Positions 1 through 33,834 of a stretch of 33,834 bases of DNA are shown here, piece after piece. The notes beneath the pieces were generated by a model. The model was not told where the DNA came from. It saw only the letters and a list, made by a program, of their open reading frames with translations, and searched no databases. The position numbers and the translations under genes are program-made. How positions within the stretch are numbered: the first letter of the stretch is position 1; the number at the start of each line of letters is the position of its first letter. The DNA comes from a virus, in the IMG/VR virus record IMGVR_UViG_3300005613_000235, positions 1-33,834 of that record; one strand, 5' to 3'.

Positions 1-432
1 GAATCACAAGAAGCAGCGTTTAGAGGAGCGTTAGGTGCATTCCAACAAAATCAAGCATTACAAGCACAAACTCAATTAGGAGCAGGTCAACTAGGGGCAC
101 AAACTCAATTAGGAGCAGGTCAATTAGAGACGCAAACAGGATTATCTGCTGCAGATGCTTTAATGAGACAACAGGCTCAAGACATTACTGCTTTACAACA
201 AACAGGAGCCACAGCTCAAGCTGCTGAACAAGCAAGACTTGATGCATTAAGACAAACTCGAGAAAGAGCTATTCAAGATCCATACACAAGATTATCTTTC
301 ATTAGTGACATTCAACGTGGAGTGCCTTCAACTCAACAAGCTGTAACGCAAACTGCTGCACCAACGACAAGTCCTGCAGCGCAAGCGATCGGAACTGGGT
401 TAGGAGCATTCGCAGCATTTGCAGGTAAATAA
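1..432 (+). CDS. Virion-associated hypothetical protein, 3' part (5' end outside window)
   Basis: The reading frame is open from base 1 to the stop at 430-432, so the gene begins before the window; the first internal ATG (163) is probably not the start. The visible part is rich in Gln, Ala and Gly, with a repeated 11-residue unit (AQTQLGAGQLG-type) at the left end, then a charged helical part and a Pro/Thr/Ala-rich stretch ending in a hydrophobic Gly/Ala tail (GTGLGAFAAFAGK). Low-complexity, helical, Ala/Gln-rich composition is usual for internal or ejection proteins of podovirus-like virions. The stop overlaps the next start in a TAATG, so the two are translationally coupled. Function is inferred from position only. 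Confidence 0.75.
   Translation, partial: ESQEAAFRGALGAFQQNQALQAQTQLGAGQLGAQTQLGAGQLETQTGLSAADALMRQQAQDITALQQTGATAQAAEQARLDALRQTRERAIQDPYTRLSFISDIQRGVPSTQQAVTQTAAPTTSPAAQAIGTGLGAFAAFAGK
64..162 (+). repeat. 33-bp tandem repeat inside CDS (two near-perfect copies, one decayed)
   Basis: A 27-nt block beginning gcacaaactcaattagga recurs at 64-90 and 97-123, giving a 33-bp (11-codon) period. A third, decayed unit starts at 130. The repeat is in frame and encodes the AQTQLGAGQL unit. Confidence 0.8.
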
Positions 433-1886
433 TGAGTAAAGTTTTAAATAGAAAATTATTTAAAAAGAAATATGTCCAAGGCTTTCAAGCTGGAGGAATT
501 GTATCTTTAAAAAAAGGTGGTGAAGCGAATTATTTTGAAGATGTTCCTGCAGGTAGATTTTTAAAATCAGCAGGACAGTCTTTAGTAAAAGAAGGAAAAA
601 AAGCAGGAGCTGCTTTGTATGATTTAGGTGCCGCGCCTATTAATTTAGGAATGGAATTTTTAACTGGAAGTAGTCCAGGTTATTCAGGAGCAAAATTTTT
701 TAATGTAGAAGGTGCAGATCCTAATAAGGCTTATTTTATGGGTGTAGGAACAGACGCTACTCCAAAAAGTTTAAGCGAAGAAAAACAAAAACAAGCAATG
801 CGAGCAGATACAGAAGTATCTGGAATAGAAAAACAAATACAAAAAGACCCTTCTATTCGTTCTGAATTAACTAAACTAACAAGTGACGACGTTCCTAAAA
901 ATCAAATTGCTAGTGCAGCATATACAAGTGGTAATAAAGTTATAGATAAAAAATTTCAAGAATATGAAGAAAAAAATTTTAATCAAAAAGTTACGCCACA
1001 AAAACCTAAAGATGAAACACCTGATGACCCTTCTGAAGTAGCAACTAAAAAACAACTAAGAAATATTATGGATGAGATTGCATCTGAAAGAAGAGAAGGA
1101 TTTGGTGTAAATGTTCCATTAATGAAACTTGCGCTAGGTTTAATGAAAGGAACAACCACACAACCGGGTTTAGCAGGAGTGGCTCAAATATTTGGTCAAG
1201 CAGGAGAAGGTGCTTTAGATGCATTTTTAGAACAAGAAAAACAAAGAAAAGATGCCGATATTGACTTAATGGAACTTGCGACAAAATTAAAAATATCACA
1301 AGATGAAGTTGCGGCTAGAAAATATGCTGTAGATAAACAAGCAGAGCTATATGGTCTAAAAAAATTTGATCCTGCAGCTAAAGCAGAGGCAGAAGCTTCT
1401 TATGATAGAGTTTTAACTTCGTATCAAGGAGTAAATAAAGTTTTAGAATTATTACAAAATCCTGATCAAATTAGCACTGTAGATCAAATAGCAAGTGATT
1501 TACAGGGAGTTGCAGAATCTGTATTTGGGTATATTCCAGATAAAACCCCTGCTCCAAGACAAATTCAACAAATTATAACTCATCTTCAATTAAATCTTAC
1601 GGATTTATTAAAAGATTTAAAGCCTGTAAGTAAAAACGAATTAGCTTTATTACAAAGAAATATTGGTGAATTAGGTTATTTTAAAAGTCCTCAAGATTTA
1701 AAAAACAAAATGCAAACTTTAAAAATTCTGTTAGAGAAAAGTTTAGCTAGAGCGCAGTCTAGTTATGATTATAATTTTTCAAGTCCTTTTGGTGCGGGAT
1801 CTATCGGCGGTTTTTCAAACAGGTCAGGGTTAAGTATTGACGAACACATTAACAAAAAATCATCTAAAGATGAAACTAAAAAGTAA
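432..1886 (+). CDS. Hypothetical structural protein with N-terminal GG tag (484 aa)
   Basis: The start ATG overlaps the upstream stop by one base (TAATG). The N-terminus carries a basic segment followed by GFQAGGIVSLKKGG, a Gly-Gly motif that recurs in other proteins of this window (28009, 31219). The remainder is hydrophilic and largely helical, with Lys/Glu-rich stretches around residues 110-220 and 240-330. There is no signal peptide or clear transmembrane segment. Between the Ala/Gln-rich protein upstream and the 1207-aa protein downstream, it probably belongs to the internal or tail-associated virion proteins. I do not recognise a named family. Confidence 0.8.
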   Translation: MSKVLNRKLFKKKYVQGFQAGGIVSLKKGGEANYFEDVPAGRFLKSAGQSLVKEGKKAGAALYDLGAAPINLGMEFLTGSSPGYSGAKFFNVEGADPNKAYFMGVGTDATPKSLSEEKQKQAMRADTEVSGIEKQIQKDPSIRSELTKLTSDDVPKNQIASAAYTSGNKVIDKKFQEYEEKNFNQKVTPQKPKDETPDDPSEVATKKQLRNIMDEIASERREGFGVNVPLMKLALGLMKGTTTQPGLAGVAQIFGQAGEGALDAFLEQEKQRKDADIDLMELATKLKISQDEVAARKYAVDKQAELYGLKKFDPAAKAEAEASYDRVLTSYQGVNKVLELLQNPDQISTVDQIASDLQGVAESVFGYIPDKTPAPRQIQQIITHLQLNLTDLLKDLKPVSKNELALLQRNIGELGYFKSPQDLKNKMQTLKILLEKSLARAQSSYDYNFSSPFGAGSIGGFSNRSGLSIDEHINKKSSKDETKK

Positions 1887-1895
1887 AGGTTATGT

Positions 1896-4800
1896 ATGCT
1901 AGATTTAGAAGATTTAACGGTCGATCAATTAAACTCCATTAAAGAAGGTAAAGAACTTGATTTACAAGATCTAAACATAGATCAATTAAATAAACTAAAA
2001 CAACTTCAATACCAACAACAACAGAAAAAAGATCCATTTGGATTTGGAGCACTTGGTCAATCTCAATTAGACATTACTAATCCTTTTGGAAAAGACGACA
2101 CTATTGATTTAACTTCTGGTGTTAGAAACTATGATTTTAGATCCAACTTTGCAGAACAAGATAATGAAGAAGAACGTGTTGAATATTTAAGAAGAAAAGT
2201 TGGAAAAGAAGGGTTTGGCAAAACAGCCGATGGGACTTATTATTTAACAGATATTGGATTAAAAAAAATTGGCGAAGGTCCTTTAGCAGAAGGCAAAAGA
2301 GGAAGAGCTATTGATGCTGATTTAGGATTTTTTGGTAATTTAAATCCAATGAATCCAGATTTTTTTTATGACTTAGCAGAATTAAAATCTTCAATTGGTT
2401 TACCTTTATTAGGAGCAATTGGTGCTTCTGTAGCAACAGGAGGAATGGCAACAATACCCGCAATGGCCTTAGTCGGTTTAGGTGGAGGTGTAGGTAAAGC
2501 ATTAGATGAATTTGTATTTAATGGAGAAGATACACAGTTATCTAATCCTTATGAAGATATTGCTTACGAAACACTTCTTTCGGCTGGAGGAGAAGGTTTT
2601 GGCAGAGCGTTAAGAGGTATCTTTAGATATTTAATGGCTCCTGGGCAAAGAGTAACTGCAGAAAATTTATTTACAAGATTTAGAGATTCTAAACAGGCGT
2701 TAATGGCTCAAGGGTATGAACCTAGTCTTTTAACTTATAGAAAATTTGATCCTAAACTTCCAATCGCTCAAGGGTTAGCGCAAGAAGCTCAAGATCTAGG
2801 AGCGTTACCGTCTATTTTACAAGCAACGGATAGACCTATACTTGGAAGATTTCAAGGAATGTTTGATACAATATTTGGTAACCCAAGAGAATACTATAAC
2901 CAAAGATTTATGAATAATGAAATGACAAAATTAATTCTTAGATCAAAAGGAGTAGATGTTGCTGAAAAAACCTCTAGCGAATTAGCTCTATTAGCTAAAG
3001 TAGGGCCAAGAACAACTTTTGGTACACCTTCTAAAGCTTTAGAAGCCTATTCAGCTAAATTACAACAACTGGCTAGAGAAACATTTGGGGAACAAAAATA
3101 TAATAAATTATTTAAAAATGAATTTGTTAGCCCTGAATTTTTATTTAAAACTTATAGAGAAGGTGGAGAAAATGCTTTCACTGTATTTAAAGATACCGTA
3201 GATCAAGCCTCTATTGGAAAAAGAGAAGCTGAAAAACAAATTAATAAATTATTAGCTGATTTATTAGAAGAACAATTACCTAAAACTTCTCCTAAAATAA
3301 CTTCTAACCAAGTATTAAAAAATGCTCAACAGGCTTATGTTAATTATCAAAAAGAAGGAACAGTATTATATAGTCGCGTAGATAAAGCGTTTGGTGACAA
3401 AGGGATCGTAGATGCTACCCCTATTAAACAAATGTTCTTTCAAGAAGCCGCTAAAAAAAATATCTTTATGGAAGACAAAGCGGTTCAACAAGTTATGCGT
3501 TATCTTCAAGCGAGAAAACCAATGTTAACTTATACTCAAGCAAATACATTAAGACAATATTTAGATGATATTGCCTTTTCGGATAACCCAACAGCAATGG
3601 GAATACCTAAAGCCATATTAGGAAGAGCTTCTAATATGTTAAGTGGAGCTATACAAAAATCTCCATTTTCTAGAGCAAAATATGTAACTGAGCTTGGTAA
3701 ACAAAAAGTTATTTCAGAATGGTTAAAATCAAATCCACGTTTAATTACACAGCGTTTAGGAGGAGATGTACAAGAACAAATCTTAGATGTTTTAAGAAAA
3801 GGTTCAACAGGTTTTGAAGATTTTGCAACTAAAAGATATACTGATTTAACAAGAGCTCAACAAAATGAAATTTATAGTATTGTTTCAAATAATATTGATC
3901 AATACGATGATTTATTCAAAAATAATAAACTTTATGACCAAGTTTTAAAAGAAGCTGTGAATGATAAAAAAACTTTACAAGAAGCTTTAAGACTAAAAAG
4001 TATTGCAGATGATTTTGTAGAAACAAATAAAAATAAATTTGATAAAGGTTTGGCTAATAATTTAATTAAACAAACCACTCAACGTGGAGCTATTGATCCC
4101 GCTGAACTTACAAGAATTACCCTTAGAAATAAACCCGATGATTTAATGAGAGTGTTAAAACAAATTAAATTTGGAACAGGAAAATCTTTTGAAAAATCTA
4201 TTAATAAAATGGGTGCTCCTTTGTCTAAAGAAGAATTAAAAATATTATCCCAAACAAAAAGAATATTAAAACCTGAAGCTGAAAGATTAGGTGTGGCACC
4301 AGCAAAAGAGTTACAAAGAAAAGCTTTGGAACCCTTAGAAGTAGAGAAAACAAAATTATTTTTATCTAATAATGTGATTACAGAATTACTTAGAGTATCA
4401 AGAAATAATGCAACAGGAGGAATTCAATCAAAACAATTTTTAAATAAAGTATTAGAATTTGCAAAACCAACGGGTGCCAAAACTCCTTCTACTTTAGAAC
4501 TTATTATGGGTAAAAAAGAAACTGGACGATTAGTCGGTTTAGCTAAAGAAATAGCGAGAAACGCGGATAACATTGATGAAGGTGTGTATAATAAAATATT
4601 TACAGGTAAACTTGCAAATAAAGAAATTACAAACACAGAGGATCTATTAAGAGTTTTTAGTGATGAAGTGGCTAAAGTTAGAAATTATTCTGAATTTGAA
4701 ACATTTTTAGGAGATTTAACAAAACCGGGTATGGAAGGAATAGAGGCTGTTAATTATTTATTCTCACCAAATAACATTAAAAAATTTGAAAGAGTTGAAA

Positions 4801-5519
4801 AGTTTTTAGCTGGTAAAACGATAAGAATAGATAACAAAGACGTACCAGTAATTGACGAAATTAGAAGAGCAGGAATAAGTAAACTTTTAGAAAAAGTTGT
4901 AGATAGTACGTCATCTGTATCAGACGGGGTTTTATTAAATGGGCAAAAACTTTTAAATGCAATTGTTAATTTAGGAGGAGAAGAGTCACTAGAAAAGTTT
5001 CTTGGTAAAGAATTAGGTAAAGAGTTATTTGATTTTGCAAACCTAGCTACATTTTTAGGTCAAAAGAAAACTTTATCAGGGGGCCTCGTTGCAGCAGGCG
5101 TTGCCTTAAAACCATTAGATAAAGCACCTTTATTAGTTCAACTCAACATTATGTCACGTTTAATGGGTTCACGTGCTTTTATGAATTTATTAAATAAAGG
5201 AATTAGATCCGGTAATGCTAGAGATATTGCTGAAATTGCAAGAATTGTTGGAATTCAAACGGAAACTTTAATGAAAGATGTTCAAGATCCAGAAGGTTTT
5301 TCAATGAGTAATTTAAAACCTTATATAAGACCTGAAACAACCGCTCCTGCGCAACAACCTACTCAACCTGCGCAACCCACTCCAACTCCAACACCTGCGC
5401 CCCAACAACAGGTTCCACAAATAAACATGTTCGCTCAACAATCTATACCAGATAAAATTGCTACATTGTTTCCAGAAGATACTTTGAGCCAAGCAATTGC
5501 AAAAAGAGGTCAAGTCTAA
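1896..5519 (+). CDS. Very large internal virion (ejection-type) protein, 1207 aa
   Basis: This is the longest gene of the window. The N-terminus has a repeated LDLEDLTVDQLNSI / LDLQDLNIDQLNKL motif and a Gln run. A hydrophobic Gly/Ala-rich stretch near residues 165-200 (GLPLLGAIGASVATGG) could insert in a membrane. The middle and C-terminal two thirds are long, charged and helical, and the tail is Pro/Gln/Thr-rich (roughly residues 1145-1180). Size, helical content, the Gly/Ala hydrophobic patch and position at the end of the virion module match internal core or DNA-ejection proteins of podoviruses. I see no lysozyme or transglycosylase active-site motif. The role is inferred from architecture and context, not from a recognised domain. 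Confidence 0.82.
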   Translation: MLDLEDLTVDQLNSIKEGKELDLQDLNIDQLNKLKQLQYQQQQKKDPFGFGALGQSQLDITNPFGKDDTIDLTSGVRNYDFRSNFAEQDNEEERVEYLRRKVGKEGFGKTADGTYYLTDIGLKKIGEGPLAEGKRGRAIDADLGFFGNLNPMNPDFFYDLAELKSSIGLPLLGAIGASVATGGMATIPAMALVGLGGGVGKALDEFVFNGEDTQLSNPYEDIAYETLLSAGGEGFGRALRGIFRYLMAPGQRVTAENLFTRFRDSKQALMAQGYEPSLLTYRKFDPKLPIAQGLAQEAQDLGALPSILQATDRPILGRFQGMFDTIFGNPREYYNQRFMNNEMTKLILRSKGVDVAEKTSSELALLAKVGPRTTFGTPSKALEAYSAKLQQLARETFGEQKYNKLFKNEFVSPEFLFKTYREGGENAFTVFKDTVDQASIGKREAEKQINKLLADLLEEQLPKTSPKITSNQVLKNAQQAYVNYQKEGTVLYSRVDKAFGDKGIVDATPIKQMFFQEAAKKNIFMEDKAVQQVMRYLQARKPMLTYTQANTLRQYLDDIAFSDNPTAMGIPKAILGRASNMLSGAIQKSPFSRAKYVTELGKQKVISEWLKSNPRLITQRLGGDVQEQILDVLRKGSTGFEDFATKRYTDLTRAQQNEIYSIVSNNIDQYDDLFKNNKLYDQVLKEAVNDKKTLQEALRLKSIADDFVETNKNKFDKGLANNLIKQTTQRGAIDPAELTRITLRNKPDDLMRVLKQIKFGTGKSFEKSINKMGAPLSKEELKILSQTKRILKPEAERLGVAPAKELQRKALEPLEVEKTKLFLSNNVITELLRVSRNNATGGIQSKQFLNKVLEFAKPTGAKTPSTLELIMGKKETGRLVGLAKEIARNADNIDEGVYNKIFTGKLANKEITNTEDLLRVFSDEVAKVRNYSEFETFLGDLTKPGMEGIEAVNYLFSPNNIKKFERVEKFLAGKTIRIDNKDVPVIDEIRRAGISKLLEKVVDSTSSVSDGVLLNGQKLLNAIVNLGGEESLEKFLGKELGKELFDFANLATFLGQKKTLSGGLVAAGVALKPLDKAPLLVQLNIMSRLMGSRAFMNLLNKGIRSGNARDIAEIARIVGIQTETLMKDVQDPEGFSMSNLKPYIRPETTAPAQQPTQPAQPTPTPTPAPQQQVPQINMFAQQSIPDKIATLFPEDTLSQAIAKRGQV

Positions 5520-5707
5520 TGCCTAAAAGAGTTCAAAGAAGTGCAATGCAAAAAATTGAAGATCATGAAAAATTATGTAGAATTATGCAAAAACAAACAT
5601 TTGCACAGATTCAAGAACTTAAAGATAGAATAGGCCGATTAGAGAAATATGTTTTAGGTGGGGCTTTTGCTATAATTTTAGCTGTACTTTTATCTCCACT
5701 AAGATAA
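5519..5707 (+). CDS. Small coiled-coil protein with C-terminal membrane helix (holin/XhlA-like?)
   Basis: A 62-aa protein whose ATG overlaps the preceding stop (TAATG). Residues 10-42 are a charged helix suited to a coiled coil (KIEDHEKLC...IQELKDRIGRLEKY). Residues 46-60 form one hydrophobic helix (VLGGAFAIILAVLLS) ending in PLR. This layout resembles XhlA-type haemolysin or holin partners, and lysis genes often sit at the end of the late operon. A structural role cannot be excluded. A second lysis candidate, the holin-like protein at 31871, lies elsewhere. Confidence 0.72.
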   Translation: MPKRVQRSAMQKIEDHEKLCRIMQKQTFAQIQELKDRIGRLEKYVLGGAFAIILAVLLSPLR

Positions 5708-5717
5708 ACATTACGGT

Positions 5718-6440
5718 GTGATTGTTCAAAAATATAATTACAAAACATTAGACCGACAAACGGCAACTTCAGGCGTAAGACATTATGCGGATGGAGGGGT
5801 CCGTATGCCTTCAGTAACAACGATTCTTTCTTCTACTAAAGATAAATCAGGTTTAGATAAATGGATCGCAAAAGTAGGAAAAGAAGAAGCAGAAAGAATT
5901 AAAAATGAAGCTGCGAAGATAGGCACAGCTATGCATGAGACTATAGAAGATTATATTATTGGTAAGACCTATGAACCTAAAGATGATGATGAAAAGCATG
6001 CAGTTAAAATGGCAAAAATAATTATTGATCAAGCTTTTGATAATATTAACGAAATATGGGGATCCGAGGTTCATTTACATTACATGGATCAATACGCAGG
6101 AACAACAGATTTAGTTGGTTTATATAAAGGTAAACCTGCTATTATGGATTTTAAACAAACAAATAAACCTAAACGTAGAGAGTGGATTGAAGATTATTTT
6201 ATTCAACTCGCAGCTTATGCGGAAGCACATAAAAGACATCACGGTGAAATTTTAACTGGCGCTGTTTTAATGTGTACGAGAGACTTAGAGTTTCAATTAT
6301 TTGAAATCAATGAATCTCAAATGTTGAATTATGTAAATAAATGGTGGGATCGTTATGATCGTTACAGAATTAAAGCCAAGTCCGAACAACCTCGCCAAGA
6401 GTCTGAGCCGACAAACGAAACTTTGTCTTCAACGCCTTAA
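5718..6440 (+). CDS. PD-(D/E)XK exonuclease (RecB/Cas4-like fold)
   Basis: A 240-aa nuclease. The PD-(D/E)XK core is visible: a helix with GTAMHETIEDYI (His73), then GTTDLVG (Asp131), IMDFKQT (Asp144, Lys146) and the QLAAYAEA motif (Gln163) typical of RecB/lambda-exonuclease-like phage enzymes. Such enzymes resect DNA for recombination or degrade host DNA, and this one heads the replication cluster. The start is a GTG 10 nt after the previous stop, chosen because the N-terminal MIVQKYNYKTLD and PSVTTIL parts fit the family; the SD is poor. The last 71 bp overlap the convergent helicase gene on the minus strand. Confidence 0.87.
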   Translation: MIVQKYNYKTLDRQTATSGVRHYADGGVRMPSVTTILSSTKDKSGLDKWIAKVGKEEAERIKNEAAKIGTAMHETIEDYIIGKTYEPKDDDEKHAVKMAKIIIDQAFDNINEIWGSEVHLHYMDQYAGTTDLVGLYKGKPAIMDFKQTNKPKRREWIEDYFIQLAAYAEAHKRHHGEILTGAVLMCTRDLEFQLFEINESQMLNYVNKWWDRYDRYRIKAKSEQPRQESEPTNETLSSTP

Positions 6441-7788
6441 CAATTTTTTCATCCACTGTATCTTTAGTAATAATATCAATGTAAGTAACTTTTTTAGTTT
6501 GCCCAATACGGTAAGCTCTTTCTTCAGACTGAACCCGGTGTTCCGCATTATATGAATTAGAAAAATAAATTACAGTAGACGCTTGAGTTAAAGTTATTCC
6601 ATATCCTCCGGTAGAAGGGTTAGCTACGAAAAATCTACACTTATCATCTTTTTGAAATCTTTGAATTGCATCTTGTCTTTCATCTGTAGTCTTAGCTCCA
6701 TAAAACGATACCACACTTTCATTGCCATAAACTCGTTTCAGTTCATTTTCTATTTGTGTAATGTTTTGAATCCAGTTAGCCCAGATGATAACTTTTCCAT
6801 CAATATCCTCTAAAAGATCCATCATGATGTTAAGTTTATTATTTTTAATTTCAACTAAACCACTTTCTCCTTTAAAAAATCCTGAGGTAATTTGATGTAG
6901 TCTAAGTATTTCTGTAAGCACATTGTTAACCGTCATTTCATTTTCAAATAAATTAGCACGAGCTTCTTCTGAAATTTGATTGTAAAGTTTCTTTTGCTCA
7001 TCTGTAAGTTCAGTATAAACAACATTATAGGTCTTACCCGGTAAATCTAGACATTCATCTTTACGAATTCTAAATGAAAATGTTTTTAGTTTACTCTCTA
7101 TTTCATGTAAGTTTTTAAAACCTACGACCGTAGAAACTTCACGATCCCCTAAATAAACAGTGTCAAAATGACAATGTCTGTTTTTAAAAGTATACAAAGA
7201 ATCAAATCCTAAATGATGATTTCCTAGAAAACTACATTGAGCAAATAAATCTAAAGGGTTTTTAGTGACTGGCGAACCCGTTAAAATTCTTCTATAATGT
7301 GCAATCTTTTTAAGTTTTAATATATTTTTAGTTCTTTTAGCTTTGGTATTTTTAATAGTCGTAGATTCATCTATACCTACTAAATTTTGAAATTGTTTAC
7401 AAAACTTCTCGCCATAATTTAGGCCTTTTGGAGACGAAAAAGCCTCTACATTCATAATAAGTATTTTTAATTTTTGATTCGGTTCTAAAAAATCTTCTTT
7501 AACTTTTTCTTTTAAATTAGGTTTCCACAATAATATTTCATGAGGAACATTTAAATGCATTGGTATTTCATCATCCGACCATATTCTTACAATAGATTTT
7601 GGGGCAATAATTAAAGCGGCTTCAATCTTTTTCTGGTGATATAAAACTCCAATATTATCAATCAAAACTTTAGTTTTTCCAGTACCCATTTCCATAAAAT
7701 ACGCGTAAGAAAACTGTTTCCAACCTGCTTTTAAAGCATCGCGTTGGTGCTGATAGGGTTCAGTTTTAAAAATATACTTGCTTTCCAC
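6370..7788 (-). CDS. SNF2-like superfamily 2 DNA helicase/translocase
   Basis: A 472-aa ATPase with motifs in order: QxxH region PYQHQRDAL (11-19), Walker A MEMGTGKTK (32-40), Ia region LIIAPKSIVRIW, Walker B variant GIDEST (138-143), motif III LTGSPVTKNP (169-178), a C-terminal RecA lobe with VIIWANWIQNI, and motif VI HRVQSEERAYRIGQ. Snf2-like phage proteins of this compact type are common in marine phages and probably translocate on dsDNA during replication or recombination. It is the only large minus-strand gene. The start is GTG with no SD; a TTGCAA-N15-TATATT promoter ends 8 nt before it, which suggests a leaderless mRNA. Its 3' end overlaps the convergent nuclease gene by 71 bp. Confidence 0.9.
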   Translation of the reverse strand: MESKYIFKTEPYQHQRDALKAGWKQFSYAYFMEMGTGKTKVLIDNIGVLYHQKKIEAALIIAPKSIVRIWSDDEIPMHLNVPHEILLWKPNLKEKVKEDFLEPNQKLKILIMNVEAFSSPKGLNYGEKFCKQFQNLVGIDESTTIKNTKAKRTKNILKLKKIAHYRRILTGSPVTKNPLDLFAQCSFLGNHHLGFDSLYTFKNRHCHFDTVYLGDREVSTVVGFKNLHEIESKLKTFSFRIRKDECLDLPGKTYNVVYTELTDEQKKLYNQISEEARANLFENEMTVNNVLTEILRLHQITSGFFKGESGLVEIKNNKLNIMMDLLEDIDGKVIIWANWIQNITQIENELKRVYGNESVVSFYGAKTTDERQDAIQRFQKDDKCRFFVANPSTGGYGITLTQASTVIYFSNSYNAEHRVQSEERAYRIGQTKKVTYIDIITKDTVDEKIVKALKTKFRLSAQTLGEVVRTWL

Positions 7789-7796
7789 ACGCTCTC

Positions 7797-7834
7797 AATA
7801 TATGGCTTGACTTATTTTTGCAATAAAATAATAA
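7797..7834. promoter_or_regulatory. Overlapping divergent promoters between the helicase and 7853 genes
   Basis: Minus strand: -35 TTGCAA (7818-7823), 15-nt spacer, -10 TATATT (complement of 7797-7802), then 8 nt to the GTG at 7788. Plus strand: -35 TTGACT (7807-7812) with an AT-rich -10 zone near 7827-7834 (AATAAT/TAATAA; spacing 14-16), followed by a strong SD at 7842-7847. The minus-strand set is the better match. Assigned by eye only. Confidence 0.45.
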
Positions 7835-7852
7835 CATCTACAGGAGGTTAGA

Positions 7853-8392
7853 ATGGTAAACCAACTAGAAAAAATGGATGCACAAACATCCACAAAGCTT
7901 TCTCAAGAGTGCGTCAAGCTCAGAGAAATAAATTCCGAGATCGAAAAGATGGAGGAAACATTATCTGATAAAAAAGCACAAAGGATGAAGCTTACAGACG
8001 AAATCATACCTTCTTTAATGGAAGAAATCCATGAAAGAAAAAAAGAATTCGATGACGGAACCGTTATTGAAATCAAACCTTTTTACGGTATTAAAATTGA
8101 TGCCGCAAAAAAACAAGAAGCCTTTGCTTGGATGAGGGCTAAAAACCACGGAGATTTGATTAAAAATCAAATTAATGTGAGTTTAGGTATGACCGAAGAT
8201 CAAGTAGCTCAAGAGGTTCTAAGCTATTTGAAATCTAAAAACTTAACAGATGTAGAACAAAAAACAGATGTTCACTCATCGACTCTTAAAGCTTGGTTCA
8301 AAGAACAAGTTGAAAAGGGTCAGTCAGTGCCGTCTGATATTTTTAATACATATGTTACCAATAGAGCCGCAATTAAAACTAAGAAGGAGTAA
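7853..8392 (+). CDS. Hypothetical coiled-coil protein at head of replication operon
   Basis: A 179-aa protein with a strong SD (AGGAGG at 7842-7847, 5 nt before ATG). Residues 12-65 are a highly charged helix (KLREINSEIEKMEETLSDKK...) suited to a coiled coil. The part after residue 70 is mixed and contains the motif FAWMRAKNHGDLIKNQI. The C-terminal third is helical. It directly precedes the probable ssDNA-binding protein with a 2-nt gap, so the two are likely co-translated, and a role in replication or recombination is inferred. I do not recognise a named family. Confidence 0.85.
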   Translation: MVNQLEKMDAQTSTKLSQECVKLREINSEIEKMEETLSDKKAQRMKLTDEIIPSLMEEIHERKKEFDDGTVIEIKPFYGIKIDAAKKQEAFAWMRAKNHGDLIKNQINVSLGMTEDQVAQEVLSYLKSKNLTDVEQKTDVHSSTLKAWFKEQVEKGQSVPSDIFNTYVTNRAAIKTKKE

Positions 8393-8394
8393 AC

Positions 8395-9216
8395 ATGCAG
8401 AACGTAAACGCGAGCACAAAAAAACAGAGCACACAAGTAGCAGAGAAAAAGACTTTTGATATTGCATCACTTGCAATTCAAGAGCAGGATCTAGGACATG
8501 ATAATGTTACAACAAAAGACATTACCTTACCTAGATTAAAACTATTAGGATCTACCTCACCAGAATGTAATCCAGGTGGTCCTGCATATATTGAAAACGC
8601 TAGACCTCTAATGTTTTTCAATAGTGTAACTAAAAAACTTTATGATGGTAAGGCAGGGATTAATGTCGTGCCTTGTTATTATAAGTTAGTTTACAAAGAG
8701 TGGAATCCTGAATCTCAGGGCGCTCCAGTAAACGAGTATCCAGGTAACTCAGATATCTTACAGCAAACGGTTAGAAAAGGCGCGAAAGATTATCTTGAGA
8801 ATGGAAACTATATTGAGGCGAATGGTGAGCACTACATTTTAATTCTAGATGATCATCAGAATTATGTAGAAAAAGCTGTGGTCTACATGAAGTCGACTCA
8901 GTTTAAAAAATCAAAACAATGGAATGCCATGATCATGAATCAGAAACGTAAAGTGAATGATCAAGTCGTTGATTTACCGAGATGGTCTCAAGTTTATAAA
9001 TTAACTTCAGTCCTTGAATCCGGTAAGAGTGACAGATCATGGTCAGGCTACATGGTAAATCATGTAGGTGATGTGAACCAAGAAGTTTATCAAATTGGTA
9101 AAGCATTCCACAATGACGTTAAGAAGGGTGATATGCAAGTTGCACCTGAGGGAGCAGAAGAAAATTCTGAAAACTCTATGCAACAAGCTGTAAAGGATGA
9201 ACAAGCACCTTTCTAA
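8395..9216 (+). CDS. Probable single-stranded DNA-binding protein
   Basis: A 273-aa soluble protein. After a polar N-terminus it has a block beginning DITLPRLKLLGSTSPEC, a beta-rich centre with many aromatic and basic residues (YYKLVYKEW, YMKSTQFKKSKQW), and an acidic C-terminal tail ending DEQAPF. An acidic tail ending in Pro-Phe or a similar hydrophobic tip is the hallmark by which SSB and gp2.5-type proteins contact replisome partners. It lies immediately before the primase (TAATG overlap). The call rests on this tail and context rather than a recognised OB-fold signature. Confidence 0.65.
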   Translation: MQNVNASTKKQSTQVAEKKTFDIASLAIQEQDLGHDNVTTKDITLPRLKLLGSTSPECNPGGPAYIENARPLMFFNSVTKKLYDGKAGINVVPCYYKLVYKEWNPESQGAPVNEYPGNSDILQQTVRKGAKDYLENGNYIEANGEHYILILDDHQNYVEKAVVYMKSTQFKKSKQWNAMIMNQKRKVNDQVVDLPRWSQVYKLTSVLESGKSDRSWSGYMVNHVGDVNQEVYQIGKAFHNDVKKGDMQVAPEGAEENSENSMQQAVKDEQAPF

Positions 9217-10748
9217 TGGTCGAACAATTCAAAGAGTTATTTGCGGGTCTAGATATCGCCTATGGCGAATACTTTCTTGCAGGAACTCGGGATCAAAAAA
9301 CAGGTAAAGAAAAGGGGCAGGCGATAACCAAGCGTGCCCCTGTTACCTCAGAATTATTTCAAAGACATTTAAACGGAGAGATTAACTTAGGGATCATTCC
9401 GATCCGTCAAGACAATACATGTTCTTGGGGATGTATAGACGTAGATAAATATAACATAGATCATAAAAGTTTAATTGCAGTTATTCGTAATAGAAAATAT
9501 CCTTTAATTCCTTACCGATCTAAATCAGGAGGTATTCATTTATTTTTACATATTGACGGTACAGTTCCTGCTTCAGACATGATTGATAAACTCACTATTC
9601 TTGCATCAGATTTAGGTTTATCGAGTTGTGAAATTTTTCCAAAGCAAAGAGAAATCATGGTTCATAAAAATGATTTAGGTAACTGGTTAAACATTCCCTA
9701 TCAACAAGCTGCAAGGACAACGCGTTACGCAATGTATGATAATGGCCAAGGTGTTCCTATTACGGATTTAATTGAATTTGTAGCTAAATTTAAAGTTACA
9801 CCAGAAGAGTTTCACAACATTATTGTAGGGGGAGCCGAAGAACGGATGGAGGAGGGATTTGATCAGTTTCCACCTTGTTTACAAGCTTTAATTAGAAATG
9901 GGTGTTCAGATGGTTATAGAAATAATGCCTTAACCGCTTTTGCAACTTTAGCAAAAAAAAGAAATCCAGAGGGATGGCAAAAAGAAGTTTGGGATCGTAA
10001 CGATTCTTTTAATGAAGCATTACCGAGACAAGAAGTTCAAAATTTAATTAAACAATACGAGAAAAAAGATTATGCTTATAAGTGTGGAGACATGCCGATG
10101 AAGGGTCATTGTAACGCTTCTTTGTGCAAAGAACTTAAGTATGGAATAGATTCAGGTTCATACATTCCATCTATTGATTCATTTCAAAGATTAAAAACAA
10201 ATCCTCCTATCTATTTTTTAACGATTGGTAAAAGAACGGTAGAACTAAATGGTAAACAATTAAATCAACAACAACTATTATCTGAACAACTTTTTGATCA
10301 AGCAGATATTGTTTGGATGAAATTAAAAGATAAAGACTATAGAAAATTTTTAACACAACTTAAACAGATGCAACAAGACATTGAGGGATACGATGAGCAA
10401 ACCGAATCCGCAGAAGAATTTAAAGATACGATTATACAATTTACACAGGAGACCCAACAAGCAGATAATCCAACGCAAGTAGAAGCGGACATGTGGTATC
10501 TGCATAAAGATTCTATTGTATTTAAATATAAAACCTTTGAACGATTTGTAAAAAAGAACAATAAGTCTTTGAAGAAATTTGAAATTATTAATTTTTTGAA
10601 AAAGAATGGATGCGTAAAGAGAGAATATTATGACAAATTAAAACTTAAAAATATTTGGTATGTAGATAAAGTTGAACAACCCATTATAGAAAGGTCAAAT
10701 GTATTATTCAAGAGAGAGCGAGCGCCTTTTGAAGAACAAGACGGTTAA
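9216..10748 (+). CDS. Archaeo-eukaryotic-type (AEP) DNA primase
   Basis: A 510-aa protein. Catalytic motif I is GCIDVDKY (Asp75, Asp77), and the motif II region is SKSGGIHLFLHID (Ser104, His108). A third acidic position may lie near residue 140. Together these match AEP primases of the TOTE/primase-polymerase type. A following helical domain (roughly residues 210-310) looks like a PriCT-type domain and has a Cys cluster, YKCGDMPMKGHCNASLCKELKYGI split over residues 288-311, that could bind metal. The C-terminal 200 residues are helical without a helicase Walker motif, so this is a stand-alone primase and not a primase-helicase fusion. The start ATG overlaps the SSB stop; the 3' end overlaps the UvrD-like gene by 50 bp. 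Confidence 0.85.
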   Translation: MVEQFKELFAGLDIAYGEYFLAGTRDQKTGKEKGQAITKRAPVTSELFQRHLNGEINLGIIPIRQDNTCSWGCIDVDKYNIDHKSLIAVIRNRKYPLIPYRSKSGGIHLFLHIDGTVPASDMIDKLTILASDLGLSSCEIFPKQREIMVHKNDLGNWLNIPYQQAARTTRYAMYDNGQGVPITDLIEFVAKFKVTPEEFHNIIVGGAEERMEEGFDQFPPCLQALIRNGCSDGYRNNALTAFATLAKKRNPEGWQKEVWDRNDSFNEALPRQEVQNLIKQYEKKDYAYKCGDMPMKGHCNASLCKELKYGIDSGSYIPSIDSFQRLKTNPPIYFLTIGKRTVELNGKQLNQQQLLSEQLFDQADIVWMKLKDKDYRKFLTQLKQMQQDIEGYDEQTESAEEFKDTIIQFTQETQQADNPTQVEADMWYLHKDSIVFKYKTFERFVKKNNKSLKKFEIINFLKKNGCVKREYYDKLKLKNIWYVDKVEQPIIERSNVLFKRERAPFEEQDG

Positions 10749-12300
10749 GATTTTTGGTCCACCAGGTACAGGTAAAACAACATTACTTCTTAATCGGCTT
10801 GATAAATTGTTTTCAAGAGGAATTTTACCTTCACAGATTGCTTATCTTTCTTTTACCAATAAAGCAGTGGATGAAGCTAGAGACAGAGCCAGAAAAAGAT
10901 TCACAGATCTTAGTGATGAAGACATACGAAACTTTAGAACGATCCATAGTTTTTGCAGACAAGCTTTTAAAAAGAAGCCTGTTATTGATCCAGAAGTGGA
11001 CATGGTTGAATTTGCTCAAGCTTTAAACTTACCTAAACTAGGATTTGAAAAACATAATGGCATGACAGTTTGGAATGACTGGTCACTTAGAATATATGAC
11101 AAAGCACGTAATCGTATGATTGAACCTTTCCAACAATACAAAGAAGAAAAAGTTAAAAGAGCCGTGTGGCCTAAATTTAAATTAATTATTGAATCTTATG
11201 AAGAATATAAAAAAGACCACCGTGTAGATTTTACGGATATGTTAATTGAGTATTTAGAAAAGGGTGAAAGAGTTCCTTTAAAGGTTTTAATCGTAGACGA
11301 AGCTCAAGACTTAACTCCTTTACAATGGAGATTAGTTGAAAAATTAGCTGTAGACTCTGAGAAAGTATATTTAGCAGGAGACGATGATCAAGCTATTTAT
11401 GAATGGAATGGAGCGGATGTAGGTTTTTACGTTGAGTTTCCCGGCCGCAATAAAATATTATCTAAATCACACCGATTACCTTTAAAGATACATGATTTTT
11501 CTCAATACATTGCGCTTCATATTAAGAATAGAATACAGAAAGATTTTAAACCACAAAAAACAACTGGAGCTATTTTTACATATAACCGGTTGGTGGACAT
11601 CCCATTTAGAAAACCGGGAACATGGTTAATTTTAACAAGAACAAATGAAATAAAAAACGAAGTTAAGCATCACGCTAAAGAAATGGGATTATATTTTCAA
11701 GACACTAAAGGATCTAAATCTTTTGATATTAATAAATATAAAGCGATTAAATTGTGGACTAAATTAATGAATGGGGAGAGTATTGTTAAAGAAGATATTG
11801 GTATTTTATACACGTATATCAATGATATTGCTTACGGATGGAGGAGCATTGAGTCTAAAAAGTGGTTATCAATTCCTCATGACCAGTCTTTAACATATGA
11901 ATTTTTAAATACTTCATGTGGACTTGAAGCTGAAAAAGATCATTGGACAGCTGTTTTTGATAGAAATTTTGCAGATCGGGACAAATTATATTTTGAAAAT
12001 ATTTTAGAAGATGGTAGAGATATCCTTAATGAATCAAATATTATCATTGATACTATTCATTCTATTAAAGGAGGAGAGGCAGACCACGTGGTGTTATATG
12101 AAAAAAGTTGTTGGCCTGCTGATCTTAAATCAAAAGTCGGATTGGAACGATCATCAGAATACAGAGTATGGTATGTCGGCGCCACTCGGGCTAAACGAGA
12201 GTTACATCTTTTAAGATCTAATCATGAATACACATTTCCATTGTGTAAAATGTTTAGCGAACTAAAAAACATAAGGTATGAAAATGACAACAAAAAATGA
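10699..12300 (+). CDS. UvrD/Rep-like superfamily 1 helicase
   Basis: A 533-aa helicase with a full SF1 motif set: I GPPGTGKTT (20-28), Ia AYLSFTNKAVDEA (48-60), Ic FRTIHSF (79-85), II LIVDEAQD (197-204), III VYLAGDDDQAIYEWNGA (223-239), IV SKSHRLPLKIHDF, V DTIHSIKGGEADHVVL and VI VWYVGATRAKRELHLL. These enzymes unwind DNA 3'-5'; here it is the best candidate for the replicative or recombination helicase, since no DnaB-type gene is seen. The start ATG lies inside the primase gene and has an SD-like AGAAAGG 4 nt upstream. The 3' end overlaps the DUF3310 gene. Confidence 0.92.
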   Translation: MYYSRESERLLKNKTVKIFGPPGTGKTTLLLNRLDKLFSRGILPSQIAYLSFTNKAVDEARDRARKRFTDLSDEDIRNFRTIHSFCRQAFKKKPVIDPEVDMVEFAQALNLPKLGFEKHNGMTVWNDWSLRIYDKARNRMIEPFQQYKEEKVKRAVWPKFKLIIESYEEYKKDHRVDFTDMLIEYLEKGERVPLKVLIVDEAQDLTPLQWRLVEKLAVDSEKVYLAGDDDQAIYEWNGADVGFYVEFPGRNKILSKSHRLPLKIHDFSQYIALHIKNRIQKDFKPQKTTGAIFTYNRLVDIPFRKPGTWLILTRTNEIKNEVKHHAKEMGLYFQDTKGSKSFDINKYKAIKLWTKLMNGESIVKEDIGILYTYINDIAYGWRSIESKKWLSIPHDQSLTYEFLNTSCGLEAEKDHWTAVFDRNFADRDKLYFENILEDGRDILNESNIIIDTIHSIKGGEADHVVLYEKSCWPADLKSKVGLERSSEYRVWYVGATRAKRELHLLRSNHEYTFPLCKMFSELKNIRYENDNKK

Positions 12301-12544
12301 CTTTAAGACAGTATTTCCAGATACTTATCAGGTTGATGGAGATCATTATGTAAAATTAAAAATTCAACCTTTTGAATATTCAAGGATGAATGGTTTTAAT
12401 GTTACTCAATCTAACATTATCAAATATGCTTCACGTTTATATAATCATCCCGATGGTCCAAGAAGTATGTTAGAAAAAATTAAACATTATTGCGATCTTG
12501 AGATTCAATATTTAAAGGTAAATAAGAATGACACATCAGATTAA
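12284..12544 (+). CDS. DUF3310-family protein
   Basis: An 86-aa protein with the DUF3310 pattern: YQVDGDHYVKLKIQPFEY, then NIIKYASRLYNHP and a C-terminal LEKIKHYCDLEIQYL. Members are widespread in phages beside replication genes and are sometimes labelled nucleotide-kinase-like; the activity is not established. ATG 12284 is preferred to the in-frame ATG at 12278 because AAGG (12273-12276) is 7 nt from it but too close to the first. Both ends overlap neighbours (helicase and polymerase), giving tight translational coupling. Confidence 0.87.
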   Translation: MTTKNDFKTVFPDTYQVDGDHYVKLKIQPFEYSRMNGFNVTQSNIIKYASRLYNHPDGPRSMLEKIKHYCDLEIQYLKVNKNDTSD

Positions 12545-14402
12545 TTTTGTATTTAAAGAATCAGATTGGAAGACCCCTACCTCTTTTCCTAATTTAAAAG
12601 ATGCAAAAGAAATAGCGATAGATTTAGAAACTAAAGATCCAAACATTAAAAATAAAGGACCAGGTTGGCCTACAAATGATGGTAACATTATAGGGGTTTC
12701 AGTAGCTGCAGAGGGTTTCAATGGTTATTACCCTATCGCTCATGAATCGGGATCTAACATGGATTATAAAACCGTTTTAGATTGGGTACAGGAAATTTGT
12801 AACGGGCCTGGTGATAAAATATTTCATAACGCCCACTACGATGTCGGTTGGCTAAGAGCTCATGGAATAAGAATTAAACAAGGTAGAATTATTGATACGA
12901 TGATTGCATCTGCTTTGGTTGATGAAAATAGATTCTCATATTCTTTAAATGCTTTGGCTTATGACTGGTTAGGTGAAACTAAATCTGAAAAAGAATTAAG
13001 AGACTCTGCTGCAGAGTGGGGAGTTGATGCAAAAGGGGAAATGTATAAACTTCCAGCTCAGTATGTAGGTTTTTACGCAGAACAAGATTCTGCTTTAACT
13101 TTAAAGTTATGGCAGTATTTAAAAATTAAAATAGAAAAAGAATCTTTAAAAGATATTTTTGAATTAGAGTGCGATGTCTTTCATGTACTTCATGAAATGA
13201 TGGCTAAAGGAATAAAAGTAGATTTGGATCAAGCTCACCAGTTGAAAAAAGAATTTATAGCACGTGAGAAACAATTACTTTTTGAAATAAAACAAGAGGC
13301 AGGAGTTGATATTGATATTTTCGCTGCAAGGTCTATTGCTAAAGCTTTTGATAAATTAAAAATTAAATACCCGTTAACAGAAAAATCAAAAGAACCTAGT
13401 TTTACAGCTAACTGGCTTTTAAATTGTGAACATAAAATTGCCAAATTAATTCGAGAGGCAAGAGAGACCCATAAATTTCACGCTACTTTTATTGATTCCG
13501 TGTTTAAATTCACACATAATGGACGTATTCATGCCTCAATTAACCAATTACGGGGAGAGGGTGGAGGAACCGTTTCAGGTAGATTAAGCTACAATAATCC
13601 TAATTTACAACAAATACCAGCTAGAAATCTAGAATTTGGTCCTAAAATAAGATCTTTATTTAAGCCCGATAACGGCATGCAATGGGGTAGTTTTGATTAT
13701 TCTCAGCAAGAACCTAGGATAGTGGTGCATTATGCCGTTTCCATAGGCTATGAGGGCGCTGGAGAGCTTTTAAAGGCCTATCAGAAGGAAGATGCTGATT
13801 TCCATCAAACAGTAGCTGAAATGGCTGATATACCCCGTACACAGGCTAAAACAATCAATTTAGGACTATTTTATGGTATGGGAGTTAAGAAATTAGCTAG
13901 AGAGCTAGGTATATCGCAAGAAGATGCGGATCAAATTTTAAACAAATATAATACCAGAGTACCTTTCGTAAAACAATTGGCTAGAAGATGTATGGATTCA
14001 GCTGAAAAATATGGGTCTGTGAGGACTTTAAAAGGCAGAAGATGCCGATTTGATCTTTGGGAACCTCAAGCTTGGGGCCTACATAAAGCTGTGCCTTACG
14101 ATCAGGCCGTCGAAAAATACGGTAAAAATGCAATCAAAAGATCTGGGACATTTAAATCTTTGAATCGATTAATACAAGGATCCGCTGCGGATCAAGTTAA
14201 AGTTGCAATGGTACAGTGTTTTAAAAATGGATTTTTACCCCTACTTCAAATACATGATGAACTGTGTTTTAATGTAAGACCGGGAGATAAAGATATCGGA
14301 GACATAAAACATATTATGGAAAATTGTATCAAAGAATTAAAAGTACCATCTAAAGTAGATGTAGAAACGGGAGCAAGTTGGGGTGAGTGTAAAAAATTAT
14401 AA
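12528..14402 (+). CDS. polA: DNA polymerase, family A (with 3'-5' exonuclease)
   Basis: A 624-aa replicative polymerase. The exonuclease domain has Exo I DLE (Asp32, Glu34), Exo II NAHYD (101-105) and Exo III YAEQD (Tyr183, Asp187). The polymerase domain has motif A FDYSQQEPR (Asp390), motif B RTQAKTINLGLFYGMG (Lys441, Tyr449) and motif C QIHDE (574-578). There is no 5'-3' exonuclease domain, as usual in phages. Leu445 occupies the place of E. coli Pol I Phe762. The start overlaps the DUF3310 gene by 17 bp. All catalytic residues appear present, so the enzyme should be active. Confidence 0.96.
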   Translation: MTHQINFVFKESDWKTPTSFPNLKDAKEIAIDLETKDPNIKNKGPGWPTNDGNIIGVSVAAEGFNGYYPIAHESGSNMDYKTVLDWVQEICNGPGDKIFHNAHYDVGWLRAHGIRIKQGRIIDTMIASALVDENRFSYSLNALAYDWLGETKSEKELRDSAAEWGVDAKGEMYKLPAQYVGFYAEQDSALTLKLWQYLKIKIEKESLKDIFELECDVFHVLHEMMAKGIKVDLDQAHQLKKEFIAREKQLLFEIKQEAGVDIDIFAARSIAKAFDKLKIKYPLTEKSKEPSFTANWLLNCEHKIAKLIREARETHKFHATFIDSVFKFTHNGRIHASINQLRGEGGGTVSGRLSYNNPNLQQIPARNLEFGPKIRSLFKPDNGMQWGSFDYSQQEPRIVVHYAVSIGYEGAGELLKAYQKEDADFHQTVAEMADIPRTQAKTINLGLFYGMGVKKLARELGISQEDADQILNKYNTRVPFVKQLARRCMDSAEKYGSVRTLKGRRCRFDLWEPQAWGLHKAVPYDQAVEKYGKNAIKRSGTFKSLNRLIQGSAADQVKVAMVQCFKNGFLPLLQIHDELCFNVRPGDKDIGDIKHIMENCIKELKVPSKVDVETGASWGECKKL

Positions 14403-14598
14403 CGAAGAAGATACTTTAAATTTAGGGATGTGTCCTCATTGTTTGGACTTCACCAGATTTAAAATTGTAGATGAATCTAAGAGTAAAGACATTTTAAAGT
14501 GTATGATTTGTATGAAAGATGTAAAACAATACAAAAACGGAAGGATACATTATGAAAAAGTCACAGAGCCCTACCGAGACGAGCCATTCGAAATGTAA
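14383..14598 (+). CDS. Small zinc-ribbon protein
   Basis: A 71-aa protein starting with GTG inside the polymerase 3' end (20-bp overlap), with GGAG about 8 nt upstream. Two CxxC knuckles are visible, CPHC (17-20) and CMIC (40-43), an arrangement for one zinc ribbon. Likely a nucleic-acid or protein-binding adaptor; no family recognised. The next zinc-ribbon gene overlaps its end in another frame. Confidence 0.7.
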   Translation: MSVKNYNEEDTLNLGMCPHCLDFTRFKIVDESKSKDILKCMICMKDVKQYKNGRIHYEKVTEPYRDEPFEM

Positions 14599-14725
14599 AA
14601 ACTGTAATTACCCTACAGATAATATGTGTCTCAAATGTAGAAAGCGAAAGGTAGACGTATTGCACGAACATTATTGGTTCTGTGCATCATGCACACTTGA
14701 AATACAAAAAAGATCTTCGCGTTAA
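14552..14725 (+). CDS. Small three-knuckle zinc-binding protein
   Basis: A 57-aa ORF with three CxxC pairs, CKNC (15-18), CLKC (26-29) and CASC (44-47), plus nearby His residues. The ATG at 14552 is preceded by GGAAGGA about 6 nt upstream. Starts within the preceding zinc-ribbon gene and ends so that its TAA overlaps the TAA of the convergent minus-strand gene (14722-14725). The regular Cys spacing argues against a random ORF. Function unknown; probably a zinc finger. Confidence 0.6.
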   Translation: MKKSQSPTETSHSKCKNCNYPTDNMCLKCRKRKVDVLHEHYWFCASCTLEIQKRSSR

Positions 14726-14943
14726 GCGTAATTAAAATTCAAAAAATCGTCTTGAAAATTTAATGGATCGTATTTTGCATTTGTGTCAGATATAGAAACA
14801 AGTTGTCTTCTGCAATCTCTGATTTCCTCATGAATTGCATTCATCTCTGGAGTAACTTTGTTGTTCTCTAAGAACAACCTGTTCCATTTTGATTCTAACT
14901 CCATTTTCCTAGTTAGAATCTGGTTTGGATTGTACATTATCAT
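14722..14943 (-). CDS. Small helical hypothetical protein
   Basis: About 73 aa. The frame is open further up to 14955, but GAGGAG sits inside that extension, 4 nt before the ATG at 14943 (11 nt before a further ATG at 14937), so 14943 is preferred. Sequence has a charged helix (KMELESKWNRLFLENN, EIRDCRRQLVS), suggesting a coiled coil or dimer. Overlaps the 3' end of the upstream minus gene by 35 bp and forms a two-gene minus operon with it. Unknown function. Confidence 0.6.
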   Translation of the reverse strand: MIMYNPNQILTRKMELESKWNRLFLENNKVTPEMNAIHEEIRDCRRQLVSISDTNAKYDPLNFQDDFLNFNYA

Positions 14944-15127
14944 CCAACTCCTCATAGGTTGTAAGGGGCCCTACATGACTGCCTAAAAAACCTTCATAGG
15001 CGACCTGGATATCACCCTCGTTTAACTTATTTATGTACTCATTTTGAGCTGTTTCATCATCTTTAGCTTTAAATACCGAAGTGATCCGGTATCCGAGATA
15101 ACGAGAAACAAACTTATATAAGTTCAT
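14909..15127 (-). CDS. Small hypothetical protein, probably leaderless
   Basis: A 72-aa protein beginning MNLYKFVSRYLGYRITSVFKAKDDETAQNEY (given in parts: MNLYKFVSRYLGY, then RITSVFKAKDDETA), which looks like a small alpha/beta protein. No SD precedes the ATG. Instead a good promoter (TTGACA-N15-TATAAA) ends 8 nt upstream, so transcription should start at about the ATG itself. Promoter spacer contains ATCCCAT. Function unknown. Confidence 0.65.
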   Translation of the reverse strand: MNLYKFVSRYLGYRITSVFKAKDDETAQNEYINKLNEGDIQVAYEGFLGSHVGPLTTYEELDDNVQSKPDSN

Positions 15128-15162
15128 AAGAATAATTTATAGATTATGGGATGATTTGTCAA
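15128..15162 (-). promoter_or_regulatory. Promoter of minus-strand gene 14909-15127 with ATCCCAT word
   Basis: Read on the minus strand: TTGACA (15162-15157), 15-nt spacer with ATCCCAT (15152-15146), TATAAA (15141-15136), then 8 nt to the ATG at 15127. Both hexamers are close to the sigma-70 consensus. Confidence 0.6.
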
Positions 15163-15386
15163 CCTCTAGATTCACCTGATGGTATACATTGATATTCCAA
15201 TGTTTTAATCTCTAAGTTATTGATTTTAGCTTGTTTTTTAAGAAATAAAGAATGCCTAATCATCATGTCTTCACACTCTTCAAGGCTTACGGATTTCGGG
15301 TGCCAGAAATCTTTACAGAAAACTTGATTATTGTCGTAAGGGGAGCTTACACATAGACTTCCAAATAAAATAAATAATTTAAGCAT
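15159..15386 (-). CDS. Small secreted/periplasmic Cys-containing protein
   Basis: A 75-aa protein with a short signal-peptide-like N-terminus (MLKLFILFGSLCVSS) and a polar mature part with three Cys (CKDFW, ECEDM, YQCIP) that could form disulfides. The Cys in the signal region lacks a proper lipobox (Leu at -1), so a lipoprotein is doubtful. No SD; a TTGTCA-N15-GATAAG promoter ends 7 nt from the ATG. Exported phage proteins of this size may affect the cell envelope or superinfection; that is speculation. Confidence 0.62.
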   Translation of the reverse strand: MLKLFILFGSLCVSSPYDNNQVFCKDFWHPKSVSLEECEDMMIRHSLFLKKQAKINNLEIKTLEYQCIPSGESRG

Positions 15387-15393
15387 ACCTGAA

Positions 15394-15441
15394 CTTATCT
15401 TTTAAATAATCATTTGACAATAACATTTGAATCACTATTAT
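15394..15441. promoter_or_regulatory. Divergent promoters sharing the -35 region
   Basis: Plus: TTGACA (15414-15419), 16-nt spacer, TATTAT (15436-15441), then 8 nt to ATG 15450. Minus: TTGTCA (15420-15415), 15-nt spacer, GATAAG (15399-15394), then 7 nt to the ATG at 15386. The two -35 boxes overlap, so RNA polymerase could occupy only one at a time. A TGGGATAT word follows at 15444-15451. Confidence 0.55.
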
Positions 15442-15449
15442 CGTGGGAT

Positions 15450-15719
15450 ATGAAAAAAATGGTAGATCCAGCATTGCAAGTTTCTAGCGATGTAACAATA
15501 GGTGGTTCATATGAAGATGCTAAATCTTTAGATGAGTTTCACATAGAAACGTTCACAGTTCAATTTGATAAGAGAGAAAAATCTTTAAAATTGTTTCATA
15601 ACTCACACGAAAAATTTAATATTTTTTCTGAAACTTTTATGAACTTGGAAGATAATTTTATCTCTATCGGCAATTTAATCACGGAGGAATTTAAAAAATG
15701 GCTGAAACAAAAAAACTAG
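15450..15719 (+). CDS. Small hypothetical protein, probably leaderless
   Basis: 89 aa from the ATG at 15450. The frame is open upstream to a TTG at 15414, but that TTG is the -35 box of its promoter, so the longer start is rejected. No SD is present and the start codon lies 8 nt past the -10. The protein has a beta-rich N-terminus (VDPALQVSSDVTIGG) and a region FHIETFTVQFDKREKSLKLFH, suggesting a small beta domain. Overlaps the next gene by 22 bp. Function unknown. Confidence 0.65.
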   Translation: MKKMVDPALQVSSDVTIGGSYEDAKSLDEFHIETFTVQFDKREKSLKLFHNSHEKFNIFSETFMNLEDNFISIGNLITEEFKKWLKQKN

Positions 15720-16006
15720 TAATAACTTTAGAAGACTCTCCCGAAATGATTAAGTTTTGGGATCATGAAATCATGCAGTTCATGAATTGGAAACATGAAT
15801 TGTTAGAGGAGTATGTCAAAATGTTTCCTGAAGTTAAGGAGAATTATTTTAAACGTAAAAAGATCACCGAGTCAAGATACGCTGCATCCACGTACAAGCC
15901 TTGTACGATACGGGTTACGCAACAAGAATGGCTTGATGAACTTGAAAGGAGAGCAAAATGGGAAGAACACGATCCCGAGTTAAATCCAAAAATAGATCGA
16001 ATTTAG
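15698..16006 (+). CDS. Hypothetical protein (102 aa)
   Basis: Strong SD GGAGG (15682-15686) about 11 nt before ATG, inside the previous gene. Starts MAETKKLVITLEDSPEM and continues as a helical, aromatic-rich segment (IMQFMNWKHELLEEYVKMF) with a C-terminal IRVTQQEWLDELERRAKW. No family recognised. It is part of a chain of overlapping genes from 15450 to 16382 that is likely one transcript. Confidence 0.72.
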   Translation: MAETKKLVITLEDSPEMIKFWDHEIMQFMNWKHELLEEYVKMFPEVKENYFKRKKITESRYAASTYKPCTIRVTQQEWLDELERRAKWEEHDPELNPKIDRI

Positions 16007-16149
16007 TTTTGGATGGGTATTATTATAATGGATATAAGGACATAACTTATATGCTTTATAAAAACAGAGAAGGTGATTCAATCATGGAAATAAAAGAAGG
16101 TCGTTATCCAATTATAAAACACAAAGGAGAAAATAAGTCATGGATATAA
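15958..16149 (+). CDS. Small basic hypothetical protein (63 aa)
   Basis: ATG preceded by AAGGAG with 6-nt spacing, within the end of the previous gene. Basic N-terminus (GRTRSRVKSKNRSN) and a Tyr-rich middle (GYYYNGYKDITYMLY). Ends 10 bp into the next gene. The good SD argues that it is translated; function unknown. Confidence 0.6.
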   Translation: MGRTRSRVKSKNRSNLVLDGYYYNGYKDITYMLYKNREGDSIMEIKEGRYPIIKHKGENKSWI

Positions 16150-16382
16150 GTAAATGGAAATCAGTCGCAATACGTCATGATACCTGGAAAGTGATTCGCG
16201 CTTTAGGGATTAAAGACGAGCGGAAACCAGTAGAAGTCGTAGCTTTATTGGTCCGTAAAGACATTGAAAGAAGAGCAGATCTAAAGGGAATGTCCCCTGA
16301 AAAATACATTGAAAGGCTCTTTTCACAAGTCGAAAAGCATAAATCGTTCAATAAAACCGTAAACGGAAAACAAAAAAAATAG
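16140..16382 (+). CDS. Ribbon-helix-helix-like small protein (candidate DNA-binding regulator)
   Basis: 80 aa. The N-terminal pattern WKSVAIRHDTWKVIRAL followed by KPVEVVALLVRKDIERRA fits a beta-strand plus two helices, the layout of Arc/MetJ (RHH) repressors: alternating polar residues in the strand, a turn, then a second amphipathic helix. The C-terminus is basic (KSFNKTVNGKQKK). SD AAGGAG lies about 10 nt upstream. If it is an RHH protein, it is the best regulator candidate in the window for the repeated ATGGGAT word. The fold assignment is by pattern only. Confidence 0.6.
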   Translation: MDISKWKSVAIRHDTWKVIRALGIKDERKPVEVVALLVRKDIERRADLKGMSPEKYIERLFSQVEKHKSFNKTVNGKQKK

Positions 16383-16461
16383 TTGCATATGTTACCAATT
16401 TCAACTAAATATAAACCAAAGCGCAATCGCGCGGTCACACACCAGCACGTATACTGAGCAC

Positions 16462-16542
16462 ATGGATCACGACATACATTTATGGCAATATGTGTTTGCT
16501 TTTAGTGTTGTCTTAATTTGGTTTATATTTAGGAAATGGTAA
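16462..16542 (+). CDS. 26-aa single-helix membrane miniprotein
   Basis: Encodes MDHDIHLWQYVFAFSVVLIW (first 20 residues) followed by FIFRKW. Residues 8-23 are one hydrophobic helix with a basic end, oriented by the acidic N-terminus. A TATACT box (16450-16455) lies 6 nt before the ATG, with no SD and no good -35. Stop overlaps the next ATG by 7 bp. Too short to be sure it is expressed. Confidence 0.4.
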   Translation: MDHDIHLWQYVFAFSVVLIWFIFRKW

Positions 16543-16760
16543 CGATAGATAAAGAATTAGAAGATGCATTAAAATTAATTGCATCTAAAACAAATTTTGA
16601 AGAATACAACAGTATTAAAACTGTTATGTTTGGTCTATACGCAGGCTGTACTTATGGTTTCCCAGAGTACGGCATGGAATTTTTACATTACCTAGATCGT
16701 AAATATCAAGAGTCACGTAAAGAACTTGCGGAGCAAAGAGGTTTACGTGTCGTAAAGTAA
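16536..16760 (+). CDS. Small hypothetical protein (74 aa)
   Basis: Begins MVTIDKELEDALKLIASKT, then a mixed segment with FGLYAGCTYGFPEYGMEF and a charged C-terminal helix (RKYQESRKELAEQRG). Its ATG overlaps the miniprotein stop, so translation is probably coupled; the AGGA at 16531 is too close for a normal SD. The gap 16383-16461 upstream holds no other gene that I can support. Function unknown. Confidence 0.65.
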   Translation: MVTIDKELEDALKLIASKTNFEEYNSIKTVMFGLYAGCTYGFPEYGMEFLHYLDRKYQESRKELAEQRGLRVVK

Positions 16761-16768
16761 ATTATAAT
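16742..16768 (+). promoter_or_regulatory. Promoter for structured leader and gene 16836
   Basis: TTTACG (16742-16747), 15-nt spacer and a perfect TATAAT (16763-16768), inside the end of the preceding gene. The predicted start is near 16775, at the base of the hairpin described next. Confidence 0.5.
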
Positions 16769-16771
16769 TAC

Positions 16772-16823
16772 AGGTGGTCGGACTTTCCACATTGAACTAC
16801 CATTCAACCTTTACCGGCCACCT
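16772..16823 (+). ncRNA. 5' leader hairpin before gene 16836
   Basis: AGGTGGTCGG (16772-16781) pairs with CCGGCCACCT (16814-16823): ten pairs with one U-G wobble, closing a 32-nt loop. It occupies almost the whole intergenic space and ends 12 nt before the start codon, just upstream of the SD (GGAG). No long U-run follows, so a translation-control or protein-binding leader is more likely than a terminator. Confidence 0.5.
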
Positions 16824-16835
16824 CTAATTGGAGCT

Positions 16836-17168
16836 ATGGATTTTGAATTAAGAAATGAATTTGAAGATAGAGAATTTAGTCCTGAAATAAAATTATGGAG
16901 GGCTGTTTTGCATAAAGCCTTTGAAGATGTTTTTTATAGCGGATTAGAACGTCCGTTAATCATGCATAAAGATAAAGCGTTTGAGTGGTTTGCAGAAGCA
17001 GATTCTGATTTTGAAGCCGTATGTTATTACGCGCAGTTTGATCCAGGTTACGTACAAAGCACCTTTCATCGAATGATTGACGAAGAACGTATTTATTTTA
17101 GTCAAGGACAAACCGATTATATTTACTGGCGAAAGAATTATTATGATAAAAGATTCAAGCAGTCGTAG
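16836..17168 (+). CDS. Hypothetical phage protein (110 aa)
   Basis: A soluble alpha-helical protein. It contains SPEIKLWRAVLHKAFEDVF and a motif AFEWFAEADSDFEAVCYYA followed by FDPGYVQSTF, a pattern I associate with a widespread small phage protein of unknown function. Reached through the hairpin leader, with GGAG close to the ATG. Its last 26 bp overlap the HNH gene. Starts a likely operon running through the HNH nuclease, methyltransferase and oxygenase genes. Confidence 0.75.
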   Translation: MDFELRNEFEDREFSPEIKLWRAVLHKAFEDVFYSGLERPLIMHKDKAFEWFAEADSDFEAVCYYAQFDPGYVQSTFHRMIDEERIYFSQGQTDYIYWRKNYYDKRFKQS

Positions 17169-17610
17169 ATATTATTACAGACACAAGGATAAGATTTTAG
17201 CTAAAAGACGAAAACGGAGGGCGGAGAACCCAGATCTTTATAAAGAAATAGATCTTAGAAGATTTAGAACTGAGACTCATTGGATTAAAGATATTTATGT
17301 TCGAGCAAAAATTAGAGCTCGGTTATACAAAGTTACTTTTAATTTAACATTCGATCAGATTTTAAAGAGCTGGGAAAAGCATAAAAAGAAATATGGAAAG
17401 CGATGCGCTTATACGAAAAAACCTTTAACCTTTATTCGGGGGACGGGTAAGGTGACTTGGAGTAATATTTCATTAGATCGATTAAGTCCTAACAAAGGTT
17501 ATGTTTTAAAAAATATTGTGTTTTGCACCTCAGAGTTTAATCGCAAAAAAAATGATCTTTCAATAAAAGATTGCAAAGCGATCCTAAGAGTCTATAAAGA
17601 CACCCAATGA
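17143..17610 (+). CDS. HNH-type endonuclease-like protein
   Basis: 155 aa from the ATG at 17143, preferred over the longer open frame from 17077 that lies inside the preceding gene; the N-terminus is a very basic helix (RRYYYRHKDKILAKRRKRR). Further on a Cys (KRCAYTKKPL) is followed by ISLDRLSPNKGYVLKNIVF and an Asn-rich helix (SEFNRKKNDLS). The S-x-DR...GY...N...C pattern is that of phage HNH nucleases related to HNH_5-like forms; the first His is replaced by Asp-Arg, as often seen. It could be a homing-type enzyme, a packaging-associated nicking nuclease, or a restriction enzyme: its TGA overlaps the methyltransferase ATG (ATGA), so the pair is tightly coupled. Confidence 0.75.
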   Translation: MIKDSSSRRYYYRHKDKILAKRRKRRAENPDLYKEIDLRRFRTETHWIKDIYVRAKIRARLYKVTFNLTFDQILKSWEKHKKKYGKRCAYTKKPLTFIRGTGKVTWSNISLDRLSPNKGYVLKNIVFCTSEFNRKKNDLSIKDCKAILRVYKDTQ

Positions 17611-18698
17611 ACCATTTGGATTTATTTAGTGGGATTGGAGGATTTTCAATAGGGTTAGAAAAAGCAGGTTTTACAACAAAAGCGTTTTGTGAAATGGATC
17701 CTTTTTGTAAATTAGTTTTAAAAACTCACTGGAAAGATGTTAAAATATATGACAATATCAAAGAACTTACAGGAGAACAAATTGAAAAAGAAATTGGACC
17801 CATCGATATCATCACAGGAGGATTCCCCTGCCAGCCTTTTTCCGTTGCAGGACAAAAACGAGGCACCGATGACGACCGCTATCTCTGGCCAGAAATGTTT
17901 CGAGTCATTAGAGAAGTCAAACCCCAATTCGTTATTGGCGAAAATGTCAAAGGCCTTATTAACCTCCAAGACGGCATGGTCTTCGAAACTGTGTGCACTG
18001 ACTTGGAAAGTGAAGGATACGAAGTCCGGGCGTTTAATATACCAGCTGCAGGCGTCGGCGCCCCGCACAGACGTGAACGTCTCTGGATTGTGGCTCACTC
18101 CGAACACTATGGACAGCCTGCCTCCAAGAAGCGTCGAGGCGCTCCAGAAACAGTATCAAAACAACAGGAAGGGAAGAACCACTCATTCAACACTGAGAGA
18201 ACAAGTGGTTTATCCACCTCCACAACAAATGTGGCCGACTCCGAGAGCATCAGGCCAAGAGAACCCGGAGAGCTTAATCAAACGCAAAGGAATCCGTCAA
18301 GCAATGCAGCACAATCTAACCGCAGCGGTTCAGATGTGGCCAACACCGAATGCGAGAGATTGGAAAGATTCAGTAAACAAAGTTCCTCCATCGGTGAACA
18401 AGACAAGAGGTTATTCTTTGGGGATGAAGGTAGCGGAAGTTCGGCAACAAGAGCAAAAAATGTTTCCGACTCCAACAGCAAGGGATCACAAAGATTCAGG
18501 ACCCAACACGAATTACGAAAAAGCCAAAGCGAAGAGCAGGTTAGCTGGCCACGCAGGTGGGAGTTTGAACCCAATGTGGGTCGAGTGGCTCATGGGGTAT
18601 CCGGCAGGTCACACCGACTTAGAGGATTGGGAAATGCTATCGTTCCGCAAATCGCGGAAGAAATCGGAAAAGCAATCTTAAAAGCTTGTTATGATTAA
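17607..18698 (+). CDS. dcm: DNA (cytosine-5-)-methyltransferase
   Basis: 363 aa. Motif I DLFSGIGGFSIGL (5-17), motif IV GGFPCQPFSVAG (71-82, catalytic Cys75), motif VI GENVKGL (111-117), motif VIII APHRRERLWIVA (152-163), and motifs IX/X ending GLGNAIVPQIAEEIGKAI at the C-terminus. It transfers a methyl group from AdoMet to C5 of cytosine. The target-recognition region (about residues 165-310) is low-complexity with repeated VADSxSxR-like units (IVAHSEHYG, NVADSESIR, DVANTECER, NVSDSNSKG). Base composition of this part is clearly richer in GC than the flanks. It overlaps the HNH gene by 4 bp and the oxygenase gene by 8 bp. A long +1 frame inside it is described separately. Confidence 0.95.
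   Translation: MNHLDLFSGIGGFSIGLEKAGFTTKAFCEMDPFCKLVLKTHWKDVKIYDNIKELTGEQIEKEIGPIDIITGGFPCQPFSVAGQKRGTDDDRYLWPEMFRVIREVKPQFVIGENVKGLINLQDGMVFETVCTDLESEGYEVRAFNIPAAGVGAPHRRERLWIVAHSEHYGQPASKKRRGAPETVSKQQEGKNHSFNTERTSGLSTSTTNVADSESIRPREPGELNQTQRNPSSNAAQSNRSGSDVANTECERLERFSKQSSSIGEQDKRLFFGDEGSGSSATRAKNVSDSNSKGSQRFRTQHELRKSQSEEQVSWPRRWEFEPNVGRVAHGVSGRSHRLRGLGNAIVPQIAEEIGKAILKACYD
17737..18681 (+). CDS. Overprinted +1-frame ORF inside the methyltransferase (314 codons)
   Basis: A second frame stays open for 945 nt within dcm. Its translation is not random-looking: four units of the type W/F-x-T-P-x-x-x-D occur (LWLTPNTMD, MWPTPRASG, MWPTPNARDWKDS, MFPTPTARDHKDS), and it ends with GSLNPMWVEWLMGYPAGHTDLED. 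From memory, WPTPxARDxKD and LNPxWVEWLMGFPxGWTDL are hallmarks of database proteins annotated near or as cytosine methyltransferases. They arise here from the same bases that encode VADSxSxR and EPNVGRVAHGV in the dcm frame. The ORF lacks a convincing SD and stops 9 nt before the oxygenase ATG. Either both frames are used or the family in databases is a shadow of dcm; see findings. Confidence 0.4.
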   Translation: MLKYMTISKNLQENKLKKKLDPSISSQEDSPASLFPLQDKNEAPMTTAISGQKCFESLEKSNPNSLLAKMSKALLTSKTAWSSKLCALTWKVKDTKSGRLIYQLQASAPRTDVNVSGLWLTPNTMDSLPPRSVEALQKQYQNNRKGRTTHSTLREQVVYPPPQQMWPTPRASGQENPESLIKRKGIRQAMQHNLTAAVQMWPTPNARDWKDSVNKVPPSVNKTRGYSLGMKVAEVRQQEQKMFPTPTARDHKDSGPNTNYEKAKAKSRLAGHAGGSLNPMWVEWLMGYPAGHTDLEDWEMLSFRKSRKKSEKQS

Positions 18699-19191
18699 TC
18701 CTTATTTTTTAAAAACAGGAATTCAATCTAAATTAAAAAATGAACTTCTTGTCAAAGCCGAACACTTTGATCAATGGATCGATTATTTTAATTTTAAACT
18801 TATGCCTGTGGCTTCTGAAATGATTCAAAAAGATTCTTTTCTCAGAGAGTTAAACCAAATACACCCTTTTCACTGCGGAGTAATTTTATTACCTCCAATG
18901 ACTTACTATGACTGGCATGTGGACGATCAAAGAGGCGTTTGTGTGAATGCTTTGCTGAATAGTCATGGCAGAAGTTTTTGTTGTTTTTCAGGAGAAAGTA
19001 TTAAAGTTAGTGGTGCTTTTACTGAATTAAATTATGATGTCGGTGAATATGTGATATTTAATAACCAAATGAGACACTGTGTTTTTAATTTTGATAAAGA
19101 ACGTTATATGTTTACGATAGAGTTTTATGAGAATAAAGAATTGTTAAATTACGAAATGTTGTTAAAAACGTTTTATGAGAAAATTAAATAA
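18691..19191 (+). CDS. 2OG-Fe(II) oxygenase-like protein
   Basis: 166 aa. Iron-binding triad candidates are His76 and Asp78 in YYDWHVDDQRG and His129 in NNQMRHCVFNF, with Arg138 (KERYMFTIEF) positioned to hold 2-oxoglutarate. The HxD...H...R order and spacing fit double-stranded beta-helix oxygenases related to aspartyl/asparaginyl hydroxylases. Substrate unknown: protein, or a modified base given the C5-methyltransferase directly upstream (8-bp overlap). It does not show the TET/JBP signature that I would expect for a known 5mC oxidase. Confidence 0.62.
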   Translation: MINPYFLKTGIQSKLKNELLVKAEHFDQWIDYFNFKLMPVASEMIQKDSFLRELNQIHPFHCGVILLPPMTYYDWHVDDQRGVCVNALLNSHGRSFCCFSGESIKVSGAFTELNYDVGEYVIFNNQMRHCVFNFDKERYMFTIEFYENKELLNYEMLLKTFYEKIK

Positions 19192-19476
19192 ATGGCTGAT
19201 TTAAATAAATTTTTAGAACAATATTATTTTCTAGCTACAAGACTAGATGAAATTAGTGCGTACCCCTTGGATGAAGAAAAGATTTATGATCCTAAAGATA
19301 AACGTAATCAAGCTTGGCATGACGCAAATAACAAACTTTTAAAATTGATCGAAAGCTTTAAACCTGATAAAAGTGCAGAACAACTGGCTATGCATGAATC
19401 TTTAAAAAGATTGAAGAAAAGAATTAAAACGTTATTAAAATCTTATGAAAAAGGAAAACAAAAACACGTCCATTAG
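19192..19476 (+). CDS. Small helical hypothetical protein (94 aa)
   Basis: ATG abuts the previous stop (TAAATG). Acidic helical N-terminus (LNKFLEQYYFLATRLDEI) and a basic C-terminal helix (KRLKKRIKTLLKSYEKGKQK). Likely co-translated with the oxygenase. No family recognised. Confidence 0.68.
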   Translation: MADLNKFLEQYYFLATRLDEISAYPLDEEKIYDPKDKRNQAWHDANNKLLKLIESFKPDKSAEQLAMHESLKRLKKRIKTLLKSYEKGKQKHVH

Positions 19477-19543
19477 CGCTAATGATTTTAAATTATTAGC
19501 AGGAGATACTAAAGAAGGAACTAAGTTTCCAGGAGAACCTGCG

Positions 19544-20344
19544 ATGCGTATCTTATCTTTAGGTGCAGGCGTTCAATCTTCAACGATGGCTTTGATGGCA
19601 GAGGCTGGAGAATTTGGAGTTAAACCTGATGCAGCTATCTTTGCGGATACGGGTTGGGAACCTCCACAAGTTTACGAACATTTAGAATGGTTAAAGACGA
19701 AATTATCTTATCCTGTTTATACGATTCAATACGGAAATATTAGAGAGGATATTGTAAACGCGATGTCGGAGAACGGGAACCGTTTTGCTTCCGCGCCGTT
19801 TTATACTAAAAATCCTGATACCGGGAAGAAAGGAATGCTGCGACGCCAGTGTACGAGAGAATATAAAATTACACCGATTATTAAAAAGACTCGAGAGCTC
19901 ATGGGTGTTGGATTTAGAAAACGTTTTCCAAAAGATAAATGGGTGGAGATGTGGATCGGTATTTCCACGGACGAAATTATGCGTATGAAACCCGCAAGGA
20001 TTTGGTGGCAATGTAATCGTTGGCCTTTGATTGAAAAGAAAATGTCAAGGGATGATTGTTTACAATGGTACGATGGACGCGATTTACGAAGACCCGCAAA
20101 GTCGGCATGTATTGGCTGCCCTTTTCATGATGACGCGTTTTGGGCAGATATGAAAAGAAATCGACCGGATGAATTTAAAGATGCTTGTGAGATTGATGAA
20201 CAAATTCGAAAAGGTAATCACAAGGTTAAGGATAATTTGTATATTCACCGTTCTTGTGTTCCTTTAAAAGAAGTTGTTTTTAAAGAAAAAGAAAAAGAAC
20301 CTGATTTATTTAATTTAGAATGCGAGGGTATGTGCGGTCTTTAG
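19544..20344 (+). CDS. PAPS-reductase/DndC-like PP-loop protein
   Basis: 266 aa from the ATG at 19544, chosen because AGGAG (19531-19535) lies 8 nt upstream and the family typically opens with the PP-loop; an in-frame ATG at 19445 would add 33 residues that overlap the previous gene. The N-terminus is MRILSLGAGVQSSTMAL, a PP-loop variant for ATP binding, followed by FADTGWEP. Cys motifs RRQCTREYK, ACIGCPFHDD and a terminal ECEGMCGL could hold an iron-sulfur cluster. Relatives include PAPS reductases and DndC; in phages the substrate is usually unknown. Context beside methyltransferase and oxygenase genes raises DNA or nucleotide modification, but that is inference. Confidence 0.82.
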   Translation: MRILSLGAGVQSSTMALMAEAGEFGVKPDAAIFADTGWEPPQVYEHLEWLKTKLSYPVYTIQYGNIREDIVNAMSENGNRFASAPFYTKNPDTGKKGMLRRQCTREYKITPIIKKTRELMGVGFRKRFPKDKWVEMWIGISTDEIMRMKPARIWWQCNRWPLIEKKMSRDDCLQWYDGRDLRRPAKSACIGCPFHDDAFWADMKRNRPDEFKDACEIDEQIRKGNHKVKDNLYIHRSCVPLKEVVFKEKEKEPDLFNLECEGMCGL

Positions 20345-20535
20345 CCGAATCCATTATTGATGTTGGCAGCGGTTTTTTACTGGCAATTTTCATTCAATTA
20401 GTTTTCTTTCCTGTTTTTGATCTTCACCCTACGATTTTTGAAAGTATGCAAATTGCTATGATTTTTACCGTTATTTCAATTCTTCGTTCTTGGTTTTGGA
20501 GAAGTATTTTTAAAAAATATTTTGATGATTTTTAA
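20320..20535 (+). CDS. Small two-helix membrane protein
   Basis: 71 aa with two hydrophobic helices (VGSGFLLAIFIQLVFFPVF and MQIAMIFTVISILRSWFW) and a basic, aromatic C-terminus. The pattern SLAE...G...A...Q....FP.F.L...........IFTVIS..RS matches a family of short phage membrane proteins found in many genomes, function unknown (I think the DUF7220 type, not certain). Starts in the PAPS-reductase-like gene (25-bp overlap). Confidence 0.78.
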   Translation: MRGYVRSLAESIIDVGSGFLLAIFIQLVFFPVFDLHPTIFESMQIAMIFTVISILRSWFWRSIFKKYFDDF

Positions 20536-20536
20536 C

Positions 20537-20568
20537 GAGTAGGAGATCATGGAGGTAACCTCCTACTC
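20537..20568 (+). terminator. Hairpin after the modification operon (terminator or regulatory RNA)
   Basis: GAGTAGGAG (20537-20545) pairs perfectly with CTCCTACTC (20560-20568), loop 14 nt. The loop and 3' arm also contain GGAGGTAACCTCC, a second palindrome that competes with the main stem. No U-run follows, so a bistable regulatory RNA is as likely as a terminator. The stretch 20569-20721 otherwise holds only a doubtful mini-ORF. Confidence 0.45.
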
Positions 20569-20598
20569 TACACGTGTTCCTAACAATCAAGAAAGGTA

Positions 20599-20694
20599 AT
20601 GAAAAACGTGATCCTTTTATCTAGCATAAATAACTGTTTTTGCAAACTTAATTTATTTTTAAGCCTGGTTCCTCCCACCGTATTTCTGTACTAG
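20599..20694 (+). CDS. Possible 31-aa mini-ORF
   Basis: ATG preceded by AAAGG (3 nt spacing). Encodes a short hydrophobic peptide beginning MKNVILLSSINNCF and ending PPTVFLY. Its only support is the SD and hydrophobic nature; the stretch may instead be an untranslated leader of the next gene. Confidence 0.2.
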   Translation: MKNVILLSSINNCFCKLNLFLSLVPPTVFLY

Positions 20695-20721
20695 GTTACC
20701 CGCTCAACCAAAGGAGGAGCT

Positions 20722-20922
20722 ATGTCTGTCAATATTGAAGAGATCGTTAAGAAAATCATCACCGATATGATTGAAAACGAGGAAATTAAAATTAACACGG
20801 ATGACGGAGGCCAGTTATTCTTAGAAGTTGGGAATGATTATGGCTACGATGACGATGAAATAGAGGAAAACGAGGACGAGGACGAGGACGAGGAAGACGA
20901 AGAAGGGTCGGAGGAGGACTAG
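20722..20922 (+). CDS. Small protein with polyacidic tail (66 aa)
   Basis: Strong SD (AAAGGAGGAG, 20710-20719) before the ATG. The first 36 residues are a helical domain (NIEEIVKKIITDMIENEEIK) and a strand-like stretch. From residue 39 on, nearly every residue is Asp or Glu, ending EEGSEED, encoded by a GAGGAC microsatellite-like run. Very acidic phage proteins can mimic DNA (as Ocr does) or bind basic proteins; there is no direct evidence for either here. Monocistronic by spacing. Confidence 0.72.
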   Translation: MSVNIEEIVKKIITDMIENEEIKINTDDGGQLFLEVGNDYGYDDDEIEENEDEDEDEEDEEGSEED

Positions 20923-20939
20923 TCACGGAGGGATTTTAC

Positions 20940-20992
20940 GAGGCCTAGAAAGTTTGATAGTTAGGATATAACGAAACGAAGATCTAGGCCTC
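20940..20992. repeat. Perfect 10-bp inverted repeat with 33-nt loop
   Basis: GAGGCCTAGA (20940-20949) and TCTAGGCCTC (20983-20992) are perfect complements. The arms are GC-rich in an AT-rich gap downstream of the acidic-tail gene. The loop is purine-rich and there is no U-run. It may be a processing/terminator stem or a protein-binding site. The gap 20923-21375 otherwise holds only the miniprotein and repeats listed below. Confidence 0.5.
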
Positions 20993-21053
20993 ATATTTAC
21001 ACTAAACACTATTAACTTACCAAAATAAAATATACTTTCAAGAAAAAAATTAG

Positions 21054-21080
21054 TTGACTTCGCTATAATCCCATGTAAAT
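21054..21080 (+). promoter_or_regulatory. Promoter with ATCCCATG word before miniprotein 21088
   Basis: TTGACT (21054-21059), 15-nt spacer holding ATCCCAT at 21068-21074, weak -10 GTAAAT (21075-21080), then 7 nt to ATG 21088. Same geometry as the promoters at 15128-15162 and 26501-26527. Confidence 0.45.
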
Positions 21081-21087
21081 AGGCTAT

Positions 21088-21192
21088 ATGATTTTATTTA
21101 TTTTAATCGGTTTGGGTGCGCTGATGATTCTGCCTGCTCTGATCAAATTGTGGCAAAGTTTGGCATATTTTCTAGTCTACGTTGCATTTTAG
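21088..21192 (+). CDS. 34-aa hydrophobic membrane miniprotein
   Basis: Starts MILFILIGLGALMILPALIK and continues LWQSLAYFLVYVAF. Almost entirely hydrophobic, with one Lys, it would form one or two membrane helices. It is preceded by a promoter whose predicted start is at the ATG, and only a weak AGG serves as SD. The position before the terminase gene and its nature suggest a small holin-like or signalling peptide; unproven. Confidence 0.45.
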   Translation: MILFILIGLGALMILPALIKLWQSLAYFLVYVAF

Positions 21193-21197
21193 GTGTG

Positions 21198-21220
21198 AGT
21201 AGGCTGAATTTCAGCCTACT
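21198..21220. terminator. Perfect 23-bp palindrome (hairpin) after miniprotein
   Basis: AGTAGGCTGAA (21198-21208) and TTCAGCCTACT (21210-21220) flank a single T: in RNA, a stem of about 9-10 pairs with a small loop. It lies 6 nt past the miniprotein stop. Only a short T run follows, so termination would be weak; it may also be an operator. Confidence 0.5.
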
Positions 21221-21294
21221 TTCAGGGTACTAGGCTGAAAGAATTTCCCGCATTATATATAGTATATTTAACTATATTCTGGTTTCAGGGTACT
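21200..21294 (+). repeat. Short direct repeats upstream of the terminase small subunit
   Basis: TTTCAGGGTACT occurs at 21220-21231 and 21283-21294, and TAGGCTGAA at 21200-21208 and 21231-21239. ATATAGT/ACTATAT (21257-21263 and 21271-21277) form an inverted repeat between them. The cluster sits 80-170 nt before terS and looks like a regulatory or packaging (pac/cos-type) recognition region. Confidence 0.45.
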
Positions 21295-21375
21295 TTTAGG
21301 GTTTTTACCAGTTAGTATATAAAAAAAGTATAGAATACTCTATAGGAAAACTGAAATTTGTGATAGGAATTGGTC

Positions 21376-21864
21376 ATGAAGAAACTCCATTTAGCTAGGC
21401 AAAAGTTGACACCAAGGCAGCAGAGCTTCGCTGAGATTTATGTAGCAGGTTACCCGGATATCACCAAGACGGAGGCTGCGGAGAAGGCAGGATTTAGCAA
21501 AAAGATTGCTTCTAAGATAGGATCGCAATTAACTAACGCTGACTTATACCCTAGAGTTGTATCTTACATGGAAACTTTACGGGACCAGAAATCTTCTTCG
21601 TATAGAGATTATTTGAGACATTTAAAAAGATTAGATACATTAGCTCAAAAGGCGGAGGCAAAAGGACAATACGCAGCTGCTGTAAACGCTGAATTTAGAC
21701 TTGGACAAGCCGCAGGTTTTTATATAGACAAAAAGGAAATCAAAGTTGAAGATTTAACCGTAATGTCAAAAGATGAATTAATTAAAAAAATAGAAGACCT
21801 GCAAAATGAAATACCGACCGAAAAAACAATCGACATCACAGCGGACGAAGAAACCAATAAGTGA
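21376..21864 (+). CDS. terS: Terminase small subunit
   Basis: 162 aa. N-terminal KLTPRQQSFAEIYVAGYPDI (part of the Terminase_2-type pattern), then TKTEAAEKAGFSKKIASKIG, a helix-turn-helix with the usual AA..AG.S, and a helical oligomerisation part. It recognises the packaging site and regulates the large subunit. ATG 21376 is preferred over the TTG at 21370 because AGGA (21365-21368) is 7 nt from it. It is separated from the large subunit by 4.7 kb of small genes, which is unusual; they are normally adjacent. Confidence 0.88.
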   Translation: MKKLHLARQKLTPRQQSFAEIYVAGYPDITKTEAAEKAGFSKKIASKIGSQLTNADLYPRVVSYMETLRDQKSSSYRDYLRHLKRLDTLAQKAEAKGQYAAAVNAEFRLGQAAGFYIDKKEIKVEDLTVMSKDELIKKIEDLQNEIPTEKTIDITADEETNK

Positions 21865-21958
21865 TGAAAAGTTTTGGGATCTATTTCACCGGGTCCATAA
21901 CAAACACTTAAACACATCCGTGGGAGCGGTAACTGTAAATGTTAAAAAGAAAGATTAA
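21806..21958 (+). CDS. Small basic overlapping protein (50 aa)
   Basis: Lies in the +1 frame over the terS 3' end (59-bp overlap) and runs through the otherwise empty gap into the HExxH gene (20-bp overlap). Translation opens MKYRPKKQSTSQRTKKP and continues ISDEKFWDLFHRVHNKHLN, ending VTVNVKKKD. The segment outside terS (FWDLFHRVHNKHLN...) is protein-like. SD is weak. Placed as probable because it fills the gap with overlaps typical of this genome. Confidence 0.5.
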   Translation: MKYRPKKQSTSQRTKKPISDEKFWDLFHRVHNKHLNTSVGAVTVNVKKKD

Positions 21959-22361
21959 AGTCGGATATGATGATCTGGAAATTAAAAAAATAGAATTTCA
22001 TCCGTCAAAAGATAATGATAGTTTCGGCGAATTTAAAAGCGCTGCCTCGACCATTGAGATCGCAAAAGGTATGCATCCGAGACAAGAGGCTAATACCTTT
22101 TTACATGAAATTTTACACGCTTGTGTCTATCAATCAGGGTTAAATGCTGAAGGTGGAGCCTTGTATAAGAGCGAGGATGAAGAAGTGACTATCAATGCTT
22201 TGGCTAATTCTTTCAGTCAAGTTGTGCGTGACAATAATTGGTTTTTACCCTATCTACAAAATGGACTAACTGGAGCTAAAAATGGCATTGAAGAAAAACG
22301 AGTCAAAGCTATGGCAAAGACTAAAAAACAATATAAAAAACGGGCATTTCGTAAGAATTGA
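21939..22361 (+). CDS. HExxH putative zinc metallopeptidase-like protein
   Basis: 140 aa. Zinc motif HEILH (His56, Glu57, His60) in ANTFLHEILHACVYQSGL, preceded by IEIAKGMHPRQ; a third ligand could be an acidic residue in the SEDEEVTINALAN stretch. Small single-domain gluzincin-like proteins with HEilHa are frequent in phages, and targets are unknown. The C-terminus is basic. The last 80 bp overlap the nuclease gene. No SD is obvious. Confidence 0.75.
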   Translation: MLKRKIKVGYDDLEIKKIEFHPSKDNDSFGEFKSAASTIEIAKGMHPRQEANTFLHEILHACVYQSGLNAEGGALYKSEDEEVTINALANSFSQVVRDNNWFLPYLQNGLTGAKNGIEEKRVKAMAKTKKQYKKRAFRKN

Positions 22362-22662
22362 AAGTCATACCATACAAGGTATTCCTGATATAAATTATTG
22401 CATAAATGGAGTTGAAGGTTGGATTGAATTAAAGGTAAACTCCAGTAAAATAAGTCCTCTATCTAAGTGGCAAAAATCATGGATTTATACGAGAGTTAAA
22501 AACGGCGGCAAAGTATTTATTATCACTTTCACCCCCTCGGAGAGAGCCTTAAAACTTTTCAAACCGAGACCCTCCACCCGTGACCCGCTATCCGATCCAC
22601 CGGTACACAACTTCCAGGAGCCGATCAATTGGTCACTGGTCGCGGAATTCCTGAAAAAATAA
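22282..22662 (+). CDS. VRR-NUC/PD-(D/E)XK endonuclease-like protein
   Basis: 126 aa. Motifs in order: RIESH, GIPDINY (Asp36), GWIELKV (Glu49, Lys51), then SKWQKSWIYTRVKNGGKVFIITF, matching VRR-NUC-type Holliday-junction or structure-specific nucleases. Catalytic Asp, Glu and Lys all appear present. SD GGAGC 5 nt before ATG. It lies between the terminase small subunit and the cargo array and may resolve branched DNA before packaging. Overlaps the HExxH gene by 80 bp. Confidence 0.8.
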   Translation: MALKKNESKLWQRLKNNIKNGHFVRIESHTIQGIPDINYCINGVEGWIELKVNSSKISPLSKWQKSWIYTRVKNGGKVFIITFTPSERALKLFKPRPSTRDPLSDPPVHNFQEPINWSLVAEFLKK

Positions 22663-22675
22663 TTAAATTTTTTTA

Positions 22676-22709
22676 TTGACACCATATCCCACGGTGATAA
22701 AAGGATAAT
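22676..22709 (+). promoter_or_regulatory. Promoter with ATCCCA word ahead of the cargo array
   Basis: TTGACA (22676-22681), then ATATCCCA (22684-22691) and an AT-rich -10 zone (GATAAAAGGATAAT at 22696-22709; best spacing 14-15 for GATAAA/ATAAAA). It follows directly on the nuclease gene and is in front of a 115-120 nt leader. Confidence 0.5.
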
Positions 22710-22710
22710 C

Positions 22711-22773
22711 GGTAGTTCATTTCAAAACAATTAGCTCCTGTTTCGATTAACTACCACGGGTCGACGGTCGACC
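22711..22773 (+). ncRNA. Structured leader with GGTCGAC palindrome
   Basis: GGTAGTT (22711-22717) pairs with AACTACC (22749-22755), then a perfect 15-bp palindrome GGTCGACGGTCGACC (22759-22773), which is also a direct repeat of GGTCGAC. GC-rich in an AT-rich region. It ends about 50 nt before the 22824 gene and may be a terminator-like stem, a regulatory leader or a protein-binding site. Confidence 0.45.
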
Positions 22774-22823
22774 ACTGACCATGGGAGGCCGTTGACGCTG
22801 GAAACATAACTAATGGAGGATCT

Positions 22824-23012
22824 ATGAAAGAAACAAAATACAGCTTTTATTACCGGTCATGGGATGGACACATCATGAGACCGGAAAGCTTTTTAAACAT
22901 TAACAAGGGTCGTACCTTATCCGGATCGCAATTGCGCGTCCTGGGTATCACTAAAATAAGAAAGAAGGATTTATGCTCATATTTGGAAAACCGATCGACA
23001 ATAGAAAAATAA
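22824..23012 (+). CDS. Small hypothetical cargo protein (62 aa)
   Basis: SD GGAGG in the leader ATGGAGGATCTATG. Sequence begins MKETKYSFYYRSWDGHIMR and is basic and polar, with SQLRVLGITKIRKKDLCSYL. No family recognised. First of the cargo-array genes. Confidence 0.65.
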   Translation: MKETKYSFYYRSWDGHIMRPESFLNINKGRTLSGSQLRVLGITKIRKKDLCSYLENRSTIEK

Positions 23013-23089
23013 AAAAATTTATTGACCAGTATAAGTTAAAAATTTTATTTATCATTTTATTGATTTTAAGCTTGACGGTCTCATTTTAA
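22973..23089 (+). CDS. 38-aa membrane miniprotein
   Basis: ATG with AGAAGGA 4 nt upstream, overlapping the previous gene by 40 bp. Basic N-terminal part (KPIDNRKIKKFIDQYK) and a C-terminal hydrophobic helix (ILFIILLILSLTVSF). Topology is inferred: a tail-anchored peptide. The promoter for the next gene overlaps its 3' end. Confidence 0.5.
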   Translation: MLIFGKPIDNRKIKKFIDQYKLKILFIILLILSLTVSF

Positions 23090-23098
23090 TGGGATAAT
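23072..23098 (+). promoter_or_regulatory. Promoter of the Gp88-like gene
   Basis: TTGACG (23072-23077), 15-nt spacer, GATAAT (23093-23098). ATGGGATA spans 23089-23096, overlapping the -10, so a factor bound there would block polymerase. The leader then runs to SD GGAGG and the ATG at 23126. Confidence 0.6.
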
Positions 23099-23125
23099 AG
23101 ACTATAAACTAAAAATGGAGGATCT

Positions 23126-23800
23126 ATGTTACTACAAGTCAATACTAATTGGAAAACAATTAAATCTATGAAATACGGATTCATGACCGGTATCCTATAC
23201 CTGGCCCCGTATAAATTATCTGGTAAAAATGTTTGCCCGGCCGCTTCGCTAGGCTGCCGCCTGAGCTGCTTGAATACGGCAGGACGGGGACAGATGGGCG
23301 TGGTCCAGAAGGCTAGGCTTCGAAAAACAAAAATGTTTTTTCAGGATCGTAATAAATTTTTATCCCAGTTAAAAACTGAAATAGAAATATTAAATAGAAG
23401 GGCAGCTAATAAGAATATGAAATTAGCTATCCGGTTGAACGGGACCAGCGACCTACCCTTCGAGAGATATTTAATCGAGGGTAAAAATTTAATGGACCAC
23501 TTTCCTGGAGTTAAGTTTTATGATTATACGAAACTCGAAAACCGGGTCACGGGGTCATTACCGGCTAATTATCATTTAACGTTTTCGCGATCCGAGACTA
23601 ATGACAACGTTGTCTACAAAGTCATTAAGAAGGCGCCCGTGTCCGTGGTCTTTAAAAATAAATTACCTAAAAAATTTAAAGGCTATAAAGTTATTAATGG
23701 TGATTTACATGACATGAGATTTAAAAACAAATCCGGGGTCATTGTGGGTCTACTTGCTAAGGGCAAGGCCAAAAAAGATAATACTGGTTTCGCAGTTTAA
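23126..23800 (+). CDS. Gp88-like phage protein with Cys-rich N-terminus
   Basis: 224 aa. Cys37, Cys44 and Cys48 in VCPAASLGCRLSCLNTAGRG, followed by QKARLRKTKMFF and IRLNGTSDLPFE, and a downstream FYDYTK, are the pattern of a phage family I know as gene product 88. Three or more Cys suggest a metal or iron-sulfur site; biochemical function is not known to me. Own promoter, SD GGAGG 4 nt from ATG. A hairpin terminator follows. Confidence 0.8.
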   Translation: MLLQVNTNWKTIKSMKYGFMTGILYLAPYKLSGKNVCPAASLGCRLSCLNTAGRGQMGVVQKARLRKTKMFFQDRNKFLSQLKTEIEILNRRAANKNMKLAIRLNGTSDLPFERYLIEGKNLMDHFPGVKFYDYTKLENRVTGSLPANYHLTFSRSETNDNVVYKVIKKAPVSVVFKNKLPKKFKGYKVINGDLHDMRFKNKSGVIVGLLAKGKAKKDNTGFAV

Positions 23801-23828
23801 GAAATTCGTGACCTCCATTACGAATAAC

Positions 23829-23856
23829 CTACTCAGGGATAGATATCCCTGAGTAG
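23829..23856. terminator. Bidirectional hairpin terminator between convergent genes
   Basis: CTACTCAGGGA (23829-23839) pairs perfectly with TCCCTGAGTAG (23846-23856), 6-nt loop that can extend the stem by two pairs. It lies between the plus gene ending 23800 and the minus gene ending 23865. The T run is poor on either strand. Confidence 0.6.
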
Positions 23857-23864
23857 AGTTAAAA

Positions 23865-24104
23865 TTAATCCCTCCAGACTCCGATGGTGCCAATACCTTC
23901 AATATTGGTTAAAAGGGCTCCCGCCTCGTTGGCCTCATCATCCGCGCTAGGGGTCAAAATGATCCCGTTGCTTAAATGAATCTCACAAGGTTGATAATCC
24001 CATCCAAAATATTTTTCAGATTTTTTAGGACTTAGATATTCAACTTTAGTTATTCGTTGCCCAACTAAAGCTTTTTTCAATTTATTTATAAATTGATCCT
24101 GCAT
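23865..24104 (-). CDS. Small hypothetical cargo protein (79 aa)
   Basis: The longest frame starts at 24116, but that ATG belongs to the ATGGAGGAAAACATG leader, so 24104 is used. Sequence contains ALVGQRITKVEYLSPKKSE, then IHLSNGIILTPSADDEANEAG. The DDExNxAGAL signature fits a widespread small bacterial and phage family of unknown function. Promoter shared divergently with gene 24183. Confidence 0.78.
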   Translation of the reverse strand: MQDQFINKLKKALVGQRITKVEYLSPKKSEKYFGWDYQPCEIHLSNGIILTPSADDEANEAGALLTNIEGIGTIGVWRD

Positions 24105-24127
24105 GTTTTCCTCCATTATTTTTTAAT

Positions 24128-24160
24128 TTGACTTTAATATAGTCATGGGATATAAGTCAA
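24128..24160. promoter_or_regulatory. Divergent promoter pair, copy 1, with central CATGGGATA
   Basis: Plus: TTGACT (24128-24133), 15-nt spacer, GATATA (24149-24154). Minus: TTGACT (24160-24155) with TATATT or TATTAA as -10 on the complement near 24134-24141 (spacing 13-15). The -35s form the arms TTGACTT/AAGTCAA of an inverted repeat. CATGGGATA lies at 24144-24152. The sequence is nearly duplicated at 24920-24955. Confidence 0.6.
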
Positions 24161-24182
24161 GTAAATAAAAATGGAGGATAAA

Positions 24183-24527
24183 ATGGGATACACTAATCAT
24201 TGGTATCATAAAAAACCATTCACGGATGTCGAATGGGCTATAATCAAAAAAGAATATAAGTACGTTGTAGAGAATTTTAATAATGTACTTATTAAAGATC
24301 AAACCGAGGATCAAAACGAAATACGTTTTGACGGTATTGGTCAGAATAGTCATGAAACATTTATTTTAAAAAAAGTAAATAATACGGAACCTATGTACGA
24401 GGGGGACGACGTGACCTATAATTTTTGTAAAACAAATCGTAAACCTTATGATATCGTCGTTAGGCATATATTAAGATATGCCAATCATATTAATGACGAT
24501 AAACTATCACTTAGATTCGAGGATTAA
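24183..24527 (+). CDS. Phage hypothetical protein with HETF...FCKT...KPYD signature (114 aa)
   Basis: Start corrected to 24183: the upstream in-frame ATG at 24171 lies in the SD leader. Opens MGYTNHWYHKKPFTD and contains RFDGIGQNSHETFIL and YNFCKTNRKPYDIVVRHIL. This set of motifs is shared by a phage family of unknown function that I have seen in many genomes. Followed at once by a good rho-independent terminator, so the gene is monocistronic. Confidence 0.8.
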   Translation: MGYTNHWYHKKPFTDVEWAIIKKEYKYVVENFNNVLIKDQTEDQNEIRFDGIGQNSHETFILKKVNNTEPMYEGDDVTYNFCKTNRKPYDIVVRHILRYANHINDDKLSLRFED

Positions 24528-24540
24528 AAAATAAAAAAAA

Positions 24541-24567
24541 GGCGGGATAAAACCCGCCTTTTTGTTT
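24541..24567. terminator. Rho-independent bidirectional terminator
   Basis: GGCGGG (24541-24546), loop ATAAAA, CCCGCC (24553-24558), then TTTTTGTTTT. An A8 run precedes it, so it also works for the convergent minus-strand gene ending at 24581. This is the best terminator in the window. Confidence 0.9.
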
Positions 24568-24580
24568 TCTGGTGTTTTTT

Positions 24581-24895
24581 TTAATTTGTAATATAGGCGC
24601 CATCAAGTATTGCGTCTAAACTCAATTTAGATTTAACCTTGACCGAGTGACCCACATCGAACCACTCGCCCCCACGTTTAACTAATTTAATTTGATAAGA
24701 ATAGATTGAACCCATCTCATCAAACATGCCCAATTGGGAGCCTTTAGCATCTATCAAAATAGTGCTTTTAAGACCTTTACCCTGCTTAGGTGATTCCATT
24801 AGAACCCCTTCACAAAGTGCACCTAATTGATTTGATTGTATAATATCACCCTTCCTTAGTTCACTAAAGTTGATGATTGTTTTTTCTGTACTCAT
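24581..24895 (-). CDS. Small hypothetical cargo protein (104 aa)
   Basis: Start corrected to 24895 (the ATG at 24907 belongs to the ATGGAGGAAACAATG leader). Contains INFSELRKGDIIQS, GVLMESPKQGKG, and GMFDEMGSIYSYQIKLVKRGGEW, a beta-rich pattern. No function known. Own divergent promoter with gene 24976, terminator shared with 24183. Confidence 0.75.
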   Translation of the reverse strand: MSTEKTIINFSELRKGDIIQSNQLGALCEGVLMESPKQGKGLKSTILIDAKGSQLGMFDEMGSIYSYQIKLVKRGGEWFDVGHSVKVKSKLSLDAILDGAYITN

Positions 24896-24919
24896 TGTTT
24901 CCTCCATTGTTTTTTTTAT

Positions 24920-24955
24920 TTGACTTTAATATACTCATGGGATAACTTAAGTCAA
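24920..24955. promoter_or_regulatory. Divergent promoter pair, copy 2, near-duplicate of copy 1
   Basis: Plus: TTGACT (24920-24925), 15-nt spacer, GATAAC (24941-24946). Minus: TTGACT (24955-24950), 16-nt spacer, TATATT (complement of 24928-24933). CATGGGATA at 24936-24944. It matches copy 1 base for base over most of the plus-strand part (TTTGACTTTAATATA then TCATGGGATA) and shares the SD leaders on both sides. Confidence 0.65.
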
Positions 24956-24975
24956 ATAAAAAAATGGAGGATAAA

Positions 24976-25353
24976 ATGAAAAAACCGTTCATTACAGTTA
25001 AGACTAAAATCAAAGTACAGCTTATTTTTAGTTTTGATAATCATGAACAACAAATGTGGGAATGCGAATTTAAAGCATTACCTATTGATTGGAATGAAAG
25101 TGATTTAATTAGAAATCTAATTGAAAACGCTTTCCCTAATGACATTGAAAACACAAAAGACTTAGTTAAGATTTCAATGTGTATTAATGGAGATAAGGCC
25201 TCAACAAAAGTACCTTGCATTAAACAGATGTTAAAAAGAAATGGTAAGTACTTTTTTCAACCCGACCAACGTGACCACGTTGAGAATGCAATTATAAAAG
25301 ATTCGGTTATTGCAAGTCTTACAAAACCATTCTCAGAATTAAAAGTCAGCTAA
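24976..25353 (+). CDS. Hypothetical cargo protein (125 aa)
   Basis: Start corrected to 24976, downstream of the ATGGAGGATAAAATG leader. Begins MKKPFITVKTKIKVQLIF, and alternates strand and helix, ending HVENAIIKDSVIASLTKPFS. Soluble; no family recognised. A GC-rich terminator-like hairpin follows. Confidence 0.75.
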   Translation: MKKPFITVKTKIKVQLIFSFDNHEQQMWECEFKALPIDWNESDLIRNLIENAFPNDIENTKDLVKISMCINGDKASTKVPCIKQMLKRNGKYFFQPDQRDHVENAIIKDSVIASLTKPFSELKVS

Positions 25354-25384
25354 GCATCACAAGGTCCGGTTAACGCCGGGCTGC

Positions 25385-25421
25385 GCCCCCGGTCACCGCC
25401 GGGGGCTCATGCAATTTTTTT
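25385..25421 (+). terminator. GC-rich hairpin terminator
   Basis: GCCCCCGG (25385-25392), loop TCACCG, CCGGGGGC (25399-25406), then after a short linker a T7 run (25415-25421). GC content stands out from the AT-rich flanks. The T run also lies in the loop of a second small stem (GCAAT/ATTGC, 25411-25426). Confidence 0.75.
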
Positions 25422-25473
25422 ATTGCAATTAAAATAAATTAATTTAAAAATAAAAATAACAATGGAGGTTAAA

Positions 25474-25632
25474 ATGAAAGTATGTAGTATCTGTCAAAAG
25501 ACGGAGCAAGAGCAAGGCACAAATTTTGATTGTGAGGTGTGGAAACCTAATCAAAAATATCTAATACTATTATGTGATGATTGTTTCTTTAATGAAAGAG
25601 ATAAGTTATCTAAAACTAACAATGGAGGTTAA
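25474..25632 (+). CDS. Small zinc-ribbon cargo protein (52 aa)
   Basis: ATG in the AATGGAGGTTAAAATG leader. Opens MKVCSICQKTEQEQGTNFDC and continues EVWKPNQKYLILLCDDCFFN. CSIC (4-7) and CDDC (34-37) give a classic two-knuckle zinc ribbon. Its last codons and stop lie in the SD leader of the next gene, so the two are coupled. Weak AT-rich promoter-like sequence precedes it (TTGCAA at 25423-25428). Function unknown. Confidence 0.7.
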   Translation: MKVCSICQKTEQEQGTNFDCEVWKPNQKYLILLCDDCFFNERDKLSKTNNGG

Positions 25633-25633
25633 A

Positions 25634-25903
25634 ATGAAAAAAATATACCTAGGCTCAACGGGTGTAGATAGCGGTCAACTTTTTATCAGTGACCCATGTT
25701 ACATTAAAATGGATAAACCGAACGACACTATTACATATGATGATATGTGTGTTAGTGTAGATAGGCCGAGCAAACAACTTATTAATAAGTTCGGAGCTGA
25801 GGTCGGAGTAGTCGTTCCGACAACTATCGGTGACGGTGTTTATCCTGTATATGGCCAATATAATTCTAAAGGCCAATTAAAGAAATTAGTTATAGAAATA
25901 TAA
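25634..25903 (+). CDS. DUF4241-like small protein (89 aa)
   Basis: Start corrected to 25634; the longer frame from 25574 runs back over the zinc-ribbon gene. Sequence contains GVDSGQLFISDPCYIKMD, VVVPTTIGDGVYPVYGQYN and LKKLVIEI. The SDPCY and GDGxYPVYG motifs fit a family of unknown function related to DUF4241. Followed by a perfect 12-bp hairpin terminator. Confidence 0.78.
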   Translation: MKKIYLGSTGVDSGQLFISDPCYIKMDKPNDTITYDDMCVSVDRPSKQLINKFGAEVGVVVPTTIGDGVYPVYGQYNSKGQLKKLVIEI

Positions 25904-25917
25904 ACCAGTGAATAATA

Positions 25918-25947
25918 CTGAAACCCTAATTGAGTTTAGGGTTTCAG
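25918..25947 (+). terminator. 12-bp perfect hairpin terminator
   Basis: CTGAAACCCTAA (25918-25929), loop TTGAGT, TTAGGGTTTCAG (25936-25947), then TTCTGTTCT. It lies 15 nt after the stop of the DUF4241-like gene. Confidence 0.8.
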
Positions 25948-25989
25948 TTCTGTTCTGGTAAGGATCGCAATCTTTTATTTATTTTTTAC

Positions 25990-26017
25990 TTGCATCCATA
26001 TCCCATTAATATATTAT
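25990..26017 (+). promoter_or_regulatory. Promoter with ATCCCAT word before gene 26058
   Basis: TTGCAT (25990-25995), 16-nt spacer, TATTAT (26012-26017). TATCCCAT lies in the spacer at 25999-26006. The leader continues to the third copy of the ATGGAGGTTAAAATG sequence. Confidence 0.6.
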
Positions 26018-26057
26018 AAAATTGTTTTAATATTTAACATTAACAATGGAGGTTAAA

Positions 26058-26378
26058 ATGAAAAATATAAAAACACAAAAAAAAGTAAAAGTACAAGGAA
26101 TGAAATCGCAAAAACAAATTGCGACTTTGTACAATGTAAGACAACAAATTAAAGGCCTTAAACAAATTGAAAAACAAATTGTTGATGAGCTCAAAGTCTT
26201 ACAGAATGAATGTCCGATTGTTTTTAATTCAGTGGACAATTACAAATACGTTCTAGATATTTCAAATCAAACTAGAAATGTATTCAATCAATCAGAGTTC
26301 AAAGAACAGAACACAGACTTATTCTATAAGTTTGTAACTCAGCAATTAGTTACCATCGTTAAAGTAGACCGTCGATAG
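26058..26378 (+). CDS. Small basic helical cargo protein (106 aa)
   Basis: Start corrected to 26058. Opens MKNIKTQKKVKVQGMKSQK, then a coiled-coil-like helix (NVRQQIKGLKQIEKQIVDEL) and a polar C-terminus. Basic and probably nucleic-acid or protein binding; no family recognised. It has its own promoter and a hairpin after it. Confidence 0.72.
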   Translation: MKNIKTQKKVKVQGMKSQKQIATLYNVRQQIKGLKQIEKQIVDELKVLQNECPIVFNSVDNYKYVLDISNQTRNVFNQSEFKEQNTDLFYKFVTQQLVTIVKVDRR

Positions 26379-26387
26379 ACGGTCACG

Positions 26388-26407
26388 GCGCCCCCATTCG
26401 GGGGCGC
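26388..26407 (+). terminator. GC-rich hairpin ending the cargo array
   Basis: GCGCCCCC (26388-26395), loop ATTC, GGGGGCGC (26400-26407), eight perfect pairs 9 nt after the stop. No U-run directly after it. Confidence 0.7.
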
Positions 26408-26448
26408 TGAACCTAATCCACAGCCAAAATCGAAACGTGAATTATCGA

Positions 26449-26468
26449 CCCCCCACCCCCTTTTTTTT
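26449..26468 (+). repeat. Polypyrimidine tract (C6 A C5 T8)
   Basis: A run of C, one A, more C and then T8, in the gap before terL. No ORF. It could be a slippery or protein-recognition site, or a T-run of a degenerate terminator; nothing more is visible in 26408-26500. Confidence 0.5.
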
Positions 26469-26500
26469 AAAGTTAGGTACTTAATAGATCAGCTTAGAGG

Positions 26501-26527
26501 TTGAGTTATACAGAAACATCTTATATA
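26501..26527 (+). promoter_or_regulatory. Late promoter of the large terminase gene
   Basis: TTGAGT (26501-26506), 15-nt spacer, TATATA (26522-26527; TATAAA at 17-nt spacing), 7 nt before the start ATG. No SD, so a leaderless mRNA is predicted. Confidence 0.5.
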
Positions 26528-26534
26528 AAAACTT

Positions 26535-28016
26535 ATGATGGACTACGATGCAGTTCCTAGAGAGAAGTTAGAAGAACTAGCCCGTTTACTAGAAGCAAAA
26601 AAGATACTGGACGCCAGAGAAAATTTCTTGCCTTTTGTAAAACAGGTGTGGCCAGAATTTATTTGTCGTGAAGCTAAGGAACCTTCTGAATGGGGGCACC
26701 ACCAAATTATTGCGGATCGTTTAACTAAAGTCGCTCAAGGGAAGTTAAAAAGATTAATTGTTAACATGCCACCAAGGCATACGAAATCAGAATTTGCTTC
26801 TGTGTTTTTTCCTGCTTGGATTATGGGACTCAAGCCTGATGCAAAAATTATGCAGGTTTCTCACAATGCTGAACTCTCACAAAGGTTTGGTCGTAAAGTT
26901 AGGAATCTTGTTTCCTCAGAAGATTATTCAAAAGTTTTTAAAAATGTTTCTTTGGCTCAAGACTCCAAAGCTTCAGGTCGTTGGGAAACCAATCACGGTG
27001 GTGAATACTTTGCAGCGGGTGTCGGCGGAGCGATTACAGGACGAGGTGCTGATATTTTAATTATTGACGATCCGCACACCGAACAAAATGTTATGTCAGG
27101 CACGGCCATGGAAAAGACTTACGACTGGTATGTTTCAGGACCCCGTCAGCGTCTCCAACCTGGAGGAGCGATCGTGGTGGTCATGACCCGTTGGGCAACA
27201 AACGATCTCACAGGTAAACTGATTGATCACCAAAAAAATGATAACGCCGATCAGTGGGAAGTCATTCACTTTCCTGCATTGATGCCAAGCGGCGAACCCG
27301 TCTGGCCTGAGTATTGGAAGAAGTCAGAACTTGAAGCGGTTAAAGCCTCCCTCCCTCCGCAACGCTGGAACGCACAGTATATGCAAAACCCGACGTCGGA
27401 AGAAGGAGCTCTGGTCAAAAGAGAATGGTGGAGGCCTTGGAGGGGAGACATTCCTAATTTAAGTTTCGTGATCCAATCTTACGATACCGCTTATTCTAAA
27501 AAAGAAACAGCAGATTACTCAGCGATTACTACGTGGGGCGTATTCTATCCTGAGGAGGGCGGAGACCCAGCTATTATTTTAGTCGATGCCATGCGCGGTC
27601 GATATGATTTCCCTGATTTGAAAAATATTGCATTAGAACAATATAAATACTGGCAACCGGAAGCCGTTGTGATTGAGGCGAAAGCCACAGGACAGCCTTT
27701 GTTACAAGAATTTAGACGTATGGGGATTCCTGTGATGGATTTCACTCCCACACGTGGAAAAGATAAGTTTACAAGGCTTAATTCGGTTGCACCTTTGTTT
27801 GCATCTGGTATGGTGTATTATCCAGAGGGAGAACAATTTGCACTTGATGTCATTGAAGAGGTCGCTGCATTCCCTAACGGAGAACACGATGACTATGTCG
27901 ACAGCATGACCCAAGCTATGTTAAGATATAGACAGGGCAGTTTTGTTTCTGCAGATTTTGATGAGATTGTGGAAGCAAAAGAGCGTTTAACAATGGAACA
28001 TACATATTATGGTTAA
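26535..28016 (+). CDS. terL: Terminase large subunit
   Basis: 493 aa. ATPase: Walker A-like PPRHTKS (79-85), Walker B ILIIDDPH (174-181) and coupling motif VVMTRW (215-220). Nuclease: acidic residues Asp317 (SYDTAYS), Glu381 (VIEAKATG) and Asp452/Asp453 with Asp456 (HDDYVDSMTQA). It drives ATP-dependent DNA packaging and cleaves concatemers. Start is the first of two consecutive ATG-type codons; no SD. It heads the packaging and head gene cluster and overlaps the next gene by 8 bp. Confidence 0.96.
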   Translation: MMDYDAVPREKLEELARLLEAKKILDARENFLPFVKQVWPEFICREAKEPSEWGHHQIIADRLTKVAQGKLKRLIVNMPPRHTKSEFASVFFPAWIMGLKPDAKIMQVSHNAELSQRFGRKVRNLVSSEDYSKVFKNVSLAQDSKASGRWETNHGGEYFAAGVGGAITGRGADILIIDDPHTEQNVMSGTAMEKTYDWYVSGPRQRLQPGGAIVVVMTRWATNDLTGKLIDHQKNDNADQWEVIHFPALMPSGEPVWPEYWKKSELEAVKASLPPQRWNAQYMQNPTSEEGALVKREWWRPWRGDIPNLSFVIQSYDTAYSKKETADYSAITTWGVFYPEEGGDPAIILVDAMRGRYDFPDLKNIALEQYKYWQPEAVVIEAKATGQPLLQEFRRMGIPVMDFTPTRGKDKFTRLNSVAPLFASGMVYYPEGEQFALDVIEEVAAFPNGEHDDYVDSMTQAMLRYRQGSFVSADFDEIVEAKERLTMEHTYYG

Positions 28017-28881
28017 AAGTATAGCAGAAACAGTTGTCGACACTTTAGGTGAAGTTGATCCTCAAAAATACATGCAAGAACAATTAGGACAAGCCCAAAC
28101 CGCTGCAGGTGGTATTGAAGGAGCTAAGGAAAAATATGGTGTAAAAGGATATCAGTCAGGCGGTGAGTTATTAATCAAACCTAAATTTAAAAAAACACCT
28201 AAGAATAGAAAAAAGTCTTCTCTTAGAGAAGGGGCTAAAGAGATGGCAAAAGATATGGCAAAAATGAATGCACCTTTTATGGTGGGCGTTCCTGTTTTTC
28301 TAGGTAGTACGATTGGTTCATCCAAACTAAGTGAGTACAGAGAAAAAAAGAAAAAAGAACAAATTGGAAAAGGAAAAAAGGCAACGCCTGAAATTAAAGC
28401 AGAGGGTGCGAAACAAGGTGGAATGATGAAAATGAAAAAGGGAGGCAAAGTTAAACAAATTTTAAAAAAAATTGAAGAGACAAGTAACAGAGTTCCAAGA
28501 CAAGGTCCTAAAACAGATATTAAAAAAATGCCTAAAAATTTTTCAGAGTTCGGAGTGGATGTTGATCCTACCGACAAAAAGCCATTTGTGTATGGAGTGA
28601 AAAAAACAGGTAAAGATACTTTTATTCACGGAGCCTCAAAAGGTAAAAAAGATTACGTCGGAAGTATTGAAAAAGGTTCATTTAAAGGAAGCTACGAAAG
28701 AAGTTTAAAAGGAGATGACGTGGTTAAAGGAACCTATAGTAAAAATGGTTTTCGAGCGGGTGTATCTAAATCAGGAGGCAATAAACAATTCACTTTAGGT
28801 TTTGAAAAAAAATTTAAACAAGGTGGAATGGTTTGCCGAGGTCAAGGTAAAGCAAGAAAGAAAAACTTTAAGGTATATTAA
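28009..28881 (+). CDS. GG-tag structural protein between terminase and portal (290 aa)
   Basis: Very basic, with a hydrophobic patch NAPFMVGVPVFLGSTIGSS (about residues 87-105) and repeated Gly-Gly motifs (GYQSGGELL, AKQGGMMKMKKGGKV). The C-terminal half is beta-repeat-like (YVGSIEKGSFKGSYERSLKG). The end is KQGGMVCRGQGKARKK followed by NFKVY, a tail that is similar in several virion proteins of marine phages and occurs as a variant at 31219-31695. Location suggests a head-associated protein. Function unknown. Confidence 0.8.
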   Translation: MVKSIAETVVDTLGEVDPQKYMQEQLGQAQTAAGGIEGAKEKYGVKGYQSGGELLIKPKFKKTPKNRKKSSLREGAKEMAKDMAKMNAPFMVGVPVFLGSTIGSSKLSEYREKKKKEQIGKGKKATPEIKAEGAKQGGMMKMKKGGKVKQILKKIEETSNRVPRQGPKTDIKKMPKNFSEFGVDVDPTDKKPFVYGVKKTGKDTFIHGASKGKKDYVGSIEKGSFKGSYERSLKGDDVVKGTYSKNGFRAGVSKSGGNKQFTLGFEKKFKQGGMVCRGQGKARKKNFKVY

Positions 28882-31232
28882 TGTCAAGTGAATTTGAAGA
28901 TGAATTAGAAATAGTGAACGATGCGGATAACTCCGTTGACCCATTAAACGCAGAAGCCGTAGATACCGTTGTTGATGAAGACGATAATCTGTTAGCTGGC
29001 GAACGGATGGAGGAGACCAGTGTAGGTTTCTATGACAACTTAGCTGAAACGTTAGATGACTTACAGCTTAGGGGTTTAGCTATTCAACTTCTTGAAGATT
29101 ACAAAAATGATAAGATGTCTAGAAAAGACTGGGTCGATAATTATGTTAAAGGTCTAGATCTTTTAGGATTTAAATATGAAGCTCAAACCCGACCTTTCAT
29201 TGGAGCTTCTGGAGTCACTCATCCTTTGCTTGCAGAATCTGCAACACAGTTTCAAGCTCAAGCTTTTAAAGAACTTCTTCCTGCGGATGGCCCTGTAAGA
29301 GCCGAGATTGTAGGAGCGATTGACGAAGTGAAAGAGCAACAAGCGCTTCGTGTTAAAGATTTTATGAACTATCAAATTTCAGATGTGATGGAAGAGTACA
29401 CTCCTGACTTTGATCAAATGTTATTTTACTTACCGCTTGCAGGATCGACGTTTAAAAAAGTTTATTACGATTCTTTGTTACAAAGAGCGGTTTCTAAATT
29501 TATTCCAGCTGAAGATTTAGTGGTTCCTTATAATGCATCGGATTTACATGATGCAGAAAGAATTACTCAAATTGTTAAAATGAACGCTAATGATTTAAGA
29601 AAACTACAAGTCTCAGGTTTCTATCGTGATTTAGATTTACCTAAACCCCAAATGAAAGAAGACGATGCTCAAAAGAAATACGATGACTTAGAAGGGGTTA
29701 AGAACACAGCGCAAAATTACGATTTATATAATCTAATTGAAATGCATGTAAACTTGGATTTACCAGGTTTTGAAGATGATAACGGAGTTAAAATCCCGTA
29801 CGTCGTAACCATTGATGAAGATTCCATGCAGATTCTTTCAATCTACAGGAACTATGAACCTAATGATGAATTGAAAAAAAGAAAACATTATTTTGTTCAT
29901 TACAAATTTTTACCGGGTTTAGGATTTTATGGGTTTGGTTTAATTCATATGATCGGTGGATTGTCCCGTGCTGCGACTGCCGCATTAAGACAATTATTAG
30001 ATGCAGCCACTTTAAAAAATTTACCTGCAGGATTTAAATCTAGGGGATTAAGAATTCGTGATGATGCTGAGCCTTTACAACCCGGTGAGTTTAGAGATGT
30101 GGATGCTCCTGGTGGAAATATCAAAGATCAGTTTCAACTTCTCCCTTTCACGGAACCTTCAACTACGCTTTACCAGTTGTTAGGGTATTGCGTAGATGCA
30201 GGTAAACGTTTTGCAATGATTGCGGATATGCAAGTTGGGGATGCGAATCAAACCGCGGCGGTGGGAACGACGATTGCTTTATTAGAACGTGGATCACGTG
30301 TCATGTCGGCGATTCACAAACGTTGTTACTACGCACAGAAACAAGAATTTAAATTATTAGCAAATGTCTTTTCAACTTATTTACCTCCTGAATATCCTTA
30401 TGATGTTTATGGAGCATCAAGAATTATTAAACAAGCAGACTTTGATGATAAAGTAGATGTGATTCCTGTTGCGGATCCTAATATCTTTTCTATGGCACAA
30501 AGAATTCAGTTAGCTCAGACCGAGTTACAACTCGCACAATCTAATCCACAAATTCATAATTTACATGAAGCTTACAAAAGAATGTACGAAGCACTGGGAA
30601 TTAAAAATATAGGAGCCATCCTCCAACCGCCACCCGAGCCTCCAAAACCCATTGACCCTGCACAAGAAAATTCTGGAGCTTTACAGATGGTTATTCCAAA
30701 AGCATTTCCCGAACAAAACCATGATGCACACATTAATGCACACATGGCCTTTATGACATCGCGTATGGTTCAAATTAATCCTCAGGTTTACGCTCTCATG
30801 CAAGCGCACGTGTCTCAACACGTAGGTTTAAAAGTTAAAAATAGAGTTTTGGCTCAAATGTTAGAGAGCGAAGAGATGAAACAACTTCAGCTTCAACAAC
30901 CCGAAGAGTTTGCAATGTTGTTTGAGTCTAAAGTTGCAGAAGAAATTGCAGTTGAAACACAAAATTTAGTCGCTATGGAAAGACAATTCCAAGCGGCAAC
31001 AGGTCAAGACCCTCTAGTTCAACTTAAACAACAAGAAATTGACTTAAGGGCACTTGATATTCAAAGAAAAATACAAGAAGATGATGAAAAAAGAGAATTT
31101 GAACGTCAAAAATTCACAGCAAAACAGTTTTTAGACGAAGATAAATTAAATTTGAACGAAGAAATTCAAAGACGAAGAGTAAAAGTTCAAGAAGAGAAGC
31201 TAGAACAGGAGAAAAGAAATGCCTCTAACTAA
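28881..31232 (+). CDS. Portal protein (P22 gp1-like)
   Basis: 783 aa with an acidic N-terminus, then DWVDNYVKGLDLLGFKYEAQ, RPFIGASGVTHPLLAESATQFQ (in parts), a core containing LPGLGFYGFGLIHMIGG and AMIADMQVGDANQTAAVGT, and a long Gln/Glu-rich C-terminal helix. The order and the 'GAS..THP...ES..QFQAQA' block are typical of portals of P22-like podovirus marine phages. Ring at the packaging vertex. Overlaps its neighbours at both ends (1 bp with the upstream stop, 14 bp with the next gene). Confidence 0.92.
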   Translation: MSSEFEDELEIVNDADNSVDPLNAEAVDTVVDEDDNLLAGERMEETSVGFYDNLAETLDDLQLRGLAIQLLEDYKNDKMSRKDWVDNYVKGLDLLGFKYEAQTRPFIGASGVTHPLLAESATQFQAQAFKELLPADGPVRAEIVGAIDEVKEQQALRVKDFMNYQISDVMEEYTPDFDQMLFYLPLAGSTFKKVYYDSLLQRAVSKFIPAEDLVVPYNASDLHDAERITQIVKMNANDLRKLQVSGFYRDLDLPKPQMKEDDAQKKYDDLEGVKNTAQNYDLYNLIEMHVNLDLPGFEDDNGVKIPYVVTIDEDSMQILSIYRNYEPNDELKKRKHYFVHYKFLPGLGFYGFGLIHMIGGLSRAATAALRQLLDAATLKNLPAGFKSRGLRIRDDAEPLQPGEFRDVDAPGGNIKDQFQLLPFTEPSTTLYQLLGYCVDAGKRFAMIADMQVGDANQTAAVGTTIALLERGSRVMSAIHKRCYYAQKQEFKLLANVFSTYLPPEYPYDVYGASRIIKQADFDDKVDVIPVADPNIFSMAQRIQLAQTELQLAQSNPQIHNLHEAYKRMYEALGIKNIGAILQPPPEPPKPIDPAQENSGALQMVIPKAFPEQNHDAHINAHMAFMTSRMVQINPQVYALMQAHVSQHVGLKVKNRVLAQMLESEEMKQLQLQQPEEFAMLFESKVAEEIAVETQNLVAMERQFQAATGQDPLVQLKQQEIDLRALDIQRKIQEDDEKREFERQKFTAKQFLDEDKLNLNEEIQRRRVKVQEEKLEQEKRNASN

Positions 31233-31695
31233 AAAAGGTAAAAAAATTATGAAATCCATGAAAGAACAGTATGGATCTAAAAAAGGTGAAGCTGTTTTTT
31301 ATGCTTCAAGCAACAAAGGTAAAATAAAAGGCGTAGAAAAGAAACAAGAAGGGGGTATGGCAGGCAAAACATCTGGCCCTCCACCCGTAAAAGGCCCTGC
31401 GTCACAAGGAATAAGCGCACCAGCTAAAGGAAATTTAGATGTTTTAGGCGCTTCTAGAAAAGCAATGGGTGAAATTAATAAAAATATGCAAAAAAGTTTT
31501 ATGAATACTTTAAAAGGGGGAAATTTTAGAGATTTTATTCGTTTATTTGCTACTATGAAAGGCCAAGGAACATTACCAGGTCAAAATACGTTTAAAGAAC
31601 GTAACTTAGAAGGTTTTAGTTACAAAAAAGGTGGGATTGCTAAAGGATGTGGCAAAGTTATGTCTAATAGACGTAAGTTGACAAAGAAATATTAA
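31219..31695 (+). CDS. Small basic protein with GG-type C-terminal tail (158 aa)
   Basis: Opens MPLTKKGKKIMKSMKEQYGS followed by KKGEAVFYASSNKGKIKGV, a signature I know from many marine phages with unknown function. Middle is Gly/Pro/Ala rich, and the end is YKKGGIAKGCGKVMSNRRKL, a variant of the GG tail in the 28009 gene. Basic and likely virion-associated. Starts inside the portal gene. Confidence 0.85.
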   Translation: MPLTKKGKKIMKSMKEQYGSKKGEAVFYASSNKGKIKGVEKKQEGGMAGKTSGPPPVKGPASQGISAPAKGNLDVLGASRKAMGEINKNMQKSFMNTLKGGNFRDFIRLFATMKGQGTLPGQNTFKERNLEGFSYKKGGIAKGCGKVMSNRRKLTKKY

Positions 31696-31736
31696 CTATT
31701 ATATGATGCATTGCAACACAAACTAAGGAGTTTACA

Positions 31737-31868
31737 ATGTTTCCAAATTACAAATTTGAAATACCTACATACTCACAAGTAAAAGAATTTTGGAGTGGTT
31801 ACTTTAAAGCAGTTAACCAATTCTGGACTGATTTTGCTGAAGATGTAAAAAAATCAGCGGAGAAATAA
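31737..31868 (+). CDS. Small amphipathic helical protein (43 aa)
   Basis: Strong SD AAGGAG, 6 nt before the ATG. Translation starts MFPNYKFEIPTYSQVKEFWS and continues GYFKAVNQFWTDFAEDVKKS. Aromatic and acidic/basic residues alternate as in phasin-like or membrane-surface helices. Likely real given the SD and gene density; function unknown. Confidence 0.65.
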   Translation: MFPNYKFEIPTYSQVKEFWSGYFKAVNQFWTDFAEDVKKSAEK

Positions 31869-31870
31869 TT

Positions 31871-32251
31871 ATGGCGTGGTTTAATCTGATAGGTATGGCA
31901 TTTAAAGCGGGTTCGCATATCTATCAGAACCGCCAAAAAACAAAAATGTTAATGTCTGATGCACAAATGCGTCATGCAGAAAAAATGGCTAATGGTGAAG
32001 CTGAATATCAAGGTAAATTATTAGAGGCTAGACAATCGGACTGGAAAGACGAATTCATTTTACTTTTATTGTCGGCGCCCATCGTTTTATTAGCCTGGGC
32101 GGTTTGGTCAGAAGATCCATCAGCAATGGACAAAATGCAACTTTTCTTCAAATACTTCTCGGAACTTCCGTTCTGGTATCAAACTATTTTTGTGGGAGTC
32201 ATTGCATCTGTTTATGGACTTAAGGCAACAGATCTGATAAAGCGTAAGTAG
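31871..32251 (+). CDS. GTA-type three-helix holin-like protein
   Basis: 126 aa. Two clear hydrophobic helices, DEFILLLLSAPIVLLAWAVW (about 56-75) and FWYQTIFVGVIASVYGL (about 99-116), after a helical, Ala-rich N-terminus. A segment LLEARQSDWKDEFILLLL is like that of GTA_holin_3TM family members. A holin would form inner-membrane lesions at lysis; no endolysin is next to it, and a membrane-associated morphogenesis role remains possible. Stop overlaps the next start by one base. Confidence 0.72.
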   Translation: MAWFNLIGMAFKAGSHIYQNRQKTKMLMSDAQMRHAEKMANGEAEYQGKLLEARQSDWKDEFILLLLSAPIVLLAWAVWSEDPSAMDKMQLFFKYFSELPFWYQTIFVGVIASVYGLKATDLIKRK

Positions 32252-32469
32252 TGGACTACGATACTTTAAAAGCAATAAGCAAACGTTTAGATAAACGAAA
32301 AGAAGTTTTAACAGATAAGATCACATTTGGTGTTGACAATTGGGGATCCTATCAATATATTGTAGGACAAATCAGATCTATAAATGATCTGCAACAAGAT
32401 CTTAAGGACTTGCTGAAGAAACAGGAGCTATATAATGACGATAATAACGCCGAAGGCGCAGGAACATAA
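32251..32469 (+). CDS. Small helical hypothetical protein (72 aa)
   Basis: GTG start overlapping the previous stop (TAGTG). Helical and charged (MDYDTLKAISKRLDKRKEVL, then RSINDLQQDLKDLLKKQEL), ending in an acidic Asn/Asp stretch. Possibly a coiled-coil virion or lysis-cluster component. No family named. Confidence 0.72.
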   Translation: MDYDTLKAISKRLDKRKEVLTDKITFGVDNWGSYQYIVGQIRSINDLQQDLKDLLKKQELYNDDNNAEGAGT

Positions 32470-32911
32470 CAACGAAGAAATACCAGCCAAAAAAGAAGGC
32501 TTACTCAACGCATACAAATCAAAAGAAGAAATAGAAAAACTTTATCTTGATAAAGATTCTATTGATCAATCTGAACTAGATAAATTACCGACTCCAACAG
32601 GATGGAGAATTTTAGTGCTTCCTTATACAGGACCTAAAAAAACTAAAGGCGGAATTATTTATTCAGATGTTACGCAAGAAAAAATTCAGATGACAACCGT
32701 TTGTGGTTTAGTCTTGAAGATGGGTGATCTTTGCTACAAAGACAAAGATCGTTATCCCGAAGGTCCATGGTGTAAGGTCAACGATTGGATCATCTTTGGC
32801 AGATACGCAGGAAGCCGTTTCAAAATAGATGGCGGTGAAGTGCGAATTTTAAACGATGATGAAATCATCGCAACAATCAGTAATCCGGAGGATATACTGC
32901 ATACGTATTAA
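32435..32911 (+). CDS. GroES-like (Cpn10) co-chaperonin
   Basis: 158 aa. After a charged 50-residue extension comes a Cpn10 domain: PTGWRILVLPYTGPKKTKGG with the mobile loop at about residues 64-79 (GPKKTKGGIIYSD), then VCGLVLKMGD, VNDWIIFGRYAG and DDEIIATI. It should cap host GroEL to fold capsid or other phage proteins, like T4 gp31. Directly before the scaffold gene, so expressed with the head genes. Starts inside the previous gene (35-bp overlap). Confidence 0.85.
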   Translation: MTIITPKAQEHNNEEIPAKKEGLLNAYKSKEEIEKLYLDKDSIDQSELDKLPTPTGWRILVLPYTGPKKTKGGIIYSDVTQEKIQMTTVCGLVLKMGDLCYKDKDRYPEGPWCKVNDWIIFGRYAGSRFKIDGGEVRILNDDEIIATISNPEDILHTY

Positions 32912-32922
32912 GGAGCTAAGAT

Positions 32923-33834
32923 ATGTCAGAAACAGGAGCGCTAAATCAACAAGAAGTTGAATTAGATACAGATGGTCTACAAGACCAAGAAGTAACGATA
33001 GAACAAAAACAAGAAGAATCTACAGAACCTAAAATATATTCTGGTGAAGTAGAGCCTGATGGTACAGCTGTTAATCAACACAAAGACGATAAAGTCCAAG
33101 TAGAAATAGCAGAAGAAACCCAAGAAGAACCTAAAAAACCAAAAGACGATTTAAATCAATATTCTAAAGGTGTTCAGGAAAGAATTACTGAATTAACTAA
33201 AAGAAGAAAATTTGCAGAACGAGATCGTGACGCTGCTTTAGATTTTGCTAAAGCTGCTAAGAGAGAGCTTGATGAAATTAGAGCTAAGTTTCCAAAAGTG
33301 GAAGCTGATTATCTAAAAGAATATGAAGCTCGAGTTACTGCAGATGAGATTTCAGCACAACAAGATTTGGATAGAGCTATTCAAGAACAAGATGGAGCTG
33401 CAATCGCAAAAGCGAATCAAAAACTAATTCGTGTCGCTATTGACCGCGAGAAAGTCAATAATGCAAAGATTTTAAGAGAAGAAAAAGAACAATCTTTGAA
33501 GGCACAACAATTTTCTCAACCAGTAGAAAACCAACCGCAGAACACACAACAACCTGTAAAACCTTCAGAAAAAGCGCAAGCTTGGGCTGAAGAAAATCCT
33601 TGGTTCGGTGAAGATGAAGTCATGACGGATGCTGCATTTGCACTAGATAAAAAAATCAAGAGTGAGGGTATTGTGGGAGACTCAGAGATGTACTATAATG
33701 AACTTAATAGGCGCTTGAAAGAGTATTTCCCGGGTAAGTTTTCTGTTGAGGAAAATAAACCTACGGAGCAAAGGAAACCCGTCCAAACCGTTGCTTCCGC
33801 ACAGCGCAATCAATCTGGACGCAAAACTGTGAAA
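32923..33834 (+). CDS. Scaffold/capsid assembly protein, 5' part (runs off window)
   Basis: Open for 304 codons to the right edge, with no stop. AGGAG 7 nt before the ATG. Acidic, low-complexity N-terminus, then a long charged helix (VQERITELTKRRKFAERDRD), a Gln/Pro-rich part and SEKAQAWAEENPWFGEDEVM, and GDSEMYYNELNRRLKEYFP. Acidic, extended, coiled-coil character and the place after portal and co-chaperonin fit a scaffolding protein; the capsid gene should follow. The C-terminus is outside the window. Confidence 0.82.
   Translation, partial: MSETGALNQQEVELDTDGLQDQEVTIEQKQEESTEPKIYSGEVEPDGTAVNQHKDDKVQVEIAEETQEEPKKPKDDLNQYSKGVQERITELTKRRKFAERDRDAALDFAKAAKRELDEIRAKFPKVEADYLKEYEARVTADEISAQQDLDRAIQEQDGAAIAKANQKLIRVAIDREKVNNAKILREEKEQSLKAQQFSQPVENQPQNTQQPVKPSEKAQAWAEENPWFGEDEVMTDAAFALDKKIKSEGIVGDSEMYYNELNRRLKEYFPGKFSVEENKPTEQRKPVQTVASAQRNQSGRKTVK

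Follow-up and report, generated by a model that had tools for sequence, protein, structure and literature searches.

The window (the whole stretch of DNA analysed, 33,834 nucleotides) is, to judge by its sequence, from a marine virus whose hosts are SAR11-type ocean bacteria. It comes from a pelagiphage of the HTVC023P type: core genes and their order place it in that group, the large terminase subunit is 67% identical to that of HTVC023P and 60% to that of HTVC027P, and the order of the polymerase, ribbon-helix-helix (RHH) and terminase genes matches HTVC023P. No Rfam families were found in the window.

Eight promoters or promoter pairs here carry the word TGGGAT or its reverse complement ATCCCA. 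The first copy, ATGGGAT at 15146-15152 (plus strand), lies in the spacer of a leftward promoter (TTGACA 15162-15157, TAAATT 15139-15134) with leftward genes behind it (14722-15127). The second, GTGGGATA at 15443-15450 (plus strand), stands 1 bp past the -10 TATTAT (15436-15441; -35 TTGACA at 15414-15419), overlaps the expected transcription start and the ATG at 15450, and is kept in the relatives L004, L006 and L008. Two words on the minus strand occupy the spacers of rightward promoters: that at 21068-21074 (ATCCCAT on the plus strand; TTGACT at 21054-21059) precedes a 34-aa ORF (21088-21192) and has orthologous sites in L004, L006, L008 and L011, and that at 22685-22691 (TATCCCA on the plus strand; TTGACA at 22676-22681) precedes a conserved untranslated stretch and has them in L004, L006 and L028. 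ATGGGATA at 23089-23096 (plus strand), at a distance of 17 bp from the first base of TTGACG (23072-23077), has the GP88 gene (23126-23800) downstream; variants of this GP88-gene operator are also found in L004-L011, HTVC023P, HTVC027P and 023Pt_psg01. A divergent promoter pair, TTGACTT...AAGTCAA at 24128-24160, holds CATGGGATA at 24144-24152 between a leftward gene (23865-24104) and a rightward one (24183-24527); a second, near-identical pair at 24920-24955 holds CATGGGATA at 24936-24944 between a leftward gene (24581-24895) and a rightward one (24976-25353). The last copy, at 25999-26006 on the minus strand (TATCCCAT on the plus), lies shortly past TTGCAT (25990-25995) and precedes the gene 26058-26378; similar sites occur in L006, L010 and L011. 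The initial annotation, which drew attention to these eight positions, described them accurately: one or other form of the word is present at all eight, each is intergenic or against a start codon, each has a TTGAC- or TTGCAT-type -35 nearby, and most are in the spacer between -35 and -10 or in contact with the -10.

The word at 15443 heads a run of genes on the plus strand (ORFs 15450-15719, 15698-16006 and 15958-16149, spanning 15450-16149) that leads to the proposed regulator gene at 16140-16382, also on the plus strand; the layout recurs at the loci of homologues. The product of that gene, 80 residues with the N-terminus MDISKWKSVAIR, looks like an Arc/CopG-type RHH protein in its predicted structure. 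The AF2 monomer model has an extended N-terminus followed by helices at residues 13-26 and 30-49; this fits the strand and two helices, within some 45-50 residues, of the RHH fold, with the strand itself unassigned and residues 1-6 of low confidence (pLDDT <50). Nearly all of the best 50 rows of a VIA-align comparison with the model are RHH proteins, and its structural matches include CopG, Arc, Reg576 and AmrZ (best Z 5.6); Foldseek with the same model gave no match at E <= 0.001. Among sequence searches, Pfam returned nothing significant (RHH_1 at E 0.063 and RHH_5 at E 0.15 only), a profile search against PDB sequences found designed proteins only, nothing useful, and the PHROG 'Arc-like repressor' came up at 0.026. 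Conservation is highest in the region of the N-terminal strand: M1, D2, I3, K5, W6, K7, S8 and A10 are invariant in 29 homologues.

How much weight can the word itself bear? The window contains 21 copies of TGGGAT/ATCCCA, 12 within genes and 9 in its 3,321 bp of noncoding DNA; the nine are the eight listed above and one at 21875 that is not promoter-like. These counts rest on a hand-made gene list; an automatic gene caller gives 10 noncoding copies, the extra one, at 17630, actually lying inside a methyltransferase gene. Dinucleotide shuffling yields a mean of 1.6 noncoding copies, with none of 1,000 shuffles reaching 9, and the noncoding ATGGGAT count of 6 (0.48 expected) is likewise equalled in 0 of 1,000. 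Ribosome-binding-site words nevertheless outrank TGGGAT among all words of the noncoding window DNA, and correction over all 6- or 7-mers brings the value for the excess to about 0.1, so that the window alone is only suggestive. The intergenic excess on which the initial annotation had offered its proposal for refutation stands against shuffles but is borderline once all words are corrected for. Chance occurrence of words in AT-rich intergenic DNA is compatible with such a result.

It is the relatives that exclude chance. Conservation among them had been named beforehand as a test of the operator proposal, and ATGGGATA is kept at orthologous promoters in L004, L006, L008, L011, L028 and HTVC023P, despite changed flanks and, in places, a shifted position; with that the pattern is confirmed. 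Unsupervised word counting, which covered the intergenic part of as much as 1,400 bp ahead of each RHH gene (duplicates of the same records, L020-L026 and L030, and loci with <1,400 bp upstream being left out), points the same way: ATGGGAT is the top-ranked 6-, 7- and 8-mer across 18 clusters, the 7-mer being present in 13 of them against 1.31 expected. The reverse search began from the word. The full-operator pattern TTGACNATCYTATNNNNATGGGATA matched 23 contigs, every time in noncoding DNA (23/23), and its reversed form matched none; an RHH homologue is present in 9 of the 23 records, and in 7 of the 8 that are at least 15 kb long, one of those seven, L016, being already among the loci collected. 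With conservation, unsupervised counting and the reverse search against it, chance has next to no standing as an explanation. A scan of a genome collection added 4 RHH homologues, all on MAG contigs; L274 has promoter-like sites, and no clear ones were seen with the others. Noncoding counts for relatives are approximate, since they depend on a simple gene caller.

The co-occurrence of RHH family and word in both search directions makes a single regulator for these promoters, as first suggested, the best-supported reading. The regulator's own operon has the word at its promoter, as autoregulation would have it; in HTVC027P-type loci, and in L303 and L304, the operator lies right on the promoter of the regulator. 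In sister phages the RHH protein has diverged, and matching promoters carry changed words. The RHH proteins of HTVC023P and HTVC027P are gp13 and gp21. In HTVC027P, whose protein is of the KYKSLAV type, 5 of the 8 copies of ATAGGAT are noncoding (0.63 expected), and all of these stand next to TTGACA; in 023Pt_psg01 (KYKSLSV) 6 of the 10 copies of TATGGGA are noncoding (0.82 expected). The choice of the 16140 protein as reader, put forward by the initial annotation, fits the RHH model, the word at the head of its own operon and this parallel divergence of protein and word.

A simple rule pairing W6 with ATGGGATA and Y6 with ATAGGAT was considered and dropped. A KYKSVAI-type protein also accompanies ATGGGATA, so the change of word is not explained by any single residue, and one contig (L305 and L288) combines a KYKSLAV-type protein with a ATGGGATA operator. 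For the two KYKS types, 81 and 81 loci gave 80 and 79 with enough upstream DNA, and 14 and 21 after removal of near-identical upstream DNA; the own-promoter test is weak in the set of 21 because the gene is often not first in its operon.

A second perspective accepts the word as an operator and supposes that its reader is some other protein, a host (SAR11) factor or the product of another phage gene close to that of the RHH protein. HTVC019P grows on the same host and lacks this RHH family, and similar repeats (ATCCCAT/ATCCTTT) form an array in it at about 625-690; the word may therefore have another reader too, and for this reason a host factor is retained as a rival. Further genes share the RHH operon, and TGGGAT, found in the upstream intergenic DNA of 14 of the 18 RHH clusters, is missing from the other 4. 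Against this, HTVC010P and HTVC011P have no excess of ATGGGAT (1 of 8 copies noncoding in the former; 1 of 1, not promoter-like, in the latter), HTVC023P and HTVC027P infect one host strain and their words change along with the phage RHH protein, and the long operator-found records carry the RHH gene in the proportion given above. We judge another reader unlikely.

The architecture of the sites bears on what the RHH protein would do once bound. When near-identical contexts were merged, 227 noncoding sites reduced to 98, of which 51 have a -35-like hexamer within 34 bp. At these 51 distinct sites the word falls on either strand, at distances that vary from the -35 to about +1, and in 47 it lies downstream of the hexamer; such downstream, variable placement is as expected of a blocking repressor. 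A second, weaker half-site, ATRRGATA, stands inverted at 12 bp in 7 of the 51 (0.37 expected) and direct at 10 bp in 7 of the 51; partner half-sites are thus far above shuffles, yet missing from most of the 51, and the sites in the window are mostly without a clear one. This second half-site of the full operator had no place in the initial annotation.

Two other roles for the word have to be weighed against blocking. The RHH protein might bind it and activate, or switch both ways, bringing the host's RNA polymerase to middle promoters: 7 of the 51 sites keep a fixed spacing, with 18 bp from the first base of TTGAC on to the T of TGGGAT, and the -10 hexamers of these seven look poor by eye. The remaining sites are elsewhere between the -35 and about +1, on both strands, and the overlap of some with the transcription start suits blocking better; activation is accordingly quite improbable. 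Alternatively the word might be part of the promoter, for example TGGGATAAT as a -10 variant specific to a sigma factor, and no regulator's site; ATGGGATA does abut or overlap the -10 position in several promoters. Such a fixed variant of the -10, or a sigma element, was rejected because the position and strand of the word vary; it occurs at many distances from the -35 and tracks the RHH gene, which leaves a promoter part very little chance.

The most likely reading is an off-switch worked by a small DNA-binding protein that also acts on its own genes: an autoregulating RHH repressor, encoded by a lytic phage and acting through operators on promoters of the host sigma-70 type, to which, with binding and sign inferred, we give a probability of about 0.7. 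On this model the RHH protein of the phage itself (16140-16382) would recognise an operator whose strong half-site is ATGGGATA. It would bind as a dimer, or as pairs of dimers where the operator has two half-sites, and touch DNA through an N-terminal beta-ribbon (MDISKWKSVA). Lodged in the core of host sigma-70 promoters, it would block RNA polymerase at promoters scattered over the replication-to-packaging region as well as at its own operon, turning down an early or middle gene set once it had accumulated.

HTVC027P is described as a lytic phage that uses host RNA polymerase throughout and whose gene timing is scattered, or mosaic (PMC12753301). By position, its genes behind ATAGGAT/ATGGGAT promoters are gp02, gp21, gp33, gp35, gp36 and gp38, and the same paper assigns gp33, the GP88 gene, to a small cluster that is high at 6-9 h. 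Some HTVC023P-type pelagiphages reportedly encode no RNA polymerase. That HTVC023P-type phages time their genes with one fast-evolving RHH repressor, the half-site word diverging together with the protein, is a tentative proposal at somewhat less than even odds; if true, it would explain that mosaic timing, and would supply ready-made protein-operator pairs from which the code of recognition by beta-ribbon repressors could be read. The outcome is a named candidate regulator, with operators and predicted target genes, open to test with existing RNA-seq. A limited literature search found no publication joining pelagiphage or SAR11 phage with ribbon-helix-helix, or pelagiphage with regulatory motif.

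Among known systems, Arc and Mnt are repressors of phage P22, and Arc represses its own operon. The likeness lies in a small phage-encoded RHH protein with short half-sites in core promoters, and the 16140 model matches Arc (1par, 1baz) at Z 4.7-4.8; the present system differs in belonging to a lytic phage group, in its many scattered operators per genome, in its word and in a protein whose sequence matches to known families have no usable score. The plasmid regulators CopG, Reg576 and omega (2cpg, 6gyg, 1irq), which serve plasmid copy or establishment control, have the RHH fold in common with it and provide the best structural matches (Z 5.6 for Reg576, 4.9 for CopG), whereas their operator words differ. 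AmrZ and PutA (3qoq, 2gpe), bacterial chromosomal regulators, share the RHH DNA-binding domain. CtrA has been proposed as a shared regulator for phages of Alphaproteobacteria (PMC9437464); in that system the host supplies the reader, CtrA, whereas here the link is to a protein that the phage itself encodes.

The terminase large subunit of the window is 67% identical to that of Pelagibacter phage HTVC023P (genome 60,878 bp) and 60% identical to that of HTVC027P, both of whose records give Candidatus Pelagibacter sp. HTCC1062 as host; from these identities we take the window, a virus record of 33,834 bases, to be a large part of the genome of an HTVC023P-type pelagiphage. At 17607-20344 it carries a close cluster of a DNA methyltransferase, a weak endonuclease V match and a phosphoadenosine phosphosulfate reductase-like gene.

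The initial annotation placed the word TGGGAT/ATCCCA (more fully ATGGGAT/ATCCCAT), a candidate operator, at eight sites within or next to promoters, and all eight are confirmed in the window, which holds 21 copies in total. Noncoding DNA, defined from a hand-made gene list (3,321 bp), contains 9 copies versus 1.6 in shuffles, with at least 9 in 0 of 1,000 shuffles; ATGGGAT alone is found there 6 times, versus 0.48. Judged on the window by itself, this excess is only suggestive, because ribosome-binding-site words outrank TGGGAT/ATCCCA among noncoding words and the number of words that could be compared is large.

The word is associated from both ends with the gene at 16140-16382 (+), which encodes an 80-aa protein, a proposed ribbon-helix-helix (RHH) regulator. 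From protein to DNA, words were counted with none preset in the intergenic DNA that precedes the RHH gene (as far as 1,400 bp upstream) in 18 clusters: the top 6-mer was ATCCCA (14/18 clusters versus 3.35 expected), the top 7-mer ATCCCAT (13/18 versus 1.31) and the top 8-mer ATGGGATA (9/18 versus 0.42). In 4 of the 18 clusters it was absent from the upstream DNA examined. From DNA to protein, the pattern TTGACNATCYTATNNNNATGGGATA matches 23 viral contigs, always in noncoding DNA (23/23), and the reversed pattern matched none. Nine of the 23 records contain an RHH homologue, as do seven of the eight of at least 15 kb; one of these seven, the record of locus L016, was known before the scan. The eighth, a 45% GC contig (L298, G037), has a complete operator-like sequence at positions 250-274, but no RHH homologue was found in its 25.8 kb.

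The likely reader of the word is the 16140 RHH protein. Its homologues were found at 95 viral loci (80 kept); the set used comprised 88 entries, 45 of them distinct and HTVC023P gp13 included, and the most conserved part is the first ten residues, MDI-KWKS-A. Pfam gave no significant match, and Foldseek with the AlphaFold model (two helices behind an extended N-terminus; mean pLDDT 77) gave no individually significant one; in a second structural comparison, Reg576, CopG, PutA, Arc, AmrZ and other RHH proteins fill nearly the whole list, from Z 5.6 down. Counting against an RHH reader is HTVC019P, of another group, which has an array of similar repeats and in which no member of this RHH family was found. 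HTVC019P is a temperate pelagiphage; its ATCCCAT / ATCCTTT / ATCCTAT-like units lie between early genes at about 625-690 of its locus (L273), spaced roughly 10 bp apart.

Conservation in relatives, on which the original proposal also depended, was found in contigs reached via homologues of the GP88 protein (PF17338): ATGGGATA is kept at the same promoters in loci L004 to L011 despite altered surrounding DNA. Ahead of the GP88 gene (window 23126-23800; word at 23089-23096) it touches the -10 in the window and L004, is shifted to just behind the -10 in L005-L011, and reads GTGGGATA in L011. HTVC023P has four noncoding copies of ATGGGATA, each with a -35-like hexamer; HTVC010P and HTVC011P show no word excess.

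The 91 loci surveyed, which have the RHH gene or are close kin, gave 227 noncoding sites, reduced to 98 once near-identical ones were merged. Of the 98, 51 have a -35-like hexamer no more than 34 bp away; among 186 distinct copies in coding DNA, 26 do. The word is downstream of the -35 in 47 of the 51 noncoding sites, on either strand, at distances from immediately behind it out to about the start of transcription. Such variable placement would be the pattern of a polymerase-blocking site. The predicted operator is more than one word: ATRRGATA occurs as an inverted partner half-site 12 bp away in 7 of the 51 sites (0.37 expected; in shuffles the 99th percentile of the largest count at any offset is 4). 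In 7 of the 51 it stands in direct orientation at a distance of 10 bp. Two full words stand 9 bp apart in L016 and 20 bp apart in L035.

Several promoters have features of their own. Two nearly identical divergent promoter cassettes, 24120-24165 and 24915-24960, lie 800 bp apart, each flanked by leftward and rightward small genes of unknown function; the pair looks like a duplication. At 15443-15452, and likewise in L004, L006 and L008, the operator word extends into the ATG (15450) of the regulator operon's first gene, suggesting a leaderless message. The message of a 34-aa hydrophobic ORF at 21088-21192 (MILFILIGLGALMILPALIKLWQSLAYFLVYVAF) may also be leaderless, since a few bases separate its start from the -10 predicted for the 21054 promoter; in L004, L006, L008 and L011 this promoter is likewise followed by a similar 34-aa ORF. 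Behind the 22676 promoter, a strongly conserved untranslated stretch (22692-22800), common to the window, L004, L028 and L006, forms a predicted GGTAGTT...AACTACC stem followed by a long GTCGACGGTC hairpin, with 26 pairs predicted and one of these changed on both sides. Rfam gave no match for the stretch, which may be a small RNA of the phage or a structured leader.

Protein and word change in parallel. Diverged RHH homologues occupy a similar genome place in HTVC027P (gp21) and 023Pt_psg01 (an ORF) (profile comparison probabilities 95.9% and 92.1%). In the first 50 kb of each record, ATAGGAT of HTVC027P is noncoding in 5 of 8 copies (0.63 expected), each adjoining TTGACA, and TATGGGA of 023Pt_psg01 in 6 of 10 (0.82 expected). 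Ahead of GP88 the word is AATGGGATA in the window and HTVC023P, TATAGGATG in HTVC027P and TATGGGAAT in 023Pt_psg01. Among 14 distinct upstream regions of the HTVC027P-type family, 10 have ATAGGAT at the regulator's own promoter and two, L133 and L164, have ATGGGAT there (read by eye); in the MNIEKYKSVAI-type RHH, a further type, TATTATCCCATA overlies the regulator's own promoter. Because these words stand at the regulators' own promoters, the RHH regulator would tend to control itself, with an operator word that appears to drift among phages; no single residue accounts for the drift.

We propose that the phage's own RHH protein would bind the word as the strong half-site of its operator and, as the level of the protein builds up, would repress scattered host-sigma-70 promoters together with its own operon. 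PMC12753301 reports that HTVC027P is lytic and uses host polymerase throughout, that its gene timing is mosaic, and that two genes, gp33 and gp34, are high at 6-9 h. The first of these two is the GP88 gene and lies behind an ATAGGAT promoter. The portion of PMC9599517 covered does not contain the word 'promoter'. The part of the literature searched yielded no account of the RHH family of the 16140 protein, its operator or their spread over HTVC023P-type phages. Phage RHH repressors as such are already known, in Arc and Mnt.

Follow-up and report, generated by a model that had tools for sequence, protein, structure and literature searches.

The window analysed here, the whole 33,834-base stretch of the IMG/VR record IMGVR_UViG_3300005613_000235, carries genes for a primase, a DNA polymerase, a terminase and a portal protein, and therefore belongs to a tailed phage. 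On its plus strand, at 17607-18698, lies an ORF (dcm) encoding the 363-aa catalytic chain of a C5-cytosine methyltransferase, termed alpha, which contains motifs I-VIII and X without motif IX and is identified by PF00145, by Foldseek and by its invariant motifs. Within the alpha ORF, on the same strand and in the +1 frame, is nested a second ORF at 17737-18681, which as listed begins with ATG and encodes 314 aa. Its product, termed beta, comprises recognition modules and motif IX, and is supported by a match to the PHROG family phrog_1008, by stop depletion and by a codon-position test. The original prediction, made from the sequence alone, had pointed to a +1 frame open for 314 codons inside dcm and to a GC content above that of the surroundings; both observations are borne out, GC being 46-49% in the overlap and 30-33% in the neighbouring regions. 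Upstream, the stop codon of an HNH / endonuclease VII-like gene (17077-17610, phrog_1035) overlaps the start codon of alpha in an ATGA; this gene is retained chiefly among the closest relatives, at 59-62% identity. Downstream, a 166-aa protein encoded at 18691-19191 overlaps the end of alpha by 8 nt. Its pattern YYDWHVDD ... MRHCVFN, judged by eye, resembles that of a 2OG-Fe(II) oxygenase. The protein matches phrog_274 weakly, is 72% identical in two of the retrieved loci (L001 and L010) and has no convincing PDB relative; it is possibly a methylcytosine modifier. Beside the methyltransferase, a PAPS-reductase-like gene is also located at 19445-20344, a relative of which was matched 94 times in the retrieved loci, indicating that the pairing is frequent.

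Alpha matches PF00145 in Pfam with E 1.1e-51, and the best Foldseek matches of its folded part are M.HaeIII and M.HhaI (E about 1e-14). Along the plus strand are found motif I (DLFSGIGGF, 17619-17645), motif IV with the catalytic Cys75 (FPCQPFS, 17823-17843), motif VI (ENV, 17937-17954), motif VIII (GAPHRRERLWIVA, 18057-18095) and motif X (RLRGLGNAIVPQIAEEI, 18615-18665), and PCQ, ENV and RxR are invariant among 42-47 homologues. In the AlphaFold model, residues 1-174 and the motif X helix are mostly confident, and residues 175-341 lie entirely below pLDDT 50. The latter stretch of about 165 residues (18129-18629, plus strand) is predicted to be a disordered read-through of the recognition DNA, and is the source of the VADSxSxR repeats. 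A single-chain enzyme carries motif IX between motifs VIII and X of one polypeptide, and alpha has no motif IX in that place: its frame there reads EPNVGRVAHGV, and the beta frame reads LNPMWVEWLMGYP. Motif IX occurs only in the +1 frame in 227 loci. Both the VADSxSxR and the EPNVGRVAHGV readings are present in the dcm frame as they had been quoted.

The original prediction had likened the +1 motifs to database proteins annotated around cytosine methyltransferases, and the +1 protein does match phrog_1008 (E 5.9e-31), a family labelled ‘DNA methyltransferase’. The motifs quoted for it are also in place, as modules WLTPNTMD, WPTPRASG, WPTPNARDWKD and FPTPTARDHKD followed by the ending LNPMWVEWLMGYPAGHTDLED. 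No Pfam or NCBIfam model matches beta, a PDB sequence search with a beta profile gave no match, and PF00145 (Pfam) is not matched even by betas that carry both IX and X. The conserved LNPxWVEWLMGYP(xGHT) is motif IX of C5-methyltransferases, located in the window at 18565-18615 on the plus strand (LNPMWVEWLMGYPAGHT), and is aligned without gaps to motif IX of M.HhaI (LHPRECARVMGYP) via a single-frame relative. In that relative, on a Ca. Megaera plasmid (L164), motif IX stands in the alpha frame directly before motif X; its ungapped alignment with M.HhaI 270-314 pairs rLNPDWVEWLMGYPISW with kLHPRECARVMGYPDSY and runs on into GNAVV / GNSVV. The motif IX stretch by itself is weak in this alignment (4.8 bits), and the assignment is therefore based on its position, the ungapped register and the adjoining motif X.

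Four recognition modules precede motif IX in the window, at 18091-18231 (WLTPNTMD...), 18232-18336 (WPTPRASG...), 18337-18462 (WPTPNARDWKD...) and 18463-18564 (FPTPTARDHKD...), all on the plus strand. Across 240 betas, mostly 2-5 modules (range 0-7) are found between the hairpin and motif IX; they begin with (W/F/L)PTP and are typically 30-47 residues long. It can be observed that similar modules stand at differing ordinal places with differing neighbours, one family appearing at places 1, 2, 3, 4, 5 and 7, with families defined by single linkage and the largest of them over-merged. The modules probably read the DNA target, and beta is almost certainly the DNA-recognition half of the methyltransferase. 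The AlphaFold model of beta alone (mean pLDDT 58, pTM 0.24) displays a fair helix-helix-hairpin (residues 50-107) and, at motif IX, a helix; elsewhere it is poor, which would be in keeping with a chain that needs a partner in order to fold. A Foldseek search with this model returned noise only and no structural relative.

The openness of the +1 frame was compared with chance expectation. The window contains 0 stops in this frame, against a mean of 6.3 in synonymous shuffles of the dcm codons or 9.3 under flanking codon usage, and none of 500 synonymous shuffles reached 0. In 89 distinct homologous loci (<95% identical), the interval between motifs IV and X (22,051 codons) contained 3 stops in the +1 frame, where 381 were expected from within-alpha synonymous shuffling and 944 from flanking codon usage. 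For frame +2 of the same set, 1776 stops were seen and 1813 expected. Such depletion relative to synonymous shuffles implies that the open +1 frame is not due to chance. All 3 stops fall in two distant loci (L159 and L160), whose beta ORFs end past motif IX and upstream of the alpha motif X. Furthermore, every one of the 75 complete loci retrieved with the alpha protein alone has a +1 ORF (the shortest of 237 aa, the longest +2 ORF being 97 aa), so that the openness does not stem from having chosen loci for their similarity to beta. The +1 frames of single-chain dcm genes that carry their own motif IX are full of stops, as illustrated by 28, 28 and 12 stops in methyltransferases of this kind from E. 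coli, Salmonella and Xanthomonas, all plasmid-borne. Homologues with an intact dcm and an interrupted +1 frame would, according to the original prediction, have spoken against a second protein; no intact dcm lacking motif IX was found with its +1 frame broken before motif IX. In each distant pair compared, beta similarity was higher than in any of 100 synonymous shuffles (for a Paenibacillus phage, 232 against a maximum of 101), and past motif VIII distant relatives are more similar in beta than in alpha.

Difference rates at the three codon positions were obtained from 166 codon-aligned pairs, and 4-fold divergence was also calculated in 15-codon bins. Before the overlap, the rates at alpha positions 1, 2 and 3 are 0.13, 0.08 and 0.32. 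Over motifs IV-VIII they become 0.11, 0.05 and 0.17; the recognition region gives 0.33, 0.17 and 0.16, and the surroundings of motif IX give 0.17, 0.08 and 0.08. The fastest-changing position thus shifts from the wobble of alpha (its position 3) to that of beta (alpha position 1). Outside the overlap, alpha 4-fold divergence amounts to about 0.42-0.43; it falls to 0.24 over motifs IV-VIII, to 0.06 across the recognition region and to 0.04 near motif IX. By bin, it ranges over 0.07-0.27 at codons 91-165 and 0.01-0.26 in the recognition region, and is 0.38 again past the end of beta. At motif IX itself it amounts to 0.002 (1242 sites), as against 0.36 at beta 4-fold sites. Beta 4-fold divergence is 0.07-0.10 at alpha codons 91-165 and 0.24-0.47 in the recognition region, where, being near the neutral level, it indicates that alpha is hardly constrained. 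The synonymous-site comparison of both frames that the original prediction had proposed thus revealed excess constraint in the +1 frame. Strong two-frame constraint is confined to about alpha codons 91-165 (17877-18101, plus strand), where beta encodes a helix-hairpin element, LTWKxKxTKSGRLxxQL; past motif VIII, almost only beta is constrained. The VADSxSxR repeats are a shadow, or by-product, of WPTPxARDxK in beta, and not vice versa. Dual coding of the target-recognition region had been among the options foreseen: the +1 coding is real, and the direction is reversed, the dcm frame being nearly unconstrained in this region and at motif IX. The +1 frame is a selected protein and no artefact.

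The start of beta in the window is uncertain, lying at ATG 17737 or ATG 17749, neither with a good site, or at TTG 17782 behind AGGAG. This AGGAG, 6 nt before the TTG, is a candidate internal ribosome-binding site (17771-17784, plus strand) recognized from the sequence and a start scan. Among homologous loci, a Shine-Dalgarno core together with a beta start was found in 49 of 66, compared with 24 expected from shuffles (46 and 19, respectively, with ATG only). This excess, together with the constraint on beta upstream of motif VIII, favours internal initiation over frameshifting.

The position of motif X varies between the two chains. It lies in alpha in 227 loci and in beta, after motif IX, in at least 27, a ratio that is no census of the two arrangements, many scans having been queried with beta. 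In the 27 latter loci, alpha ends 158-203 aa past motif I, about the end of motif VIII; beyond this point 415 stops occur in 5546 alpha-frame codons, where the frame is open in loci with motif X in alpha. The two frames still overlap by at least 111 codons. The beta of a further locus of this type (L203) has two matches, one of residues 8-194 to phrog_1008 and one of residues 219-366 to the canonical methyltransferase family phrog_363. In a tree built from 124 catalytic domains, motif X switches place about 9 times; at least 3 of these changes are forced by starred branches, and many inner branches are weak. Alpha thus stays open through the recognition DNA in the loci where it has to reach motif X, and apparently for that reason.

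Several explanations were weighed for these observations. The original prediction had allowed for a database artefact, the +1 frame being open merely through amino-acid constraint on dcm, codon usage and higher GC. Part of the +1 sequence is indeed forced by motif VIII and the EPNVGRVAHGV region, and the overlap is GC-richer, but hundreds of stops appear when the dcm codons are shuffled with the protein left unchanged, the dcm synonymous sites are nearly frozen while the beta wobble sites are free, beta similarity surpasses that of all shuffles, and the +1 frame is closed in canonical dcm genes. The codon-position test refutes this option, which is virtually inconceivable. A programmed +1 frameshift near motif VIII, joining the recognition region and motif IX to motifs I-VIII, would account for the usual domain order in the DNA and for one contig (L358) with an in-frame junction of both readings. 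Against it, beta is constrained well upstream of motif VIII, beta start signals are enriched, the frames overlap extensively even where motif X is in beta, and most loci retain motif X in the frame of alpha, implying that full-length alpha is needed. A frameshift-derived isoform, also among the options foreseen, is accordingly very unlikely, since the N-terminal part of beta is under constraint of its own and Shine-Dalgarno plus start signals are in excess.

Alternatively, beta could be a separate overprinted protein with an inhibitory, anti-restriction or regulatory role, and alpha a complete single-chain methyltransferase. That lone beta has no detectable structural relative would suit this explanation; however, alpha is without motif IX, its would-be recognition region is predicted to be disordered and is nearly unconstrained, motif IX is located in beta, and motif X passes between the chains, making the explanation highly improbable. 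The presence of motif IX in beta and its absence from alpha instead point to a split enzyme, and we consider with high confidence that one heterodimeric DNA cytosine-5 methyltransferase is produced from the two nested same-strand frames. Alpha would form the large catalytic domain, consisting of motifs I-VIII with the AdoMet site, the catalytic PCQ, ENV and RxR, a long unstructured linker, and the motif X helix, which would fold back onto motif I. Beta would form the small domain, with the N-terminal helix-hairpin element, the chain of (W/F)PTPxARDxK modules reading the target, and motif IX. The recognition DNA would thus still lie where it usually does, between motifs VIII and X, but be read with a one-base shift; alpha would cross it as a linker, and beta would be started separately by internal initiation. 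Alpha and beta would bind each other and both would be needed for activity, and the phage may use the methylation for escape from host restriction.

Two-chain methyltransferases have precedents. M.EcoHK31I has the site YGGCCR, M.EaeI is a similar system, and the site of M.AquI is CYCGRG. In 1995 Lee reportedly found the small ORF of M.EcoHK31I to lie wholly within the large ORF in another frame, with both products needed in vitro; its small chain is presumably smaller than the beta described here. M.EcoHK31I comprises a large polypeptide with motifs I-VIII, X and a predicted recognition domain and a small one with motif IX alone, and M.AquI is split in the variable region, the larger chain bearing motifs I-VIII and the smaller IX-X (PMC3404938). 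Engineered methyltransferases complement well when the split falls between motif VIII and the recognition domain, and permutants retaining the C-terminal helix on the large domain have been made to this end (PMC5944983). By description, the window locus resembles M.EcoHK31I in having two chains, the large one with I-VIII and X and the small one with motif IX, and in the nesting of the beta ORF within the alpha ORF in another frame. It differs in that constraint places the recognition region in beta, which is built of PTP modules; a large-subunit recognition domain of the M.EcoHK31I type was not found, alpha 175-341 being predicted disordered. M.AquI, with IX-X on the small chain, is closer to the 27 relatives whose beta carries IX and X, but in the window motif X lies in alpha and the genes are nested, and even the AquI-like relatives differ from it in the long overlap and in holding the entire recognition region in beta. 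The canonical single-chain enzymes M.HhaI, M.HaeIII and Dcm (PF00145) share the catalytic motifs, the large-domain fold and the motif order in the DNA, whereas here a second polypeptide, read in a different frame, holds motif IX and the recognition domain. Two small enterobacterial plasmid methyltransferases, considered as possible EcoHK31I relatives, proved to be ordinary single-chain enzymes. The openly accessible papers that were searched yielded no account of the breadth, the domain-wise split of constraint, the modular beta or the motif-X switching; relative to the M.EcoHK31I precedent, the breadth, the modular recognition region in beta and the motif-X switching appear undescribed.

Hundreds of loci share this nested arrangement, ranging from those of marine phages to prophage-like ones in Firmicutes, Bacteroidetes, Proteobacteria, Spirochaetes and further groups. 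When bacterial genomes were scanned by motif alone, 80 loci from many phyla were obtained; 65 are strictly nested, and of the remainder nearly all are either truncated or nested but with variant motifs. A single Roseovarius MAG chromosome (OX638333.1) carries one nested locus in five near-identical copies (L211-L215). On a Paenibacillus bovis plasmid, a second beta-like ORF (L167:2986-3384; WPTP, INPAWIECMMGFPEGWT), annotated as hypothetical and apparently non-overlapped, lies directly downstream of an alpha/beta pair; it has no relatives in viral contigs, and stand-alone beta is thus a single case. In mycobacteriophage records (e.g. MN813697.1 46762-47220), two adjacent ‘DNA methylase’ genes lie under one methyltransferase match and could represent another split enzyme. 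Among public phage records, the +1 frame is entered as a second ‘DNA methyltransferase’ in Leyra and is unannotated in R23.9, and the label of phrog_1008 is silent on a second subunit nested in a phrog_363-type gene. Many records carry one frame only or a generic second name, which leaves the enzyme's recognition half absent or wrongly labelled.

To our knowledge, few long nested same-strand genes are well established in bacteria. Cloning such a ‘dcm’ without regard to the +1 frame, for example by codon-optimising alpha, would destroy beta, and a dead enzyme is predicted. Loci in which motif X has changed frame provide a natural experiment on why the alpha frame stays open. A more tentative proposal, which we regard as quite possible, is that beta is an exchangeable recognition cassette, whose modules of about 35-47 residues, (W/F/L)PTPxARD...L..xV, are gained, lost and shuffled between phages, altering specificity or making it multispecific. 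If so, each module exchange would have to keep the alpha frame open as far as motif X, while moving motif X into beta would free the alpha frame, which then decays, and the nested genes would constitute a widespread two-frame modular specificity system.

Follow-up and report, generated by a model that had tools for sequence, protein, structure and literature searches.

The window, by which we mean the whole analyzed stretch of viral DNA (33,834 nucleotides, IMGVR_UViG_3300005613_000235), carries nine small ORFs between a nuclease-like gene that ends at 22662 and terL, which starts at 26535. Seven of the ORFs are located on the plus and two on the minus strand, which agrees with the strand-switching genes described in an earlier note on this DNA. 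On the left side lie the gene for the terminase small subunit F1 (21370..21864, plus strand; phrog_51, E 2.5e-8), a conserved flank found in 18 of the 19 intervals compared, the M78/peptidase-like gene F3 (21939..22361, plus; phrog_1233, E 5.5e-15, Peptidase_M78 weak and below the cut-off) and F2 (22282..22662, plus), the conserved border of the array. F2 resembles phrog_2165, labelled DNA helicase (E 6.6e-18), and a Pfam search of this gene gave no match; the name nuclease is an assumption of ours, based on the earlier label and a family resemblance. The conserved right flank is the terminase large subunit gene terL (26535..28016, plus; phrog_38, E 4e-113). With 60-67% identity in terL and small genes between terS and terL, the locus is similar to that of the HTVC023P-type pelagiphages.

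Among the cassette ORFs, F17 (22824..23012, plus, 62 aa) had no match in the phrog and Pfam family searches and is 89% identical to its counterpart in G044 (L314). It is followed by F7 (23126..23800, plus), a member of the GP88 family (PF17338, 158.9 bits, cut-off 24.4), F9 (23865..24104, minus; 79 aa, or 83 aa with a start at 24116), F10 (24183..24527, plus, 114 aa) and F6 (24581..24895, minus, 104 aa). An ORF of 125 aa (24976..25353, plus) was found elsewhere only in L003 among the loci compared, and the next one with 52 aa (25474..25632, plus) had no relatives among them. The last two are F13 (25634..25903, plus, 89 aa; phrog_5209, E 5.5e-13) and F4 (26058..26378, plus, 106 aa), which mostly adjoins terL and is present in 12 of 19 intervals. 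A search for tRNA and tmRNA genes in the interval, in the window and ten loci found none.

The earlier note had placed promoters at 22676, 23072, 24128, 24920 and 25990, and TTGAC or TTGCA boxes are indeed present at all five positions. A plain sigma-70 scan from 20000 to 33834 revealed no excess of promoter-like sites (43 found, 41.7 expected). We regard the five promoters as credible because they have parts in common, an operator-like box and the AATGGAGG leader. The box, similar to CATGGGATA/TATCCCATG, occurs at each of them, in one or the other orientation: as TATCCCAC in the spacer of P1 (22676..22710, plus), which has a TTGACA box 35 nt before a hairpin described below, as ATGGGATAAT in P2 (23072..23100, plus) and as TATCCCAT in P5 (25990..26020, plus). 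P3 (24104..24183, between F9 and F10) and P4 (24896..24976) are divergent promoter-leader blocks, and the proposed near duplication was confirmed for them with 82% identity over 49 nt (24104-24152 and 24896-24944). The ten copies of the leader in the window all lie inside 22.8-26.1 kb, and nine are closely followed by the start of an ORF. There were 25 occurrences of the operator-like 8-mer ATGGGATA in the 56.8 kb of intervals and a single one in 224.6 kb elsewhere, in loci that were partly picked after the motif had been seen, and TATCCCAT occurs 39 times upstream and twice downstream of terL (summed table of 46 loci). Presumably one protein binds the box. F4 was considered as an HTH regulator of the box; its alignment looks helical and gives no support for this. 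The boxes of P3 and P4 have a resemblance to T7-type promoters. Promoters of a phage RNA polymerase were set aside for two reasons: no such enzyme is annotated in HTVC023P and in the parts of HTVC027P and 023Pt_psg01 covered, and the -35 geometry agrees with sigma-70.

Five hairpins, described before as terminators at 23829, 24541, 25385, 25918 and 26388, proved to be real beyond chance (ranks 5, 32, 2, 8 and 1 among 2252 60-nt windows across the record). The hairpin at 23828..23857 lies between the convergent genes F7 and F9 (-23.3 kcal/mol, shuffled mean -4.6), and the one at 24536..24563, between F10 and F6, is terminator-like on both strands (-17.7, shuffled -3.7). On the plus strand a G+C-rich hairpin (25376..25409; -32.0, shuffled mean -18.1), a terminator-like hairpin (25917..25948; -24.6, shuffled mean -8.4) and a second G+C-rich hairpin before terL (26388..26407; -28.5, shuffled mean -15.6) follow, the last one being the strongest 60-nt window of the record. 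Only 24541 and 25918 passed a plus-strand scan for T-tract terminators. The idea of a separate promoter, SD and terminator for every cassette holds for part of the genes: the ORFs at 25474 and 25634 lack individual promoters, the hairpins at 23829 and 24541 are each common to a convergent gene pair, and an RNA gene constitutes the first module. The promoter block at 22676 leads first into an RNA hairpin (22711-22755) and not into a gene.

Comparison with HTVC023P/HTVC027P-like relatives revealed the variable gene content between conserved promoter blocks and flanks that had been predicted. In the relatives compared, terS, the nuclease gene, the hairpin RNA and terL were retained, while cassettes were reordered, inverted, inserted or lost. 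F10 and F6 have the same orientation in G044 as in the window; in a clade with 81-82% identity in terL (G035, G048, G059) F10 and F13 are located on the minus and F6 on the plus strand, each opposite to the window. The order of F4 and F13 is swapped in L003. In this marine phage, a relative of HTVC023P, the region forms a modular array of accessory genes, and genes and blocks are shuffled, inverted and swapped between relatives. Published RNA-seq data for HTVC027P assign gp30, gp33 and gp34 each to a separate temporal cluster (PMC12753301). According to their positions these are genes of the terS-terL interval, and their own clusters fit separate transcription. The label moron fits only loosely: presence varies among relatives, but only part of the genes have their own promoter and terminator.

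The repeated leaders are probably the sites where homologous recombination exchanges cassettes, judging from one case of flanking repeats, an F14 cassette in G044 between two identical 28-nt leader repeats, and from mosaic identities of adjacent genes to G044 (F17 89, F9 43, F10 67 and F6 93%; F9 reaches 63% in L156). Alternatively, the array might hold no more than ordinary accessory genes that share strong promoters; its repeats would be products of local duplication, and cassettes would not be exchanged. The near duplication of some blocks speaks for this, as do the 52- and 125-aa genes with few or no relatives among the loci compared, but families keep their identity while order and strand change, neighbors differ sharply in identity and one cassette is flanked by identical repeats, so that we consider this explanation very unlikely.

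Two known systems come close to such an array. The PeSL elements of T4-like phages, reportedly described by Arbiol et al. in 2010, are early promoters within a stem-loop between shuffled genes. The array is similar in its repeated intergenic promoter units between shuffled small genes, here with inverted-repeat arms; perfect 16-nt inverted repeats (repeat I22) flank P4 on both sides. Unlike PeSL, the promoters share an operator-like box and a start leader, the first member is a noncoding RNA and the phage group is unrelated. The SAS/ESAS of cluster K mycobacteriophages consist of a repeated leader GGGATAGGAGCCC that immediately precedes the starts of many small genes, in some cases with upstream inverted repeats (PMC3203893). 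In contrast, the array has the AATGGAGG-based leader AATGGAGGNTNAAATG instead of GGGATAGGAGCCC before its starts, and the inverted repeats surround promoters.

The hairpin behind P1 (22711..22755, plus) has the loop TTAGCTCCTG (22730-22739 region), a folding energy of -9.4 kcal/mol (z -3.7) and a score of 52.3 bits with the covariance model R1. It folds together with a second hairpin of the same predicted transcript (22756..22801, plus; rank 7 of the 2252 windows). After removal of the collagen-like repeats L104, L105, L108, L133, L139 and L159 as false positives, two pattern scans yielded 102 viral copies. One copy had too little upstream sequence; in 99 of the 101 testable ones a -35 box lies 34-37 nt upstream of the hairpin, compared with 0 of 48 control-like pattern matches. 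At this distance the transcript would be expected to begin with the hairpin, which gives the RNA a predicted independent promoter. Nine of ten single hairpins had fold z values of -3.6 to -5.0 (L035, -2.2), and covariation amounted to 0.224 compared with 0.147 in shuffled and at most 0.078 in slid alignments, a conserved secondary structure as expected for an antisense sRNA. No Rfam family reached its gathering score in nine sources, and in the window region none matched across the hairpin even with E values allowed up to 1. No convincing counterpart was found in HTVC023P, HTVC027P and 023Pt_psg01, which in contrast to the window have the operator box without the hairpin RNA, and no good R1 match in G002 (60 kb) and G003 (38 kb). 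In cellular genomes the pattern occurred in 13 stretches (14 matches), and on inspection none of these had the -35 geometry. The R1 scores of three stretches (L342, L343 and L344) are low yet below E 0.01; these stretches were judged to be chance matches because they had been selected by the loop pattern.

The proposed target of the loop is the ribosome-binding site GAAACAGGAGCTA (32418..32430, plus) of the phage co-chaperonin gene groES (32435..32911, plus; PF00166 Cpn10, 38.7 bits, cut-off 21.1). Its 13 nt perfect match is the longest exact loop complement in the window, the next best having 11 nt. All 18 contigs with both elements show this complementarity over 11-18 nt, with only 11 nt in L035/G024. 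In six contigs scanned completely the groES site was the single longest exact complement in four, tied in G043 and came second in G024. Between two lineages the loop changes along with its target: TAGCTCC loops accompany AGGAGCTA sites and TGGCTCC loops AGGAGCCA sites, a single switch among the two main loop types. Among 720 permutations, the own pairing of loop and target came first by energy and within the top 8 by length. For AACAGGAGCAA sites a third loop type had been predicted in advance, but the search did not find it (48 stretches, none with the -35 geometry), and the sequence examined of HTVC023P, HTVC027P, 023Pt_psg01 and L025 contained no convincing equivalent complement to the own groES site. 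Part of the match is explained by coding constraint, because the last part of the upstream ORF (KKQE) and the target share sequence, and all 80 groES loci, including those where the hairpin RNA was not found, retain AACAGGAGC. By raw duplex energy other sites in the window rank above groES (-30 compared with -23), and 16 of 200 shuffled RNAs reached a 13-nt match somewhere in the window.

The RNA might act on several late genes as a general anti-Shine-Dalgarno regulator with a CU-rich loop. For the gene behind groES, the window and most TAGCTCC-type contigs have the ribosome-binding site AGGAGCTA(A), with a complement of 8-10 nt, and in G024 the site of the neighboring gene pairs better (12 nt) than that of groES (11 nt). 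In G001 and G060, however, the neighboring site is AGGAGGACA with a match of 5-6 nt, whereas groES keeps 15 nt. We rate a regulator of this general kind as rather improbable. An unlikely explanation is also a cis-acting 5' element, a put-like antitermination RNA or a leader for the next gene, with the groES match as a by-product. The hairpin always begins at the predicted +1, strong hairpins lie downstream, and in the window, where no intrinsic terminator closes it, the RNA runs into F17. Yet the genes behind the hairpin vary by clade (F17, F15, F7, F8, F12, F23), in L014 the next gene follows about 370 nt later with its own promoter, and the joint change of loop and groES site would be left unexplained.

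We therefore favor, as a likely explanation of the sequence data, a cassette array combined with a trans-acting antisense RNA that represses phage groES. Array, shuffling, operator box, promoter geometry, conserved fold and complementarity with its lineage-wise change were computed directly; production of the RNA, its pairing in the cell, the repressive effect and the time of action are proposed as follows. The small genes would start from promoter-leader blocks with one operator-like box and one ribosome-binding leader, and the first block would produce the RNA with the hairpin itself as 5' end. The apical loop (UUAGCUCCUGUUU, or UGGCUCCUGUUUCUU in another lineage) would pair with the Shine-Dalgarno sequence of groES about 10 kb away and should bar ribosome entry, so that GroES from the late operon would be held down while the RNA is present. 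The sar RNA of P22 is a phage antisense RNA that pairs with the start site of a phage mRNA (PMC12197685). Compared with this type, the RNA is likewise a short phage RNA with a predicted promoter of its own, complementary to a translation start and expected to lower translation; in contrast to it, the RNA lies about 10 kb from its target and not opposite, the target is a co-chaperonin, the hairpin is conserved with a changing loop, and its carriers are related to a lytic group of marine phages.

More tentatively, and taken together with its groES pair and the shared regulator, the hairpin could represent an RNA family that has not been named before and is present in many marine phages. It may be that this family co-evolves with groES and is controlled through the operator box by the same regulator as the cassettes; one switch would then open the cassettes and close GroES synthesis until assembly, a scenario we regard as possible and somewhat doubtful. 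A conserved RNA with a readable target offers a testable case of post-transcriptional control of a phage chaperonin. GroES is one of 13 core genes of the HTVC023P-type pelagiphages (PMC9599517). The array provides natural cases for cassette exchange at short repeated leaders, and annotation of the interval, whose genes are otherwise listed as hypothetical, benefits from the RNA model and the operator box.

Behind the first promoter block of the array (22676) we identified a candidate RNA at 22711-22755 (+) with the sequence GGTAGTTCATTTCAAAACAATTAGCTCCTGTTTCGATTAACTACC, which is predicted to fold into a hairpin of two parts whose TTAGCTCC loop is exposed. Scanning IMG/VR with a pattern returned 73 stretches, from which six collagen-like repeats were removed, and a second scan, aimed at a GGCTCC loop, returned 34. 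This gave 102 copies: the loop is TAGCTCC in 68, which include the window and represent 13 distinct cores, and GGCTCC in 34, with 18 distinct cores. TTGAC or TTGAT is located exactly 34-37 nt upstream of the hairpin in 99 of the 101 copies with enough upstream sequence; because of this position of the -35 box the hairpin should form the 5' end of a transcript. A pattern of the same style with a different loop yielded 48 stretches, none with the -35 geometry. A covariance model (17 sequences) also located the RNA in the related loci L026, L029, L030, L015 and L016, with a weak hit in L035, always upstream of terL. The covariation score of 44 copies in an alignment fitted to the model was 0.224, compared with 0.147 after shuffling and at most 0.078 with the partner slid; on the unfitted 17-sequence alignment it was 0.143 versus 0.106. 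Neither the hairpin RNA nor an evident substitute was found in the related phages HTVC023P, HTVC027P and 023Pt_psg01.

Behind the hairpin RNA the loci L010, L011 and L014 (about 1900-1975 in L014) contain another stretch that may be structured, TTGGGGC...TGCCCC with CTCGAGAAAAAGCTTCCCACTGTAGTCCAAGAC, which gave no tRNA or tmRNA call and no Rfam match. In the clade with 72-74% terL identity, the terS-terL interval of L014 (1524-2010 and 3100-3140) and of L007-L013 carries arrays in which CCCATTTCCCAT-like repeats occur together with palindromes of the type GCGGTACCGC. These arrays are absent from the window and could be packaging or regulatory sites.

All five array promoters (22676, 23072, 24128, 24920 and 25990) contain the operator-like box CATGGGATA or a close relative, oriented one way at 23072, 24128 and 24920 and the opposite way at 22676 and 25990. 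The 8-mer ATGGGATA has 25 copies in 56.8 kb of interval sequence versus one in 224.6 kb elsewhere, a ratio inflated upward since some loci were chosen after the motif had been seen, and such counts include chance cases. One of these is the start of the array ORF F10 at 24183, which reads ATGGGATACAC (MGYT) and thereby places the 8-mer at a start codon by chance. According to our sum of the table for 46 loci, TATCCCAT occurs 39 times upstream and twice downstream of terL. The operator core accompanies 67 of 67 testable TAGCTCC copies of the RNA and 12 of 34 GGCTCC copies. The complete record of HTVC023P has the box at three interval promoters, at one further place within the interval (near 13561) and at one site between divergent genes (near 7957). 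Across the loci the box lies between -35 and -10, over -10 or near +1, and because position and orientation vary, an operator would suit it better than a polymerase contact. Directly behind a -35 box, two boxes form the perfect palindrome TATGGGATAATATATTATCCCATA in L071 (2371-2390) and L073 (5817-5836), suggesting a dimeric binding protein.

Within the window, and apart from its own site, the RNA finds its longest exact complement in GAAACAGGAGCTA (13 nt, runner-up 11), the ribosome-binding site (RBS) of the gene at 32435, which encodes GroES (PF00166). GroES was found in 10 of 33 and 4 of 32 records of RNA-bearing contigs, most of the remaining records being short fragments; together with the window, L128, L155 and L156 this resulted in 18 contigs with both RNA and groES. 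An exact complement of 11-18 nt to the groES RBS is present in 18 of 18, which correspond to about six independent cases at most, since several contigs share a lineage. The match comprises 18 nt in G048, 17 in G035 and L156, 15 in the four GGCTCC-type contigs, 13 in the window, G007, G043 and L155, 12 in six contigs of the G032/G033 lineage and 11 in G024. GGCTCC loops match AGGAGCCA sites and TAGCTCC loops match AGGAGCTA sites. At TAGCTCC-type sites the match of GGCTCC RNAs shrinks to 10 nt, apart from the site of the window with 13. A further block can pair in the lineages of G043, G033 and L155, GUCCGUUGGG of the RNA with CCUAACGGAC of the mRNA, with duplex energies of -36 to -40 kcal/mol. 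Among all 720 permutations of six lineage representatives, the summed energy is lowest for the own RNA-groES pairing, and by exact length 8 of 720 equal or beat it. Scanning six whole contigs revealed groES as the longest complement in the window, G001, G048 and G077 and as a tie in G043; in G024 it is second to the RBS of the neighboring gene. The RBS AAGGAGCTAA of the gene after groES (32911-32945 in the window) is also complementary to the loop, over 8-10 nt in most relatives, and the window has a further 11-nt match, GAAACAGGAGC, just within the coding start of this gene.

Other results argue against the pairing, as does the failure to find the RNA or a substitute in HTVC023P, HTVC027P and 023Pt_psg01. 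All 80 groES loci examined retain the RBS core AACAGGAGC, whether or not they come with the RNA, and this core falls within the end of the upstream ORF, so its constancy is no evidence for pairing. For the AACAGGAGCAA lineage a TTGCTCC loop had been predicted beforehand, should the RNA be present; the pattern scan found none, nor was the hairpin RNA found in the longer contigs G002 and G003 of this lineage. In the window, groES is not the best site by raw duplex energy, being surpassed by others. Shuffled RNAs reached 13 nt somewhere in the window in 16 of 200 cases; the same count was 1 of 200 in both G001 and G077, 0 in G048, 10 in G043 and 11 in G024.

The RNA would be made from its own sigma-70-type promoter and would most likely hinder ribosome entry by pairing with the groES Shine-Dalgarno sequence. 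From the box we infer two possible timings: should a repressor bind there and be removed late, the RNA would brake GroES early, and should the box bind an activator, it would do so late. Antisense RNAs of phages that pair at start sites are already a known kind, an example being P22 sar (PMC12197685). The hairpin RNA matched no Rfam family, and we found no earlier description of it in the literature searched, which was mostly open-access. The accessible parts of a survey of HTVC023P-type phages (PMC9599517) do not mention small or noncoding RNA, and those of PMC12753301 mention no small RNA, ncRNA or groES.

The array contains nine ORFs, in agreement with the eight or more small genes of the earlier note, and the five hairpins and five promoter-like boxes of that note are present at their positions. 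As 60-nt windows the hairpins rank 1, 2, 5, 8 and 32 of 2252 and are thus among the strongest structures of the record. The leader AATGGAGG has 10 copies in the window, all within the array region and nine ahead of an ORF start. A generic sigma-70 scan showed no excess of promoter-like sites, and the promoter calls therefore depend on their repeated parts. The idea that each cassette has its own promoter and terminator holds for some genes and fails for others.

Gene content had been expected to vary between stable flanks, and a comparison of 19 intervals by ORF calling and blastp bore this out: order, strand and cassettes differ, while 18 of the 19 have terS and 17 have the nuclease-like gene, the missing cases including truncated contigs. 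The order in the window clade is RNA, F17, GP88 (F7), F9 (-), F10, F6 (-), 125 aa, 52 aa, F13, F4 and terL; in G035 and G059, which G048 resembles, it is RNA, F15, F7, F9 (-), F10 (-), F14, F13 (-), F18 (-), F6 and F4, so that three families have switched strand. In L003, with terL DNA 89% identical to the window, F4 and F13 have swapped places. G044 is 81% identical to the window through F7 and carries F14 between F9 and F10, flanked by two identical 28-nt leader copies. Protein identities between window and G044 are 89% for F17, 43% for F9, 67% for F10 and 93% for F6 (over 71 residues), whereas F9 is 63% identical in L156, although this contig is otherwise more distant. Such mosaic identities match what cassette exchange would leave behind, and we infer recombination at the leaders as the probable route. 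For HTVC027P, which lacks the hairpin RNA, the accessible part of an RNA-seq study reports temporal clusters in a mosaic arrangement and a separate behavior of gp30, gp33 and gp34 (PMC12753301); these genes are located within its terS-terL interval.

The virus record is linear, with 33,834 bases and a G+C content of 35%. The terL identity is 67% to Pelagibacter phage HTVC023P and 60-61% to HTVC027P, 023Pt_psg01 and DSL-LC04. Because the records of these four phages comprise 57-62 kb, the window is probably a fragment of a longer genome, and from these relatives our guess for the host is SAR11. The early region contains DNA methyltransferase and phosphoadenosine phosphosulfate reductase-like genes (17607-18698 and 19445-20344). 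The GP88 family gene of the array (PF17338, 23126-23800) provides the only distant DNA match of the region among phage records, to HTVC024P with 77% over 78 bp.
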